This document shows positions 1 through 42,376 of a stretch of 42,376 nt of DNA, piece by piece (position 1 is the stretch's first letter; each line of letters starts with the position of its first letter). Position numbers and translations under genes: made by a program. The notes below the pieces were generated by a model, which ran no database searches, was not told the DNA's origin, and saw nothing but the letters and a program-made list of their open reading frames with translations. Where the stretch lies: assembly GCF_900156285.1 (NCBI RefSeq), contig NZ_FTNC01000023.1:1-42376 (forward strand). Direction: 5' to 3'. Source of the stretch: Halanaerobium kushneri. GTDB lineage: Bacteria > Bacillota > Halanaerobiia > Halanaerobiales > Halanaerobiaceae.

Positions 1-148
1 AAACGTTCTTTATTTCCTGACTGAAGCCAATTTGATTATCAAATTCTTTAAAAATTAGCAGACCGGAATCGGAAGTTAAATCACCACCATTAAAATTTAT
101 TCTTATATTCGACTTGAAATTCACCTTTTTTTCAGATATAGTAACCAC
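1..148 (-). CDS. IS1380-family transposase, N-terminal fragment (runs off the window)
   Basis: The first 49 residues of a transposase are readable from a GTG at 148-146; the rest lies beyond position 1. A good ribosome site (AGGAGGG, minus strand, 154-160) precedes the GTG. The nearby ATG at 150 is in another frame and stops after nine codons. The N-terminus contains FNGGDLTSDSGLLIFKEFD, the characteristic opening of IS1380-group transposases, where a conserved 'GG-L-SDAGLLL' strand precedes the DDE domain. Family assignment rests on this motif only. Intactness of the rest cannot be judged from here. Confidence 0.75.
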   Translation of the reverse strand, partial: MVTISEKKVNFKSNIRINFNGGDLTSDSGLLIFKEFDNQIGFSQEIKNV

Positions 149-325
149 ATGGAGTCCCTCCTTTTAATTTTGGTGTAGTTACTATTATTATAAAGGAAAG
201 GGGCTCCCTTTTCTATGCTTTTAGAGAAAAATTTTAATAAAACTCTTTCACCCACTGGGTGAAAACAATATTTTAATAGATTATTGATATACTGGGCCTG
301 ACAATTTATTTCGTGGTTGCTATGA
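1..325 (-). mobile_element. End of an IS1380-family insertion sequence
   Basis: The stretch between the transposase start (148) and the truncated glycosyltransferase (from 326) is non-coding and probably the upstream end of the insertion sequence. It holds two compact hairpins: AAAGGG/CCCTTT at 197-211 and TTTCACCC/GGGTGAAA at 46-64 of the third line block, i.e. 246-264. I cannot fix the exact element boundary or target duplication because the other end is outside the window. The 325 boundary is the last stop codon (TGA 323-325) before the glycosyltransferase frame opens. Confidence 0.5.
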
Positions 326-970
326 ATAATTCAGGTTAATGAATTAAATGAACAAGAATATAATTATCAAATAATTTATGTAGATGATGGAAGTCAGGAT
401 GGCAGCAGTCAAAAAATAGATTTGCTGCAGGAAAAAATAAATAGACTTTCAGCAATACATTTTACTAAAAATAATGGTCAGACTGCTGCTTTCTTAGCTG
501 GTTTTAAAGAAGCGGAAGGAGAATATATAATTACTTTAGATGCAGATCTCCAGGTCAGTCCTGCTGATATACCTAAACTGATTCCCTTTTTAAATGATTA
601 TGATATGGTAATCGGGATGCGGACCAACCGGAATGATGGTTTGATTAAAAAAATTTCTTCAGTAGTTGGTAATGGGGTTCGAAACTTTATTACCGGTGAA
701 AAGATTACTGATACAGGTTGCCCACTAAAAGTTTTTAAAAATGAGATTCATAAAGAATTTTATCCTTTTAAAGGTATGCACAGATTTTACCCTACTTTAG
801 CCAGAATTAATGGATATGAAGTAAAACAGGTTCCGGTTAACCATTATCCCCGAAAATATGGTCAGTCTAAATATGGGATTAATAACAGAATGTGGAGAGG
901 ATTATTTGATACACTAGTTATGCGGTGGATGAAGAAAAGAATTATTAATTATAATATAAAGAGGGATTAA
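326..970 (+). pseudogene. 5'-truncated family-2 glycosyltransferase (DPM1/GtrB type)
   Basis: The frame opens directly after a stop at 323-325 and reads through YVDDGSQDG, DADLQ and a C-terminal region with GCPLKVF and HRFYP. These are hallmarks of polyprenyl-phosphate hexose transferases of the DPM1/GtrB/ArnC group, which load sugars onto undecaprenyl phosphate. Roughly the first 25 residues, including the usual first strand (V-IP-YNE) that helps bind the nucleotide sugar, are absent and replaced by insertion-sequence DNA. The first usable initiation codon is a TTG at 422, downstream of the DDGS motif. The gene is therefore probably inactive. No membrane helices follow the catalytic domain, so it is a short soluble type. 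It sits 3 bp upstream of the LAB_N gene, suggesting a former operon. Confidence 0.8.
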
Positions 971-973
971 TCT

Positions 974-1240
974 ATGATATGGATAATAATTGGATTTGTT
1001 GGTCAGGCGATGTTTACCTTACGTTTTATTATTCAATGGATTGCTTCAGAAAAAGCAAAAAAAAGTATAGTTCCAAATGCTTTCTGGTATTTTAGTATTG
1101 CAGGAAGTCTTACTTTGTTAGTTTATGCAATTCATCGGCGAGATCCAGTTTTTATTGTGGGACAGTCAACCGGTTCTTTTATTTATCTACGAAATTTATA
1201 TTTAATTAAAAAGAACAGAAAGAGCACAAGTAATCAGTGA
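974..1240 (+). CDS. LAB_N (lipid-A biosynthesis N-terminal domain) membrane protein
   Basis: Small 88-residue inner-membrane protein with about three hydrophobic segments (residues 1-20, 35-52, 58-76). FxxRFxxQWxASEKxKxSxxPxxFW near the N-terminus and a late GQ-x6-YxRNLxLI are the signature of the LAB_N family (PF07578). This domain is found fused to LpxB or encoded next to polyprenyl-phosphate glycosyltransferases, where it is thought to help sugar-lipid flipping or transfer. A GAGGG site at 961-965 supports the ATG at 974. It follows the truncated glycosyltransferase by 3 bp, so its partner is probably lost. Exact biochemical role unknown. Confidence 0.8.
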   Translation: MIWIIIGFVGQAMFTLRFIIQWIASEKAKKSIVPNAFWYFSIAGSLTLLVYAIHRRDPVFIVGQSTGSFIYLRNLYLIKKNRKSTSNQ

Positions 1241-1282
1241 ACTAAAGTTATTTTACATATTTATTTAAAGAGGTGCTGATAA

Positions 1283-1966
1283 ATGAGAATTTTAGTTGTA
1301 GAAGATGAAAAGGATTTATCAGATGTAATTAAAAAAGGGCTTGAGGAAGAAGGCTTTGTTGTTGATACAGTAAGTGATGGCCAGCAGGCTGTTAATTTTG
1401 CCTGGGATTATGAATACGATATAATAATATTAGATTTAATGCTACCAGTTAAAAATGGAATGGAAGCTTTAAAAGAAATTAGAGAGTACGGTATTAATAC
1501 AGCGATCTTAATATTAACAGCAAAGGATATGGTAGAAGATAAGATAAAGGGATTAAACAGCGGTGCAGATGATTATCTAACCAAACCTTTTGCTTTTGGT
1601 GAGCTGGTTGCAAGAGTTAGAGCATTACTTAGAAGAGGTATTGAAGAGAATAATAATCAACTTATGACCGGAGATCTTGTAATTGATACGGTAAACCATA
1701 AAGTCTTACGCGGAGGAATTGAAATACCTTTAACAGTTAAGGAATATGCTGTTCTGGAATATCTGACGAGGAACAGAGGCCAGGTACTGTCTCGAACCCA
1801 GATAGAAGAACATGTCTGGGATTATCGATATGGAAATACATCTAACATTGTTGATGTATATATACGTTATTTGAGACAAAAAATTGATAATGATTTCGAG
1901 CCAAAATTAATTGAAACGGTTCATGGTAGAGGCTACAGGATAAAGGTAATTGAAAATGAAACTTAG
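1283..1966 (+). CDS. OmpR/PhoB-family response regulator
   Basis: 227-residue two-domain regulator. The receiver domain (about 1-118) has the acidic pocket E7/D8, the phospho-acceptor Asp51 in IIILDLMLP, the switch Thr in ILTAKD and the Lys in YLTKPF. The C-terminal winged helix (about 130-225) carries LTVKEYAVLEYL and a VDVYIRYLRQKID recognition region ending in VHGRGYRI. An AGAGGTG site lies 8 bp before the ATG. The gene overlaps the sensor kinase by 11 bp, so the two are translationally coupled. Neighbouring lipid/envelope genes suggest an envelope-stress or antimicrobial-peptide regulon of the PmrA/CusR type, but the target genes are inferred only. Confidence 0.95.
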   Translation: MRILVVEDEKDLSDVIKKGLEEEGFVVDTVSDGQQAVNFAWDYEYDIIILDLMLPVKNGMEALKEIREYGINTAILILTAKDMVEDKIKGLNSGADDYLTKPFAFGELVARVRALLRRGIEENNNQLMTGDLVIDTVNHKVLRGGIEIPLTVKEYAVLEYLTRNRGQVLSRTQIEEHVWDYRYGNTSNIVDVYIRYLRQKIDNDFEPKLIETVHGRGYRIKVIENET

Positions 1967-3344
1967 ATTAAAAATAAAGACAAGATTAACTTTATGGTAT
2001 ATAATTATTTTAACAATGACTTTAATTGCCTTTAGCAGTTTTATATTTTTAAATGTAGAACAATATATATATAACCAGGTAGAAATTAGGCTAAAAAATC
2101 AGGGAGAACAAATCATTAGAGAAATTGAGAATAATGATCTTAGAGAGGAAAACATCGAAATCAGTCCAATCATTAATGAAGTAAAAGAAAATGCTGATAA
2201 AGATTATTTAATAGCTTATTATGCTGCGAATAAGAATTTGGTATTAACCAATAAACAAAACTATATTTTACCAGACAAATTGAAGACTGATAATATTTTT
2301 TCTGTCATTAAATTAGAAAATGATAATATTGATGAAGATTGGGCGTTAATAACTTTACCGATAACCAGTCAAAGTACTTCGGGCTGGATTAGGGTAGCAG
2401 AACGGCTGGATTCGGAAGAAAAAATATTAGATAAATTAATATTAATTTCAATACTGGGTATATCAATTTTTTTAATAGCAGCTATTACTGGCGGCTACTT
2501 TTTGGCTGGGAAGGCTCTTTCCCCAATAGAGAAAATTAGTACTACTGCCAGAGAAATAAGTTCCAGTAGTTTGGGGCAAAGAATTGAAGAAAAAAATACT
2601 GACGATGAAGTGGGCAGTCTGATTGTAACTTTAAATCAGCTTTTTGCAAGGCTGGAGAAGGCCTTTGAAAGAGAAAAACAGTTTACTTCAGATGCTTCTC
2701 ATGAACTAAGGACTCCAATAACTGTAATCAGAGCTCAATCGGAAAAGATTCTGAGAAGAAAAGATTTAAAAGAAGAATGTGAAGAAACCCTGAAAATCAT
2801 AAAAAAGCAGTCTGATTATATGGGGCATTTAATTGAACAGCTCTTACTGCTTGCAAGAAGTGATAGTGGAAAGCAGATTATTGAAAAAGAAGAGTTTGAT
2901 ATTAATGAATTAGTGAAAATTGTGGCGGGAGAGTTTAGCGCAGTTGCTGAAAATAAAAATATAAAAATAATTACTGAACAGTCGAGCGAAAGCATAAGTG
3001 TTTTAGCAGATCAAAGTATGATTATTCAACTACTTCTTAATTTAATTGATAATGCTATTAAATATACACCAAAAGGTGGAGAAGTTAAGATAATTACCGA
3101 AAAAAATGATGGAAATTTAATAATTAAAATTAAAGATACCGGTAGGGGTATTCCTGAAGAAGATCAAGATAATATATTTGAGAGATTTTATCGGGTGGAT
3201 AAGTCACGGTCTCGTAAAAAGGGGGGCACTGGTCTGGGGCTTGCTATTTGTGAATGGATAGTGGAGTCTCACGAAGGAAGTATTAATTTTGAGAGTAGTG
3301 CTGGTATAGGAACAACCTTTATAATTAAGCTCCCTGTAGTTTAA
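1956..3344 (+). CDS. HAMP-domain sensor histidine kinase
   Basis: 462-residue membrane kinase partnered with the preceding regulator. Order: TM1 (about 10-33), extracytoplasmic sensor of about 125 residues, TM2 (about 160-184), HAMP, HisKA with phospho-acceptor His249 in SHELRTPITV, then HATPase_c with N box NLIDNAIKYT, G1 DTGRGIP, F box ERFYRVD and G2 GGTGLGLAI. I chose the ATG at 1956 because AAAGGT sits about 8 bp upstream; a TTG at 1950 is also in frame. The signal sensed is unknown. The extracytoplasmic part is rich in Asp, Glu and Lys without a recognisable named domain. Confidence 0.95.
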   Translation: MKLRLKIKTRLTLWYIIILTMTLIAFSSFIFLNVEQYIYNQVEIRLKNQGEQIIREIENNDLREENIEISPIINEVKENADKDYLIAYYAANKNLVLTNKQNYILPDKLKTDNIFSVIKLENDNIDEDWALITLPITSQSTSGWIRVAERLDSEEKILDKLILISILGISIFLIAAITGGYFLAGKALSPIEKISTTAREISSSSLGQRIEEKNTDDEVGSLIVTLNQLFARLEKAFEREKQFTSDASHELRTPITVIRAQSEKILRRKDLKEECEETLKIIKKQSDYMGHLIEQLLLLARSDSGKQIIEKEEFDINELVKIVAGEFSAVAENKNIKIITEQSSESISVLADQSMIIQLLLNLIDNAIKYTPKGGEVKIITEKNDGNLIIKIKDTGRGIPEEDQDNIFERFYRVDKSRSRKKGGTGLGLAICEWIVESHEGSINFESSAGIGTTFIIKLPVV

Positions 3345-3474
3345 AAATTTATATTATTTTGCTACCTGGACTATAAAAATAAGCTTTTTATTTGTTTTCA
3401 ATAAGCTATATATCTATCTTCAGAATGAATATAATTCTTCATGAAATTAAATTTATTAAAGAGGGGATTTCGCT

Positions 3475-5595
3475 ATGAGTAATTATTATAATTATCTAAT
3501 ATCATTAATTCAAAATTTCTCTATTTTTGGTTATCTATTAATAGCTATTCTGGCTTTTTTTGAATCTTTTGCTTTTATAGGTTTAATAGTACCGGGAAGT
3601 ATAGCTGTTATTATTGGAGGATTTTTAGCAGCTCACGGCAGTTTGAATATTATCATTTTATATCTTTTAGTCTTTCTGGCTGCTGTTTTAGGAGATAATT
3701 ATAGTTTTCGTTTAGGAAGAAATAAAAAAGTCCCCTTTAATCAGGATGGTAAAATATTTAATCAGGAACTTTTTATAAAAGGCCGAAAGTTTTTTGAACA
3801 TTATGGAGCTAAAAGTGTTTTTCTGGGGCGATTCGTTGGCTGGGTAAGACCTATTATCCCATTTATAGCCGGTTTTTTTGAGCTAGATGCTAAAGTTTTT
3901 TTGCTGTGGAATATTTTAAGCAGCATATTATGGGCAGCGTCTCATATTGCTCTTGGCTACTTTTTTGGTAGAACCTGGCAGCTTGTTGCCCTCTGGTCTA
4001 CAAGGTTTACAATTTTCTTTACAGGATTAATTGTTTTTGTGATTTTAATATATTTACTCAAACATTTTGCTTTGAGTAGAGGAAAGGAACTTTTAACTTT
4101 ACTTGTTTCAATAGGTGAATCGATAAAAAGGGCTGTGATCGAAAATAAAGAAGTAAAAGAATTTGTTGAGCAGCATAAGGCATTCTTTTCATTTCTAAGA
4201 AAAAGATTTGATAGGAATAATTTTTTTGGTCTTCCAGTTACTCTTTTTGTTTTGTCTTTAATCTATGTAATGGCTCTTTTAGGAGGTATTATTGAAGATT
4301 TTCTAACTACTGATTTAATTATTAGTGTGGATCATAGAATAGCAAATCTTTTGACGATTTTTAGAAATGAAACTCTTACAGATATATTTTTCTGGATTAC
4401 TTTTCTCGGGAAATGGCAGGTTATATTAGTTTTTACATTTAGTATAATTTTAATTTTATGGCTCTGGAATAAAAAATCATATATAATTCCAATCCTGATT
4501 AGCATTACAGGTAGTGTGTTATTTACCTATATCGGTAAATTACTTTTTCATAGACCAAGGCCGGTTGTTGCAATTTATCAAGAAAGTTCTTTTTCTTTTC
4601 CCAGTGGTCATGCTACAATTTCAGTTGCGTTTTATGGTTTTTTAACTTATTTTTTAGTGAAGGAAATTTCTAGCTGGAAAAATAAGATAAATATATTTTT
4701 TACAGGTTTGATATTAATTATAGCTATTGGTTTCAGTAGACTTTATCTGGGTGTACACTTTTTAAGTGATGTCTGGGCTGGATATTTAGTTGGAGCTCTG
4801 TGGTTGATTATAGCAATAAGTGTTTCAGAATATTTAACTCTTAATCAAAAAAATATTTTCCATAAATTTAAAGATGTAGAATTGTCCGGACTGGTAAAAC
4901 AAATAATTTCAGTTATAATAATAATTTTAGCAGTTGGCTCATATACATTTTTTTCCTTAGAATATCAAATTCCATATAGAACAACTCCCCCACAGAAGCC
5001 ACTAATTGTTAGTAAAGCTCTCAATGTTTTTGAAGGCAGTAGGCTTAAATATACAGAGTCGCTTTTAGGAGAAAAAGGAGAACCGATAAGTTTTATTATC
5101 GTGGCTAATAATGAAAAACAATTAATCAGAACTTTTCAAAGTGCTGGCTGGAATACAGCAGATGAAATCAACATATATACTTTATATAAAGCTGCAAAAG
5201 CGGCTTTATTAAAAAAACCATATCCCAGTGCACCGGTTACACCTGATTTCTGGAATTCAAAGGTTAATGATCTTGCTTTTGAAAAACCAGATTCTAGTGA
5301 TAATATTAGAGTTCGTCATCATGCTCGATTCTGGGAGACTAATTTTATAACCAATGATGGAGAGAAAATATATGTAGGTACGGCAAGTTTTGATAGTGGA
5401 ATTAAGTGGGGTATAACTCATAAGATTGATCCTGATATTGATAGTGAGAGGGAATATCTTTTTGATGATTTAGAGACTACTTCTCTGATCAAATCTGCAG
5501 AAAAATATCAATTTGTCGCGCCTAAACTGGGAAGTAATTTTGTAGGAGATCCTTTTTTCACGGATGGCAAAGCATATATATTGGTAGTTGAATAA
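3475..5595 (+). CDS. DedA - PAP2 phosphatase - LssY_C fusion membrane protein
   Basis: 706-residue three-part membrane protein. Residues about 1-200 are a DedA/SNARE-associated domain (GSIAVIIGG, GDNYSFRLGR, GRFVGWVRP), a family linked to flipping of undecaprenyl phosphate and other lipids. Residues about 250-450 are a PAP2 lipid phosphatase with all three catalytic motifs (K-x6-RP, PSGH, SR-x5-H), expected to dephosphorylate polyprenyl or glycerolipid pyrophosphates on the outer face. Residues about 490-700 match the LssY C-terminal domain. Start: ATG at 3475 after an AGAGGGG site. It lies 130 bp beyond the kinase gene and may be part of its regulon. This fusion architecture is known in other bacteria; its exact substrate is not. 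Confidence 0.9.
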   Translation: MSNYYNYLISLIQNFSIFGYLLIAILAFFESFAFIGLIVPGSIAVIIGGFLAAHGSLNIIILYLLVFLAAVLGDNYSFRLGRNKKVPFNQDGKIFNQELFIKGRKFFEHYGAKSVFLGRFVGWVRPIIPFIAGFFELDAKVFLLWNILSSILWAASHIALGYFFGRTWQLVALWSTRFTIFFTGLIVFVILIYLLKHFALSRGKELLTLLVSIGESIKRAVIENKEVKEFVEQHKAFFSFLRKRFDRNNFFGLPVTLFVLSLIYVMALLGGIIEDFLTTDLIISVDHRIANLLTIFRNETLTDIFFWITFLGKWQVILVFTFSIILILWLWNKKSYIIPILISITGSVLFTYIGKLLFHRPRPVVAIYQESSFSFPSGHATISVAFYGFLTYFLVKEISSWKNKINIFFTGLILIIAIGFSRLYLGVHFLSDVWAGYLVGALWLIIAISVSEYLTLNQKNIFHKFKDVELSGLVKQIISVIIIILAVGSYTFFSLEYQIPYRTTPPQKPLIVSKALNVFEGSRLKYTESLLGEKGEPISFIIVANNEKQLIRTFQSAGWNTADEINIYTLYKAAKAALLKKPYPSAPVTPDFWNSKVNDLAFEKPDSSDNIRVRHHARFWETNFITNDGEKIYVGTASFDSGIKWGITHKIDPDIDSEREYLFDDLETTSLIKSAEKYQFVAPKLGSNFVGDPFFTDGKAYILVVE

Positions 5596-5665
5596 ATAGA
5601 GTTCAGTTAAAATATTTAATTAACTCAAAGTTTTATTAAAAAATAAATAATTTTTGATAATTATT

Positions 5666-5714
5666 AAAGGCATTGTTCAGCTGAGATAACTCCAGCTGGG
5701 CGATGCCTTTTTTT
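5666..5714 (+). terminator. Rho-independent terminator after the DedA-PAP2 gene
   Basis: Arms AAAGGCAT (5666-5673) and ATGCCTTT (5703-5710) enclose an inner CAGCTG-type stem, followed by a run of seven T. It separates the envelope module from the ABC exporter genes. Confidence 0.9.
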
Positions 5715-5834
5715 ATCTCTGTTATTTTAAAGATTAAAAAAATCTCATTTTTAATTAATAAATCTCTAATATCTAAGTTGTAAAATTTAAATCAGAGCAA
5801 GAGGTAATAATAATCTTAAAAAGTGGTGATAAAA

Positions 5835-6584
5835 ATGTTGGTAATAAATAGTTTAACTAAAAATTACGATGGTTTTACAGCTGTTGATAATTTAAGTTTT
5901 AAAGTAGGAGAGGGTGAAATATTTGGCTTCCTGGGACATAATGGAGCAGGGAAAACAACAACAATTTCTATGCTGGTCTCATTAATCAGACCAAGCAGTG
6001 GAAGTGCTGAGATTGCTGGTTATGATGTTGTAAAAGATAATCTTAAAGTAAGAAGCATGCTTGGTTATTTACCAGAAAATGTTAACTTATACAGCAACTT
6101 AACAGCTTTTGAAAATCTCTATTTTTTTGGTAGTTTATCTGGGGTTGAAAATGTTGAGAAAAGGATAAATGAGGTTCTTAAGGATTTAGAGATGCACTCC
6201 TGGAAAGATACAAAAGTCAGGGAATTTTCTAAAGGAATGAGACAGCGTATCGGTATAGCTCAGGCCTTACTGCATAAACCCAGGATATTATTCTTAGATG
6301 AACCAACATCAGGTTTGGATCCACAGGGGACCAAAAGCATCCGTGATCTGCTCTTATATATAAATAATAAGTGGAATACGACTATATTTCTAAATACCCA
6401 TCTTTTATCAGAAGTGAAAAAAATCTGCAGTAGTATTGGAATAATAAGTCACGGGCAATTGCTGATGACAGATTCTTTAATAAATATTAAGAAAAAATTT
6501 GGTAGTGAAAAATCTCTTGAGGATATATATTTCCGGATTGAGGGGGATCAAAATAATGGGGAAAATACTGTCTATAGCATCTAA
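5835..6584 (+). CDS. ABC-2 type transporter, ATP-binding protein
   Basis: 249-residue nucleotide-binding protein. Walker A GHNGAGKTT (34-42), an atypical signature FSKGMRQR typical of export/ABC-2 ATPases, Walker B ILFLDEPTSGLDPQG, and the switch His in LNTHLL are all present. It powers the two permeases that follow. The ATG at 5835 is preferred because GGTGAT is correctly spaced in front; GTG codons at 5823 and 5826 are in frame but poorly placed. The 3' end overlaps the next gene by 29 bp, implying coupled translation. Closest described relatives are NosF-like and bacitracin-type exporters; the cargo is unknown. Confidence 0.93.
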   Translation: MLVINSLTKNYDGFTAVDNLSFKVGEGEIFGFLGHNGAGKTTTISMLVSLIRPSSGSAEIAGYDVVKDNLKVRSMLGYLPENVNLYSNLTAFENLYFFGSLSGVENVEKRINEVLKDLEMHSWKDTKVREFSKGMRQRIGIAQALLHKPRILFLDEPTSGLDPQGTKSIRDLLLYINNKWNTTIFLNTHLLSEVKKICSSIGIISHGQLLMTDSLINIKKKFGSEKSLEDIYFRIEGDQNNGENTVYSI

Positions 6585-7479
6585 AGAAATAAAAACTGCA
6601 TTTAAAGATAAGGCTTTTCTTGCAGTTGCTTTACTTTTCCTTCTGCTTTCTATTCTATCAGTGTATATAGGGTCAGCAACCAAAAATGCTGAAATCACAG
6701 CATATCAGGATATTGTTAACTTATTGAAATCACAGGGAGCTACTTCTATTCCAGCAGAGCCGAAGATATTCCCCTTATCAATTTTGAAAAATATTATAAA
6801 TTATGTTGCGGTAATAGGCTCGATTGTTGCTATATTTCTTGGGTTCAATTCTTTTAGTGAAGAAAGAGAGGAGGGGACAATTAAGCTTTTACTTTCAAGA
6901 CCAATTTACAGAGATCAGCTGATAAATGGTAAACTTTTTGGAGGAGCGTTCGTAATTGCAGGTTTATTAATAATAACTTTAGTTTTTAATTGTTTCCTTT
7001 TTACAGTGGTATCTGGAATGAATATTAATTTTGCTGAATTTAGTCGTTTAACTGTTTTTTTTGTTTTTGCTTTTTATTATATGATAAGTTTTTATCTTGC
7101 CTCATTATTTGTTTCTCTCAAGAGTCAAAACAGTACTTTTGCTTTTTTATTAATGCTAATTATCTGGATGGGAGTAAGTTATGTTATTCCACAGCTGGCT
7201 GAAAGCCAAAAAAATTATGTTTATGTACTGAATAATATAAGTCAAACCATGAATCAAATGCCGCAGGATACACTGATCTCTAAGACAATAGAGATATTTT
7301 CTCCTACAGTACAATTTAAAAATATAGGTCGTGACCTTCTGCAGGTAGTTCCAGAACATGCTCAACTTTCTCTTTTTACATTATTGAAGCTTAATCTGCG
7401 ATCTATTATATATCTTCTAGTTCCTGGGCTTTTTATGCTTTTTGGTTCATACAATAGTTTTTTAAAAGAAGGTAATTAA
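6556..7479 (+). CDS. ABC-2 type transporter permease (copy 1)
   Basis: 307-residue permease with about six membrane helices. One hydrophobic helix near residues 20-40 is followed by an extracytoplasmic loop and the conserved cytoplasmic-edge motif SEEREEGTIKLLLSRPIYRDQLINGK, written here only in part, typical of NosY-like ABC-2 permeases. Start: ATG at 6556 behind GAGGGGG (6540-6546), inside the ATPase gene. It is clearly paralogous to the permease at 8317-9276 (both contain LSR-IYRDQLINGKL and an NYVA-IG helix), so the pair probably forms a heterodimer. The stop codon abuts the ATG of the NEW3 gene. Confidence 0.9.
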   Translation: MGKILSIASKEIKTAFKDKAFLAVALLFLLLSILSVYIGSATKNAEITAYQDIVNLLKSQGATSIPAEPKIFPLSILKNIINYVAVIGSIVAIFLGFNSFSEEREEGTIKLLLSRPIYRDQLINGKLFGGAFVIAGLLIITLVFNCFLFTVVSGMNINFAEFSRLTVFFVFAFYYMISFYLASLFVSLKSQNSTFAFLLMLIIWMGVSYVIPQLAESQKNYVYVLNNISQTMNQMPQDTLISKTIEIFSPTVQFKNIGRDLLQVVPEHAQLSLFTLLKLNLRSIIYLLVPGLFMLFGSYNSFLKEGN

Positions 7480-8292
7480 ATGAAAAGAATATTAACTGTA
7501 TTAATAATTTGGATAGTCTTGGCACCAGGATTTAGTTCAGGAGCAGCAGCTCAGACTTTTGCTACCAGTCCTATTTATCTCAGCAAAGAGGCAGCAGGGG
7601 GTCAGCAGGTTGATTATACTTTTCTAATTAAAAATAATGACCAGAGAGAACATAATTATTCTTTTCAGATATTAAATCTTCAAAAAGAATATATCAGCAG
7701 TCTGGATTATAAGTCATTTTCAGAAACCAATTTTAGTTTAACTGCAGGGAATAGTAAAAAAATAGACTTGAAATTAAAAATACCAGAAAACTCAAAAGCT
7801 GATCATCTTTCATTCCGGGCAGTCTTGAAAAAAGAGGGTAATATTACTAAATCTCTACCACTTAACATTAAAATTAATAAAGATTATCAGCTCACAATCG
7901 CAGATTATCCTCGAGATTTGAATTTGATCAGTGGTGAAAATCAAAGTTTTTCAGTTACAGTTGGAAACATAGGAACAGAGACTCTAAAAAATATTAAACT
8001 TAAATTTGAGCTGCCGAAAAAGTGGTTAATAGAAAATATTAAACCCAAACAAATGGATCTTAAAGCTGGAGAAAAAGGATCATTTAATGTGGATATATTT
8101 GTTCCTTCATCACAGGCAGCTGCTAACAAAGAGATTTCAGTAATTGCCTATAATCAGCATTCTCAGACAAAAATTTTAATTGGCTCAATTACTGTTAAAA
8201 AGAATCCAAATTACTTTTTGGTAATCCTGATTCTGCTGATTATTATGATAATGGGAACAATATATTATTTTCGCAGATTTGGAAGAAGATAA
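7480..8292 (+). CDS. NEW3-domain membrane-anchored surface protein
   Basis: 270 residues. An N-terminal signal/anchor helix (about 4-24) is followed by two Ig-like beta-sandwich domains and a C-terminal helix (about 246-263) with a basic RRFGRR tail, so the protein is anchored with its bulk outside. The second sandwich resembles the NEW3/NPCBM-associated fold (TVGNIGTETLKNIKL, LPKKW, LKAGEKGSFNVDI). Such proteins are often encoded with ABC-2 exporters and may bind sugars or act as a periplasmic partner. It sits between the two paralogous permeases with no gap upstream, so it is probably a subunit or accessory of the exporter. Cargo and ligand unknown. Confidence 0.8.
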   Translation: MKRILTVLIIWIVLAPGFSSGAAAQTFATSPIYLSKEAAGGQQVDYTFLIKNNDQREHNYSFQILNLQKEYISSLDYKSFSETNFSLTAGNSKKIDLKLKIPENSKADHLSFRAVLKKEGNITKSLPLNIKINKDYQLTIADYPRDLNLISGENQSFSVTVGNIGTETLKNIKLKFELPKKWLIENIKPKQMDLKAGEKGSFNVDIFVPSSQAAANKEISVIAYNQHSQTKILIGSITVKKNPNYFLVILILLIIMIMGTIYYFRRFGRR

Positions 8293-8316
8293 ATATTTTA
8301 AATGGAGGTGAACTTA

Positions 8317-9276
8317 ATGAGTGAAATGATAGTGATTGCTAGAAAGGAGATTAAAGATTCTTTAAATAATAAATTTTTTCTTTCCATACTTATTTTGCTG
8401 CTTATTTTAACTATAGTATCAATAGTTTTGGGGACCTTACAGGTCCACTCCCAGATAGCACAGTACAATAGGTCTATTGAGTTTTTAAAGTCAATGGGTA
8501 AAACTAATTTACCACCAATGCCCAGCCTTAATCCTCTCTCAGTATCAAAGAGCTTTGTAAATTATGTTGCTATGATTGGTGCTTTATTAGCAATAGTCCT
8601 CGGTAATTATGCAGTAAGCAAAGAGAGGAAAAATGGTACATTTAAACTGATACTATCCAGATCAATTTATAGGGACCAGCTTATTAATGGAAAGTTGGGT
8701 GGGAATCTGCTGCTCTTAGCTTTAATTAACTTTGCTATTGCAGCTGTAACAATTATTTTTCTTACTGCTTTGGGGGGAGTTAGTCTTAGTCAGGCGGATT
8801 TAATAAGATTAATCTTTTTCTTTGCCGCTTCATTTTTATATATGGCCTTGTTTTTTATAATTTCTTTGTTTGTAACTCTGCTTCTACCATATAAAAACTA
8901 TGCCCTGCTTACAGTAATAATTATCTGGCTTGTATTTGCTTTTATATTCCCTCAAATTGGCGATACCATGGATATGGATAACCAACTTCCTGGTGGATTT
9001 TTCGCAAGTATGGGACTCAACAGAGCTCAGGAGAAACAGATAGTCAATAAATTTAAATTCTATGAAACACTTAGAAATGGAATAGAAGAACTTTCTCCAA
9101 CCAAACATTTTGAAAGAATTAGTTTTGCTCTCTTAGGAGTTAAACCTGGTTTTAAAAATAATACTGCCTGGGAAATAGCTAATCTAAAGTGGCTAAATCT
9201 GGCAGGTTTATTAGTGCCTAATATAATTTTAAGTATGCTGTCTTATCTGGTTTTTTTGCGCAGAGAAAATCTTTAA
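8317..9276 (+). CDS. ABC-2 type transporter permease (copy 2)
   Basis: 319-residue integral membrane protein with about six helices, homologous to the permease at 6556-7479 across its length (first helix, NYVAMIGALLAIVLG helix, ILSRSIYRDQLINGKLGG coupling region, terminal helix). The start is the ATG at 8317 because GGAGGTGA (8304-8311) is ideally placed; the upstream ATG at 8302 lies within that ribosome site. Its coupling segment has KERKNG where copy 1 has EEREEG, a charge swap consistent with a heterodimer. Last gene of the exporter unit. Confidence 0.9.
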   Translation: MSEMIVIARKEIKDSLNNKFFLSILILLLILTIVSIVLGTLQVHSQIAQYNRSIEFLKSMGKTNLPPMPSLNPLSVSKSFVNYVAMIGALLAIVLGNYAVSKERKNGTFKLILSRSIYRDQLINGKLGGNLLLLALINFAIAAVTIIFLTALGGVSLSQADLIRLIFFFAASFLYMALFFIISLFVTLLLPYKNYALLTVIIIWLVFAFIFPQIGDTMDMDNQLPGGFFASMGLNRAQEKQIVNKFKFYETLRNGIEELSPTKHFERISFALLGVKPGFKNNTAWEIANLKWLNLAGLLVPNIILSMLSYLVFLRRENL

Positions 9277-9327
9277 ATAGATAATATATTAAAAAGTTAA
9301 AAATAATAACTATGGAGGTAAAAGATT

Positions 9328-9978
9328 ATGATGAAAGTAAAAAAGAGTAATTGGCTCACATTGACTTTGCTATTATTAGCAGCATTAATAGTTTTTTTTG
9401 GAGGTGCTAGTAAAATATATGCGGCTGGAAATAATTTGGACAGTGATAAAGATGGAATTCCCAATGATGTAGAAAAAGTATATGGAACTAATCCTTATGC
9501 TGCTGATAGTGATGGTGATGGAATGAATGATAAAGATGATAATAATCCTGTTCAATTGAGTAATCCTATTAAAGAAAGCGGCAGCCGAGATTTACAAATA
9601 AGGGTAAAGGATGCAAGGGTAGAAGATAATTTTGATACTAATCATTCGGATCTTCCTGACCATCTGCAAATAACATTATTAAATAAAGGGAAAAAATCTT
9701 TGAGCAATATAGAACTCTATTATACAATAACTGATAAAAAAACAGGTGCCGAAGAATCGTATTATCAGAAACTTAATTCAGAAATTGCTGCAGAAAGTGA
9801 ATTAACTCTTCATTTTGACAATAAAATTGCTAAAGATCATTATTCTGCAAATATGAATGGATTATATGGAAGTTCAACTAATGGTTTGATTTTTGATGTT
9901 TATCTGCATGTGAAAGGCTATAAAACTCTTAATTTTAAGATAGAAAAGGATGCAGGTGCTGCAGAAGTCGCTGACTAA
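9328..9978 (+). CDS. Secreted protein with thrombospondin-type-3-like Ca2+ repeats
   Basis: 216 residues with a signal peptide or N-terminal anchor (basic MMKVKK, hydrophobic 9-26, cleavage plausible near residue 33). Two Asp-rich loops follow: DSDKDGIPNDVE and DSDGDGMNDKDD, the calcium-binding DxDxDG pattern of thrombospondin type-3 repeats. The rest (about 85-210) is a beta-rich domain of unknown type with ITLLNKGKKSLSNIELYY. GGAGGT precedes the ATG. It lies 51 bp after the exporter and could be a surface partner of the NEW3 protein. Function unknown. Confidence 0.75.
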   Translation: MMKVKKSNWLTLTLLLLAALIVFFGGASKIYAAGNNLDSDKDGIPNDVEKVYGTNPYAADSDGDGMNDKDDNNPVQLSNPIKESGSRDLQIRVKDARVEDNFDTNHSDLPDHLQITLLNKGKKSLSNIELYYTITDKKTGAEESYYQKLNSEIAAESELTLHFDNKIAKDHYSANMNGLYGSSTNGLIFDVYLHVKGYKTLNFKIEKDAGAAEVAD

Positions 9979-10092
9979 AAATCAATATGAATATTAAAAT
10001 ACTTTAATCTATAATTAACATTTGTTTAATTTTTAAAGTATAAAATGAAATTGTAGTAAAAAAGAAATTAAAAAAAGGAAAGGATGAAAAAT

Positions 10093-10542
10093 ATGTTGAA
10101 GAAAATAATAGCAACATCAATGTTAGCTGTATTTGTTTTTGGTTTTGTGGGAGGTATATTTACTTTATCCGAAAATAGGGTTCAGGCAGCTGATCAGAAA
10201 TCTAATATTTTTAATATGGAAAAGGCTATTAAGGTTGTAAAAGAGAAATATACTAATGCCCAGGTTAAATCAGTTGACAAAGAATTGGAAAATGGTAAAA
10301 CATTTTTTGAAGTAGAATTTACTGATTCAAATGGAAATCATGAGGTAAGTATTGATGCAGATACTGGTAAAATATTAAAATCTTTTGAAGATGAGAAAAA
10401 TAATTATCAGAATGAAAGTGGAGAACATCATAATGAAGGTAATGAGACAGAAGACTATGATAATCAGGATAATGAATCAGAAGAACATGGAGAAGATGAT
10501 GACAGCGGCAGTAATCAGGATGACGACTATGAAAGCGAATAA
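10093..10542 (+). CDS. Secreted PepSY-domain protein with acidic tail
   Basis: 149 residues. Signal peptide MLKKIIATSMLAVFVFGFVG with likely cleavage near QAA. A single PepSY domain (about 40-100; AIKVVKEKYTNAQVKSV, FEVEFTDSNGNHEVSIDADTGKIL) is followed by about 45 residues made almost only of Asp, Glu, Asn, Gln, Ser and His. PepSY domains are thought to inhibit or modulate secreted proteases or to bind metals. The ATG at 10093 is preferred since AAAGGAAAGG ends just before the in-frame ATG at 10084. The acidic tail could chelate cations; this is inference. Confidence 0.8.
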   Translation: MLKKIIATSMLAVFVFGFVGGIFTLSENRVQAADQKSNIFNMEKAIKVVKEKYTNAQVKSVDKELENGKTFFEVEFTDSNGNHEVSIDADTGKILKSFEDEKNNYQNESGEHHNEGNETEDYDNQDNESEEHGEDDDSGSNQDDDYESE

Positions 10543-10586
10543 TGTAGAAAAAAGTTATTTTTGAAAATAGCTAATATATAACTTAT

Positions 10587-10614
10587 AAGCTGTCAGTCTT
10601 GATGCTGACAGCTT
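10587..10614. terminator. Bidirectional terminator between convergent genes
   Basis: AAGCTGTCAG (10587-10596) and CTGACAGCTT (10605-10614) form a perfect 10-bp stem with an 8-nt loop, with T runs on the plus side. It serves the PepSY gene (plus) and the Kdo transferase gene (minus), whose stop codon lies inside the stem at 10593-10595. Confidence 0.85.
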
Positions 10615-11900
10615 TTCTGTTTGATTATTTTTAAAGTATGGTTAAGAATTCTTTTAGAAGCACCTCTATTATTTAGAATTACTTTTCTGGCTTTTTCTCC
10701 CCTGTTCTTTAAATTGTTTTTATTATTTAAATAATAATTAAGTTCTTTTTTTAAACTCTGCCAGGTATTTACCTGTATTCCGGCATCATTTTTAATTAAA
10801 AGATCCCTGCTGTCTTTAAAATTAGACATATCCGGACCGAAAAACACCAGTTTTCCCTGGGCGGCAGGCTCCAGTACATTATGCCCCCCTTTTCCCATCA
10901 TACTGCCTCCTACAAAAACTAGATCAGCAATACTGTATATTTGTGCCAGTTCCCCGATAGTATTTAAAATAAGAGCTTCAATTTTTTTAGAATTGTTATT
11001 CTTAAGCTCTGTTTTTTTTACAGCATCAATATTATTTGTTTTAAAAATTTCATTGATTTCAGCTGCTCTTTCAATATCACGGGGAGCAACAATAAAATAT
11101 AAATTAGGAAATTCCTTTTTTAGCTCTTGATAAATCTGGATTAAATGTTTTTCTTCATCAGGATGAGTACTACCAGCAACAAAAACTAAATTATCTTTAT
11201 TTATTTTAAACAATTTTCGATATTTTTCTTTTTTGTTTTCAGAAATTAGAGAATAATTCTGATCAAATTTTGTATTTCCCAGGTTAAATACTTTTTTTTC
11301 ATTAGCTCCAAGTTCTATAACTCTATTTTTATCCTGTTCAGACTGCATGGCCAGACAGTCAATATTATTAAGCATATCCGGCATAATTGAGCCTAAATAA
11401 TTATATTTTTTGTAACTACTATCACTTATTCTACCATTGGCATAGATTATTTTATGCCCTCGCTTGTTTGCAATCTTGATAAAGTTTGGCCAGAGTTCAG
11501 TTTCAATAATCATAATCAGATCAGGATTAATTATATTTAAAGCCTTATTAACAGCAAACGGTAGATCAAAGGGAAAATAGACTATAGCATCAGCATCCTC
11601 AATGATTTTGTGGGCCATATTCTGGCCGGTATAAGTGGTAGTAGAAAAAATTAATTTGTATTCGGGTAGTTCTTTTTTTAGTTCTTTTACAACAGGACTG
11701 GCGGCCACAGTTTCCCCGACAGAAACTGCGTGAATCCAGATGACTTTATTATTGGTGGCTAGACTTTTTATTTTATTTGCATAAAAGCCAAAAAGTTCTT
11801 TGGTATTTTTTTTGTTTGTATTAGTAAGCTCTTTATAGATTAAGATAGGAGAATAGATTATGAAAATTAAAACAAGTAATAAATTATAGATTATGTACAT
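10593..11900 (-). CDS. waaA: 3-deoxy-D-manno-octulosonic acid (Kdo) transferase
   Basis: 435-residue GT30 glycosyltransferase that adds Kdo from CMP-Kdo to lipid A precursor at the inner membrane. An N-terminal membrane anchor (about 3-20) precedes WIHAVSVGET, containing the catalytic Glu63. The second Rossmann domain contains FVAGSTHPDEE, FIVAPRD and GGHNVLEPAAQGK. Length and order match WaaA/KdtA. The start ATG (11898-11900) has a strong AAGGGG site. It is monocistronic, facing the PepSY gene across a shared terminator. Its presence argues for an outer membrane with LPS. Confidence 0.93.
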   Translation of the reverse strand: MYIIYNLLLVLIFIIYSPILIYKELTNTNKKNTKELFGFYANKIKSLATNNKVIWIHAVSVGETVAASPVVKELKKELPEYKLIFSTTTYTGQNMAHKIIEDADAIVYFPFDLPFAVNKALNIINPDLIMIIETELWPNFIKIANKRGHKIIYANGRISDSSYKKYNYLGSIMPDMLNNIDCLAMQSEQDKNRVIELGANEKKVFNLGNTKFDQNYSLISENKKEKYRKLFKINKDNLVFVAGSTHPDEEKHLIQIYQELKKEFPNLYFIVAPRDIERAAEINEIFKTNNIDAVKKTELKNNNSKKIEALILNTIGELAQIYSIADLVFVGGSMMGKGGHNVLEPAAQGKLVFFGPDMSNFKDSRDLLIKNDAGIQVNTWQSLKKELNYYLNNKNNLKNRGEKARKVILNNRGASKRILNHTLKIIKQKSCQHQD

Positions 11901-11996
11901 GATTAAAACCCCTTAAAATTAAATGCTATCTGAATTATATCAGAACTAAAAAATAATGACAAATAGCTGAAATTTGAGCTTGCTAGCTTTTCGGCA

Positions 11997-12026
11997 ATAA
12001 TAAAGGCTGACCTAAAAAAGCCAGCC
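11997..12026 (-). terminator. Likely terminator of the acetamidase gene
   Basis: Read on the minus strand, GGCTGGC pairs with GTCAGCC (one G-U pair) around a T-rich 8-nt loop, followed by TTTATTATT. The T run is interrupted, so strength is uncertain. Confidence 0.5.
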
Positions 12027-12051
12027 ATTGTTTAAATTATAAAAATTGTAA

Positions 12052-12951
12052 TTAATACTTTAAACCATATTTTTCTAACACCCTTTTTTCTACTCTCATG
12101 CGGGCAGTTTTTTGAGGATCAACAACCTGACTAATCTGGAGATCACAAATAATACTCATCAGCATTGCAAGCTCATTATTACTCAGTGGAAGTCTTTCGT
12201 TCAAAAATTGAAACATATTGTTGCTCGCTTTTTTGGCAGCGGCATCCAGATCTGTACCCGAAGCAATAGTATAAAAAGCTGGTTCAGTTTCAACTATTGG
12301 ATCACTTAATTCCTTATTTTTTATTAGATCAACTTTGACAGTAACTTCACCAGCAATTTCAATACCTGTTACAACAACTTCGCCATCACCCATGGCTGCA
12401 TGCAGATCTCCTATTGCCAGCATTGCTCCAGGAACTCTAACCGGAAGATAAAGAATTGCATTTTCCTTAATTACTTTGGTGTCCATATTTCCTCCATGGG
12501 AGGCTGGTGTACCACAGGGAACAGCTTTCTCGTCTTTGCCAGGTGAAGTACCAATTACTCCAATCATTGGATCGAGATCAATATTAATTTTTTCGTTAAA
12601 AATAGCCTTATTATTTTCGATAGGAATAATTTTAGTCTCCGAATCAGTAATAAATTCTTCCAGAAATCCCATTTCCGGAGAGGTAATCATAACTCCCTGA
12701 TCCTTTACTTTGATTTTTTTGATTTCTATTTTCAGTGTGTCTCCAGGTTCAGCACCTTCAATTTTTAGAGGTCCAGTTGCTGGATTAATTGTCTCCCAGT
12801 CTGTCGACTCAAAAAGTACTTCCTCACTTTGAATCTGATTACTAAAACAGTCCTGTGTCTCAAAAATTACTGTTTCACCTGGCTGACAGCTGGCAGCCTC
12901 CTTATTGTGGGCAGACATTGAATAGATATGCTTGTCGGCTGATATTTTCAT
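12052..12951 (-). CDS. Acetamidase/formamidase family amidohydrolase
   Basis: 299-residue soluble enzyme of the FmdA_AmdA family, which hydrolyses short amides (formamide, acetamide) to the acid and ammonia. Typical blocks are visible: the N-terminal PGETVIFETQDCF, a central PASHGGNMDTK and GDLHAAMGDGEVVVTGIE. Start ATG at 12949-12951 with a GGAGGG site. A consensus promoter lies about 55-85 bp upstream. In this locus it may release ammonia from formamide-type products, fitting the nitrogen theme of the purine island, but there is no direct link. True substrate unknown. Confidence 0.88.
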   Translation of the reverse strand: MKISADKHIYSMSAHNKEAASCQPGETVIFETQDCFSNQIQSEEVLFESTDWETINPATGPLKIEGAEPGDTLKIEIKKIKVKDQGVMITSPEMGFLEEFITDSETKIIPIENNKAIFNEKINIDLDPMIGVIGTSPGKDEKAVPCGTPASHGGNMDTKVIKENAILYLPVRVPGAMLAIGDLHAAMGDGEVVVTGIEIAGEVTVKVDLIKNKELSDPIVETEPAFYTIASGTDLDAAAKKASNNMFQFLNERLPLSNNELAMLMSIICDLQISQVVDPQKTARMRVEKRVLEKYGLKY

Positions 12952-13006
12952 TCTATCCCTCCAGATTTTAATTAAATATATTTAAAATTGAGAATATTTA
13001 TTATAA

Positions 13007-13035
13007 ATTATAACATAGAATTTTTCTACTGTCAG
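13007..13035 (-). promoter_or_regulatory. SigA-type promoter of the acetamidase gene
   Basis: On the minus strand: CTGACA (13035-13030), 17-bp spacer, TATAAT (13012-13007). This gives a leader of about 50 nt before the ATG. The -35 box is one arm of an inverted repeat (13029-13056). Confidence 0.7.
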
Positions 13036-13056
13036 CTAATCGACAAAAACTGACAG
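13029..13056. repeat. Inverted repeat CTGTCAG-N14-CTGACAG over the -35 box
   Basis: Perfect 7-bp arms at 13029-13035 and 13050-13056. One arm coincides with the acetamidase -35 box, the position expected for a repressor operator. It would not be transcribed from that promoter, so a DNA-level role is more likely than an RNA hairpin. Confidence 0.45.
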
Positions 13057-13070
13057 GTTCACGGTGCGTG

Positions 13071-13100
13071 TACATAAACAAACATAAACGAGCATAAACA
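13071..13100. repeat. Three in-register 10-bp direct repeats (nnCATAAACr)
   Basis: Units TACATAAACA, AACATAAACG and AGCATAAACA follow one another exactly at 13071, 13081 and 13091. The 10-bp period is about one helical turn. They lie 36-65 bp upstream of the acetamidase -35 box, beyond the tRNA terminator. Confidence 0.6.
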
Positions 13101-13124
13101 AAAAAGACAGCCAATTGGCTGTCT
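13098..13124 (-). terminator. Rho-independent terminator of tRNA-Glu
   Basis: On the minus strand AGACAGCC-AATT-GGCTGTCT forms a perfect 8-bp stem (13105-13124) followed by a T run, 12 nt after the CCA end of the tRNA. Confidence 0.9.
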
Positions 13125-13135
13125 TAGATTCAAAA

Positions 13136-13211
13136 TGGTACCCTCAAGGGGATTCGAACCCCTGCCGCCAGGATGAAAACCTGGTGTCCTGGACCCCTAG
13201 ACGATGAGGGC
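13136..13211 (-). tRNA. tRNA-Glu (anticodon TTC)
   Basis: 76 nt with encoded CCA. The D arm CGTCTAGGGGTCCAGGAC and T arm GGGGTTCGAATCCCC are canonical and closely resemble bacterial tRNA-Glu. The anticodon stem CCAGG/CCTGG encloses TTTTCAT, giving anticodon TTC. The acceptor stem is GCCCTCA/TGAGGGT, so the first pair is G1-U72, a wobble rather than the usual Watson-Crick pair. It has its own promoter and terminator. Confidence 0.96.
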
Positions 13212-13245
13212 AAATTTTTATATAATTTTGTTGACTGCAATAAAT

Positions 13246-13274
13246 ATAATAGCATAAGAACTAACTGGCGTCAA
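13246..13274 (-). promoter_or_regulatory. Promoter of tRNA-Glu
   Basis: On the minus strand TTGACG (13274-13269), 17-bp spacer, TATTAT (13251-13246), about 35 bp before the tRNA 5' end. Confidence 0.75.
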
Positions 13275-13543
13275 GAATTTTGCTGAAGAAATATAATTTA
13301 AAATTTTCTCTCTATTCCTTACTGTTCTGTCAGTGTTTTGGGCCTGTTTTTCTTTGAAACAATTAATCTTTTTGACATTTGTTCATAATAATTAATTTTA
13401 TGACAAGGAAGTAGCAGTTAAATCTAGAATAGTATAGTTAAGAGTAGGAATTATTCTTTATAAAGGAAATGCTCTGTTTATAAATTTAAAGAGATTATTA
13501 TTACTGGTTAGTTTTAAAGAAAATATTAAGCTGAGGTGATCAA

Positions 13544-14818
13544 ATGTCAGAACTGCTGGACCTTTTTGCAGAAAAAGAGCTTGTTCTAGCTCAGGGATGT
13601 ACTGAACCGGGAGCGGTGGCTTTTGCAGTGGCTGCTGCAGCCGAACACAGTCGGGGTGAGCTAAAGAAAATCAAGATTAAGATTGATGGTTTTGTTTATA
13701 AAAATGGTATGTCAACCGGCCTGCCGGGGATTAATAAGTATTATGGAAATAAAACAGCAGCCGCTTTAGGTTATTTTGCCGATAAACCCTTAGCAAGAAA
13801 ACTGACAATATTAGCTGATCTAGAAGATAAACTGGATCAGGCCCTGGGGATTATTGAGCGAGTGGAATTTGAGGTTCTGGAAGAAAAGATGCCAGTTTAT
13901 GTGGAAGCAATTATTGAAGCTGATAATCAGGTTCGCTCTCTGATTAAAGGCAGTCATGATGATTTAAAAAAGATTACAGTTGATGGTAAAATAGTTTATC
14001 AAAATCAGAGTAAAATTTCTGCTGACCAGCAGTTAAAAAATCTTAATGCTCAATTAAAGACGATGAATATTTATCAGTTAATTGAGCTAGTAGAAAAAGA
14101 ATTTTCAGATAGGCAGCTTCAGTTATTAAAAGATGGCTTGAAACTAAACTCGGTAATCGCCCGAGCTGGCAGAGAGGGAGTTGGTTCGGAAGTTGGGGTT
14201 AAATATAGAAAACGAACTGATTTTAATGAGCTAAATGAAATTGCAGCTAAAGCTGCTGATGGTACAGGAGCCAGAATGGCCGGAGCAGCTTCTCCAGCCC
14301 TGGCATCTTCAGGTAGTGGTAACCAGGGCATTTTTATTTCGCTGGTTACCTATCACAGTGCCCGACATTATTTTAATATCTCAGATAAAGAAATTTTTAA
14401 GGCAACAATGATTGCTCATCTGGTTGGTCATTATGCCAAAATTTACCTGGGGCGTCTTTCTGCACTCTGTGGGCTTTTTTATGCTGCAGCACCGGGAGTG
14501 TTGGCAGCTTTACTTTATCTGGCCGGTAAAGAAGATAAAATAGAAGAGGCGATCAATAATTTAATCAGTGATACAAGTGGAGTTTACTGTGATGGAGCCA
14601 AGGGGAGCTGTGCTTTAAAGTCGCTTACAGCAGCTGAACTTGCATTGAGGCATTTTGATTTGATTATGCAGGATCTGAACTGTCATCTTCCTTCAGGATT
14701 TATTAACTGTTCTTTAAGTAAAACATTTGAAAACCTGGCTGCTATTTCAAGACCTTCAGAAAATACAGTTAATAATACACTATTTAAGGTTGTTGAGAAA
14801 AATGCCTGTGAAATTTGA
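13544..14818 (+). CDS. L-cysteine desulfidase (CdsB/UPF0597 family)
   Basis: 424-residue Fe-S enzyme related to the alpha subunit of anaerobic L-serine dehydratase; the family breaks L-cysteine into pyruvate, ammonia and sulfide. Four candidate cluster ligands are Cys19 (QGCTEPGA), Cys309 (ALCGLF), Cys349 and Cys356 (GVYCDGAKGSC). The 309-349-356 spacing (40 and 7) equals that reported for the archaeal desulfidase as I recall it. Start ATG with a GAGGTGA site. The 330 bp upstream hold the tRNA promoter and an AT-rich stretch with a TTGACA at about 13374 but no clear -10. Family members also include YhaM-type proteins of less certain substrate. Confidence 0.88.
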   Translation: MSELLDLFAEKELVLAQGCTEPGAVAFAVAAAAEHSRGELKKIKIKIDGFVYKNGMSTGLPGINKYYGNKTAAALGYFADKPLARKLTILADLEDKLDQALGIIERVEFEVLEEKMPVYVEAIIEADNQVRSLIKGSHDDLKKITVDGKIVYQNQSKISADQQLKNLNAQLKTMNIYQLIELVEKEFSDRQLQLLKDGLKLNSVIARAGREGVGSEVGVKYRKRTDFNELNEIAAKAADGTGARMAGAASPALASSGSGNQGIFISLVTYHSARHYFNISDKEIFKATMIAHLVGHYAKIYLGRLSALCGLFYAAAPGVLAALLYLAGKEDKIEEAINNLISDTSGVYCDGAKGSCALKSLTAAELALRHFDLIMQDLNCHLPSGFINCSLSKTFENLAAISRPSENTVNNTLFKVVEKNACEI

Positions 14819-14925
14819 AAAACATTTATTCCAGACAGTTAAGTATTTTTCTGGCTGAAGACATTGATTAAATTAAGTAAATGCTTTACTGAATTATAAT
14901 AAATTTTTAACAGGAGGAATTTAAG

Positions 14926-16272
14926 ATGAAAATAGCTGTTATTGGTGCTGTTGCAGCAGGTACAAGTGCTGCAGCTAAAGCAAGGAGAACAGATAAAGAA
15001 GCAGAAATTGTAGTTTTTGAAAAGGGAACGGATATTTCTTATGCTGGCTGTGGACTTCCCTATTATATCTCTGGCGTAACACCTTCCCGTTCTGAAATAG
15101 TAATGAATACAGCGGAAGATTTTAAGGAAAAATATAATGTCGAAGTTAGGCTCCAACACGAGGTTACTCAAATTGAAACAGATGGCAAAAAATTAAAATA
15201 TAAGAATTTAAACACAGGAGAAACGGGTGAGTATAAATATGATAAATTAATTATTGCTACCGGTGCTTCTCCAATTAAACCCCCATTTGAAGGTCTGGAT
15301 CTGGAAAATATTTTTACTCTTCGCTCTGTTGAGAGTGCCGACCAGATAAAAGTGGCTTTAAGTCGAAAAGAAACTCAAAAGGTTGTAATTATTGGTGCCG
15401 GCCTGATTGGTCTTGAGATGGCAGAATCTTTTAGGGAGCTGGGGATGGATGTTACAATTGTTGAACTGGAAGATCAGGTGCTGCCTCCTTATAGTAAAGA
15501 AATGGCCGAGATTGTAGCAGAACATTTAAGAGAAAAGGAAGTTGAACTGATTTTAGATGATGGAGTGGATCATTTTGAGGGTGAAGACAGGGTAGAGAAA
15601 GTTGTAACTGCTTCTGGCAAAAAAATTGAAACTGATCTTGTCTTACTTTCGATTGGAGTTAAGGCCAATTCAGAGCTGGCAGAAAAAGCTGGAGTTGAAA
15701 TCGGTAAAACAGGAGCTATTAAAGTTAATGAGAGATTAGAAACAAATCTTAAAGATATTTATGCTGCAGGTGACTGTGCGGAATCAACTGATCTGCTGAC
15801 CAATAAAGATGTCTGGGTTCCTCTTGGTTCTACTGCAAATAAGCAGGGAAGAACAGCTGGCGAAAATGCAGCCGGTGGAGATTATAAACATTATGGTATT
15901 TTAAAAACAGGAATTACAAAAATATTCGACCTGACAGTGGCAAAAACTGGTTTGGATCTGGAGGAGGCAGAAAAAGAAGAAATCGATGCTGTGGCTGTCA
16001 AAATTAAAGCTCATAATCATGCAAGCTATTATCCGGGTACTGCTCCAATTCATCTGCGAGGAATTTTTGATAGAGAAAATGGAGTTATTGTTGGAGCAGA
16101 GGTAATCGGCGGTGAAGGTTCTGATAAAAGAATTGATGTGCTGGCTACAGCAATTTACAATAGAATGACTGCAGGAGAACTGTTTCAAGTTGATCTTGCC
16201 TATGCTCCTCCTTATTCCGGTCCTAAAGATGCAGTAGCAATACTGGGAATGGTTGCAGAAAAGAAGATATAA
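14926..16272 (+). CDS. CoA-disulfide reductase / NADH oxidase-type flavoprotein
   Basis: 448-residue FAD/NAD(P)H pyridine-nucleotide-disulfide oxidoreductase. N-terminal FAD motif VIGAVAAGTSAAAKARR, single redox Cys42 in SYAGCGLPYYISG (typical of CoA-disulfide reductases, NADH oxidases and persulfide reductases), second NAD motif VVIIGAGLIGLEMAESF, and IYAAGDCAE for FAD. The C-terminal dimerisation domain is present; there is no rhodanese domain. GGAGGAA precedes the ATG. Flanking cysteine desulfidase and OsmC genes favour a thiol/polysulfide role over simple oxygen reduction, but sequence alone does not decide. Confidence 0.88.
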   Translation: MKIAVIGAVAAGTSAAAKARRTDKEAEIVVFEKGTDISYAGCGLPYYISGVTPSRSEIVMNTAEDFKEKYNVEVRLQHEVTQIETDGKKLKYKNLNTGETGEYKYDKLIIATGASPIKPPFEGLDLENIFTLRSVESADQIKVALSRKETQKVVIIGAGLIGLEMAESFRELGMDVTIVELEDQVLPPYSKEMAEIVAEHLREKEVELILDDGVDHFEGEDRVEKVVTASGKKIETDLVLLSIGVKANSELAEKAGVEIGKTGAIKVNERLETNLKDIYAAGDCAESTDLLTNKDVWVPLGSTANKQGRTAGENAAGGDYKHYGILKTGITKIFDLTVAKTGLDLEEAEKEEIDAVAVKIKAHNHASYYPGTAPIHLRGIFDRENGVIVGAEVIGGEGSDKRIDVLATAIYNRMTAGELFQVDLAYAPPYSGPKDAVAILGMVAEKKI

Positions 16273-16360
16273 CTTTTGTTCTTTGTTCACCAATCTGTTA
16301 TAATAAATATAATAGAGTATTTTACTAAACTTTAAATAAATGTAACAGGAGTGAAAAAGT

Positions 16361-16768
16361 ATGGCCCGTCCAACCAAAGATCGGATAATTGAAAAATTAC
16401 CTGAAATAAAATTTTTTAAACCAGCAGGAGTCCCCGGACATCAGCTGGAAATAGTAGAGATGACTATGGAAGAAGTGGAAGCCCTGCGCCTAAAAGATGT
16501 TAAAGGTTTAACTCAGGCAGAAGCAGCAGAACTGATGAATGTTTCTCGCCCAACTTTTCAGCGGGTATTAACTTCAGCCAGAAAAAAGGCTGCTGAGGCT
16601 TTAACCTGTGGTAAGGCAATTAAATTTGCTGGGGGAGATTATCGTCTGGTGAGACCGGGCCACTGTCCGGAATGCGGCAAAAAAATGAGAAGAGGTAGAA
16701 CTCATCAGCACGGGAAAAATATGTCTAAAGAGAAGTGCCCGGAATGTGATGAGGATCAGGAGGCTTAA
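16361..16768 (+). CDS. DUF134 family DNA-binding protein
   Basis: 135 residues. It starts MARPTK, followed by a helix-turn-helix (about 38-75; LRLKDVKGLTQAEAAELMNVSRPTFQRVL) and a C-terminal zinc-ribbon-like CPECGKK...CPECD. This is the DUF134 family, small sigma-70-region-4-like regulators often near Fe-S or redox genes. Good AGGAG site before the ATG. Probably a local regulator of the thiol genes; target unknown. Confidence 0.88.
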   Translation: MARPTKDRIIEKLPEIKFFKPAGVPGHQLEIVEMTMEEVEALRLKDVKGLTQAEAAELMNVSRPTFQRVLTSARKKAAEALTCGKAIKFAGGDYRLVRPGHCPECGKKMRRGRTHQHGKNMSKEKCPECDEDQEA

Positions 16769-16877
16769 AATCCTGAATCTATTAGTGCTTGTTTTAATAA
16801 TCAAGAGATTATAAATTTAATTGAGTAAATTGCTCTAAGGAGAAGTTGAGTGCACAAAAAGGAGGATTAATTCGATT

Positions 16878-17291
16878 ATGAAAATTAATGTAGACTGGCA
16901 GGGAGAAATGGAATTTAAAAATCAACTGCCATCAGGTCATGAATTAACAGTTGATGCAGCAGCAGAAAGTGGAGGGCATAATAAGGGGCCTCGCCCAATG
17001 GAATTACTGCTCAGTGGACTGGCTGGCTGTACTGGAATTGATGTTGTTTTGATACTTAAAAAGATGAAAACTGAATTAGAAGACTTTGCAATGGAGGTTG
17101 ATGCTGAAAGGGCAGAAGAACCTCCGAGGCGATTTACTAAAATTCATATTAAATATAAGTTTAAAGGGAAAAAATTAGATGAACGCAGGGTGGAAAGAGC
17201 AATTAATCTTTCGGAAAAAAAATACTGCTCGGCCAGCAACTCTTTAAATGCAGAAATCACTTCAAGTTATGAAATTGAGTCTACAGATTAG
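16878..17291 (+). CDS. OsmC/YhfA-family peroxiredoxin-like protein
   Basis: 137-residue OsmC fold. Both family cysteines are present: Cys51 in GLAGCTGIDV on the central helix and Cys117 in KKYCSASNSL. OsmC/Ohr proteins reduce organic hydroperoxides or persulfides with these cysteines. The PRPMELLLSGLAGC motif places it with YhfA-type members. GGAGG precedes the ATG by 11 bp. Last gene of the sulfur/thiol group, ended by a strong terminator. Confidence 0.9.
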   Translation: MKINVDWQGEMEFKNQLPSGHELTVDAAAESGGHNKGPRPMELLLSGLAGCTGIDVVLILKKMKTELEDFAMEVDAERAEEPPRRFTKIHIKYKFKGKKLDERRVERAINLSEKKYCSASNSLNAEITSSYEIESTD

Positions 17292-17370
17292 ATTATGTTA
17301 ATATATGTTAAGTGAAGAAGAATTAATAATTTTAAGTAAATATATTACAGAAAAATGATTGAAATTATTG

Positions 17371-17398
17371 AATACCCGGATATCCGGGTATTTTTTTT
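17371..17398 (+). terminator. Rho-independent terminator after osmC
   Basis: AATACCCGG-ATAT-CCGGGTATT (17371-17392) forms a perfect 9-bp stem followed by eight T. It separates the thiol genes from the purine island. Confidence 0.93.
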
Positions 17399-17425
17399 AT
17401 TTTATCTACAAATTATTGCAGGATT

Positions 17426-17465
17426 AATTTAAATCTCATTGAATATATAAAGTGAGATTTAAATT
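17426..17465. promoter_or_regulatory. Perfect 13-bp inverted repeat upstream of the purine island
   Basis: AATTTAAATCTCA (17426-17438) and TGAGATTTAAATT (17453-17465) flank 14 bp. A TATAAT lies at 17474-17479, so the right arm covers the -35 region. This geometry fits an operator, possibly for the XRE-cupin regulator encoded 2.8 kb downstream. An RNA hairpin is possible only if transcription starts further up. Confidence 0.55.
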
Positions 17466-17515
17466 TTTAAACATATAATTTTCTAAATACTCTTAATATA
17501 AAAGGGAGGATAATG

Positions 17516-18988
17516 ATGATTAATTTAGAAGTCAATGAAAAACAGTTAGAAAAAGCAATTGAACGAGCAAGAGAAAAAAATATAATTCTGCCAACTTTTG
17601 AGCAGATGAAAAATCCGGAATTAATTCCGGCTAAAATCAAAGAAAAATTGAAAGATATTGGTCTCTGGGATGTAAACAGTTATAATTTATTCCGTATTAG
17701 CTGGAAAAATGAGCCTAAAAAAGATGGGGGTCTTTATGATGGGGTAAATTATATTGAATTCCCTTCCGAATTGACTGGTGTTGATGCCAGGATTTTTGCA
17801 GTTGTGGGTAAATGGTTCCCCACTGGTGCACATAAGGTAGGTGCAACTTATGGCTGTCTTGCTCCGCAATTGGTGACCGGACAGTTTGATCCAACCTCCA
17901 GTCATGCAGTCTGGCCTTCAACTGGTAATTACTGTCGAGGTGGAGCCTATAATTCTCAGCTTTTGGCCTGTGATTCGATTGCAATTTTGCCAGAAGGCAT
18001 GAGTAAGGAAAGATTTGATTGGCTGCAGAAGGTAGCAGGTGAGGTAATCCCGACTCCCGGTACGGAAAGTAATGTAAAAGAAATTTTTGATAAAGTCTGG
18101 GAACTGCGGGAGACAAGAGATAATATCACAGTGTTTAATCAGTTTGAAGAATTTGGCAACCATCTCTGGCATTATGAAGTTACTGGTTCAGCAATGGAAG
18201 AAGTAATTAGAGATGAAATGAGAGATAATGATAATTATTTTGGTTTTTTTGCAACTTCTGGTTCTGCAGGTACCCTGGGAGCCGGAGATCATCTTAAAGA
18301 TCAGTTCCCTCAGAGCAAAATAGCAGTTGGAGAAGCACTGCAATGTCCAACCATTTTAAGTAATGGTTTTGGTGCTCATAGAATTGAAGGTATTGGAGAT
18401 AAACATATACCCTGGATTCATAATGTAAAAAATACAGATATGGCAATTGCTATTGATGATGAGCGCACAATGTCTCTGCTGCGTTTATTTAATGAGACAG
18501 CTGGACGAGAGTATTTGATAGAACAGGGAGTTTCAGAAGATTTTGTTGAGAAACTTGAACTTTTAGGGATTTCAGGAATTGCTAATTTAGTTGGGGCTAT
18601 TAAGATGGCTAAATTTTATGAACTGGATCAGAATCAAATGCTGATGACTGTGCTGACTGACTCATTAGAACTCTATACATCCCGTCTGGAAGAAATGAGG
18701 GAAGAAAGAGGAGAATATACAAGAGAAGATGCAATTAAAGATTATCACCGTTATCTGAGAGGGATTAATACAGAATATACTCTGGAAATGGGTCTGGAAG
18801 AAAGAAGACGGGTGCATAACCTGAAATATTATACCTGGATTGAACAGCAGGGTAGAGATTCTGAAGAACTCAATGCTCAGTGGTATGATTATGACAATTA
18901 CTGGGGTGGAATTCACTCTCAGGCAGAAGAAATTGACAAATTAATAGAAGAATTTAATCACAAAACAGGTTTATTAGAAGAGCTGTAG
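17516..18988 (+). CDS. Fold-type-II PLP-dependent enzyme (cysteine synthase-like), function unassigned
   Basis: 490 residues, long for this fold. The PLP Lys is probably Lys107 in PTGAHKVGATYG, the substrate/PLP loop is STGN (135-138), and the phosphate-binding Gly-rich loop is SGSAGTLGAG (about 248-257). About 100 extra C-terminal residues are rich in Glu/Arg/Tyr. Enzymes of this fold perform beta-elimination, beta-replacement or deamination of amino acids. It heads an operon with a threonine-synthase-like gene and yge-type genes, the place occupied by diaminopropionate ammonia-lyase (YgeX) in E. coli, so a lyase acting on a purine-derived amino acid is my inference. The ATG at 17516 fits GGAGG better than the ATG at 17513. 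Confidence 0.82.
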   Translation: MINLEVNEKQLEKAIERAREKNIILPTFEQMKNPELIPAKIKEKLKDIGLWDVNSYNLFRISWKNEPKKDGGLYDGVNYIEFPSELTGVDARIFAVVGKWFPTGAHKVGATYGCLAPQLVTGQFDPTSSHAVWPSTGNYCRGGAYNSQLLACDSIAILPEGMSKERFDWLQKVAGEVIPTPGTESNVKEIFDKVWELRETRDNITVFNQFEEFGNHLWHYEVTGSAMEEVIRDEMRDNDNYFGFFATSGSAGTLGAGDHLKDQFPQSKIAVGEALQCPTILSNGFGAHRIEGIGDKHIPWIHNVKNTDMAIAIDDERTMSLLRLFNETAGREYLIEQGVSEDFVEKLELLGISGIANLVGAIKMAKFYELDQNQMLMTVLTDSLELYTSRLEEMREERGEYTREDAIKDYHRYLRGINTEYTLEMGLEERRRVHNLKYYTWIEQQGRDSEELNAQWYDYDNYWGGIHSQAEEIDKLIEEFNHKTGLLEEL

Positions 18989-19013
18989 AATAATAGTAAT
19001 TGAGGTGAAGCAG

Positions 19014-20261
19014 ATGAAATATGTAACAGGGCTGCACTGTATTAAGTGTGGTAAAGAGTATGAAGCAGATCCTGAGCGTTATCTCTGTGACGATTGTGAA
19101 GATGGGATCTTAGATGTAGATTATGATTATCAAAAAATTATGGCTGAATGGTCAAAAGAAGATTTAAAAGCAAATCCAGATCAGCGCATCTGGCGTTTTG
19201 AACCACTTCTGCCGATTAAGCCGGAGACGGAAAAGCCTAAGCTTGCTGTTGGAGATACACCAGTTTACAATTCTCCAGTTTTGGCTGAAGAGTTTGGAAT
19301 TAAAAAGTTGATTATTAAAGATGATGGCTTAAACCCAACTGCATCTTTAAAAGATAGAGCCTCAGCAATGGCTGTTGTTAAGGCACAGGAGGCGGATGCA
19401 AAAACAGTTGCCTGTTCTTCGACCGGTAATGCAGCATCCTCTCTGGCTGGTAATATTGCTTCTATGGGGGGAAGAATGAATGCGGTTATTTTTGTGCCTG
19501 ACCGAGCTCCTGCAGGAAAGCTGGCCCAGCTGTTAATTTATGGAGCTGATGTAGTTTCAGTTAAAGGTTCCTATGAAGAAGCCTTTTATCTTTCAGCAGA
19601 AGCCATTAAAAAGTGGGGCTGGTATAATCGTAATGCTGCCATTAATCCTTATCTGGTAGAAGGTAAAAAAACCGTTTCTTTAGAGCTGGCTGAGCAGCTG
19701 GAATGGGAGATGCCGGACTGGCTTGTGTTTTCTGTTGGTGATGGCTGTACTATCGCGGGAGCTTATAAAGGTTTATATGATCTAAAACAGATTGGCTTTA
19801 TTGACAGGATACCCAGGTTACTGGGGGTTCAGGCAGAAGGTTGTGCTCCAATCACTGAAGCTTTTAGGACCGGAGAGGAACTGGAGGTTACAGCTGAGAA
19901 CACAATAGCAGATAGTATTGCAGTTGGTAAACCCCGAAACTGGTTAAAGGCGGTTAGAGCAATTAGAGACTCAGCGGGAGAAATGATTAATGTTAGTGAT
20001 GATCAAATTTTAGCTATGATGAGAAATTTAGGTAAAAAGACAGGCATTTTTGGCGAGCCTGCAGGAGTTGCTGGAATGGCAGGACTCAAAAAAGCTGCAG
20101 CAGAGGGAATTATTAAGCGAGATCAGAGTGCAGCTGTTGTAATTACTGGGAATGGTTTAAAGGATGTTAAAAATGCCCGTCGTGCAGCCGGTAATCCTAT
20201 TGAAGTTGAGCCGGATCTGGAAAAATTGACTGCTATTTTTGTCGAACAGGGTGTGACTTAA
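19014..20261 (+). CDS. Threonine-synthase-like PLP enzyme with N-terminal zinc ribbon
   Basis: 415 residues. An N-terminal zinc ribbon (Cys9, Cys12, Cys25, Cys28) precedes a fold-type-II PLP domain: PLP Lys113 in PTASLKDRA, SSTGN (135-139) and phosphate loop VGDGCTIAG. Canonical threonine synthase converts phosphohomoserine to threonine, but this copy lies inside a purine-degradation operon, only 25 bp after another fold-II enzyme, so a different elimination or ammonia-lyase reaction is likely. The ATG at 19014 has TGAGGTGA at proper distance; the GTG at 19005 lies within it. One base separates its stop from the regulator gene. Confidence 0.82.
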   Translation: MKYVTGLHCIKCGKEYEADPERYLCDDCEDGILDVDYDYQKIMAEWSKEDLKANPDQRIWRFEPLLPIKPETEKPKLAVGDTPVYNSPVLAEEFGIKKLIIKDDGLNPTASLKDRASAMAVVKAQEADAKTVACSSTGNAASSLAGNIASMGGRMNAVIFVPDRAPAGKLAQLLIYGADVVSVKGSYEEAFYLSAEAIKKWGWYNRNAAINPYLVEGKKTVSLELAEQLEWEMPDWLVFSVGDGCTIAGAYKGLYDLKQIGFIDRIPRLLGVQAEGCAPITEAFRTGEELEVTAENTIADSIAVGKPRNWLKAVRAIRDSAGEMINVSDDQILAMMRNLGKKTGIFGEPAGVAGMAGLKKAAAEGIIKRDQSAAVVITGNGLKDVKNARRAAGNPIEVEPDLEKLTAIFVEQGVT

Positions 20262-20262
20262 G

Positions 20263-20814
20263 ATGAGTGATAATATAAGACTTGGACAGAGAATTAGAAA
20301 AAAACGTCAGGCTAGAGGTATGAGTTTAAATGATGTAGCAGAGAAGATAAAGAAGACTTCAAGTTATTTAAGTCAGGTAGAAAGGGGGCTTGCCGAACCT
20401 TCTATTACTGCTCTGCGGGAGATTGCCAGAGCACTGGAAGTTCCGATTTTCTACTTTTTGATTGAGGAAGAGAATCATAATGCAGTGGTGCGCAAAGATG
20501 AACGCAGGATTTTGAATTTTCCCGGTTCACATCTGACCTTTGAACTGCTTTCTCCAGATTTAAATAGAGATATGGAAGTTATCGAGGCAACACTGGAGCC
20601 AGGTGCTGAGACAACAGACGAACCTTTAAATCATCTGGGAGAGGAATGTACGATTGTTATGCAGGGGAAGATGTTTATTCAGATTGGTGATCAGGAGTAT
20701 GAGTTGGAAAAAGGTGACAGCATATACTATAAGGCGAGCTTGCCTCATAAAATTAAGAGTATTGGTGAAGAAGATCTTCATTTCATATCAGCGATTACTC
20801 CCCCAAACTTCTAA
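20263..20814 (+). CDS. XRE-family regulator with C-terminal cupin
   Basis: 183 residues. Helix-turn-helix at about 8-62 (MSLNDVAEKIKKTSSYLSQ-ERG, PSITALREIARAL) and a small cupin barrel at about 110-178 (GEECTIVMQGKMFIQIG, YELEKGDSIYYKASLPHKI). This is the PuuR/SutR-type architecture, in which the cupin senses a small metabolite. It is co-transcribed with the PLP genes, one base after the threonine-synthase-like gene, so it probably regulates this island; the 17426-17465 palindrome is a candidate site. Inducer not identifiable. Confidence 0.9.
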   Translation: MSDNIRLGQRIRKKRQARGMSLNDVAEKIKKTSSYLSQVERGLAEPSITALREIARALEVPIFYFLIEEENHNAVVRKDERRILNFPGSHLTFELLSPDLNRDMEVIEATLEPGAETTDEPLNHLGEECTIVMQGKMFIQIGDQEYELEKGDSIYYKASLPHKIKSIGEEDLHFISAITPPNF

Positions 20815-20907
20815 GTTGTATTAATTAGAAATGAAATAGCATTTGGGTACTTATTATAAATATAATTGACCGGTAATAAATATTAAATTAATGGAGGTGC
20901 CAGTTAA

Positions 20908-22149
20908 GTGATAGAATTTGATCAAATAATGGAAAAAGCTGAAAGCTATCGTTCAGAAATTAGTGCGTTTTTAAGAGATATGATCAGAATTCCGAGTGAA
21001 AGCTGTGAGGAAAAAGAGGTAGTTTTAAGAATAAAGGAAGAGATGGAAAAGGTAGGCTTTGATAAGATAGAAATTGACGAAATGGGTAATATCCTTGGTT
21101 ATATAGGTAATGGAAGCCATGTAATTGCCATGGATGCTCATATTGACACTGTTGGTGTCGGAGATGATTCTCTCTGGGATTATGATCCTTATGAAGGTTA
21201 TGAAGATGATGAAATAATTGTAGGACGGGGAGCCAGCGATCAGGAGGGTGGAATGGCTTCAATGGTCTATGCCGGAAAGATAATTAAAGATTTAGGCTTA
21301 GAAGATGACTATACCCTGATTATTACCGGTACAGTACAAGAAGAAGATTGTGACGGCCTCTGCTGGCATTATATTATAGAAGAAGATGAAATCAAACCCG
21401 AATTTGTTGTAATTACCGAACCTTCATCCTGTAATATTTATCGCGGCCACCGGGGCAGAATGGAAATCAAAGTTAGTACTCATGGTGTTAGCTGTCACGG
21501 ATCAGCTCCAGAAAGAGGAGATAATGCGATCTACAAGATGGCACCAATTATCAATGAATTAAAAGCCCTGCATCCGAATTTAACACCACATGATTTTCTG
21601 GGTAAAGGAAGTCTGACTGTTTCCGAAATATTTTACAGCTCACCTTCTCGCTGTGCAGTTGCAGATGGCTGCAGTATCTCAATTGACCGCCGTCTGACTG
21701 CAGGAGAAAGCTGGCAGTTTGCTGTCCAGCAGGTTAAAAACTTACCGGCAGTTAATGATGCAGATGCAGAAGTAGAGATGTATAAATATGAAAGACCTTC
21801 CTATACCGGTCTGGTATATCCAATTGATTCTTATTTTCCTACCTGGTTGATTGAAGAAGATCATCCTGTCTGTCAGACGACAGTTGAAGCCTATAAAGAA
21901 TTGTTTAAAGAAGATCCTCTAGTTGATAAATGGACATTTTCCACGAATGGAGTTTCAATAATGGGACGTCATGGTATTCCCTGTATTGGTTTTGGACCCG
22001 GTCACGAAGATCAGGCTCATGCACCAAACGAAAAAACATGGAAATCAGAACTGGTTAAGGCGGCTGCAATTTATGCTGTGATTCCAAAGTTATTTGTGGA
22101 AAAGTATGCCGATCAGATGCCGGAAGAAACAGAAAATCTTTTAGCTTAG
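20908..22149 (+). CDS. YgeY-like M20 family metallohydrolase
   Basis: 413-residue di-zinc hydrolase of the M20/ArgE/YgeY group. Metal ligands are His78 and Asp111 (bridging, in [10 protein letters not shown]), with catalytic Asp80 and Glu145/146 in TVQEEDCDG; later ligands lie in VITEPS and the C-terminal [11 protein letters not shown]. The group includes the 'selenium metabolism-linked' YgeY hydrolases that cleave an amide or ureido bond in anaerobic urate breakdown. GTG start at 20908, supported by GGAGGT 9 bp upstream. It precedes the carbamoyltransferase, the same pairing as ygeY/ygeW in E. coli. The exact substrate is inferred from context. Confidence 0.88.
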
Positions 22150-22191
22150 TTTTTAAGGGTGCCGAACAAAAATCAAAGGAGGAATTATAAA

Positions 22192-23175
22192 ATGGAAACT
22201 CAATTAAAAGGAAAAGATTTTATTACACTACAGGAATGGACTAAAGATGAAATTGACACTTTACTGGATGTTTCATTTGATTTAAAAAGAAAATTTGCTA
22301 TGGGTGAACCCACACCATATTTAAGAGATAAAACAGCTTTTTTAATGTTTTTTGAACAGTCAACCAGAACCAGAAACTCAATGGAAGCTGGCCTGGCTCA
22401 GCTTGGTGGGCATGCTAACTTTTTAGATACCAGTACTATGCAGGTTTCTCACGGGGAAGTGGCTAAAGATACCGGTATTATTCTGGGAAGTTATGGACAT
22501 GCCATTGCCTGCCGTAACTGTGTCTGGGAAATTGGTAATAAATATCTGCGCTCTCTGGCTAATCATGCAAAAGTTCCGGTGATGAACTTACAGTGTGACC
22601 TTTATCATCCAATGCAGGGGATTGCCGATTTAATGACCATTAAAGAAAAGAAAAAAGAAACTAGAAATTTAAAGGTTTCAATTATCTGGGCCTATGCCAC
22701 CAGTCATAAAAAGCCTATTTCTGTACCTTTAACTCAGGCTTTACTTTTCCCACGTTATGGTATGGATGTGACCTTAGCCTATCCTGAGGGATATGAGATG
22801 CCGGATTGGGTTATCGAACAGGCTCGAGAAAATGCTGAAAAGCATAATGGAACTTTTAAAATTACTCATGATCAGGATGAAGCTTATCGTGATGCTGATA
22901 TAGTTATTCCGAAAAACTGGGGCAGCTGGGTTACAAATCAGGATGATGCAGTAATTGATGATCTTTTAGAATCAAATAAACACTGGAAGTGTACAGAAGA
23001 GAGAATGGCACTTGCTGATGATGATGTAATGTATATGCATGCTTTACCTGCTGACCGGGGTAATGAAGTTGAGGATTCTGTAATTGACGGTGAACATTCA
23101 ATTGTATTTACTGAGGCTGAAAATAGATTACACACTGCAAAAGCTGTAATGACCCTAACAATGGGTGGTAAGTAA
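22192..23175 (+). CDS. YgeW-like carbamoyltransferase
   Basis: 327-residue aspartate/ornithine carbamoyltransferase superfamily member. The carbamoyl-phosphate site is STRTR (57-61) with HPMQ (139-142); the second-substrate side has PKNWGSW and MHALPADRG in place of the DxxxSMG and HCLP of ornithine transferase. These replacements and the gene context point to the YgeW knotted-carbamoyltransferase group rather than arginine biosynthesis. In urate breakdown it would phosphorolyse a ureido intermediate to carbamoyl phosphate, an energy-yielding step. No carbamate kinase is present in the window. ATG at 22192 behind AAAGGAGGAA. Confidence 0.85.
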   Translation: METQLKGKDFITLQEWTKDEIDTLLDVSFDLKRKFAMGEPTPYLRDKTAFLMFFEQSTRTRNSMEAGLAQLGGHANFLDTSTMQVSHGEVAKDTGIILGSYGHAIACRNCVWEIGNKYLRSLANHAKVPVMNLQCDLYHPMQGIADLMTIKEKKKETRNLKVSIIWAYATSHKKPISVPLTQALLFPRYGMDVTLAYPEGYEMPDWVIEQARENAEKHNGTFKITHDQDEAYRDADIVIPKNWGSWVTNQDDAVIDDLLESNKHWKCTEERMALADDDVMYMHALPADRGNEVEDSVIDGEHSIVFTEAENRLHTAKAVMTLTMGGK

Positions 23176-23270
23176 AATAATTTAAAGTACCGGGTACCTG
23201 AGGATTATTTCTTTTAAGTATCTGGAGGAGGGAAATACACTTCTAAATATCCTGTGCTATTTATTTAAGG

Positions 23271-23396
23271 AGGTGCTGTGAAAAAAATTAAAGTAAGAGT
23301 ATTTGGGCTCTAATTATTGGTCTGATAGGAAGGACTGTCCAGTAGATAATGAGAAGTTTAGCAGTTGTTTAATTGAGTCTTTGATTAAAACTTAGG
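23271..23396 (+). pseudogene. Possible decayed gene remnant between carbamoyltransferase and TRAP genes
   Basis: The 231-bp gap holds an excellent ribosome site (AAGGAGGTG at 23269-23277) before a GTG at 23278 that reads MKKIKVRVFGL and stops. The next frame immediately continues as ...ALIIGLIGRTVQ before another stop. This looks like the start of a Rossmann-fold dehydrogenase (KIKV-V-GLG-IGR) broken by frameshift and deletion. It could instead be a short leader peptide. No terminator is obvious. Confidence 0.3.
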
Positions 23397-23406
23397 AGGA
23401 GTTTAA

Positions 23407-24450
23407 ATGAAAAAAACATTAATTATTACTTTAATTTTAGTAATGGCGATCACAGCATCCCTAACAGCAATGGCTCAGGATACAAAAGTATTGAAACTCA
23501 GCCACTTAAACCCACAGCAGCCAAAAGAAGTTGCTACAGCAGCTATGGCAGAAGTATTTAAATCAATGGTTGAGAGTGGCACCAATGGCAGTATAGAAGT
23601 AGAAATTTATCCAAATGGTGTTTTAGGAAATGAAAGAGAAAGTATGGAACAGGTTCAAAGTGGAGTTACTCAAAGTTATATAGCATCTGGTGGAGGAATG
23701 GCAACCTTCTATCCAATGTTTTCTATAGTAAATATTCCTTTCTCTATTTCTAATTATTCTGTAGCTTATGAAGTATATGACGGTGAATTTGGTCAGCAAA
23801 TGGCAGCAGATATTGAAGAAAAAACAGGTTTTAAAGTACTTGGCTTTGGTGAATCAGGAGGGTTTTTCCAGCTGACAAATAGTGAACGTCCGATTAAAAC
23901 CCCGGCTGATATGGAAGGTTTAAAATTTAGAACAATGACTATTCCAATTCATATGGAATTTATGCGTTCACTTGGTGCTTCACCTACTCCAATTGCCTGG
24001 GCAGAACTTTATACAGCTCTCCAGACCGGAGTAGTTGATGGTCAGCATAACCCAATCCCAATTATCAAAATTGGTAAATTGGAAGAAGTGCAGAAGTACT
24101 TAACTCTGACCAATCATATGTATACACCTTATGTCTGGGTTTTAAACTCTGACTTCTATTCTTCCTTAACTTCTGAGGAACAGGTTGTGGTTGACGAGGC
24201 GGCAAGAGTGGCTAACCTGGCTGGCCGTGGTGTTAACAGATTAATTGAAGCTTCTGATGAGGGTCTTCCTTATTTAGCAGAAGAGATGGAAGTATATAAA
24301 CCTACAGCTGAAGAAATGCAGATGTTTAAAGATGCTGCAATTCCTGCTTCAATGGAATTTATTGAAGAAGAGTATGGTGAAGAAGGAGCTCAACTTGCTC
24401 AGGATTATCTTGATGCAATTGAAGCTGCTCAGGAGAAATTTGGAATGTAA
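23407..24450 (+). CDS. TRAP transporter substrate-binding protein (DctP type)
   Basis: 347 residues. Sec signal peptide (about 1-24, cleavage after AMAQ). The mature DctP fold has the ligand Arg175 in GLKFRTM and GASPTPIAWAELYTALQTGVVDGQ. This Arg normally salt-bridges a carboxylate, so the ligand is probably an organic acid. Next to ygeY/ygeW-like genes, a ureido acid or purine-breakdown carboxylate is plausible but unproven. AGGAGG precedes the ATG. A strong hairpin separates it from the membrane subunits. Confidence 0.92.
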   Translation: MKKTLIITLILVMAITASLTAMAQDTKVLKLSHLNPQQPKEVATAAMAEVFKSMVESGTNGSIEVEIYPNGVLGNERESMEQVQSGVTQSYIASGGGMATFYPMFSIVNIPFSISNYSVAYEVYDGEFGQQMAADIEEKTGFKVLGFGESGGFFQLTNSERPIKTPADMEGLKFRTMTIPIHMEFMRSLGASPTPIAWAELYTALQTGVVDGQHNPIPIIKIGKLEEVQKYLTLTNHMYTPYVWVLNSDFYSSLTSEEQVVVDEAARVANLAGRGVNRLIEASDEGLPYLAEEMEVYKPTAEEMQMFKDAAIPASMEFIEEEYGEEGAQLAQDYLDAIEAAQEKFGM

Positions 24451-24460
24451 ATTAAAATTT

Positions 24461-24487
24461 AAAAGGGACAGAGTCTCTGTCCCTTTT
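24461..24487 (+). terminator. Intercistronic hairpin between TRAP dctP and dctQ
   Basis: AAAAGGGACAGAG and CTCTGTCCCTTTT form a near-perfect palindrome. It ends in TTTT but no long T run, so it is more likely a partial terminator or 3' stabiliser that lifts binding-protein yield over the membrane subunits. Confidence 0.7.
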
Positions 24488-24500
24488 ATCAAGCTGAGGG

Positions 24501-25094
24501 GTGAGGGAATTGGGAAAGACTAGTATTTTTGATAAACTCGAAAACTTTGGAGATTGGCTGGGAAAAATAACTTTATTTATAGTCATAATTCTAACAGGGA
24601 TTCTTGTTATTACAGTATTAACCGGAGTTTTTTTCCGCTATATCATTCGCGATTCTTTAAGCTGGACAGAAGAACTGGCCCGGTATTTAATGATCTGGGC
24701 AGCTCTACTTGCAGTCAGTGTTGGAATAAAAGACAAAGAGCACGTCGGTATTCAGCTTTTAATTAAACAGTTTCCTCCAATTATAACAAAGTTAATTACC
24801 TTTGTTGTTTATGTTATCACCATTGTTTTTTTGACAGTTTTAACTTTTAAGGGTTATCAGGTAGCGGTTAAGGCACAAAATCAGCTTTCACTTGCCCTAA
24901 ATATTTCGATGTTCTGGCCTTTGATGAGTATTCCTGTTTCTGGTTTTCTGGCAATTATTCAGCAGTTTATTCAGCTGCTTTTGATCTTTAAACCGGGAAT
25001 GAAAATCTCTGATATTTTAGGAGAAACAGAAGTAGATGAAGCATTACGAGAAGTAAAAGAAGTGCAGATTGAAACAGAAAAAGGTCAGGAGTGA
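24501..25094 (+). CDS. TRAP transporter small membrane subunit (DctQ type)
   Basis: 197 residues with four membrane helices (about 20-45, 53-72, 90-115, 133-155). The conserved SWTEELARYLMIWAALLA stretch of DctQ proteins is present. It bridges binding protein and DctM. The start is uncertain: GTG at 24501 has almost no gap to GAGGGG, whereas TTG at 24510 would be spaced well. It ends 4 bp before the DctM ATG. Confidence 0.9.
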   Translation: MRELGKTSIFDKLENFGDWLGKITLFIVIILTGILVITVLTGVFFRYIIRDSLSWTEELARYLMIWAALLAVSVGIKDKEHVGIQLLIKQFPPIITKLITFVVYVITIVFLTVLTFKGYQVAVKAQNQLSLALNISMFWPLMSIPVSGFLAIIQQFIQLLLIFKPGMKISDILGETEVDEALREVKEVQIETEKGQE

Positions 25095-25098
25095 TAAA

Positions 25099-26382
25099 AT
25101 GCTTGGAACTATAGCTATTACATTTATAGTCTTATTGTTTGCCGGGATGCCAATTGGTTTTACAATCGGTAGTGTGGCTCTGTATGCAATTTATCAGATG
25201 GATATGCCGGTTATGTTTAACATGGTACCTCAGAGGTTTTTTGCCGGTCTGGATATGTTTACTCTGATGGCTATGCCATTTTTTATTCTGGCCGGTCAGA
25301 TAATGAACAAATCTGGAATCACTCACCGACTTGTTAATTTTGCCAATGTTTTAGTAGGGCATCTGCGGGGAGGACTGGCTCACGCCAATATTATTGCCAG
25401 TATTTTCTTTGCCGGGATGACTGGAGCAGCCGTTTCTGATACAGCAGCAATTGGTACAATGCTGATTCCGGCAATGGTTGAAGATGGTTATGATAAAGAT
25501 TTTAGTGCTGCAGTCACTGCTTCTTCTTCAATTATTGGGCCAACAATTCCTCCCAGTAATATGATGGTGATTTATGGTTCTCTAATGGGGGTTTCTATAG
25601 CAGGGTTATTTGCTGCTGGTTTTTTACCGGGTCTTTTACTTGGTGGAATGTTAATGATTTTATCCGGATTTATTTCTAAAAAAAGAGGCTATCCTAAAAA
25701 AGACAAACGTTCTTCAATTAAAGAGATGGTAGTAGCTTTCTGGGATGCTATTTTAGCTCTTTTAATGCCAGTAATTATTCTTGGTGGTATTTTATCCGGA
25801 GTATTTACTCCAACAGAGGCTGCTTCAATTGCTGTTGCTTATGCTTTTATTGTTGGTAAATTTGTTTTTAAGTCTTTAAAGCTAAAAGATATTCCAGAGT
25901 TGCTAGAACAGACTGCAAGAACTACAGGAGTAGTATTTTTAATTATTGCTGCTGCTTCAATTCTGGGCTGGATCCTGGCGTCGGAGAGAGTGCCAGAACA
26001 AATAGCAAATATGTTTATGCAGATTAGTAATAATAAATATGTAATTTTACTTTTGATTAATTTATTAATGCTAGTTGTTGGGATGTTTATGGATATTGCT
26101 GCAGCTTTAGTAATTTTAGGACCAATATTACACCCTCTAGCTGTTAGCCTTGGGGTTCCAGCAATTCAGTTTGGAATTATTATGGTTTTATCACTAAATG
26201 TTGCTTTAATGACACCTCCAGTTGGTGCCTGCCTTTTTGTAGTTAGTGGAATTACCAAACTGTCACTTGAACAGATTTCAAAAGCTATCTGGCCCTTTAT
26301 TGTAGTTGAAATTATTACCTTGTTTGCGATTACCTTTATCGAACCTATTTCAATGTTTTTACCGAGATTATTGGGCTTTTAA
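25099..26382 (+). CDS. TRAP transporter large permease (DctM type)
   Basis: 427 residues, about 12 helices, the sodium-coupled channel of the TRAP system. Family features include MPFFILAGQIMNKSGI, GGLAHANI, GTMLIPAMV and TPPVGACLFV. ATG at 25099 lies behind GGAGTGA, overlapping the dctQ stop region; an in-frame ATG at 25069 lies inside dctQ. Sodium coupling suits a halophile. The following 253 bp contain an RBS-like AGGAGGTG at 26520-26527 without a gene and AT-rich sequence with a TATAAT-like box near 26600. Confidence 0.93.
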   Translation: MLGTIAITFIVLLFAGMPIGFTIGSVALYAIYQMDMPVMFNMVPQRFFAGLDMFTLMAMPFFILAGQIMNKSGITHRLVNFANVLVGHLRGGLAHANIIASIFFAGMTGAAVSDTAAIGTMLIPAMVEDGYDKDFSAAVTASSSIIGPTIPPSNMMVIYGSLMGVSIAGLFAAGFLPGLLLGGMLMILSGFISKKRGYPKKDKRSSIKEMVVAFWDAILALLMPVIILGGILSGVFTPTEAASIAVAYAFIVGKFVFKSLKLKDIPELLEQTARTTGVVFLIIAAASILGWILASERVPEQIANMFMQISNNKYVILLLINLLMLVVGMFMDIAAALVILGPILHPLAVSLGVPAIQFGIIMVLSLNVALMTPPVGACLFVVSGITKLSLEQISKAIWPFIVVEIITLFAITFIEPISMFLPRLLGF

Positions 26383-26635
26383 ATAAAAGAATAGAATATT
26401 TCTAATTTTAGCTTAAATACTGCCGAAAGTTAAGTTATAATCTTTTAACTTTTAGAGAACTTACTGAAGCTTTAAGTAGTATTTTTGCAGAAATAGTTTT
26501 CTAAAAATTTAGAATAATCAGGAGGTGTATACAGCTATAATAATTATAAATTAGAGAAAAATGCTTAATTGAAGAAGGTAAATTATTTTGTTGGGATAAT
26601 ATAATATTAAGACAAAAATAAAAAGGAGAGATTAT

Positions 26636-27982
26636 ATGCAGAATAGTATTGAGAAGCAGGAGAATTATGTTGAAGAAGAACCTTTTTATGGCTTAGATGA
26701 TAATCCGCCTTTAGTTGAAACTTTGTTATTAGGTTTACAGCATATGCTTGCTATGTTTGTTGGTATTATTACCCCACCTTTAATTATTGCCGGAGTTGCT
26801 GGTTTAAATGCTGCAGAAACTGGATTCTTTGTCAGTATGGCATTAATGGTTTCTGGAGTTACAACATATATTCAGGTTACAAAGGTAGGTCCTGTTGGGT
26901 CAGGATTGCTGGCTGTTCATGGGACTTCGTTTACCTTTGTGCCAATGGCGATTGCTGCAGCAAGTGAAGGGGGTCTCCCTTTAGTACTGGGCATGGGACT
27001 CATTACTGCTCCGGTTGAGATGATATTGAGCAGATTTATCAGACAGACCAGAAAAATATTTCCTCCAGTTGTAACCGGGACAGTAGTTATGCTGATTGGT
27101 CTTGGTTTAATGGAAGTTGGTATAACAGATTTTGGTGGTGGAGCAGGAGCAGAAAACTTTGGTGCACCTCAGAATTTAATTTTAGGCCTGTTTGTTTTAA
27201 CGATTATTATTATAGCTAATCGTTTTGGTAAAGGTCTAATTAAAGTTGGAGCAGTTGCTATTGGTCTGATCATAGGTTATATAGTTTCTATTCCTCTAGG
27301 TTTAGTTGATATGGCTGAAGTAGCAAATGCCGGCTGGTTTACTATTCCCAGACCCTTTAAATATGGTTTATCATTTCAGTGGAGCCATCTTCTACCCTGG
27401 GTTATGGCTTATATTATTACGACTGTAGAATCTATTGGAGATTTAACTGCAGTAGCTGAAGTTTCAGGTGAAGATGTTGCCAGTGAAGAACATATAGAAA
27501 GACTCAGTGGTGGAATCATGGCTGATGGTGTTGGTAGTGCAATCGCAGCTGTATTTAATTCTCTCCCTAACTCAACTTTCAGCCAGAACATTGGTGTTAT
27601 TCAAATTACAAAGGTTGGTAGTAAAGTTGTCGGTATAGCAGTTGCCGGAATTTTATTCTTACTCGGTCTGGTTCCTAAAATTGGGGCTCTAGTTAGTGTA
27701 ATGCCAAATCCCGTTTTAGGAGGAGCGACAATTGCCCTGTTTGGTATGGTAGCTACTTCTGGAATGAAGATTGTTACCAAGGGTGGATTGACTGATAGAA
27801 AGATTTTTATTTTATCTATTGCCCTAAGTTTCGGTCTTGGTGTGACATTTAGACCGGATGTTGTTGCTCAGCTGCCAGCTGTTATTTCAACTGTTTTATC
27901 CTCAGGAATTACAGTGGGTGCCATACTTGCAATTGCTTTAAACTTATTACTTCCTGAGAAAGATGAGAAAAAAATCTGTTAA
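26636..27982 (+). CDS. NCS2 (uracil/xanthine/urate) nucleobase permease
   Basis: 448 residues, about 14 membrane segments of the NAT/NCS2 7+7 fold. Diagnostic elements: QH in TM1 (35-36, LQHML), Glu265 in TM8 (TTVESIGD) and the NAT signature Q317-N318-x-G-x4-T-K (SQNIGVIQITK). These bind the purine or pyrimidine ring. The Q-N signature and the adjacent xanthine-dehydrogenase-type genes favour xanthine/urate over uracil. AAGGAGAG precedes the ATG. It has its own upstream spacer and probably its own promoter. Confidence 0.93.
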   Translation: MQNSIEKQENYVEEEPFYGLDDNPPLVETLLLGLQHMLAMFVGIITPPLIIAGVAGLNAAETGFFVSMALMVSGVTTYIQVTKVGPVGSGLLAVHGTSFTFVPMAIAAASEGGLPLVLGMGLITAPVEMILSRFIRQTRKIFPPVVTGTVVMLIGLGLMEVGITDFGGGAGAENFGAPQNLILGLFVLTIIIIANRFGKGLIKVGAVAIGLIIGYIVSIPLGLVDMAEVANAGWFTIPRPFKYGLSFQWSHLLPWVMAYIITTVESIGDLTAVAEVSGEDVASEEHIERLSGGIMADGVGSAIAAVFNSLPNSTFSQNIGVIQITKVGSKVVGIAVAGILFLLGLVPKIGALVSVMPNPVLGGATIALFGMVATSGMKIVTKGGLTDRKIFILSIALSFGLGVTFRPDVVAQLPAVISTVLSSGITVGAILAIALNLLLPEKDEKKIC

Positions 27983-28072
27983 TAAAAAGAAAAAATTATG
28001 TTAAAAATCTGTTAATTTAAAATATTTTGTTATATAATATAAATAAGAATTAAATATTGTAAATTAGATTTC

Positions 28073-28229
28073 ATGGACTTTCCCCATTTTAACATTTCTC
28101 TCAACTGAGATTGAGATAAATGCCGTAACCATACTTGATTTACAGGTTTAGTACTGGCAGTCGAATGCTGTCCGGGCTGGATACTGGTTTTAATCAGGGT
28201 TTAGGTTGGCAAAAATGGTGAAAGTCCAT
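28073..28229 (+). ncRNA. Unassigned structured leader RNA (candidate riboswitch)
   Basis: ATGGACTTTCCCCATTTT (28073-28090) pairs with AAAATGGTGAAAGTCCAT (28212-28229), 17 of 18 positions. Inside, hairpin 28093-28122 (CATTT/AAATG plus CTCAA/TTGAG, loop CTGAGA) and a second arm closed by TGCC..AACC with GGTTGGCA (about 28121-28211) make a three-way junction. The second arm contains further pairing (TGATT/AATCA; GGCAG/CTGTCC). A TATAAT at 28033-28038 could start it. An AT-rich hairpin (about 28247-28290) follows, then the hydroxylase gene. The CTGAGA loop recalls TPP riboswitches but the rest does not match; I cannot assign it to TPP, cobalamin, purine or another known class from memory. Confidence 0.55.
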
Positions 28230-28349
28230 CTGTGTTCAGGATGAAGTTTTTCTAATTGAAGATTGTTTTAGATTAAGAAAAATTTTAGCAGTTTAAAGTA
28301 CAGCCAGACAGAATAAATTTTATTAAATCTTAATTATGGAGGTGCAGTA

Positions 28350-30641
28350 ATGGCTTTTAAACATGTTAATAAAGGTGTCAAAAGAGTTGATGCCTATGAG
28401 AAAGTTACCGGTAAGGCCAAATTTGGAGCAGATTTAGAATTTGCTAATATGCTTCAGGCAAAAGTTTTAAGAACTGAATATCCTCATGCTAAAATTCTTA
28501 ATATTGATACTTCTGAGGCAGAGAAAATGCCCGGGGTAAAAGGAGTATTTACCGCCAGAGACATTCCCAATAATCTTTTTGGAGTAATTGTTCAGGATCA
28601 GCAAGTGCTGGCTGAGGAAAAAGTTGTGCTGGCAGGAGATGGTGTAGCAATGGTGGCAGCGGAAAGTGAAAAAGAAGCTGCGGCAGCTATAGAAAAGATA
28701 AGAGTTGATTATGAAGAACTGGAAGGGGTATTTGATCCTCTAGATGCTCGACAAGAAGGAGCTCTAAAATTACACCCGGAAAAAGATGATAATCAGGTGA
28801 TTCATCACCCACTGAGGAAGGGAGATGTAGCTCAGGGTTTTGCAGAGGCAGATCTGATTTTAGAAAGAGAGTATACAACTCAGTTTATTGAACATTCATA
28901 TCTGGAGCCAGAAGCAGTTGTGGTTGTCCCTAACGAAGAGAATCATCTGGTTTCTGTTTATGGTTCTATTCAGAATCCCTATGCAACCCGAAACGCGGTT
29001 TCTTCCGTTCTGGAAGTTGAACTGGCTGAGGTTAGAGTTATTCAAAATCATATTGGTGGTTCATTTGGAGGTAAGGATGAGGTTGTTTCAGCAATGGCTG
29101 CCCGGGCAGCAGTTATGGCCCTTGCTACCGGCAGGCCAGTAAAGATGGTTAATTCGCGTGAAGAATCATTTACTGAAAGTTATAAGCGTCACCCTTATCA
29201 TTTAAAATATAAGCTGGGAGCTACAAAAGAGGGAAAGCTAACAGCTATGGAAATTGAAGCTGTTGCAGATAGTGGTGGTTATGCCTGTCAGACTCCCTTT
29301 GTAACCTGGCGCAGTGTGGTTCAGGCGACAGGCCCTTATGAAGTTGCAAATGTAAAGACTGATACCTATGGCTATTATACCAATAATCCTTATACAGGGG
29401 CTATGCGTGGTTATGGTTCACCCCAGGTGATTTTTGCTCAGGAGTCACTGATGGATGAACTGGCTGAAGAACTTGAGATTTCACCTGTGGAACTGAGAAA
29501 GAAAAATATGTATCAGCAGGGCTCAGTTACAGCAAGTGGTCAGAAACTGGACAGACATACTGTTTCTTTAAATGAAGTAATGAATAAAGCAATGGAAGCT
29601 ATTGATTATAAGAAAAAGTATGAGCAATATTCAAAGAAACAGCCCGGTGATAAAAAACGTGGAATTGGCCTTTCTATTTCCTTTAGAGGCTGCAGCCTGG
29701 GGGCAGAAGCAATTGATGCAGCGGCTTCTGTGATTCAGATTAATAAAGACGGAAGTGTAGCAGTTTATAGTGGTCTGGCAGAAAATGGCCAGGGTCTAAA
29801 AACTATTTTTTCTCAGATAGCTGCTGAAATCCTGGGTGTGCCAATGAATGAGGTTGAGTTTAAAGAACTGGATACGAGTTTTACTCCAGACAGCGGCTCA
29901 ACAGTTGCTTCTCGTGCTACCTTAATTGGTGGAAATGCGGTTAAAGATGCTGCTGAAAAATTAAAACAGAGAATAATTGATTTTTCTGCTGATAAATATG
30001 ATTTAAGTGCAGAAGAACTGGCATTAAAAGATGGTTTTTTATATGATGGCCAGGGTAACAGACTGGCTACTTTTGCTGATTTGACAGGCGAAATGGGCAA
30101 TAGCGGTATTTTGATGTCAGCTTATGGCTGGTACAAATCTCCTCCAATTTCCTGGGATGAAGAAAAAGGTTGTGGTAACCCTTACTTTACCTATGTTTAT
30201 GGCTGTCAGATAGCTGAGGTTGAAGTTGATACTGGAACTGGAGAATTAAGTGTAATCAATATGGCTGCAGCTCATGATGTTGGGCGGGCAATTAACCCCG
30301 AAAATGTTAAAGGTCAGATTTATGGTGGTGTAATGATGGGGCTTGGTTATGGAATTATGGAAGAACTGGAATTAAAAGATGGAGTTATCCAGGGAACTAA
30401 TTTTCATGATTATATGATACCGACCATTAAAGATATGCCTGATATTAAACCTGTGATTGTAGAAAATCCTGATCCAGATGGCCCTTTTGGCGCTAAATCG
30501 ATTGGAGAACCAACATTAGAACTTGGAAGTGCAGCAATAGCAAATGCAGTAGCTCATGCCTCAGGTAAGAGAATTAGGTCTCTTCCCCTTAACTTAGAGC
30601 GGGTTTTAATCGGTCGTGCTCTGCATAAGGGAGGTAAATAA
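28350..30641 (+). CDS. Molybdenum hydroxylase, catalytic Mo subunit (xanthine dehydrogenase type), set 1
   Basis: 763-residue intact large subunit. Mo-cofactor motifs: GGSFGGKD (237-243), AMRGYGSPQ, NGQGLKT, the later MoCoBD loops, and catalytic Glu720 in AKSIGEPT. By spacing to bovine xanthine oxidase (from memory), substrate-pocket residues would be Asp243 (Glu802), Arg321 (Arg880) and Tyr355 (Phe914). This is a conservative pocket compatible with a purine. It expects the FAD and 2Fe-2S subunits encoded immediately downstream. Oxidises a ring C-H to C-OH, passing electrons to FeS and FAD. GGAGGT before the ATG. Xanthine/hypoxanthine is the best substrate guess. Confidence 0.88.
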   Translation: MAFKHVNKGVKRVDAYEKVTGKAKFGADLEFANMLQAKVLRTEYPHAKILNIDTSEAEKMPGVKGVFTARDIPNNLFGVIVQDQQVLAEEKVVLAGDGVAMVAAESEKEAAAAIEKIRVDYEELEGVFDPLDARQEGALKLHPEKDDNQVIHHPLRKGDVAQGFAEADLILEREYTTQFIEHSYLEPEAVVVVPNEENHLVSVYGSIQNPYATRNAVSSVLEVELAEVRVIQNHIGGSFGGKDEVVSAMAARAAVMALATGRPVKMVNSREESFTESYKRHPYHLKYKLGATKEGKLTAMEIEAVADSGGYACQTPFVTWRSVVQATGPYEVANVKTDTYGYYTNNPYTGAMRGYGSPQVIFAQESLMDELAEELEISPVELRKKNMYQQGSVTASGQKLDRHTVSLNEVMNKAMEAIDYKKKYEQYSKKQPGDKKRGIGLSISFRGCSLGAEAIDAAASVIQINKDGSVAVYSGLAENGQGLKTIFSQIAAEILGVPMNEVEFKELDTSFTPDSGSTVASRATLIGGNAVKDAAEKLKQRIIDFSADKYDLSAEELALKDGFLYDGQGNRLATFADLTGEMGNSGILMSAYGWYKSPPISWDEEKGCGNPYFTYVYGCQIAEVEVDTGTGELSVINMAAAHDVGRAINPENVKGQIYGGVMMGLGYGIMEELELKDGVIQGTNFHDYMIPTIKDMPDIKPVIVENPDPDGPFGAKSIGEPTLELGSAAIANAVAHASGKRIRSLPLNLERVLIGRALHKGGK

Positions 30642-30643
30642 TA

Positions 30644-31519
30644 ATGGTAGAATATCAATTACTTAGAGCGCATAGTTTGGATGAATTATTAGAAATACTG
30701 GACGAAAAAGAGAATGTACAAATTTTAGCTGGTGGAACTGATTTAATGGTTGATCTTCACCATCAGGATGATAAATTTGAAAAAATAGATTATCTGCTCG
30801 ATATTACAGCTGTTAATGAACTTAAAGGAATTAAACTCGGAAATAAAAAGGGCGAAATTGGGGCACTTACTACACATGCTGAACTGGTAAACAGTCCTGC
30901 AATAAACGAAAAACTGCCTTTTATTGCGGCAGCAGCCAGCAGTATTGGTTCAACTCAGATTAGGAACAGAGCTACAATTGGTGGTAATCTGGCTAATGCA
31001 GCTGCCTGTGCTGATTCTTTTTCACCATTAATTGCGCTGGAGGCAGAAGTTGTGCTGAGGTCAAAAGGAGGAGCCCGAAAAATTTTACTGGAGGACTTTG
31101 TGGAGTGGCCATATCAGACAATAATAAAAGCTGATGAAGTATTAGAAAAAATTATTTTTGCGATGCCAGAAGGTGAATATTACAGCAGCTACCAAAAAAT
31201 TGGACGCCGCAAAGCTTTAAGTATTTCGAGGATTTCTTTGACTCTTTTAGCTGAGGTAGAAAATGGATCGGTAAAAAAAGCCCAGGTTGCATCTGGTGCT
31301 GCAACTCCTTTTCCTGTTCCTTTTAGAAAGGTTAATAAATATTTAAATGGGAAAAACTTTGCAGCAATTAATCCGGTTGAAGCCGGCAATATTGCAGCCG
31401 ATGAGATGGTAGGTATTACCGGGGAAAGATGGTCAACCCCTTATAAACGGCCTGCTCTAGGGAAACTGGTGGAAAGAGCAGTTGAAGATTTACTTGAGGA
31501 GGCAGGATATAATGGCTAA
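30644..31519 (+). CDS. Molybdenum hydroxylase FAD-binding subunit, set 1
   Basis: 291-residue CoxM/XdhB-type subunit. FAD contacts are AGGTDLM (29-35) and the TIGGNLANAAACADSF loop; the C-terminal CO-dehydrogenase flavoprotein domain follows. It accepts electrons from the 2Fe-2S subunit and reduces NAD or another acceptor. The gene starts 2 bp after the Mo subunit and overlaps the next by 8 bp, so all three are co-translated in equal amounts. Confidence 0.9.
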   Translation: MVEYQLLRAHSLDELLEILDEKENVQILAGGTDLMVDLHHQDDKFEKIDYLLDITAVNELKGIKLGNKKGEIGALTTHAELVNSPAINEKLPFIAAAASSIGSTQIRNRATIGGNLANAAACADSFSPLIALEAEVVLRSKGGARKILLEDFVEWPYQTIIKADEVLEKIIFAMPEGEYYSSYQKIGRRKALSISRISLTLLAEVENGSVKKAQVASGAATPFPVPFRKVNKYLNGKNFAAINPVEAGNIAADEMVGITGERWSTPYKRPALGKLVERAVEDLLEEAGYNG

Positions 31520-31985
31520 GTTAGATGTAGAATTGAAAGTTAATGGCGAAGATTATAAATTGCAGGTAGGTAGTCAGGAGAGACTGCTGGATACAATTAG
31601 GGAACAGTTAAAACTGACTGGAACTAAAGAGGGCTGCAGTGTTGGGGAATGTGGTGCCTGTACGGTGATTGTCGATGATCAGGCAGTTAATTCCTGTATG
31701 GTGCTGACAGCTCAGGTTGATGGCAGTAAAATTATTACAGTTGAAGGTTTGGAGTCAAAAAGTGGACTTCACCCCCTGCAGAAAGCTTTTATTGAAAAAC
31801 AGGCTGTCCAGTGTGGTTTCTGTACTCCGGGAATGCTGATGTCAGCACTGGCTTTATTAAATACCAATCCTGAGCCGAGTAAAGAAGAGATTAAAACAGC
31901 TCTGGAAGGTAATCTATGTCGCTGTACAGGTTATCAACAGATAATTGATGCAGTTGAGATGGCTGCCGAGGAATGGGGTGGTTGA
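31512..31985 (+). CDS. Molybdenum hydroxylase 2Fe-2S subunit, set 1
   Basis: 157 residues with two [2Fe-2S] clusters: plant-type Cys42, 47, 50, 62 (GCSVGECGACT...SC) and the helical domain Cys101, 104, 136, 138 (CGFCTPG...CRC). Carries electrons between the Mo site and FAD. ATG at 31512 behind GAGGAGG, overlapping the FAD gene by 8 bp. Complete; no substitutions among the eight ligands. Confidence 0.93.
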   Translation: MAKLDVELKVNGEDYKLQVGSQERLLDTIREQLKLTGTKEGCSVGECGACTVIVDDQAVNSCMVLTAQVDGSKIITVEGLESKSGLHPLQKAFIEKQAVQCGFCTPGMLMSALALLNTNPEPSKEEIKTALEGNLCRCTGYQQIIDAVEMAAEEWGG

Positions 31986-31986
31986 G

Positions 31987-33351
31987 TTGAGCAGAATTTT
32001 AATCAAAAATGTTAAAGAAATCATTACAATGAATAAAAATCGGGAGCGGCTTAAAAATGCTGATCTTTTGATTGAAAATGGAAAAATTACCAGAATGGGT
32101 AGAGGTATTGAAATTGAAGAAGAAATTGATCGAATTATTAATGGTCGCGATTACTTTTTATTTCCCGGTCTGATTAATCTGCATCATCATTTTTATCAGG
32201 CCTTAACCCGTAATCTTCCTGACGCTCAGGAATCAGAACTTTTTGACTGGTTAAAATATCTTTATCCTATCTGGTCCCGGGTTAATCCGGATGCAGTTTA
32301 CTATTCAACCCTGCTGGCAGCAGGAGAGCTTTTAAAAACTGGCTGTACAACTACCAGTGATCATTTTTATGTTTTTCCAAAATCTCAACCTGATAATTTG
32401 ATTGATAACCAGTTTGAAGCTGCTAAAGAAATAGGAATTCGCTTCCATGGAACTCGAGGTAGTATGTCTTTAAGTGAAAAAGATGGAGGTCTTCCTCCAG
32501 ATTCAGTTGTTCAGACTGATGCCGAAATTCTTAAGGATTCCAGAAGAGTAATCGAAAAATATCATGACAGATCTCCTTTTGCTATGCAGCGGGTAGCTTT
32601 AGCTCCCTGTTCGCCTTTTTCGGTGACTGAAGAGCTGATGATAGAGTCTGTTGAGCTGGCCCGGGACTATGGCGTTAAGGCCCATACTCATCTGGCTGAA
32701 ACCAGAGATGAAGAAGAGTTTGTTTTAGAAAAAACAGGTCTTAGACCACTGGCTTATATGGAGAAACTGGGATGGGTTGGCAGTGATATCTGGTATGCCC
32801 ACGGGGTTCATCTAAATAGTGATGAGCTGGCCCGGATGGCTGAAACTGGAACTGGAGTTTCCCACTGTCCGGTTTCTAATATGAAGCTTTCTTCTGGAGC
32901 TGCAAAGGTACCGGAGATGATAAAAAAAGGAGTACCCGTTGGTCTGGGAGTTGACGGCAGTGCCAGCAATGATTCTTCAAATATGATTTTAGAGATGAAG
33001 GCTGCCTTTTTGATGCACCGGCTGGTCCACGGGATGAAATCAATTACAGCCGAAGATGTGCTGGCTTTAGCCACCAATGGTGGTCGTGATGTTTTATCTC
33101 AGCCGGAAATTGGAAGTCTGGAAGTTGGTAAAGCAGCAGATATGTTTCTGGTTAATTCTAAAAGGCTTGGTTTTGCCGGTGGCTTATATGATCCAGTTTC
33201 AGCTATTGTCAATACAGGAGATACTCAGATTGTTGACTATACAATTGTCAATGGAGAGATAGTAGTTGAGGACGGTGAGTTGACTCGAGTTAATGAGGAA
33301 GAGATTATAACAAAAGCTAATTCTATTTCTGCTGAGATGGTTAATGGCTAA
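31987..33351 (+). CDS. 8-oxoguanine deaminase-like amidohydrolase
   Basis: 454-residue zinc amidohydrolase. Metal site H66-x-H68 in GLINLHHHFYQ, HTHLAETRDEE, AHGVHL and the late Asp in GVDGSASNDSSN. The last motif and APCSPFSVT characterise the 8-oxoguanine deaminase group of cytosine/guanine-deaminase-like enzymes, which convert 8-oxoguanine to urate and ammonia. Sits directly after the FeS gene. A TTG at 31987 fits family N-termini (SRILIKN); GTG at 31978 is possible. Other aromatic-ring deamination (isocytosine, guanine) cannot be excluded. Confidence 0.85.
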   Translation: MSRILIKNVKEIITMNKNRERLKNADLLIENGKITRMGRGIEIEEEIDRIINGRDYFLFPGLINLHHHFYQALTRNLPDAQESELFDWLKYLYPIWSRVNPDAVYYSTLLAAGELLKTGCTTTSDHFYVFPKSQPDNLIDNQFEAAKEIGIRFHGTRGSMSLSEKDGGLPPDSVVQTDAEILKDSRRVIEKYHDRSPFAMQRVALAPCSPFSVTEELMIESVELARDYGVKAHTHLAETRDEEEFVLEKTGLRPLAYMEKLGWVGSDIWYAHGVHLNSDELARMAETGTGVSHCPVSNMKLSSGAAKVPEMIKKGVPVGLGVDGSASNDSSNMILEMKAAFLMHRLVHGMKSITAEDVLALATNGGRDVLSQPEIGSLEVGKAADMFLVNSKRLGFAGGLYDPVSAIVNTGDTQIVDYTIVNGEIVVEDGELTRVNEEEIITKANSISAEMVNG

Positions 33352-33366
33352 GAAAGGAGTGGTTTT

Positions 33367-34698
33367 TTGCTCTTATTAACAAATGGAACAGTGATTACTC
33401 ATGACCAGGAAAATCGGATTATCAAAAATGGAGCAGTTTTAATAGATGGGGGAGAAATTAAGGCTTTAGGAGAAACTGAGCTTTTAAAATCAAAGTATTC
33501 GGAAGCTGAAGTTAAGGATGTAGAGGGTAAAGTAATTATGCCGGGTATGATTAATACCCACATGCATATTTACAGTACTTTTGCCCGGGGGATGGACTTA
33601 AAAACAGATCAACCTCCCCGTCATTTTTTAGAAATTTTAGAGAAGATGTGGTGGAGAGTTGACAGTACTCTAAAGGCAGATGATATTTATTTCAGCGCCC
33701 TTTATGCATTTTTGACAGGTTTAAAGCAGGGGGTTACTTCTGTTTTTGACCACCATGCAAGCTATGGCCAGGTTAGATACAGCCTCGATTTGATTGCTAA
33801 AGCAGTGGAAGAACTCGGGATTAGAGCAGATCTCTGTTACGAAATTTCAGACCGCAATGGTCCAGAGCAGTCTCAGGATTCGATTGCAGAAAGCGAGAAC
33901 TTTTTGCGCAAGATTAGGGAAAAAAATTTAGATCATTTAAATGGAAGAATTGGACTGCATGCTTCTTTCACCTTAGAGGACGAGACTTTAGAGCAAGTTT
34001 CGGCTCTGGCAGATGACCTGGACAGTTCTTTTCATATTCATGTTGCTGAGGGTCAGACTGATTTAGAAGACAGCAGACTTAGAGGTTATAATGGAGCTGT
34101 CAGAAGGCTTGATCAGTATAATATCTGGCGGCCGGGAACAATGGCTATCCACGGTGTGCATCTGCAGGAAGGTGAGCTGGAGATTTTAAGAGATAATGAT
34201 TGTTATCTGATTAATAATCCGGAATCTAATATGGGTAATGCAGTTGGAGCAGCTCCGTTAAAAGAGGCACTTGATAAAGGCTTGAAAGTTGGACTGGGAA
34301 CTGATGGTTATACAACTGACATGTTTGAGAGTATCAAGTTTGCTAATTTAATTCTCAAACATCAGAATCGGGATCCTCGTCTGGGCTGGACTGAAATTCC
34401 TCAAATGGTATTTAAGACTAATGCAGAGCTGGCAACAGAAACTTTTGGGCCCCGTCTGGGAGTTTTAGAAGCAGGAGCAGCTGCAGATATTATTGTGGTG
34501 GATTATAAATCACCGACTGAGATAAATAGTGATAATACCTATGCGCATATTTTATTTGGAATCAATGGTGGAATGGTTGATACGACAATTGTAAAAGGAA
34601 GAATTTTAATGGAAAATCGGGAGGTGCAGGTAGTTGATGATGAGAAAATCACCCATGAAACAGGAGAGCAGGCAGACGATTTCTGGCGTAGATTTTAA
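33367..34698 (+). CDS. ssnA: SsnA-like putative aminohydrolase
   Basis: 443-residue amidohydrolase matching E. coli SsnA in layout. Metal site H65-x-H67 in MINTHMHIYS, HIHVAEG, AIHGVHL and LGTDGYTTDMFE. SsnA proteins are tied to anaerobic purine/urate clusters, where a ring-opening or deamination role is proposed. TTG start at 33367 behind AAGGAGTGG. It overlaps the next FAD-subunit gene by about 60 bp, so it is coupled to the second hydroxylase. Distinct from the preceding 8-oxoguanine-type paralogue. Confidence 0.87.
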   Translation: MLLLTNGTVITHDQENRIIKNGAVLIDGGEIKALGETELLKSKYSEAEVKDVEGKVIMPGMINTHMHIYSTFARGMDLKTDQPPRHFLEILEKMWWRVDSTLKADDIYFSALYAFLTGLKQGVTSVFDHHASYGQVRYSLDLIAKAVEELGIRADLCYEISDRNGPEQSQDSIAESENFLRKIREKNLDHLNGRIGLHASFTLEDETLEQVSALADDLDSSFHIHVAEGQTDLEDSRLRGYNGAVRRLDQYNIWRPGTMAIHGVHLQEGELEILRDNDCYLINNPESNMGNAVGAAPLKEALDKGLKVGLGTDGYTTDMFESIKFANLILKHQNRDPRLGWTEIPQMVFKTNAELATETFGPRLGVLEAGAAADIIVVDYKSPTEINSDNTYAHILFGINGGMVDTTIVKGRILMENREVQVVDDEKITHETGEQADDFWRRF

Positions 34699-35551
34699 AG
34701 AATATTTTCAGCCAGAAAGTATTCAAAAAGCTCTAGAAATTAGGGCAGAATATGGGGATCAAATTGAAGTAGCTGCAGGTTCGACAGATTTACTGGTTGC
34801 AAATTACGAAAAATTGCACGAAATTAAATACTGGCTGGATCTGGTTAAGCTGGATCAACTGAAAAAAATTGAGGTTATAGATAATGAGCTTCATATTGGA
34901 GCAATGGTAACTCATTTACAGCTGATGAAGTCAGACTTAATTAAGAAAAATCTGGCAGTGCTGGCTGCAGCAGCTGAAGATGTTGGTTCACCGCAGATCA
35001 GAAGTCGAGGAACAATTGGTGGTAATATATGTACTTCTTCTCCGGCAGGCGATCTCTTAGCTCCACTGTTAAGTTATGGAGCCAGTTTTAAACTGCAGAG
35101 TACAGAAGGAGAACGAATTGTAAAAGCAGAAGAATTTTTTACAGGACCAAAAAGAAATTCAATGGAAACAGACGAACTTTTAACTGAAATTATAATTCCA
35201 CTTACAGATAATAAAAGAGAAGGTTCCTGGATTAAAGTTGGACGGAGGAAAGCACTTGTTATTTCTACTTTAACTCTGGCTGTTGTACTGGAATTTGAAG
35301 GAGAAAAAATTGTTAAGGCAGGTATTGCAATGGGTTCAGTGGCTCCAACCCCGGTCAGACTGAAGGGAATAGAAGCCGTAATGGTAGATCAGAAACTTAC
35401 AGATCTGGATTATAAAGCTCTGGGTAGAGAAGTTAAAGCAAGTATTAATCCGATTGATGATTTAAGAGGAACTAAAGAATACAGAGAAGATGTTGCAGTT
35501 GATGTGATGGTTAGAGCTTTAAAAGAGATAGAAAGGAAGGTGAGCAGCTGA
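34637..35551 (+). CDS. Molybdenum hydroxylase FAD-binding subunit, set 2
   Basis: 304-residue FAD subunit with AAGSTDLLV and TIGGNICTSSPAGDLLAPL. The start is unclear: TTG 34634, ATG 34637, ATG 34640 and ATG 34655 are all in frame inside ssnA; GAGGTG about 11 bp ahead of 34637 makes it my choice. The stop overlaps the next ATG. Belongs with the FeS and split Mo subunits. The order FAD-FeS-Mo(N)-Mo(C) mirrors the F-S-L-M subunit set of clostridial nicotinate dehydrogenase. Confidence 0.88.
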   Translation: MMRKSPMKQESRQTISGVDFKEYFQPESIQKALEIRAEYGDQIEVAAGSTDLLVANYEKLHEIKYWLDLVKLDQLKKIEVIDNELHIGAMVTHLQLMKSDLIKKNLAVLAAAAEDVGSPQIRSRGTIGGNICTSSPAGDLLAPLLSYGASFKLQSTEGERIVKAEEFFTGPKRNSMETDELLTEIIIPLTDNKREGSWIKVGRRKALVISTLTLAVVLEFEGEKIVKAGIAMGSVAPTPVRLKGIEAVMVDQKLTDLDYKALGREVKASINPIDDLRGTKEYREDVAVDVMVRALKEIERKVSS

Positions 35552-36036
35552 TGCAGATTACTTTAACAGTTAATGGAGAGCAAAGAGAGTTGGAAGTTAC
35601 TCCCTATACCAGGCTGCTCGACTTATTAAGAGAAGATCTCGGTTTGACAGGAGTCAAGGAGGGCTGTGGCAAGGGCGAATGTGGTGCCTGCACAGTTATC
35701 ATGAATGGAGAATTAACTGCTTCCTGTCTGGTACCTGCACCTCAGGCAGATCAGGCTGAGATTATAACAGTAGAGGGTTTGGGCACCAGGGATAATCTAC
35801 ATCCAATTCAGGAATCATTTGTAGAAGCAGGTGCAGTACAGTGTGGTTATTGTATTCCAGGAATGGTGCTGGCTGGTAAAAGACTTCTGGATGAAAATCC
35901 CAAACCAACAGAAAAAGAAGTTCGCTATGGACTTTCCGGTAATATTTGTCGCTGTACAGGTTATGCTAAGATTATCGATGCCGTAATGCTGGCAGCAGAT
36001 AAACTTGCTGTTGAAGGAAGTGATAGTAATGACTGA
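35551..36036 (+). CDS. Molybdenum hydroxylase 2Fe-2S subunit, set 2
   Basis: 161 residues with all eight cluster ligands: Cys39, 44, 47, 59 and Cys98, 101, 133, 135 (GYCIPG...CRC). The ATG shares a base with the FAD subunit stop (TGATG), so translation is coupled; AGGAAGGTGAG lies upstream. Ends 8 bp inside the next gene. Confidence 0.93.
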   Translation: MQITLTVNGEQRELEVTPYTRLLDLLREDLGLTGVKEGCGKGECGACTVIMNGELTASCLVPAPQADQAEIITVEGLGTRDNLHPIQESFVEAGAVQCGYCIPGMVLAGKRLLDENPKPTEKEVRYGLSGNICRCTGYAKIIDAVMLAADKLAVEGSDSND

Positions 36037-37375
36037 TCAAAGTAAGAGAATTAAAGATTATTTTTGCAAGCATACAACCCGCTGTACAATAGAGGGAGTA
36101 AAAAAGAGTAAGCGTTTTGTCGGCCATGATGTCCTTAAAGCAGATGCCTGGGATAAGGTAACAGGTGATGCAGTATATCCTGATGACATCAGTTTCGATG
36201 ATATGCTATACATTAAAATTAAACGGGCAGTTCACCCACATGCAATTTTAAAAGATATTGATATTTCTCGAGCCAAAAAGGTTCAGGGAGTAGTTGATAT
36301 CATAGTTGCCGAAGATATTCCTGATGTCAGACAGTTTGGTTTAATTATTCGTGATCAACCGGTTTTAATTGCCCCAGGAGAAAAGATGCGCTATATGGGA
36401 GATGCTCTGGCAATTGTAGTTGCCGAAACTAAAGAAGCAGCCAAAAAGGCCAGGGATTTAATTAAAGTTAAAGTTGAAGAATTAGAAGTGATCACTGATC
36501 CGTTTAGAGCTATGGAAGATGATGCTCCAAATATTCATCCTGATGGTAATATTGTAATAACTCACCATTTAAATCGTGGTGATGTTGATACAGCTTTTAA
36601 AGATTCAGCAATAGTAGAAGAAAATCGCTATCAGACTCAGTTTATTGATCAGCTGCCGATGCAGAATGAAGCTGGGGTTGCTCTTTATGATGAACGCCAT
36701 GGGGTTGTTGATATCTGGGCTGCAACTCAGTGGCTGCATGATACTCAGGCTGATGTGGCTCAGTCTCTAAGATTATCAAAAGATCAGGTTAGAATTATTC
36801 AGCCTACTATTGGTGGAGCCTTTGGAAAAAAAGAAGATGTTTCGGTTCATATTCATCTGGCAATTGCGGCCATGAGGACAGGAAGACCGGTCAAACTCTG
36901 TTTTACCAGAGAAGAATCAATGATTACCCAGTCGAAACGGCATCCAATTACAATTATAAATAAAACAGGTGTAGACAGGGATGGTTACTTAACTGCCTGG
37001 GAAACTAAATTTATTGGGGATACGGGAGCCTATGCCTCAAGTGGACCTGCAGTTGTGCATAAAGGAATGTACCATGCTACAGGACCATATAACTGTCCCA
37101 ATTTACGTGGAGTTTCTCATGCGGTTTATACAAATAACACCTATGCCGGTGCAATGCGTGGTTTTGGTACTGCCCAGGGAGCTTTTGCTTATGAACAGCA
37201 GATGGATATCCTGGCTCATAAATTAAATATGGATCCAGCTGAATTTAGACTCAAAAATATTTACAAAAAAGATTCAATTACTCCTAACGGTCAGCAGCTA
37301 ACTCACAGTGTAAATGCTGAAGAAACAATTAAACGAGTGATGGAGCTCAGTGACTGGAAAGGAGGCAGAAAATAA
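36029..37375 (+). CDS. Molybdenum hydroxylase Mo subunit, N-terminal half (NdhL-like), set 2
   Basis: 448 residues covering the a/b-hammerhead domain and first Mo-cofactor domain. It contains GGAFGKKE (to Glu269) and AMRGFGTAQ, and ends after RLKNIYKKDSITPNGQ. Counted against bovine xanthine oxidase from memory, Glu269 aligns with Glu802 and Phe379 with Phe914, but Lys345 replaces Arg880. The C-terminal half is a separate gene overlapping by one base (TAATG). About 49 kDa, close to the large molybdopterin subunit of Eubacterium barkeri nicotinate dehydrogenase. ATG 36029; no strong ribosome site, so coupling is likely. Substrate not determined. Confidence 0.87.
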   Translation: MTDQSKRIKDYFCKHTTRCTIEGVKKSKRFVGHDVLKADAWDKVTGDAVYPDDISFDDMLYIKIKRAVHPHAILKDIDISRAKKVQGVVDIIVAEDIPDVRQFGLIIRDQPVLIAPGEKMRYMGDALAIVVAETKEAAKKARDLIKVKVEELEVITDPFRAMEDDAPNIHPDGNIVITHHLNRGDVDTAFKDSAIVEENRYQTQFIDQLPMQNEAGVALYDERHGVVDIWAATQWLHDTQADVAQSLRLSKDQVRIIQPTIGGAFGKKEDVSVHIHLAIAAMRTGRPVKLCFTREESMITQSKRHPITIINKTGVDRDGYLTAWETKFIGDTGAYASSGPAVVHKGMYHATGPYNCPNLRGVSHAVYTNNTYAGAMRGFGTAQGAFAYEQQMDILAHKLNMDPAEFRLKNIYKKDSITPNGQQLTHSVNAEETIKRVMELSDWKGGRK

Positions 37376-38370
37376 TGAAAAAATTTGGACGCGGAATGGC
37401 AACAATTATGTTTGGATTTGGTTATGGCGAGGGTTTTCCTGATCATTCAATTGCTTCGATTGAAATTAAAGAAGATGAGAGAATAGTTATTAGAACAGCG
37501 GCAGCAGATGTCGGACAGGGAGTTATTACAACAGTAATTCAAATTGCTGCTGAAATTTTAAGGATCAATCCTAATTATTTCGAAGTTGTTCAGGGTGATA
37601 CCCATAAAACAAAAAATTCTGGCTCAACTTCTGCCACCAGACAGACTTATTTTACCGGGAATGCAGTTAAAAAAGCTGCCGAAGATATGCTGGCTAATCT
37701 TTATCACTATGGAAGTCTTGAATTTCGCAGCAATCATCCCGAAATTGCAATTGAAGATGGAAAAATCTATATGTATGATGATCCTGATGACTATATAACT
37801 TACTGGGAAATGGCTGAAAGAGTTAAAGAAAGAGGCGAAAAACTGGAAGCAGAGGGGAGCTTTTTCCCGGTGACTTATAGTCCTGATGAGAATGGTCAGG
37901 CTGATAAAGTTTATGTTGCCTATACTTTTCTTTCTCAGGTGATTGATATTGAAATAGATACTGATACCGGTATAATTGATCTTTTAGATGTTTATTCTGC
38001 TATTGATTTAGGAAAAGCAATTAATCCTAAAAATGTGGAAGGACAGATTGAAGGTGGAACTGTACAGGGGCTGGGAATGGGAATGATGGAAGATCAGGTA
38101 ATCCGCAATGGTAAGACTTTAAATGCGGGAATGACAGATTATCTGGTTCCGACAAGTGTTGATGTGCCTAAATTTAAACACTATCTGGTTGAAGAAGAAG
38201 ATTCCGAGGGACCATTTGGAGCTAAGGGTGTAGGAGAGCCAACTTTGATTGCGGCAGCACCAGCTCTGGCAAATGCAGTTTATGATGCAATCGGTGTTAG
38301 ATTTTTTGATCTACCAATTAGTCCTTCTAAAATTAAAAAGGCTTTAAAAGAAAAGGAAGAAAATAGCTGA
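37375..38370 (+). CDS. Molybdenum hydroxylase Mo subunit, C-terminal half (NdhM-like), set 2
   Basis: 331 residues starting exactly at the second Mo-cofactor domain (MKKFGRGMATIMFGFGYGEG). It has AADVGQGVITTVIQIAAE and SGSTSATRQT for cofactor binding, and catalytic Glu288 in AKGVGEPT. The preceding stop and this ATG overlap as TAATG with GGAGG upstream (37362-37366), an organised coupling signal rather than a random stop. About 36 kDa, matching the medium subunit of nicotinate dehydrogenase. Both halves together (779 residues) equal the intact paralogue. Confidence 0.87.
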   Translation: MKKFGRGMATIMFGFGYGEGFPDHSIASIEIKEDERIVIRTAAADVGQGVITTVIQIAAEILRINPNYFEVVQGDTHKTKNSGSTSATRQTYFTGNAVKKAAEDMLANLYHYGSLEFRSNHPEIAIEDGKIYMYDDPDDYITYWEMAERVKERGEKLEAEGSFFPVTYSPDENGQADKVYVAYTFLSQVIDIEIDTDTGIIDLLDVYSAIDLGKAINPKNVEGQIEGGTVQGLGMGMMEDQVIRNGKTLNAGMTDYLVPTSVDVPKFKHYLVEEEDSEGPFGAKGVGEPTLIAAAPALANAVYDAIGVRFFDLPISPSKIKKALKEKEENS

Positions 38371-39077
38371 TGACTAATAATTATCTAATTACTGGAGAAA
38401 AAGGGGTTGGCAAATCATCACTGCTGACCCAGCTGCTCCAGCAGGTGGATCTAAAAATAGCAGGTTTTGCAGTTGCCAGAATTAGGGCCAAAAATGGAAA
38501 GCCATTAGTATTTAAACTAAATCAAGCCTCAGAATTGATGGAAAAAGGGGCTGCTGCTTTAATTAAAACTGCAGAAACTGATTTTTCAGCAGCGGAGCTT
38601 GTAGCCCGGGATCAGCAGGAGGCAAAAAGCTGTCAGGAAACCTTTGCACTTTTTGAAGGTGCTCCAAAAACGTTAAATCTTTCAGCTGCAGCAGGTGATT
38701 CACTTAAGCTTTTAAGACATCAAAAAATTTTCGCCTATCGTGAAGTTACTTCTGATAATTTTAATATCCAGACTGATGTTTTTAATAACTTAGGTTTTGA
38801 ACTCCTGGACCAGTCGGGTGAGATTGTTGTAATGGATGAATTGGGGCGATTTGAACTGAAAGCAGAAAAATTTCAGAAAAAAGTATTTTCTTTGCTTGAT
38901 TCAGAAAAAATTGTCATCGGAGTTATAAAAAATGAATCAAACCCATTTCTGGATAGAATTCGCCAGAGAGATGATCTAAAAATTTATGAATTAACAGCAT
39001 CAAACCAGGAGCAGAGAAGAAAAATTTTAGTTGATATTTTAGAAAATTTAAAAAATAATAATCAAGATAAGCTTTAA
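38370..39077 (+). CDS. THEP1-like P-loop NTPase in the hydroxylase operon
   Basis: 235-residue P-loop protein of the NTPase_1/THEP1 type. Walker A GEKGVGKS (9-16) and Walker B with the family-typical VVMDELGRFE (Asp156, Glu157). It shares one base with the Mo-subunit stop (TGATG), so it is produced with the hydroxylase. Known THEP1 proteins hydrolyse NTPs in vitro but lack a firm physiological role. Here a chaperone role in loading molybdopterin nucleotide or sulfur/selenium onto the hydroxylase is possible, since no XdhC or MocA gene is seen. This is inference. Confidence 0.75.
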   Translation: MTNNYLITGEKGVGKSSLLTQLLQQVDLKIAGFAVARIRAKNGKPLVFKLNQASELMEKGAAALIKTAETDFSAAELVARDQQEAKSCQETFALFEGAPKTLNLSAAAGDSLKLLRHQKIFAYREVTSDNFNIQTDVFNNLGFELLDQSGEIVVMDELGRFELKAEKFQKKVFSLLDSEKIVIGVIKNESNPFLDRIRQRDDLKIYELTASNQEQRRKILVDILENLKNNNQDKL

Positions 39078-39110
39078 CATTAAATAAAAATAAATAGGAG
39101 AGTGGAAAAA

Positions 39111-40196
39111 ATGGCTGATATAAGTGTTAAACTATTTGATCTGACTTTAAAAAATCCGGTGATGCCGGCAGCTGGCCCACCAATCAAAGATGCAGAAATG
39201 GCTAAAAAAGCTAAAGATGGAGGAACAGGAGCAATTGTAACTAAAACAATTTCTACTGAAGCAGCAGAAGTGCCAAGGCCTAATATGGCACAGACCCGCG
39301 GTGGATTTATGAATACAGAACTCTGGTCAGAAATGGGACCCGATCACTGGCTCAAAAATGAATATCCTCAAATTAAAGAATTAGGTTTACCGGTAATAGT
39401 CGGGCTTGGCTACAGTGCAGAACAGATTAATGAGCTGGTAAAAAAGACGGAGCCTTATGCAGATGCTTTTGAGCTATCTACACATTATTTAGGCAGTGAT
39501 ACTTCACCAGTTGTAAAAAGTATTAAGGCAGCTAAAAAAGCTACTGATAAGCCTGTTATGGTCAAGTTAAGTCCACAGATTGATATTCCTAAATTTGCAA
39601 AAGCTGCCGAAGAGGCAGGAGCCGATGGTCTTGTTTTGATCAATTCTTTTGGCCCAACACTTGATTTTAATATTGAAAGCGGAAAACCACTAATGGGTAG
39701 TGAAGATGGTTACGGATGGCTTTCGGGTGAAGCAATTTTCCCACTTGCCTTAAGAGCTGTTTTTCAGGCTGTAAAAACGGTTGATATTCCGGTTCTTGCA
39801 GTTGGTGGAATTTCCACTGGAGAAGATGCAGTTAAAATGATAATGGCAGGAGCCAGTGCGGTTCAGACCTGTACAGCTGCTATACTTAAAGGCCCTAAAA
39901 TTTATGGTAAAATTGCTAAAGAAATTAATGATTACCTGGAAGAACATGATTATGATAATTTGGATCAGATTAGAGGTCTGGCTCAAAAAGCAGCACCAGA
40001 AAAAGCCAATTACAGGACGAAAGTTCCAGAGATTATTAGAGAAAGTTGTACCGGTTGTCGCCTCTGTATTACCAGCTGTGTTTATGATGCAAATTATCTA
40101 GACGATGACAATAAAATTGTAATTGATGCAGCTAAATGTGCTGGCTGTGGACTATGTGTAACTCGCTGTAATTTTGATGCCTTAAAACTGGCTTAA
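39111..40196 (+). CDS. PreA-like FMN/4Fe-4S oxidoreductase with altered active site
   Basis: 361 residues. A DHOD-like TIM barrel (about 5-290; NPVMPAAGPP, VKLSPQ, AVGGIST, AVQTCTA) is followed by two 4Fe-4S motifs, Cys313/316/319/323 and Cys343/346/349/353. This is the layout of PreA and the C-terminal part of dihydropyrimidine dehydrogenase. The usual ELNLSCP..G loop carrying the catalytic Cys is replaced by a short FELSTHYLGSDTSP (120-133), so pyrimidine reduction is unlikely. No PreT partner is present. It may reduce a purine-derived ring, taking the place of YgfK. ATG 39111 after AGGAGAG; the upstream GTG (39102) is less likely. Confidence 0.8.
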   Translation: MADISVKLFDLTLKNPVMPAAGPPIKDAEMAKKAKDGGTGAIVTKTISTEAAEVPRPNMAQTRGGFMNTELWSEMGPDHWLKNEYPQIKELGLPVIVGLGYSAEQINELVKKTEPYADAFELSTHYLGSDTSPVVKSIKAAKKATDKPVMVKLSPQIDIPKFAKAAEEAGADGLVLINSFGPTLDFNIESGKPLMGSEDGYGWLSGEAIFPLALRAVFQAVKTVDIPVLAVGGISTGEDAVKMIMAGASAVQTCTAAILKGPKIYGKIAKEINDYLEEHDYDNLDQIRGLAQKAAPEKANYRTKVPEIIRESCTGCRLCITSCVYDANYLDDDNKIVIDAAKCAGCGLCVTRCNFDALKLA

Positions 40197-40224
40197 TAAA
40201 GAAAGAGAAAGGGGGGAGCTTATC

Positions 40225-41973
40225 TTGAAACAGGAAATATTAAGGCAGGCTCGCGGTCTGGTAAAGGCAGATAAAGTGTTTAAAAATGCAGTAATCGTAG
40301 ACGTTTTTAATGAAAGATTGATTGAAAACGATATTGCAGTTGCAGATGGGATTATTATTGGAATTGGTGATTATGAAGGAAAAGAAGAAATTGATTTAGG
40401 AGGGAGAATTGTTACTCCTGGTTTGATTGATGCTCATCTGCACATTGAGTCTTCGATGACCAATGTAGATGAATTTGCCCGAGTGATTATTCCCAGAGGA
40501 ACTACTACAATTGTTGCTGATCCTCATGAAATTGCAAATGTTGCTGGTCTGACAGGAATTAAATATTTACTTAAAGCTGGAAATGCTCAACCCTGGAATT
40601 TTAATTTAATGCTTCCTTCCTGTGTTCCGGCATCAAAATTTGAAAATTCTGGTGCAGAATTATCGGCAGCAGATTTAAAGACTTTAATTGACGAAAAAGG
40701 AATTTTTGGTCTGGGAGAGGTAATGGACTTTCCCTCAGTAATTAATGGTGAGTCTGGAATCTGGGATAAGATTGAAATGGCTGCTGATTTATTTAAGGAT
40801 GGTCATTCGCCAGGGCTTTCAGAAAAAGATTTGAATGCTTATTTACTGGCAGATATTGAAGCTGATCATGAAGCTACAACAGCTGCTGAAGCAATTGAAA
40901 AAGTGGCTAAGGGAATGTATATCATGATTAGAGAGGGATCGGTAACCAGAGATCTAGTTAGTCTGCTGCCAGCGGTCAACAGCAGTAATTCTTCTCGTTT
41001 TATGTTTGCAACAGATGACAGACATCCAGGAGATTTAATAAAAGAAGGACAGATTGACTTTGCAGTTAGAAAAGCAATACAGTATGGGCTCTCACCTTTG
41101 AGGGCGGTTAAGCTGGCAACCATTAATGCTGCTCAGGCACTGGGAATTAAAAAAATCGGTGCTGTTGCTCCAGGATACAGAGCAGATTTGCTGGTTTTCG
41201 ATAATTTAAGAGAATTTGCTGTAAAAAAAGTTTACAAAGATGGCCGCCTGGTGGCTGAAGATGGTACTCTGTTAAAGTCAATTGATGATAAGATTTCACT
41301 TGATAAAGACGATTTTATGAATAAAGATATTGAAGAAAAAATTTTCAATTCGGTTAGAATTGGCAATATTTCAGAAAGTGATTTTCGTCTGCCTGCAGCT
41401 AAGAAATATCGGGTAATAGAATTAATTAAAGATCAGGTAGTAACAGGAAAATCAATTTATCACACAGAGGCAGAATATGATGACGAACCACCTGCAATTG
41501 AATTAATTGGACACAATTTGGTTAAGTTGGCGGTTGTAGAAAGACATCATCGAACTGGCAATGTTGGTCTGGGACTTTTGCGTAATTTTGGCCTGCGTCG
41601 GGGAGCAATTGCGACTTCTATTGGTCATGATGCTCATAATATTGTTGTGGCAGGGTTGGGAGCTAGAGACATGGAACTTGCAGTGCGTGAGATTGAAAAA
41701 ATGCAGGGGGGATTGGTAATAGTTGTGAATGGAAAAGTAGAAGCGACCCTCCCACTACCAGTTGCAGGGTTAATGGCTGTTAAGTCGGTTAAAGAAGTAG
41801 CAAATCGTTTAGAGAAGATGCGTGAAATTGCAAATAGCCTTGGTGTCAATCGTGATGGGCCATTTATGACTTTATCTTTTATGGCATTAACGGTTATTCC
41901 TGAGTTGAAATTAACTGATCAGGGACTATTTGATGTTAGTAAATTTGAAAATGTTGAGTTAATTATAGAATGA
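40225..41973 (+). CDS. ade: Adenine deaminase
   Basis: 582-residue metallo-amidohydrolase converting adenine to hypoxanthine and ammonia. H71-x-H73 (DAHLHIESSM), His101 (ADPHEIANV), Glu165 (GLGEVMDFP), DGHSPGLSEKDLNAY, IEADHEAT and ATDDRHPGD are all as in bacterial Ade; the C-terminal Ade domain (VGLGLLRNFGLRRGAIA) is complete. TTG start at 40225 with a strong GGGGGGAG site 7 bp upstream. Last gene of the island. It feeds hypoxanthine to the hydroxylases. Confidence 0.95.
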   Translation: MKQEILRQARGLVKADKVFKNAVIVDVFNERLIENDIAVADGIIIGIGDYEGKEEIDLGGRIVTPGLIDAHLHIESSMTNVDEFARVIIPRGTTTIVADPHEIANVAGLTGIKYLLKAGNAQPWNFNLMLPSCVPASKFENSGAELSAADLKTLIDEKGIFGLGEVMDFPSVINGESGIWDKIEMAADLFKDGHSPGLSEKDLNAYLLADIEADHEATTAAEAIEKVAKGMYIMIREGSVTRDLVSLLPAVNSSNSSRFMFATDDRHPGDLIKEGQIDFAVRKAIQYGLSPLRAVKLATINAAQALGIKKIGAVAPGYRADLLVFDNLREFAVKKVYKDGRLVAEDGTLLKSIDDKISLDKDDFMNKDIEEKIFNSVRIGNISESDFRLPAAKKYRVIELIKDQVVTGKSIYHTEAEYDDEPPAIELIGHNLVKLAVVERHHRTGNVGLGLLRNFGLRRGAIATSIGHDAHNIVVAGLGARDMELAVREIEKMQGGLVIVVNGKVEATLPLPVAGLMAVKSVKEVANRLEKMREIANSLGVNRDGPFMTLSFMALTVIPELKLTDQGLFDVSKFENVELIIE

Positions 41974-42033
41974 TTTAAAGCCTGTTTAAAATAATCTATT
42001 TATGTATTTTTATGGTCTGAATTCAAAACTTTA

Positions 42034-42062
42034 TTGACAAGCTGCTTAAGTTTATCTATAAT
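42034..42062 (+). promoter_or_regulatory. Consensus SigA promoter ahead of the purine riboswitch
   Basis: TTGACA (42034-42039), 17-bp spacer, TATAAT (42057-42062): both boxes match consensus exactly. Transcription would begin about 70 nt before the aptamer. The 60 bp between the adenine deaminase stop and this promoter show no strong terminator. Confidence 0.9.
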
Positions 42063-42138
42063 AATAGATGGAATTAAAGTCAGATCATTATTTTTAAAAT
42101 ATATAAATATTTCAGCTTAAAATTAAATTTTAAATAGG

Positions 42139-42205
42139 CCTCGTATAATTGTGATGATATGGTTCACAAGTTTCTAGTGTCAGCCGATAACTGACAACTA
42201 TGAGG
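42139..42205 (+). ncRNA. Purine riboswitch aptamer, guanine class
   Basis: P1 is CCTCGTA (42139-42145) with TATGAGG (42199-42205). P2 TTGTGA/TCACAA carries the conserved L2 TGATATGG; J2/3 is GTTTCTA; P3 TGTCAG/CTGACA carries L3 CCGATAA. The nucleotide equivalent to position 74 of the xpt aptamer is C42198, which specifies guanine/hypoxanthine (a U would specify adenine). All junction signatures of the family are present. It controls a gene beyond position 42376. Confidence 0.95.
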
Positions 42206-42325
42206 GAAATAAATTAATCTAACTGCTTTTTAATTGGAAAAAGTTTATTTAATTGTAGAGATGTTTTTAGGTAGAAAGCAGGAGATTAGTTTATACATGG
42301 AGCCCATGTTTTATCTTTCGGATTT

Positions 42326-42376
42326 AACCCGGGAAGGTAGATTCCTCTTAGTTGAGGTATCTATTTTCTCGGGTTT
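42326..42376 (+). terminator. Probable terminator of the riboswitch expression platform
   Basis: A 22-bp stem (42326-42347 with 42354-42375; one mismatch, three G-U pairs) with a 6-nt loop ends in GGGTTT at the window edge. Its position 120 nt after the aptamer fits a ligand-controlled terminator. The T run itself lies outside the window, and a preceding small hairpin ACATGG/CCATGT (42295-42309) may belong to the platform. Confidence 0.7.

What the first reader, a model, noticed from the sequence alone, without database searches (positions are those of the whole stretch)
17516..41973. Variant anaerobic purine/urate degradation island
YgeY-, YgeW- and SsnA-like genes, two Mo hydroxylases, 8-oxoguanine-type and adenine deaminases and two transporters are collected in one 24-kb plus-strand block. 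Yet YgfK, HyuA, carbamate kinase and a clear YgeX are missing. In their place are two tandem PLP enzymes and a PreA-like Fe-S protein. The overall chemistry may be a new route from urate to ammonia and a C3 acid.
Basis: partly seen in the sequence, partly recalled or inferred. Interest (0 to 1): 0.8.

Follow-up and report, generated by a model that had tools for sequence, protein, structure and literature searches.

The report
Urate-breakdown cluster with swapped final enzyme
An anaerobic bacterium carries a conserved block of genes that probably breaks uric acid down to ammonia and pyruvate by the recently described reductive route, but with a pair of uncharacterised vitamin-B6 enzymes where the usual last enzyme should be.

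Summary
The block is real: 21 plus-strand genes at 17513-41973. It is a variant of the reductive urate pathway published in 2025, not a wholly new route. Three of the four 'missing' functions are accounted for: the PreA-like gene has the make-up of UacX, the reported YgfK substitute of C. difficile; a HyuA-type hydantoinase is encoded elsewhere in the genome (homologues lie inside the cluster in three relatives); so is a carbamate kinase.

The fourth, YgeX, was not found in the genome. Where G044 (same class, another family) carries YgeX in a cluster otherwise homologous and in the same order, the window carries two PLP genes: a 491-aa CysK-like protein (PALP491) and a threonine-synthase-like protein (ThrC418). 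The pair recurs with carbamoyltransferase, carbamate kinase, hydantoinase, YgeY, SsnA and YgfK genes in several phyla.

I read the pair as an unrecognised, widespread alternative for the diaminopropionate step (inferred; no biochemistry). Against strict replacement: YgeX lies in the same stretch in 3 of 80 loci, and elsewhere in the genome in 3 of 27 PALP491-bearing genomes.

In passing: a lineage-restricted leader RNA, a conserved split of the second Mo-hydroxylase large subunit, and no yqeB match.

The parts
17513..18988 (+). PALP491: CysK/CBS-like fold-type II PLP enzyme with N- and C-terminal extensions; proposed half of the YgeX-replacing pair
   Evidence: No NCBIfam family over cut-off, best cysK 80 bits; Lys108 in TG(A/S)HKVGA invariant in 10 of 10 aligned (PLP role inferred); AF2 model pLDDT 69.4, pTM 0.79, nearest PDB CBS and CysK; neighbourhoods
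19005..20261 (+). ThrC418: threonine-synthase-like PLP enzyme, second half of the pair; not the only ThrC-type gene
   Evidence: TIGR00260 216.8 vs 167.1; another ThrC on C10, 265.5 bits; adjacent to PALP491 in 26 of the 27 PALP491-bearing genomes among 41, own included
20263..20814 (+). XRE-cupin regulator, probable cluster regulator
   Evidence: HTH_3 + Cupin_2; beside the pair in 17 of 18 fetched relatives
20908..22149 (+). YgeY, M20 ureido-acid hydrolase
   Evidence: TIGR03526 717.7 vs 321.5; 70% identical to E. coli YgeY
22159..23175 (+). YgeW-like carbamoyltransferase (CTase) with proline-rich loop
   Evidence: 34% to E. coli YgeW; shares the WAY..KPxSVP and YMHxLPAD segments, which the genome's own OTC- and ATC-type sequences lack; below the YgeW cut-off
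23407..26382 (+). TRAP transporter DctP/DctQ/DctM (missing in many relatives)
   Evidence: DctP TIGR00787 219.4 vs 175.05; DctQ/DctM named from position and appearance, not from a profile; presence in relatives
26636..27982 (+). NCS2 xanthine/urate-type permease (PbuX)
   Evidence: TIGR03173 448.5 vs 414.15
28072..28230 (+). Three-way-junction leader RNA upstream of xdh1, no Rfam family
   Evidence: z -3.92 for 28060-28260; z -5.4 to -6.9 in 4 relatives; no Rfam match; model R2 strong in 9 of 61 genomes, once each at this site, 7 of the 9 being its own training rows
28350..31985 (+). Xdh1: Mo hydroxylase large, FAD and FeS subunits
   Evidence: XdhA/XdhB/XdhC-like, below equivalog cut-offs
31975..33351 (+). 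8-oxoguanine-deaminase-type amidohydrolase
   Evidence: PRK08203 603.2 vs 532
33367..34698 (+). SsnA aminohydrolase
   Evidence: TIGR03314 536.6 vs 455.5
34634..38370 (+). Xdh2: FAD, FeS, and Mo large subunit split in two ORFs (36005-37375 and 37375-38370)
   Evidence: N-terminal half: nicotinate dehydrogenase 3hrd_A 332 bits vs 161 next; split in 14 of 17 other loci that cover it
38370..39077 (+). NTPase_1-type protein
   Evidence: PF03266 95.6 bits
39102..40196 (+). UacX-like: DHOD/PreA barrel with C-terminal 4Fe-4S pair, no FAD domain found; proposed dioxopurine (yanthine) reductase
   Evidence: PF01180 144 bits + Fer4 models; a second DHOD-type gene (31% to it) lies on C24 beside ATCase- and dihydroorotase-like genes
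40225..41973 (+). Adenine deaminase
   Evidence: TIGR01178 606.7 vs 472.5
42121..42220 (+). Purine riboswitch, guanine-type by its ACUAUG segment (rule recalled), for a gene beyond the contig end
   Evidence: RF00167 73 vs 37 bits; sequence

Best explanation
The block encodes the reductive urate pathway in a variant of the C. difficile (UacX) type. Adenine and oxidised guanine are deaminated (Ade, 8-oxoguanine deaminase) and hydroxylated (one Xdh) to urate. The other Mo hydroxylase reduces urate to 2,8-dioxopurine. UacX reduces the ring, SsnA opens it, and the unlinked HyuA opens the hydantoin to 2,3-diureidopropionate. The YgeW-like transcarbamylase and YgeY remove the two carbamoyl groups; carbamoyl phosphate goes to an unlinked carbamate kinase for ATP. 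The resulting 2,3-diaminopropionate is cleaved to pyruvate and ammonia by PALP491 and ThrC418 in place of YgeX. Why two enzymes is a guess: YgeX is reported equally active on D- and L-diaminopropionate (PMC12507026), and the pair may divide the two enantiomers. Shown here: gene content, conservation, no YgeX match in this genome, and the positional exchange with YgeX in G044. Inferred: every reaction, including which Xdh does which step and the joint PLP step.
For: Family assignments. The pathway and its YgfK-to-UacX variant are described biochemically (PMC12507026). HyuA: 411.6 and 411.9 vs 393.25 bits, 37% to E. coli HyuA; homologues at 46-52% identity lie inside the cluster in G019, G035 and G040 and on the cluster contig in G015. 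Carbamate kinase 411.5 vs 358.25. No YgeX in the own genome. Pair plus gene set in 17 of 18 fetched relatives. Swap 1: G044 has YgeX (TIGR03528 584.3 vs 532.25) directly before CTase (78%), YgeY (59%), PbuX (68%), Xdh1 Mo (70%), 8-oxoguanine deaminase (72%), SsnA (57%), Xdh2, UacX (69%), Ade (59%) and, about 6 kb on, HyuA (47%); neither PALP491 nor ThrC418 in the 51 kb fetched. Swap 2: L134 has HyuA, YgeW (64% to E. coli), YgeY, YgfK, SsnA and Xdh around ThrC418-PALP491 and no YgeX match of 300 bits in 21 kb. Of the 80 PALP491 loci kept, at 100 bits: ThrC418 51, carbamoyltransferase 29, carbamate kinase 22, HyuA 21, Xdh 19, YgeY 15, SsnA 11, YgfK 9, YgeX 3. Of 41 genomes, 27 (own included, three as contig-end fragments) carry PALP491; 26 have ThrC418 next to it, 3 have YgeX, elsewhere.
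Against: YgeX lies in the same stretch as PALP491-ThrC418 in 3 of 80 loci (L120, L124, L129) and elsewhere in 3 of 27 PALP491-bearing genomes, so the pair may do something additional. The G044 exchange is not one gene for two alone: XRE-cupin, TRAP and NTPase also gave no match there, and PALP491 was not sought in the rest of G044. 24 of 80 PALP491 loci have none of the pathway families at 100 bits (several are short contigs); in G039 PALP491 sits beside a glycyl-radical enzyme. 29 of 80 loci show no ThrC418. G035 shows no CTase or YgeY in the fetched stretch. XdhD's Glu606 lies in an 11-residue insertion absent from Xdh1 and Xdh2, so neither could be singled out as urate reductase. ThrC418 passes threonine-synthase cut-offs, and the CTase is far below the YgeW cut-off.
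Confidence: 0.65

Rival explanations
1. The pathway is as above, but PALP491 and ThrC418 perform an extra or different step (e.g. beta-replacement on diaminopropionate or elimination from the monoureido acid albizziin) rather than the YgeX reaction.
For: YgeX in the same stretch at 3 of 80 loci and in 3 of 27 PALP491-bearing genomes; PALP491 is closest to beta-replacement enzymes CysK/CBS.
Against: 24 of 27 PALP491-bearing genomes, the own one included, have no YgeX over cut-off, so diaminopropionate would have no known exit; G044 has YgeX where the window has these genes.
Confidence: 0.22
2. The PLP pair is ordinary amino-acid metabolism (threonine and cysteine synthesis) that happens to lie beside the cluster.
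For: ThrC418 passes thrC cut-offs; PALP491 resembles CysK.
Against: Another ThrC (C10, 265.5 bits) and 309-aa CysK-like frames on C39 and C14 exist; the pair recurs with carbamoyltransferase, carbamate kinase, hydantoinase and YgeY in several phyla.
Confidence: 0.05
3. The whole block serves another purine-like or ureido substrate, with urate only incidental.
For: In L094 and L100 the lower genes (PALP491, ThrC418, YgeY, carbamoyltransferase) sit with a TRAP transporter and no ring-opening genes in the about 21 kb fetched, so the lower module may work on imported ureido acids.
Against: The window carries SsnA, a UacX-like protein, two Xdh sets, adenine and 8-oxoguanine deaminases, a xanthine permease and a purine riboswitch.
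Confidence: 0.08

Closest known systems
E. coli yge/ygf reductive urate cluster (xdhD-ygfM, ygfK, ssnA, hyuA, ygeW, yqeA, ygeY, ygeX)
   Same: SsnA, YgeY (70% to E. coli), hydantoinase, transcarbamylase, carbamate kinase and Mo hydroxylase homologues
   Different: No YgfK and no YgeX over cut-off; HyuA and carbamate kinase unlinked; two Mo hydroxylases with separate FAD and FeS subunits, one with split large subunit; PLP pair instead of YgeX
C. difficile urate cluster with UacX and UacY (PMC12507026, Results part 1 and Discussion read)
   Same: PydA/PreA-type protein without a FAD domain instead of YgfK
   Different: Carbamoyltransferase instead of UacY; no YgeX; FAD subunits with both Xdh; no yqeB match in this genome. 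C. difficile sequences were not compared directly
Nicotinate dehydrogenase (PDB 3hrd; subunit names NdhL/NdhM recalled)
   Same: Closest solved relative of the Xdh2 N-terminal half, there too a separate 425-aa chain
   Different: Purine-cluster context; no yqeB match
YgeX diaminopropionate ammonia-lyase (TIGR03528)
   Same: Same position in an otherwise homologous cluster (G044)
   Different: ThrC418 is 23% to E. coli YgeX over 356 columns (53.5 bits), PALP491 only a 46-column match of 33.9 bits

Membership tests
Reductive (2,8-dioxopurine) urate pathway cluster | SsnA | tested here: met
   536.6 vs 455.5 bits
Reductive (2,8-dioxopurine) urate pathway cluster | Ring reductase YgfK or UacX | tested here: met
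   No YgfK; DHO_dh + 4Fe-4S protein in cluster, second DHOD-type gene elsewhere. UacX identity rests on domain make-up and context; C. difficile UacX was not aligned
Reductive (2,8-dioxopurine) urate pathway cluster | HyuA hydantoinase | tested here: met
   On C37, not in the block, 411.6 vs 393.25; homologues inside the cluster in three relatives
Reductive (2,8-dioxopurine) urate pathway cluster | Carbamate kinase (with a transcarbamylase) | tested here: met
   On C19, not in the block, 411.5 vs 358.25
Reductive (2,8-dioxopurine) urate pathway cluster | YgeY | tested here: met
   717.7 vs 321.5
Reductive (2,8-dioxopurine) urate pathway cluster | YgeX ammonia-lyase | tested here: not met
   None over cut-off in the genome
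Reductive (2,8-dioxopurine) urate pathway cluster | Mo hydroxylase that reduces urate (XdhD Glu606) | tested here: inconclusive
   Glu606 lies in an insertion missing from Xdh1, Xdh2 and E. coli XdhA
Reductive (2,8-dioxopurine) urate pathway cluster | Enzyme activities | not testable with these tools
   -
YgeW | NCBIfam ygeW cut-off 500 bits | tested here: not met
   171.6 bits; YgeW-like loop and motifs present
Threonine synthase (ThrC418) | thrC profile cut-off | tested here: met
   216.8 vs 167.1; PRK08197 309.6 vs 303
Threonine synthase (ThrC418) | Arg of the NPYRIEGQKT segment (role in substrate phosphate binding recalled) | tested here: inconclusive
   Leu in 9 and Gln in 1 of 10 aligned ThrC418; Arg in the threonine synthase 2zsj; no paper seen for the role
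Selenium-dependent Mo hydroxylase system | YqeB (TIGR03309) | tested here: not met
   0 matches in own genome; E. coli control rings

The most novel reading that the evidence does not exclude
PALP491 and ThrC418 are a previously unrecognised two-enzyme terminal module of anaerobic purine/ureido-acid breakdown, spread over many bacterial phyla; PALP491 without a nearby ThrC418 also occurs in two Asgard-archaeal contigs. In some Chloroflexi the module sits with two carbamoyltransferases and a carbamate kinase, so both carbamoyl groups could be cleaved phosphorolytically for ATP. Its chemistry may differ from YgeX (enantiomer-split lyases, or a beta-replacement that conserves the C3 skeleton).
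Probability: 0.5. Interest if true: 0.72.

Novelty: new variant of a known kind. Interest (0 to 1): 0.55.

Why it matters
The reductive urate pathway was worked out only in 2025, with YgeX as its last step. If PALP491/ThrC418 is an alternative last step, surveys that use YgeX as a marker would miss urate degraders, and surveys that accept any PF00291 neighbour as YgeX (PMC12507026, Figure 3 legend) would mislabel them. Two purified proteins would test it.

Tried and rejected
Rejected: the PreA-like protein as the housekeeping PyrD (a second DHOD-type gene lies beside ATCase- and dihydroorotase-like genes). ThrC418 as the only threonine synthase. A frameshift as the cause of the split Xdh2 (split in 14 of 17 other loci covering it; fused in G029, G040, G057; my notebook entry 3, 'all 16', is wrong and superseded). 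A known riboswitch for the leader RNA (Rfam at E up to 10 gave two chance-level matches). A widespread RNA (model R2: 9 of 61 genomes strong, one forward-strand hit each, all at this site; 7 of these 9 are the model's own rows, the other two, G003 and G004, are close to rows; weaker hits are the reverse strand of the same site in G004, G006, G010 and G013, or E above 0.1 in G018, G043 and G056; stricter filters were in use). Model R1 lost the inner helices and was not used. XdhD Glu606 as a discriminator gave nothing. The PALP491 model only confirmed a CysK/CBS fold.

Literature: eight answered searches; judged by titles and abstract starts of the listed papers, none describes this pair in urate breakdown. 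The library lacks most subscription journals; the other 2025 pathway study discussed in PMC12990295 was not seen. Papers seen: PMC12507026 (abstract, part 1 of 3 of Results, Discussion), PMC12990295 (first of two parts), PMC4581275, PMC6022934 and PMC2276186 (passages), PMC11448449 (abstract start in a listing and a term search without hits).

Only the 80 best of 584 PALP491 relatives were fetched, with at most 10 kb flanks, so absences there mean 'not within the fetched stretch'; three of the 80 (L087, L088, L091) appear to be the contigs of G019, G018 and G023 again. ORF calls in GC-rich loci were unreliable; counts rest mostly on tblastn. The Fisher value ignores relatedness.
Full report
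What is there. The window is a whole contig (G000:C33) of a 3.22 Mb, 99.5% complete genome. From 17513 to 41973 the 21 genes run on the plus strand: PALP491, ThrC418, an XRE-cupin regulator, YgeY, a transcarbamylase, a three-gene TRAP transporter, an NCS2 xanthine-type permease, Xdh1 (Mo, FAD, FeS), an 8-oxoguanine-deaminase-type amidohydrolase, SsnA, Xdh2 (FAD, FeS, Mo in two ORFs), an NTPase, a PreA-like Fe-S flavoprotein and adenine deaminase.

The missing genes. PMC12507026 (abstract, part of Results, Discussion) describes the pathway: XdhD reduces urate to 2,8-dioxopurine; YgfK, or in C. difficile the PydA-type UacX, reduces the ring; SsnA and HyuA open the rings; YgeW (or UacY) and YgeY remove the ureido groups; YgeX makes pyruvate. 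The window's PreA-like protein has the UacX make-up (dihydroorotate-dehydrogenase-type barrel plus C-terminal 4Fe-4S, no FAD domain found), and a second DHOD-type gene lies elsewhere beside ATCase- and dihydroorotase-like genes. A hydantoinase over cut-off lies on C37, beside ORFs that by eye resemble a tungstate-type transporter. Its homologues lie inside the cluster in G019, G035 and G040 and on the cluster contig in G015. Of 41 genomes, 25 of 27 with PALP491 and 3 of 14 without it have a strong homologue (318 bits or more; relatedness not corrected for). Carbamate kinase lies on C19. YgfK is not found over cut-off.

The remaining gap is YgeX. None is found over cut-off in this genome. Of the 27 genomes with PALP491 (own included), three have YgeX (G006, G009, G010), in each case away from the cluster. 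In G044, of the same class but another family, a YgeX over its cut-off stands directly before carbamoyltransferase, YgeY, PbuX, Xdh1, 8-oxoguanine deaminase, SsnA, Xdh2, UacX, Ade and, further on, HyuA, at 45-78% identity to the window proteins and in the same order. The 51 kb fetched hold neither PALP491 nor ThrC418; they also show no XRE-cupin, TRAP or NTPase match. I read this as a natural exchange of YgeX for the pair.

Wider distribution. Titles name Chloroflexi, Bipolaricaulota, Synergistaceae, Deltaproteobacteria, Spirochaetota, Clostridia, Acidobacteriota, KSB1, Neomarinimicrobiota, Acidimicrobiia and two Asgard archaea; most titles say MAG. Clustering 1042 ORFs without reference to the pathway gave, after PALP491 itself, ThrC418 (46 loci), carbamoyltransferase (26), carbamate kinase (20), an unannotated 192-aa family (19), HyuA (18), Xdh (18) and a family-2 glycosyltransferase (18) as the largest families. 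With tblastn at 100 bits, 56 of 80 loci hold at least one pathway family other than ThrC418 and 24 hold none. Of 11 loci with YgfK (400 bits) or SsnA (250 bits), 10 have ThrC418 and 2 have YgeX. L134 has an almost E. coli-like set (HyuA, YgeW, YgeY, YgfK, SsnA, Xdh) with ThrC418-PALP491 and no YgeX match of 300 bits. In Chloroflexi loci L125 and L141 the order is second carbamoyltransferase, carbamoyltransferase, carbamate kinase, ThrC418, PALP491. In L094 and L100 the lower module sits with a TRAP transporter and no ring-opening genes in the fetched stretch, which hints that the window's TRAP imports a ureido acid.

Against a simple swap. L120, L124 and L129 carry YgeX as well. In G039 PALP491 stands beside a glycyl-radical enzyme. 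So the pair may be an alternative, an addition, or both. PALP491 was the search anchor, so how often ThrC418 occurs without it is unknown; 29 of 80 loci show no ThrC418 nearby. ThrC418 is the more YgeX-like by sequence (53.5 vs 33.9 bits).

The carbamoyltransferase. It is far below the YgeW cut-off but shares with E. coli YgeW the proline-rich loop segment and the YMHxLPAD stretch, which the genome's own OTC- and ATC-type sequences lack. PMC4581275 (passages) treats the proline-rich loop as a loop that helps set specificity and classify transcarbamylases. I call it YgeW-like, not YgeW.

The Mo hydroxylases. Xdh2's large subunit is two ORFs here and in 14 of 17 other loci that cover it, fused in G029, G040 and G057. 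Its N-terminal half is closest among solved structures to nicotinate dehydrogenase 3hrd_A. YqeB, which PMC2276186 (passages) ties to selenium-dependent Mo hydroxylases, has no match in this genome. Which Xdh reduces urate stays open.

The leader RNA. Between PbuX and xdh1 a conserved promoter-like stretch (28009-28038) precedes a three-way-junction RNA (28072-28230). It folds better than shuffles in the window (z -3.9) and in four relatives (z -5.4 to -6.9). In the 7-sequence alignment 3 of 23 pairs change on both sides and stay paired, which is modest support. It has no Rfam match. Among 61 genomes it was found in the own genus and one other genus of the family, always at this site (7 of the 9 were the model's own rows). 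G012 has a short hairpin there instead, which argues for a stability element as much as for a riboswitch.

Verdict. A new variant of a known pathway; the PLP pair is the part worth testing. The corrections made on checking did not call for a change of the odds.

Noticed in passing
window 28072-28230: Orphan three-way-junction leader RNA upstream of the Xdh1 genes, once each in 9 of 61 genomes searched (own included; 7 are the model's own rows), no Rfam family; helix 3 encloses from a few to about 80 nt.
   Followed up: partly
window 36005-38370: Mo-hydroxylase large subunit split into two abutting ORFs, as in nicotinate dehydrogenase; split in 14 of 17 other loci that cover it.
   Followed up: yes
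window 42121-42220: Purine riboswitch at the contig end; in G009 and G001 the gene after Ade encodes a 438-aa protein that looks like a permease (by eye).
   Followed up: partly
own genome (G000): No yqeB match although YgeY and SsnA belong to families named for selenium metabolism.
   Followed up: partly
L069 10819-18500: In G039 a PALP491 homologue lies beside a glycyl-radical enzyme nearest to indoleacetate decarboxylase (870 vs 1100 bits, below cut-off) and a 2-hydroxyglutaryl-CoA-dehydratase-type gene.
   Followed up: no
L094, L100: TRAP transporter, YgeY, carbamoyltransferase, ThrC418 and PALP491 together without ring-opening genes in the fetched stretch: perhaps a stand-alone ureido-acid module.
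   Followed up: partly
window 16361-17291: Two small genes upstream of the cluster (DUF134-like and OsmC-like by eye) are also upstream of it in G001 and G010.
   Followed up: no
L111 9001-12117 and similar Chloroflexi loci: A family-2 glycosyltransferase gene lies between ThrC418 and PALP491, and a 183-aa protein without a Pfam match follows PALP491.
   Followed up: no
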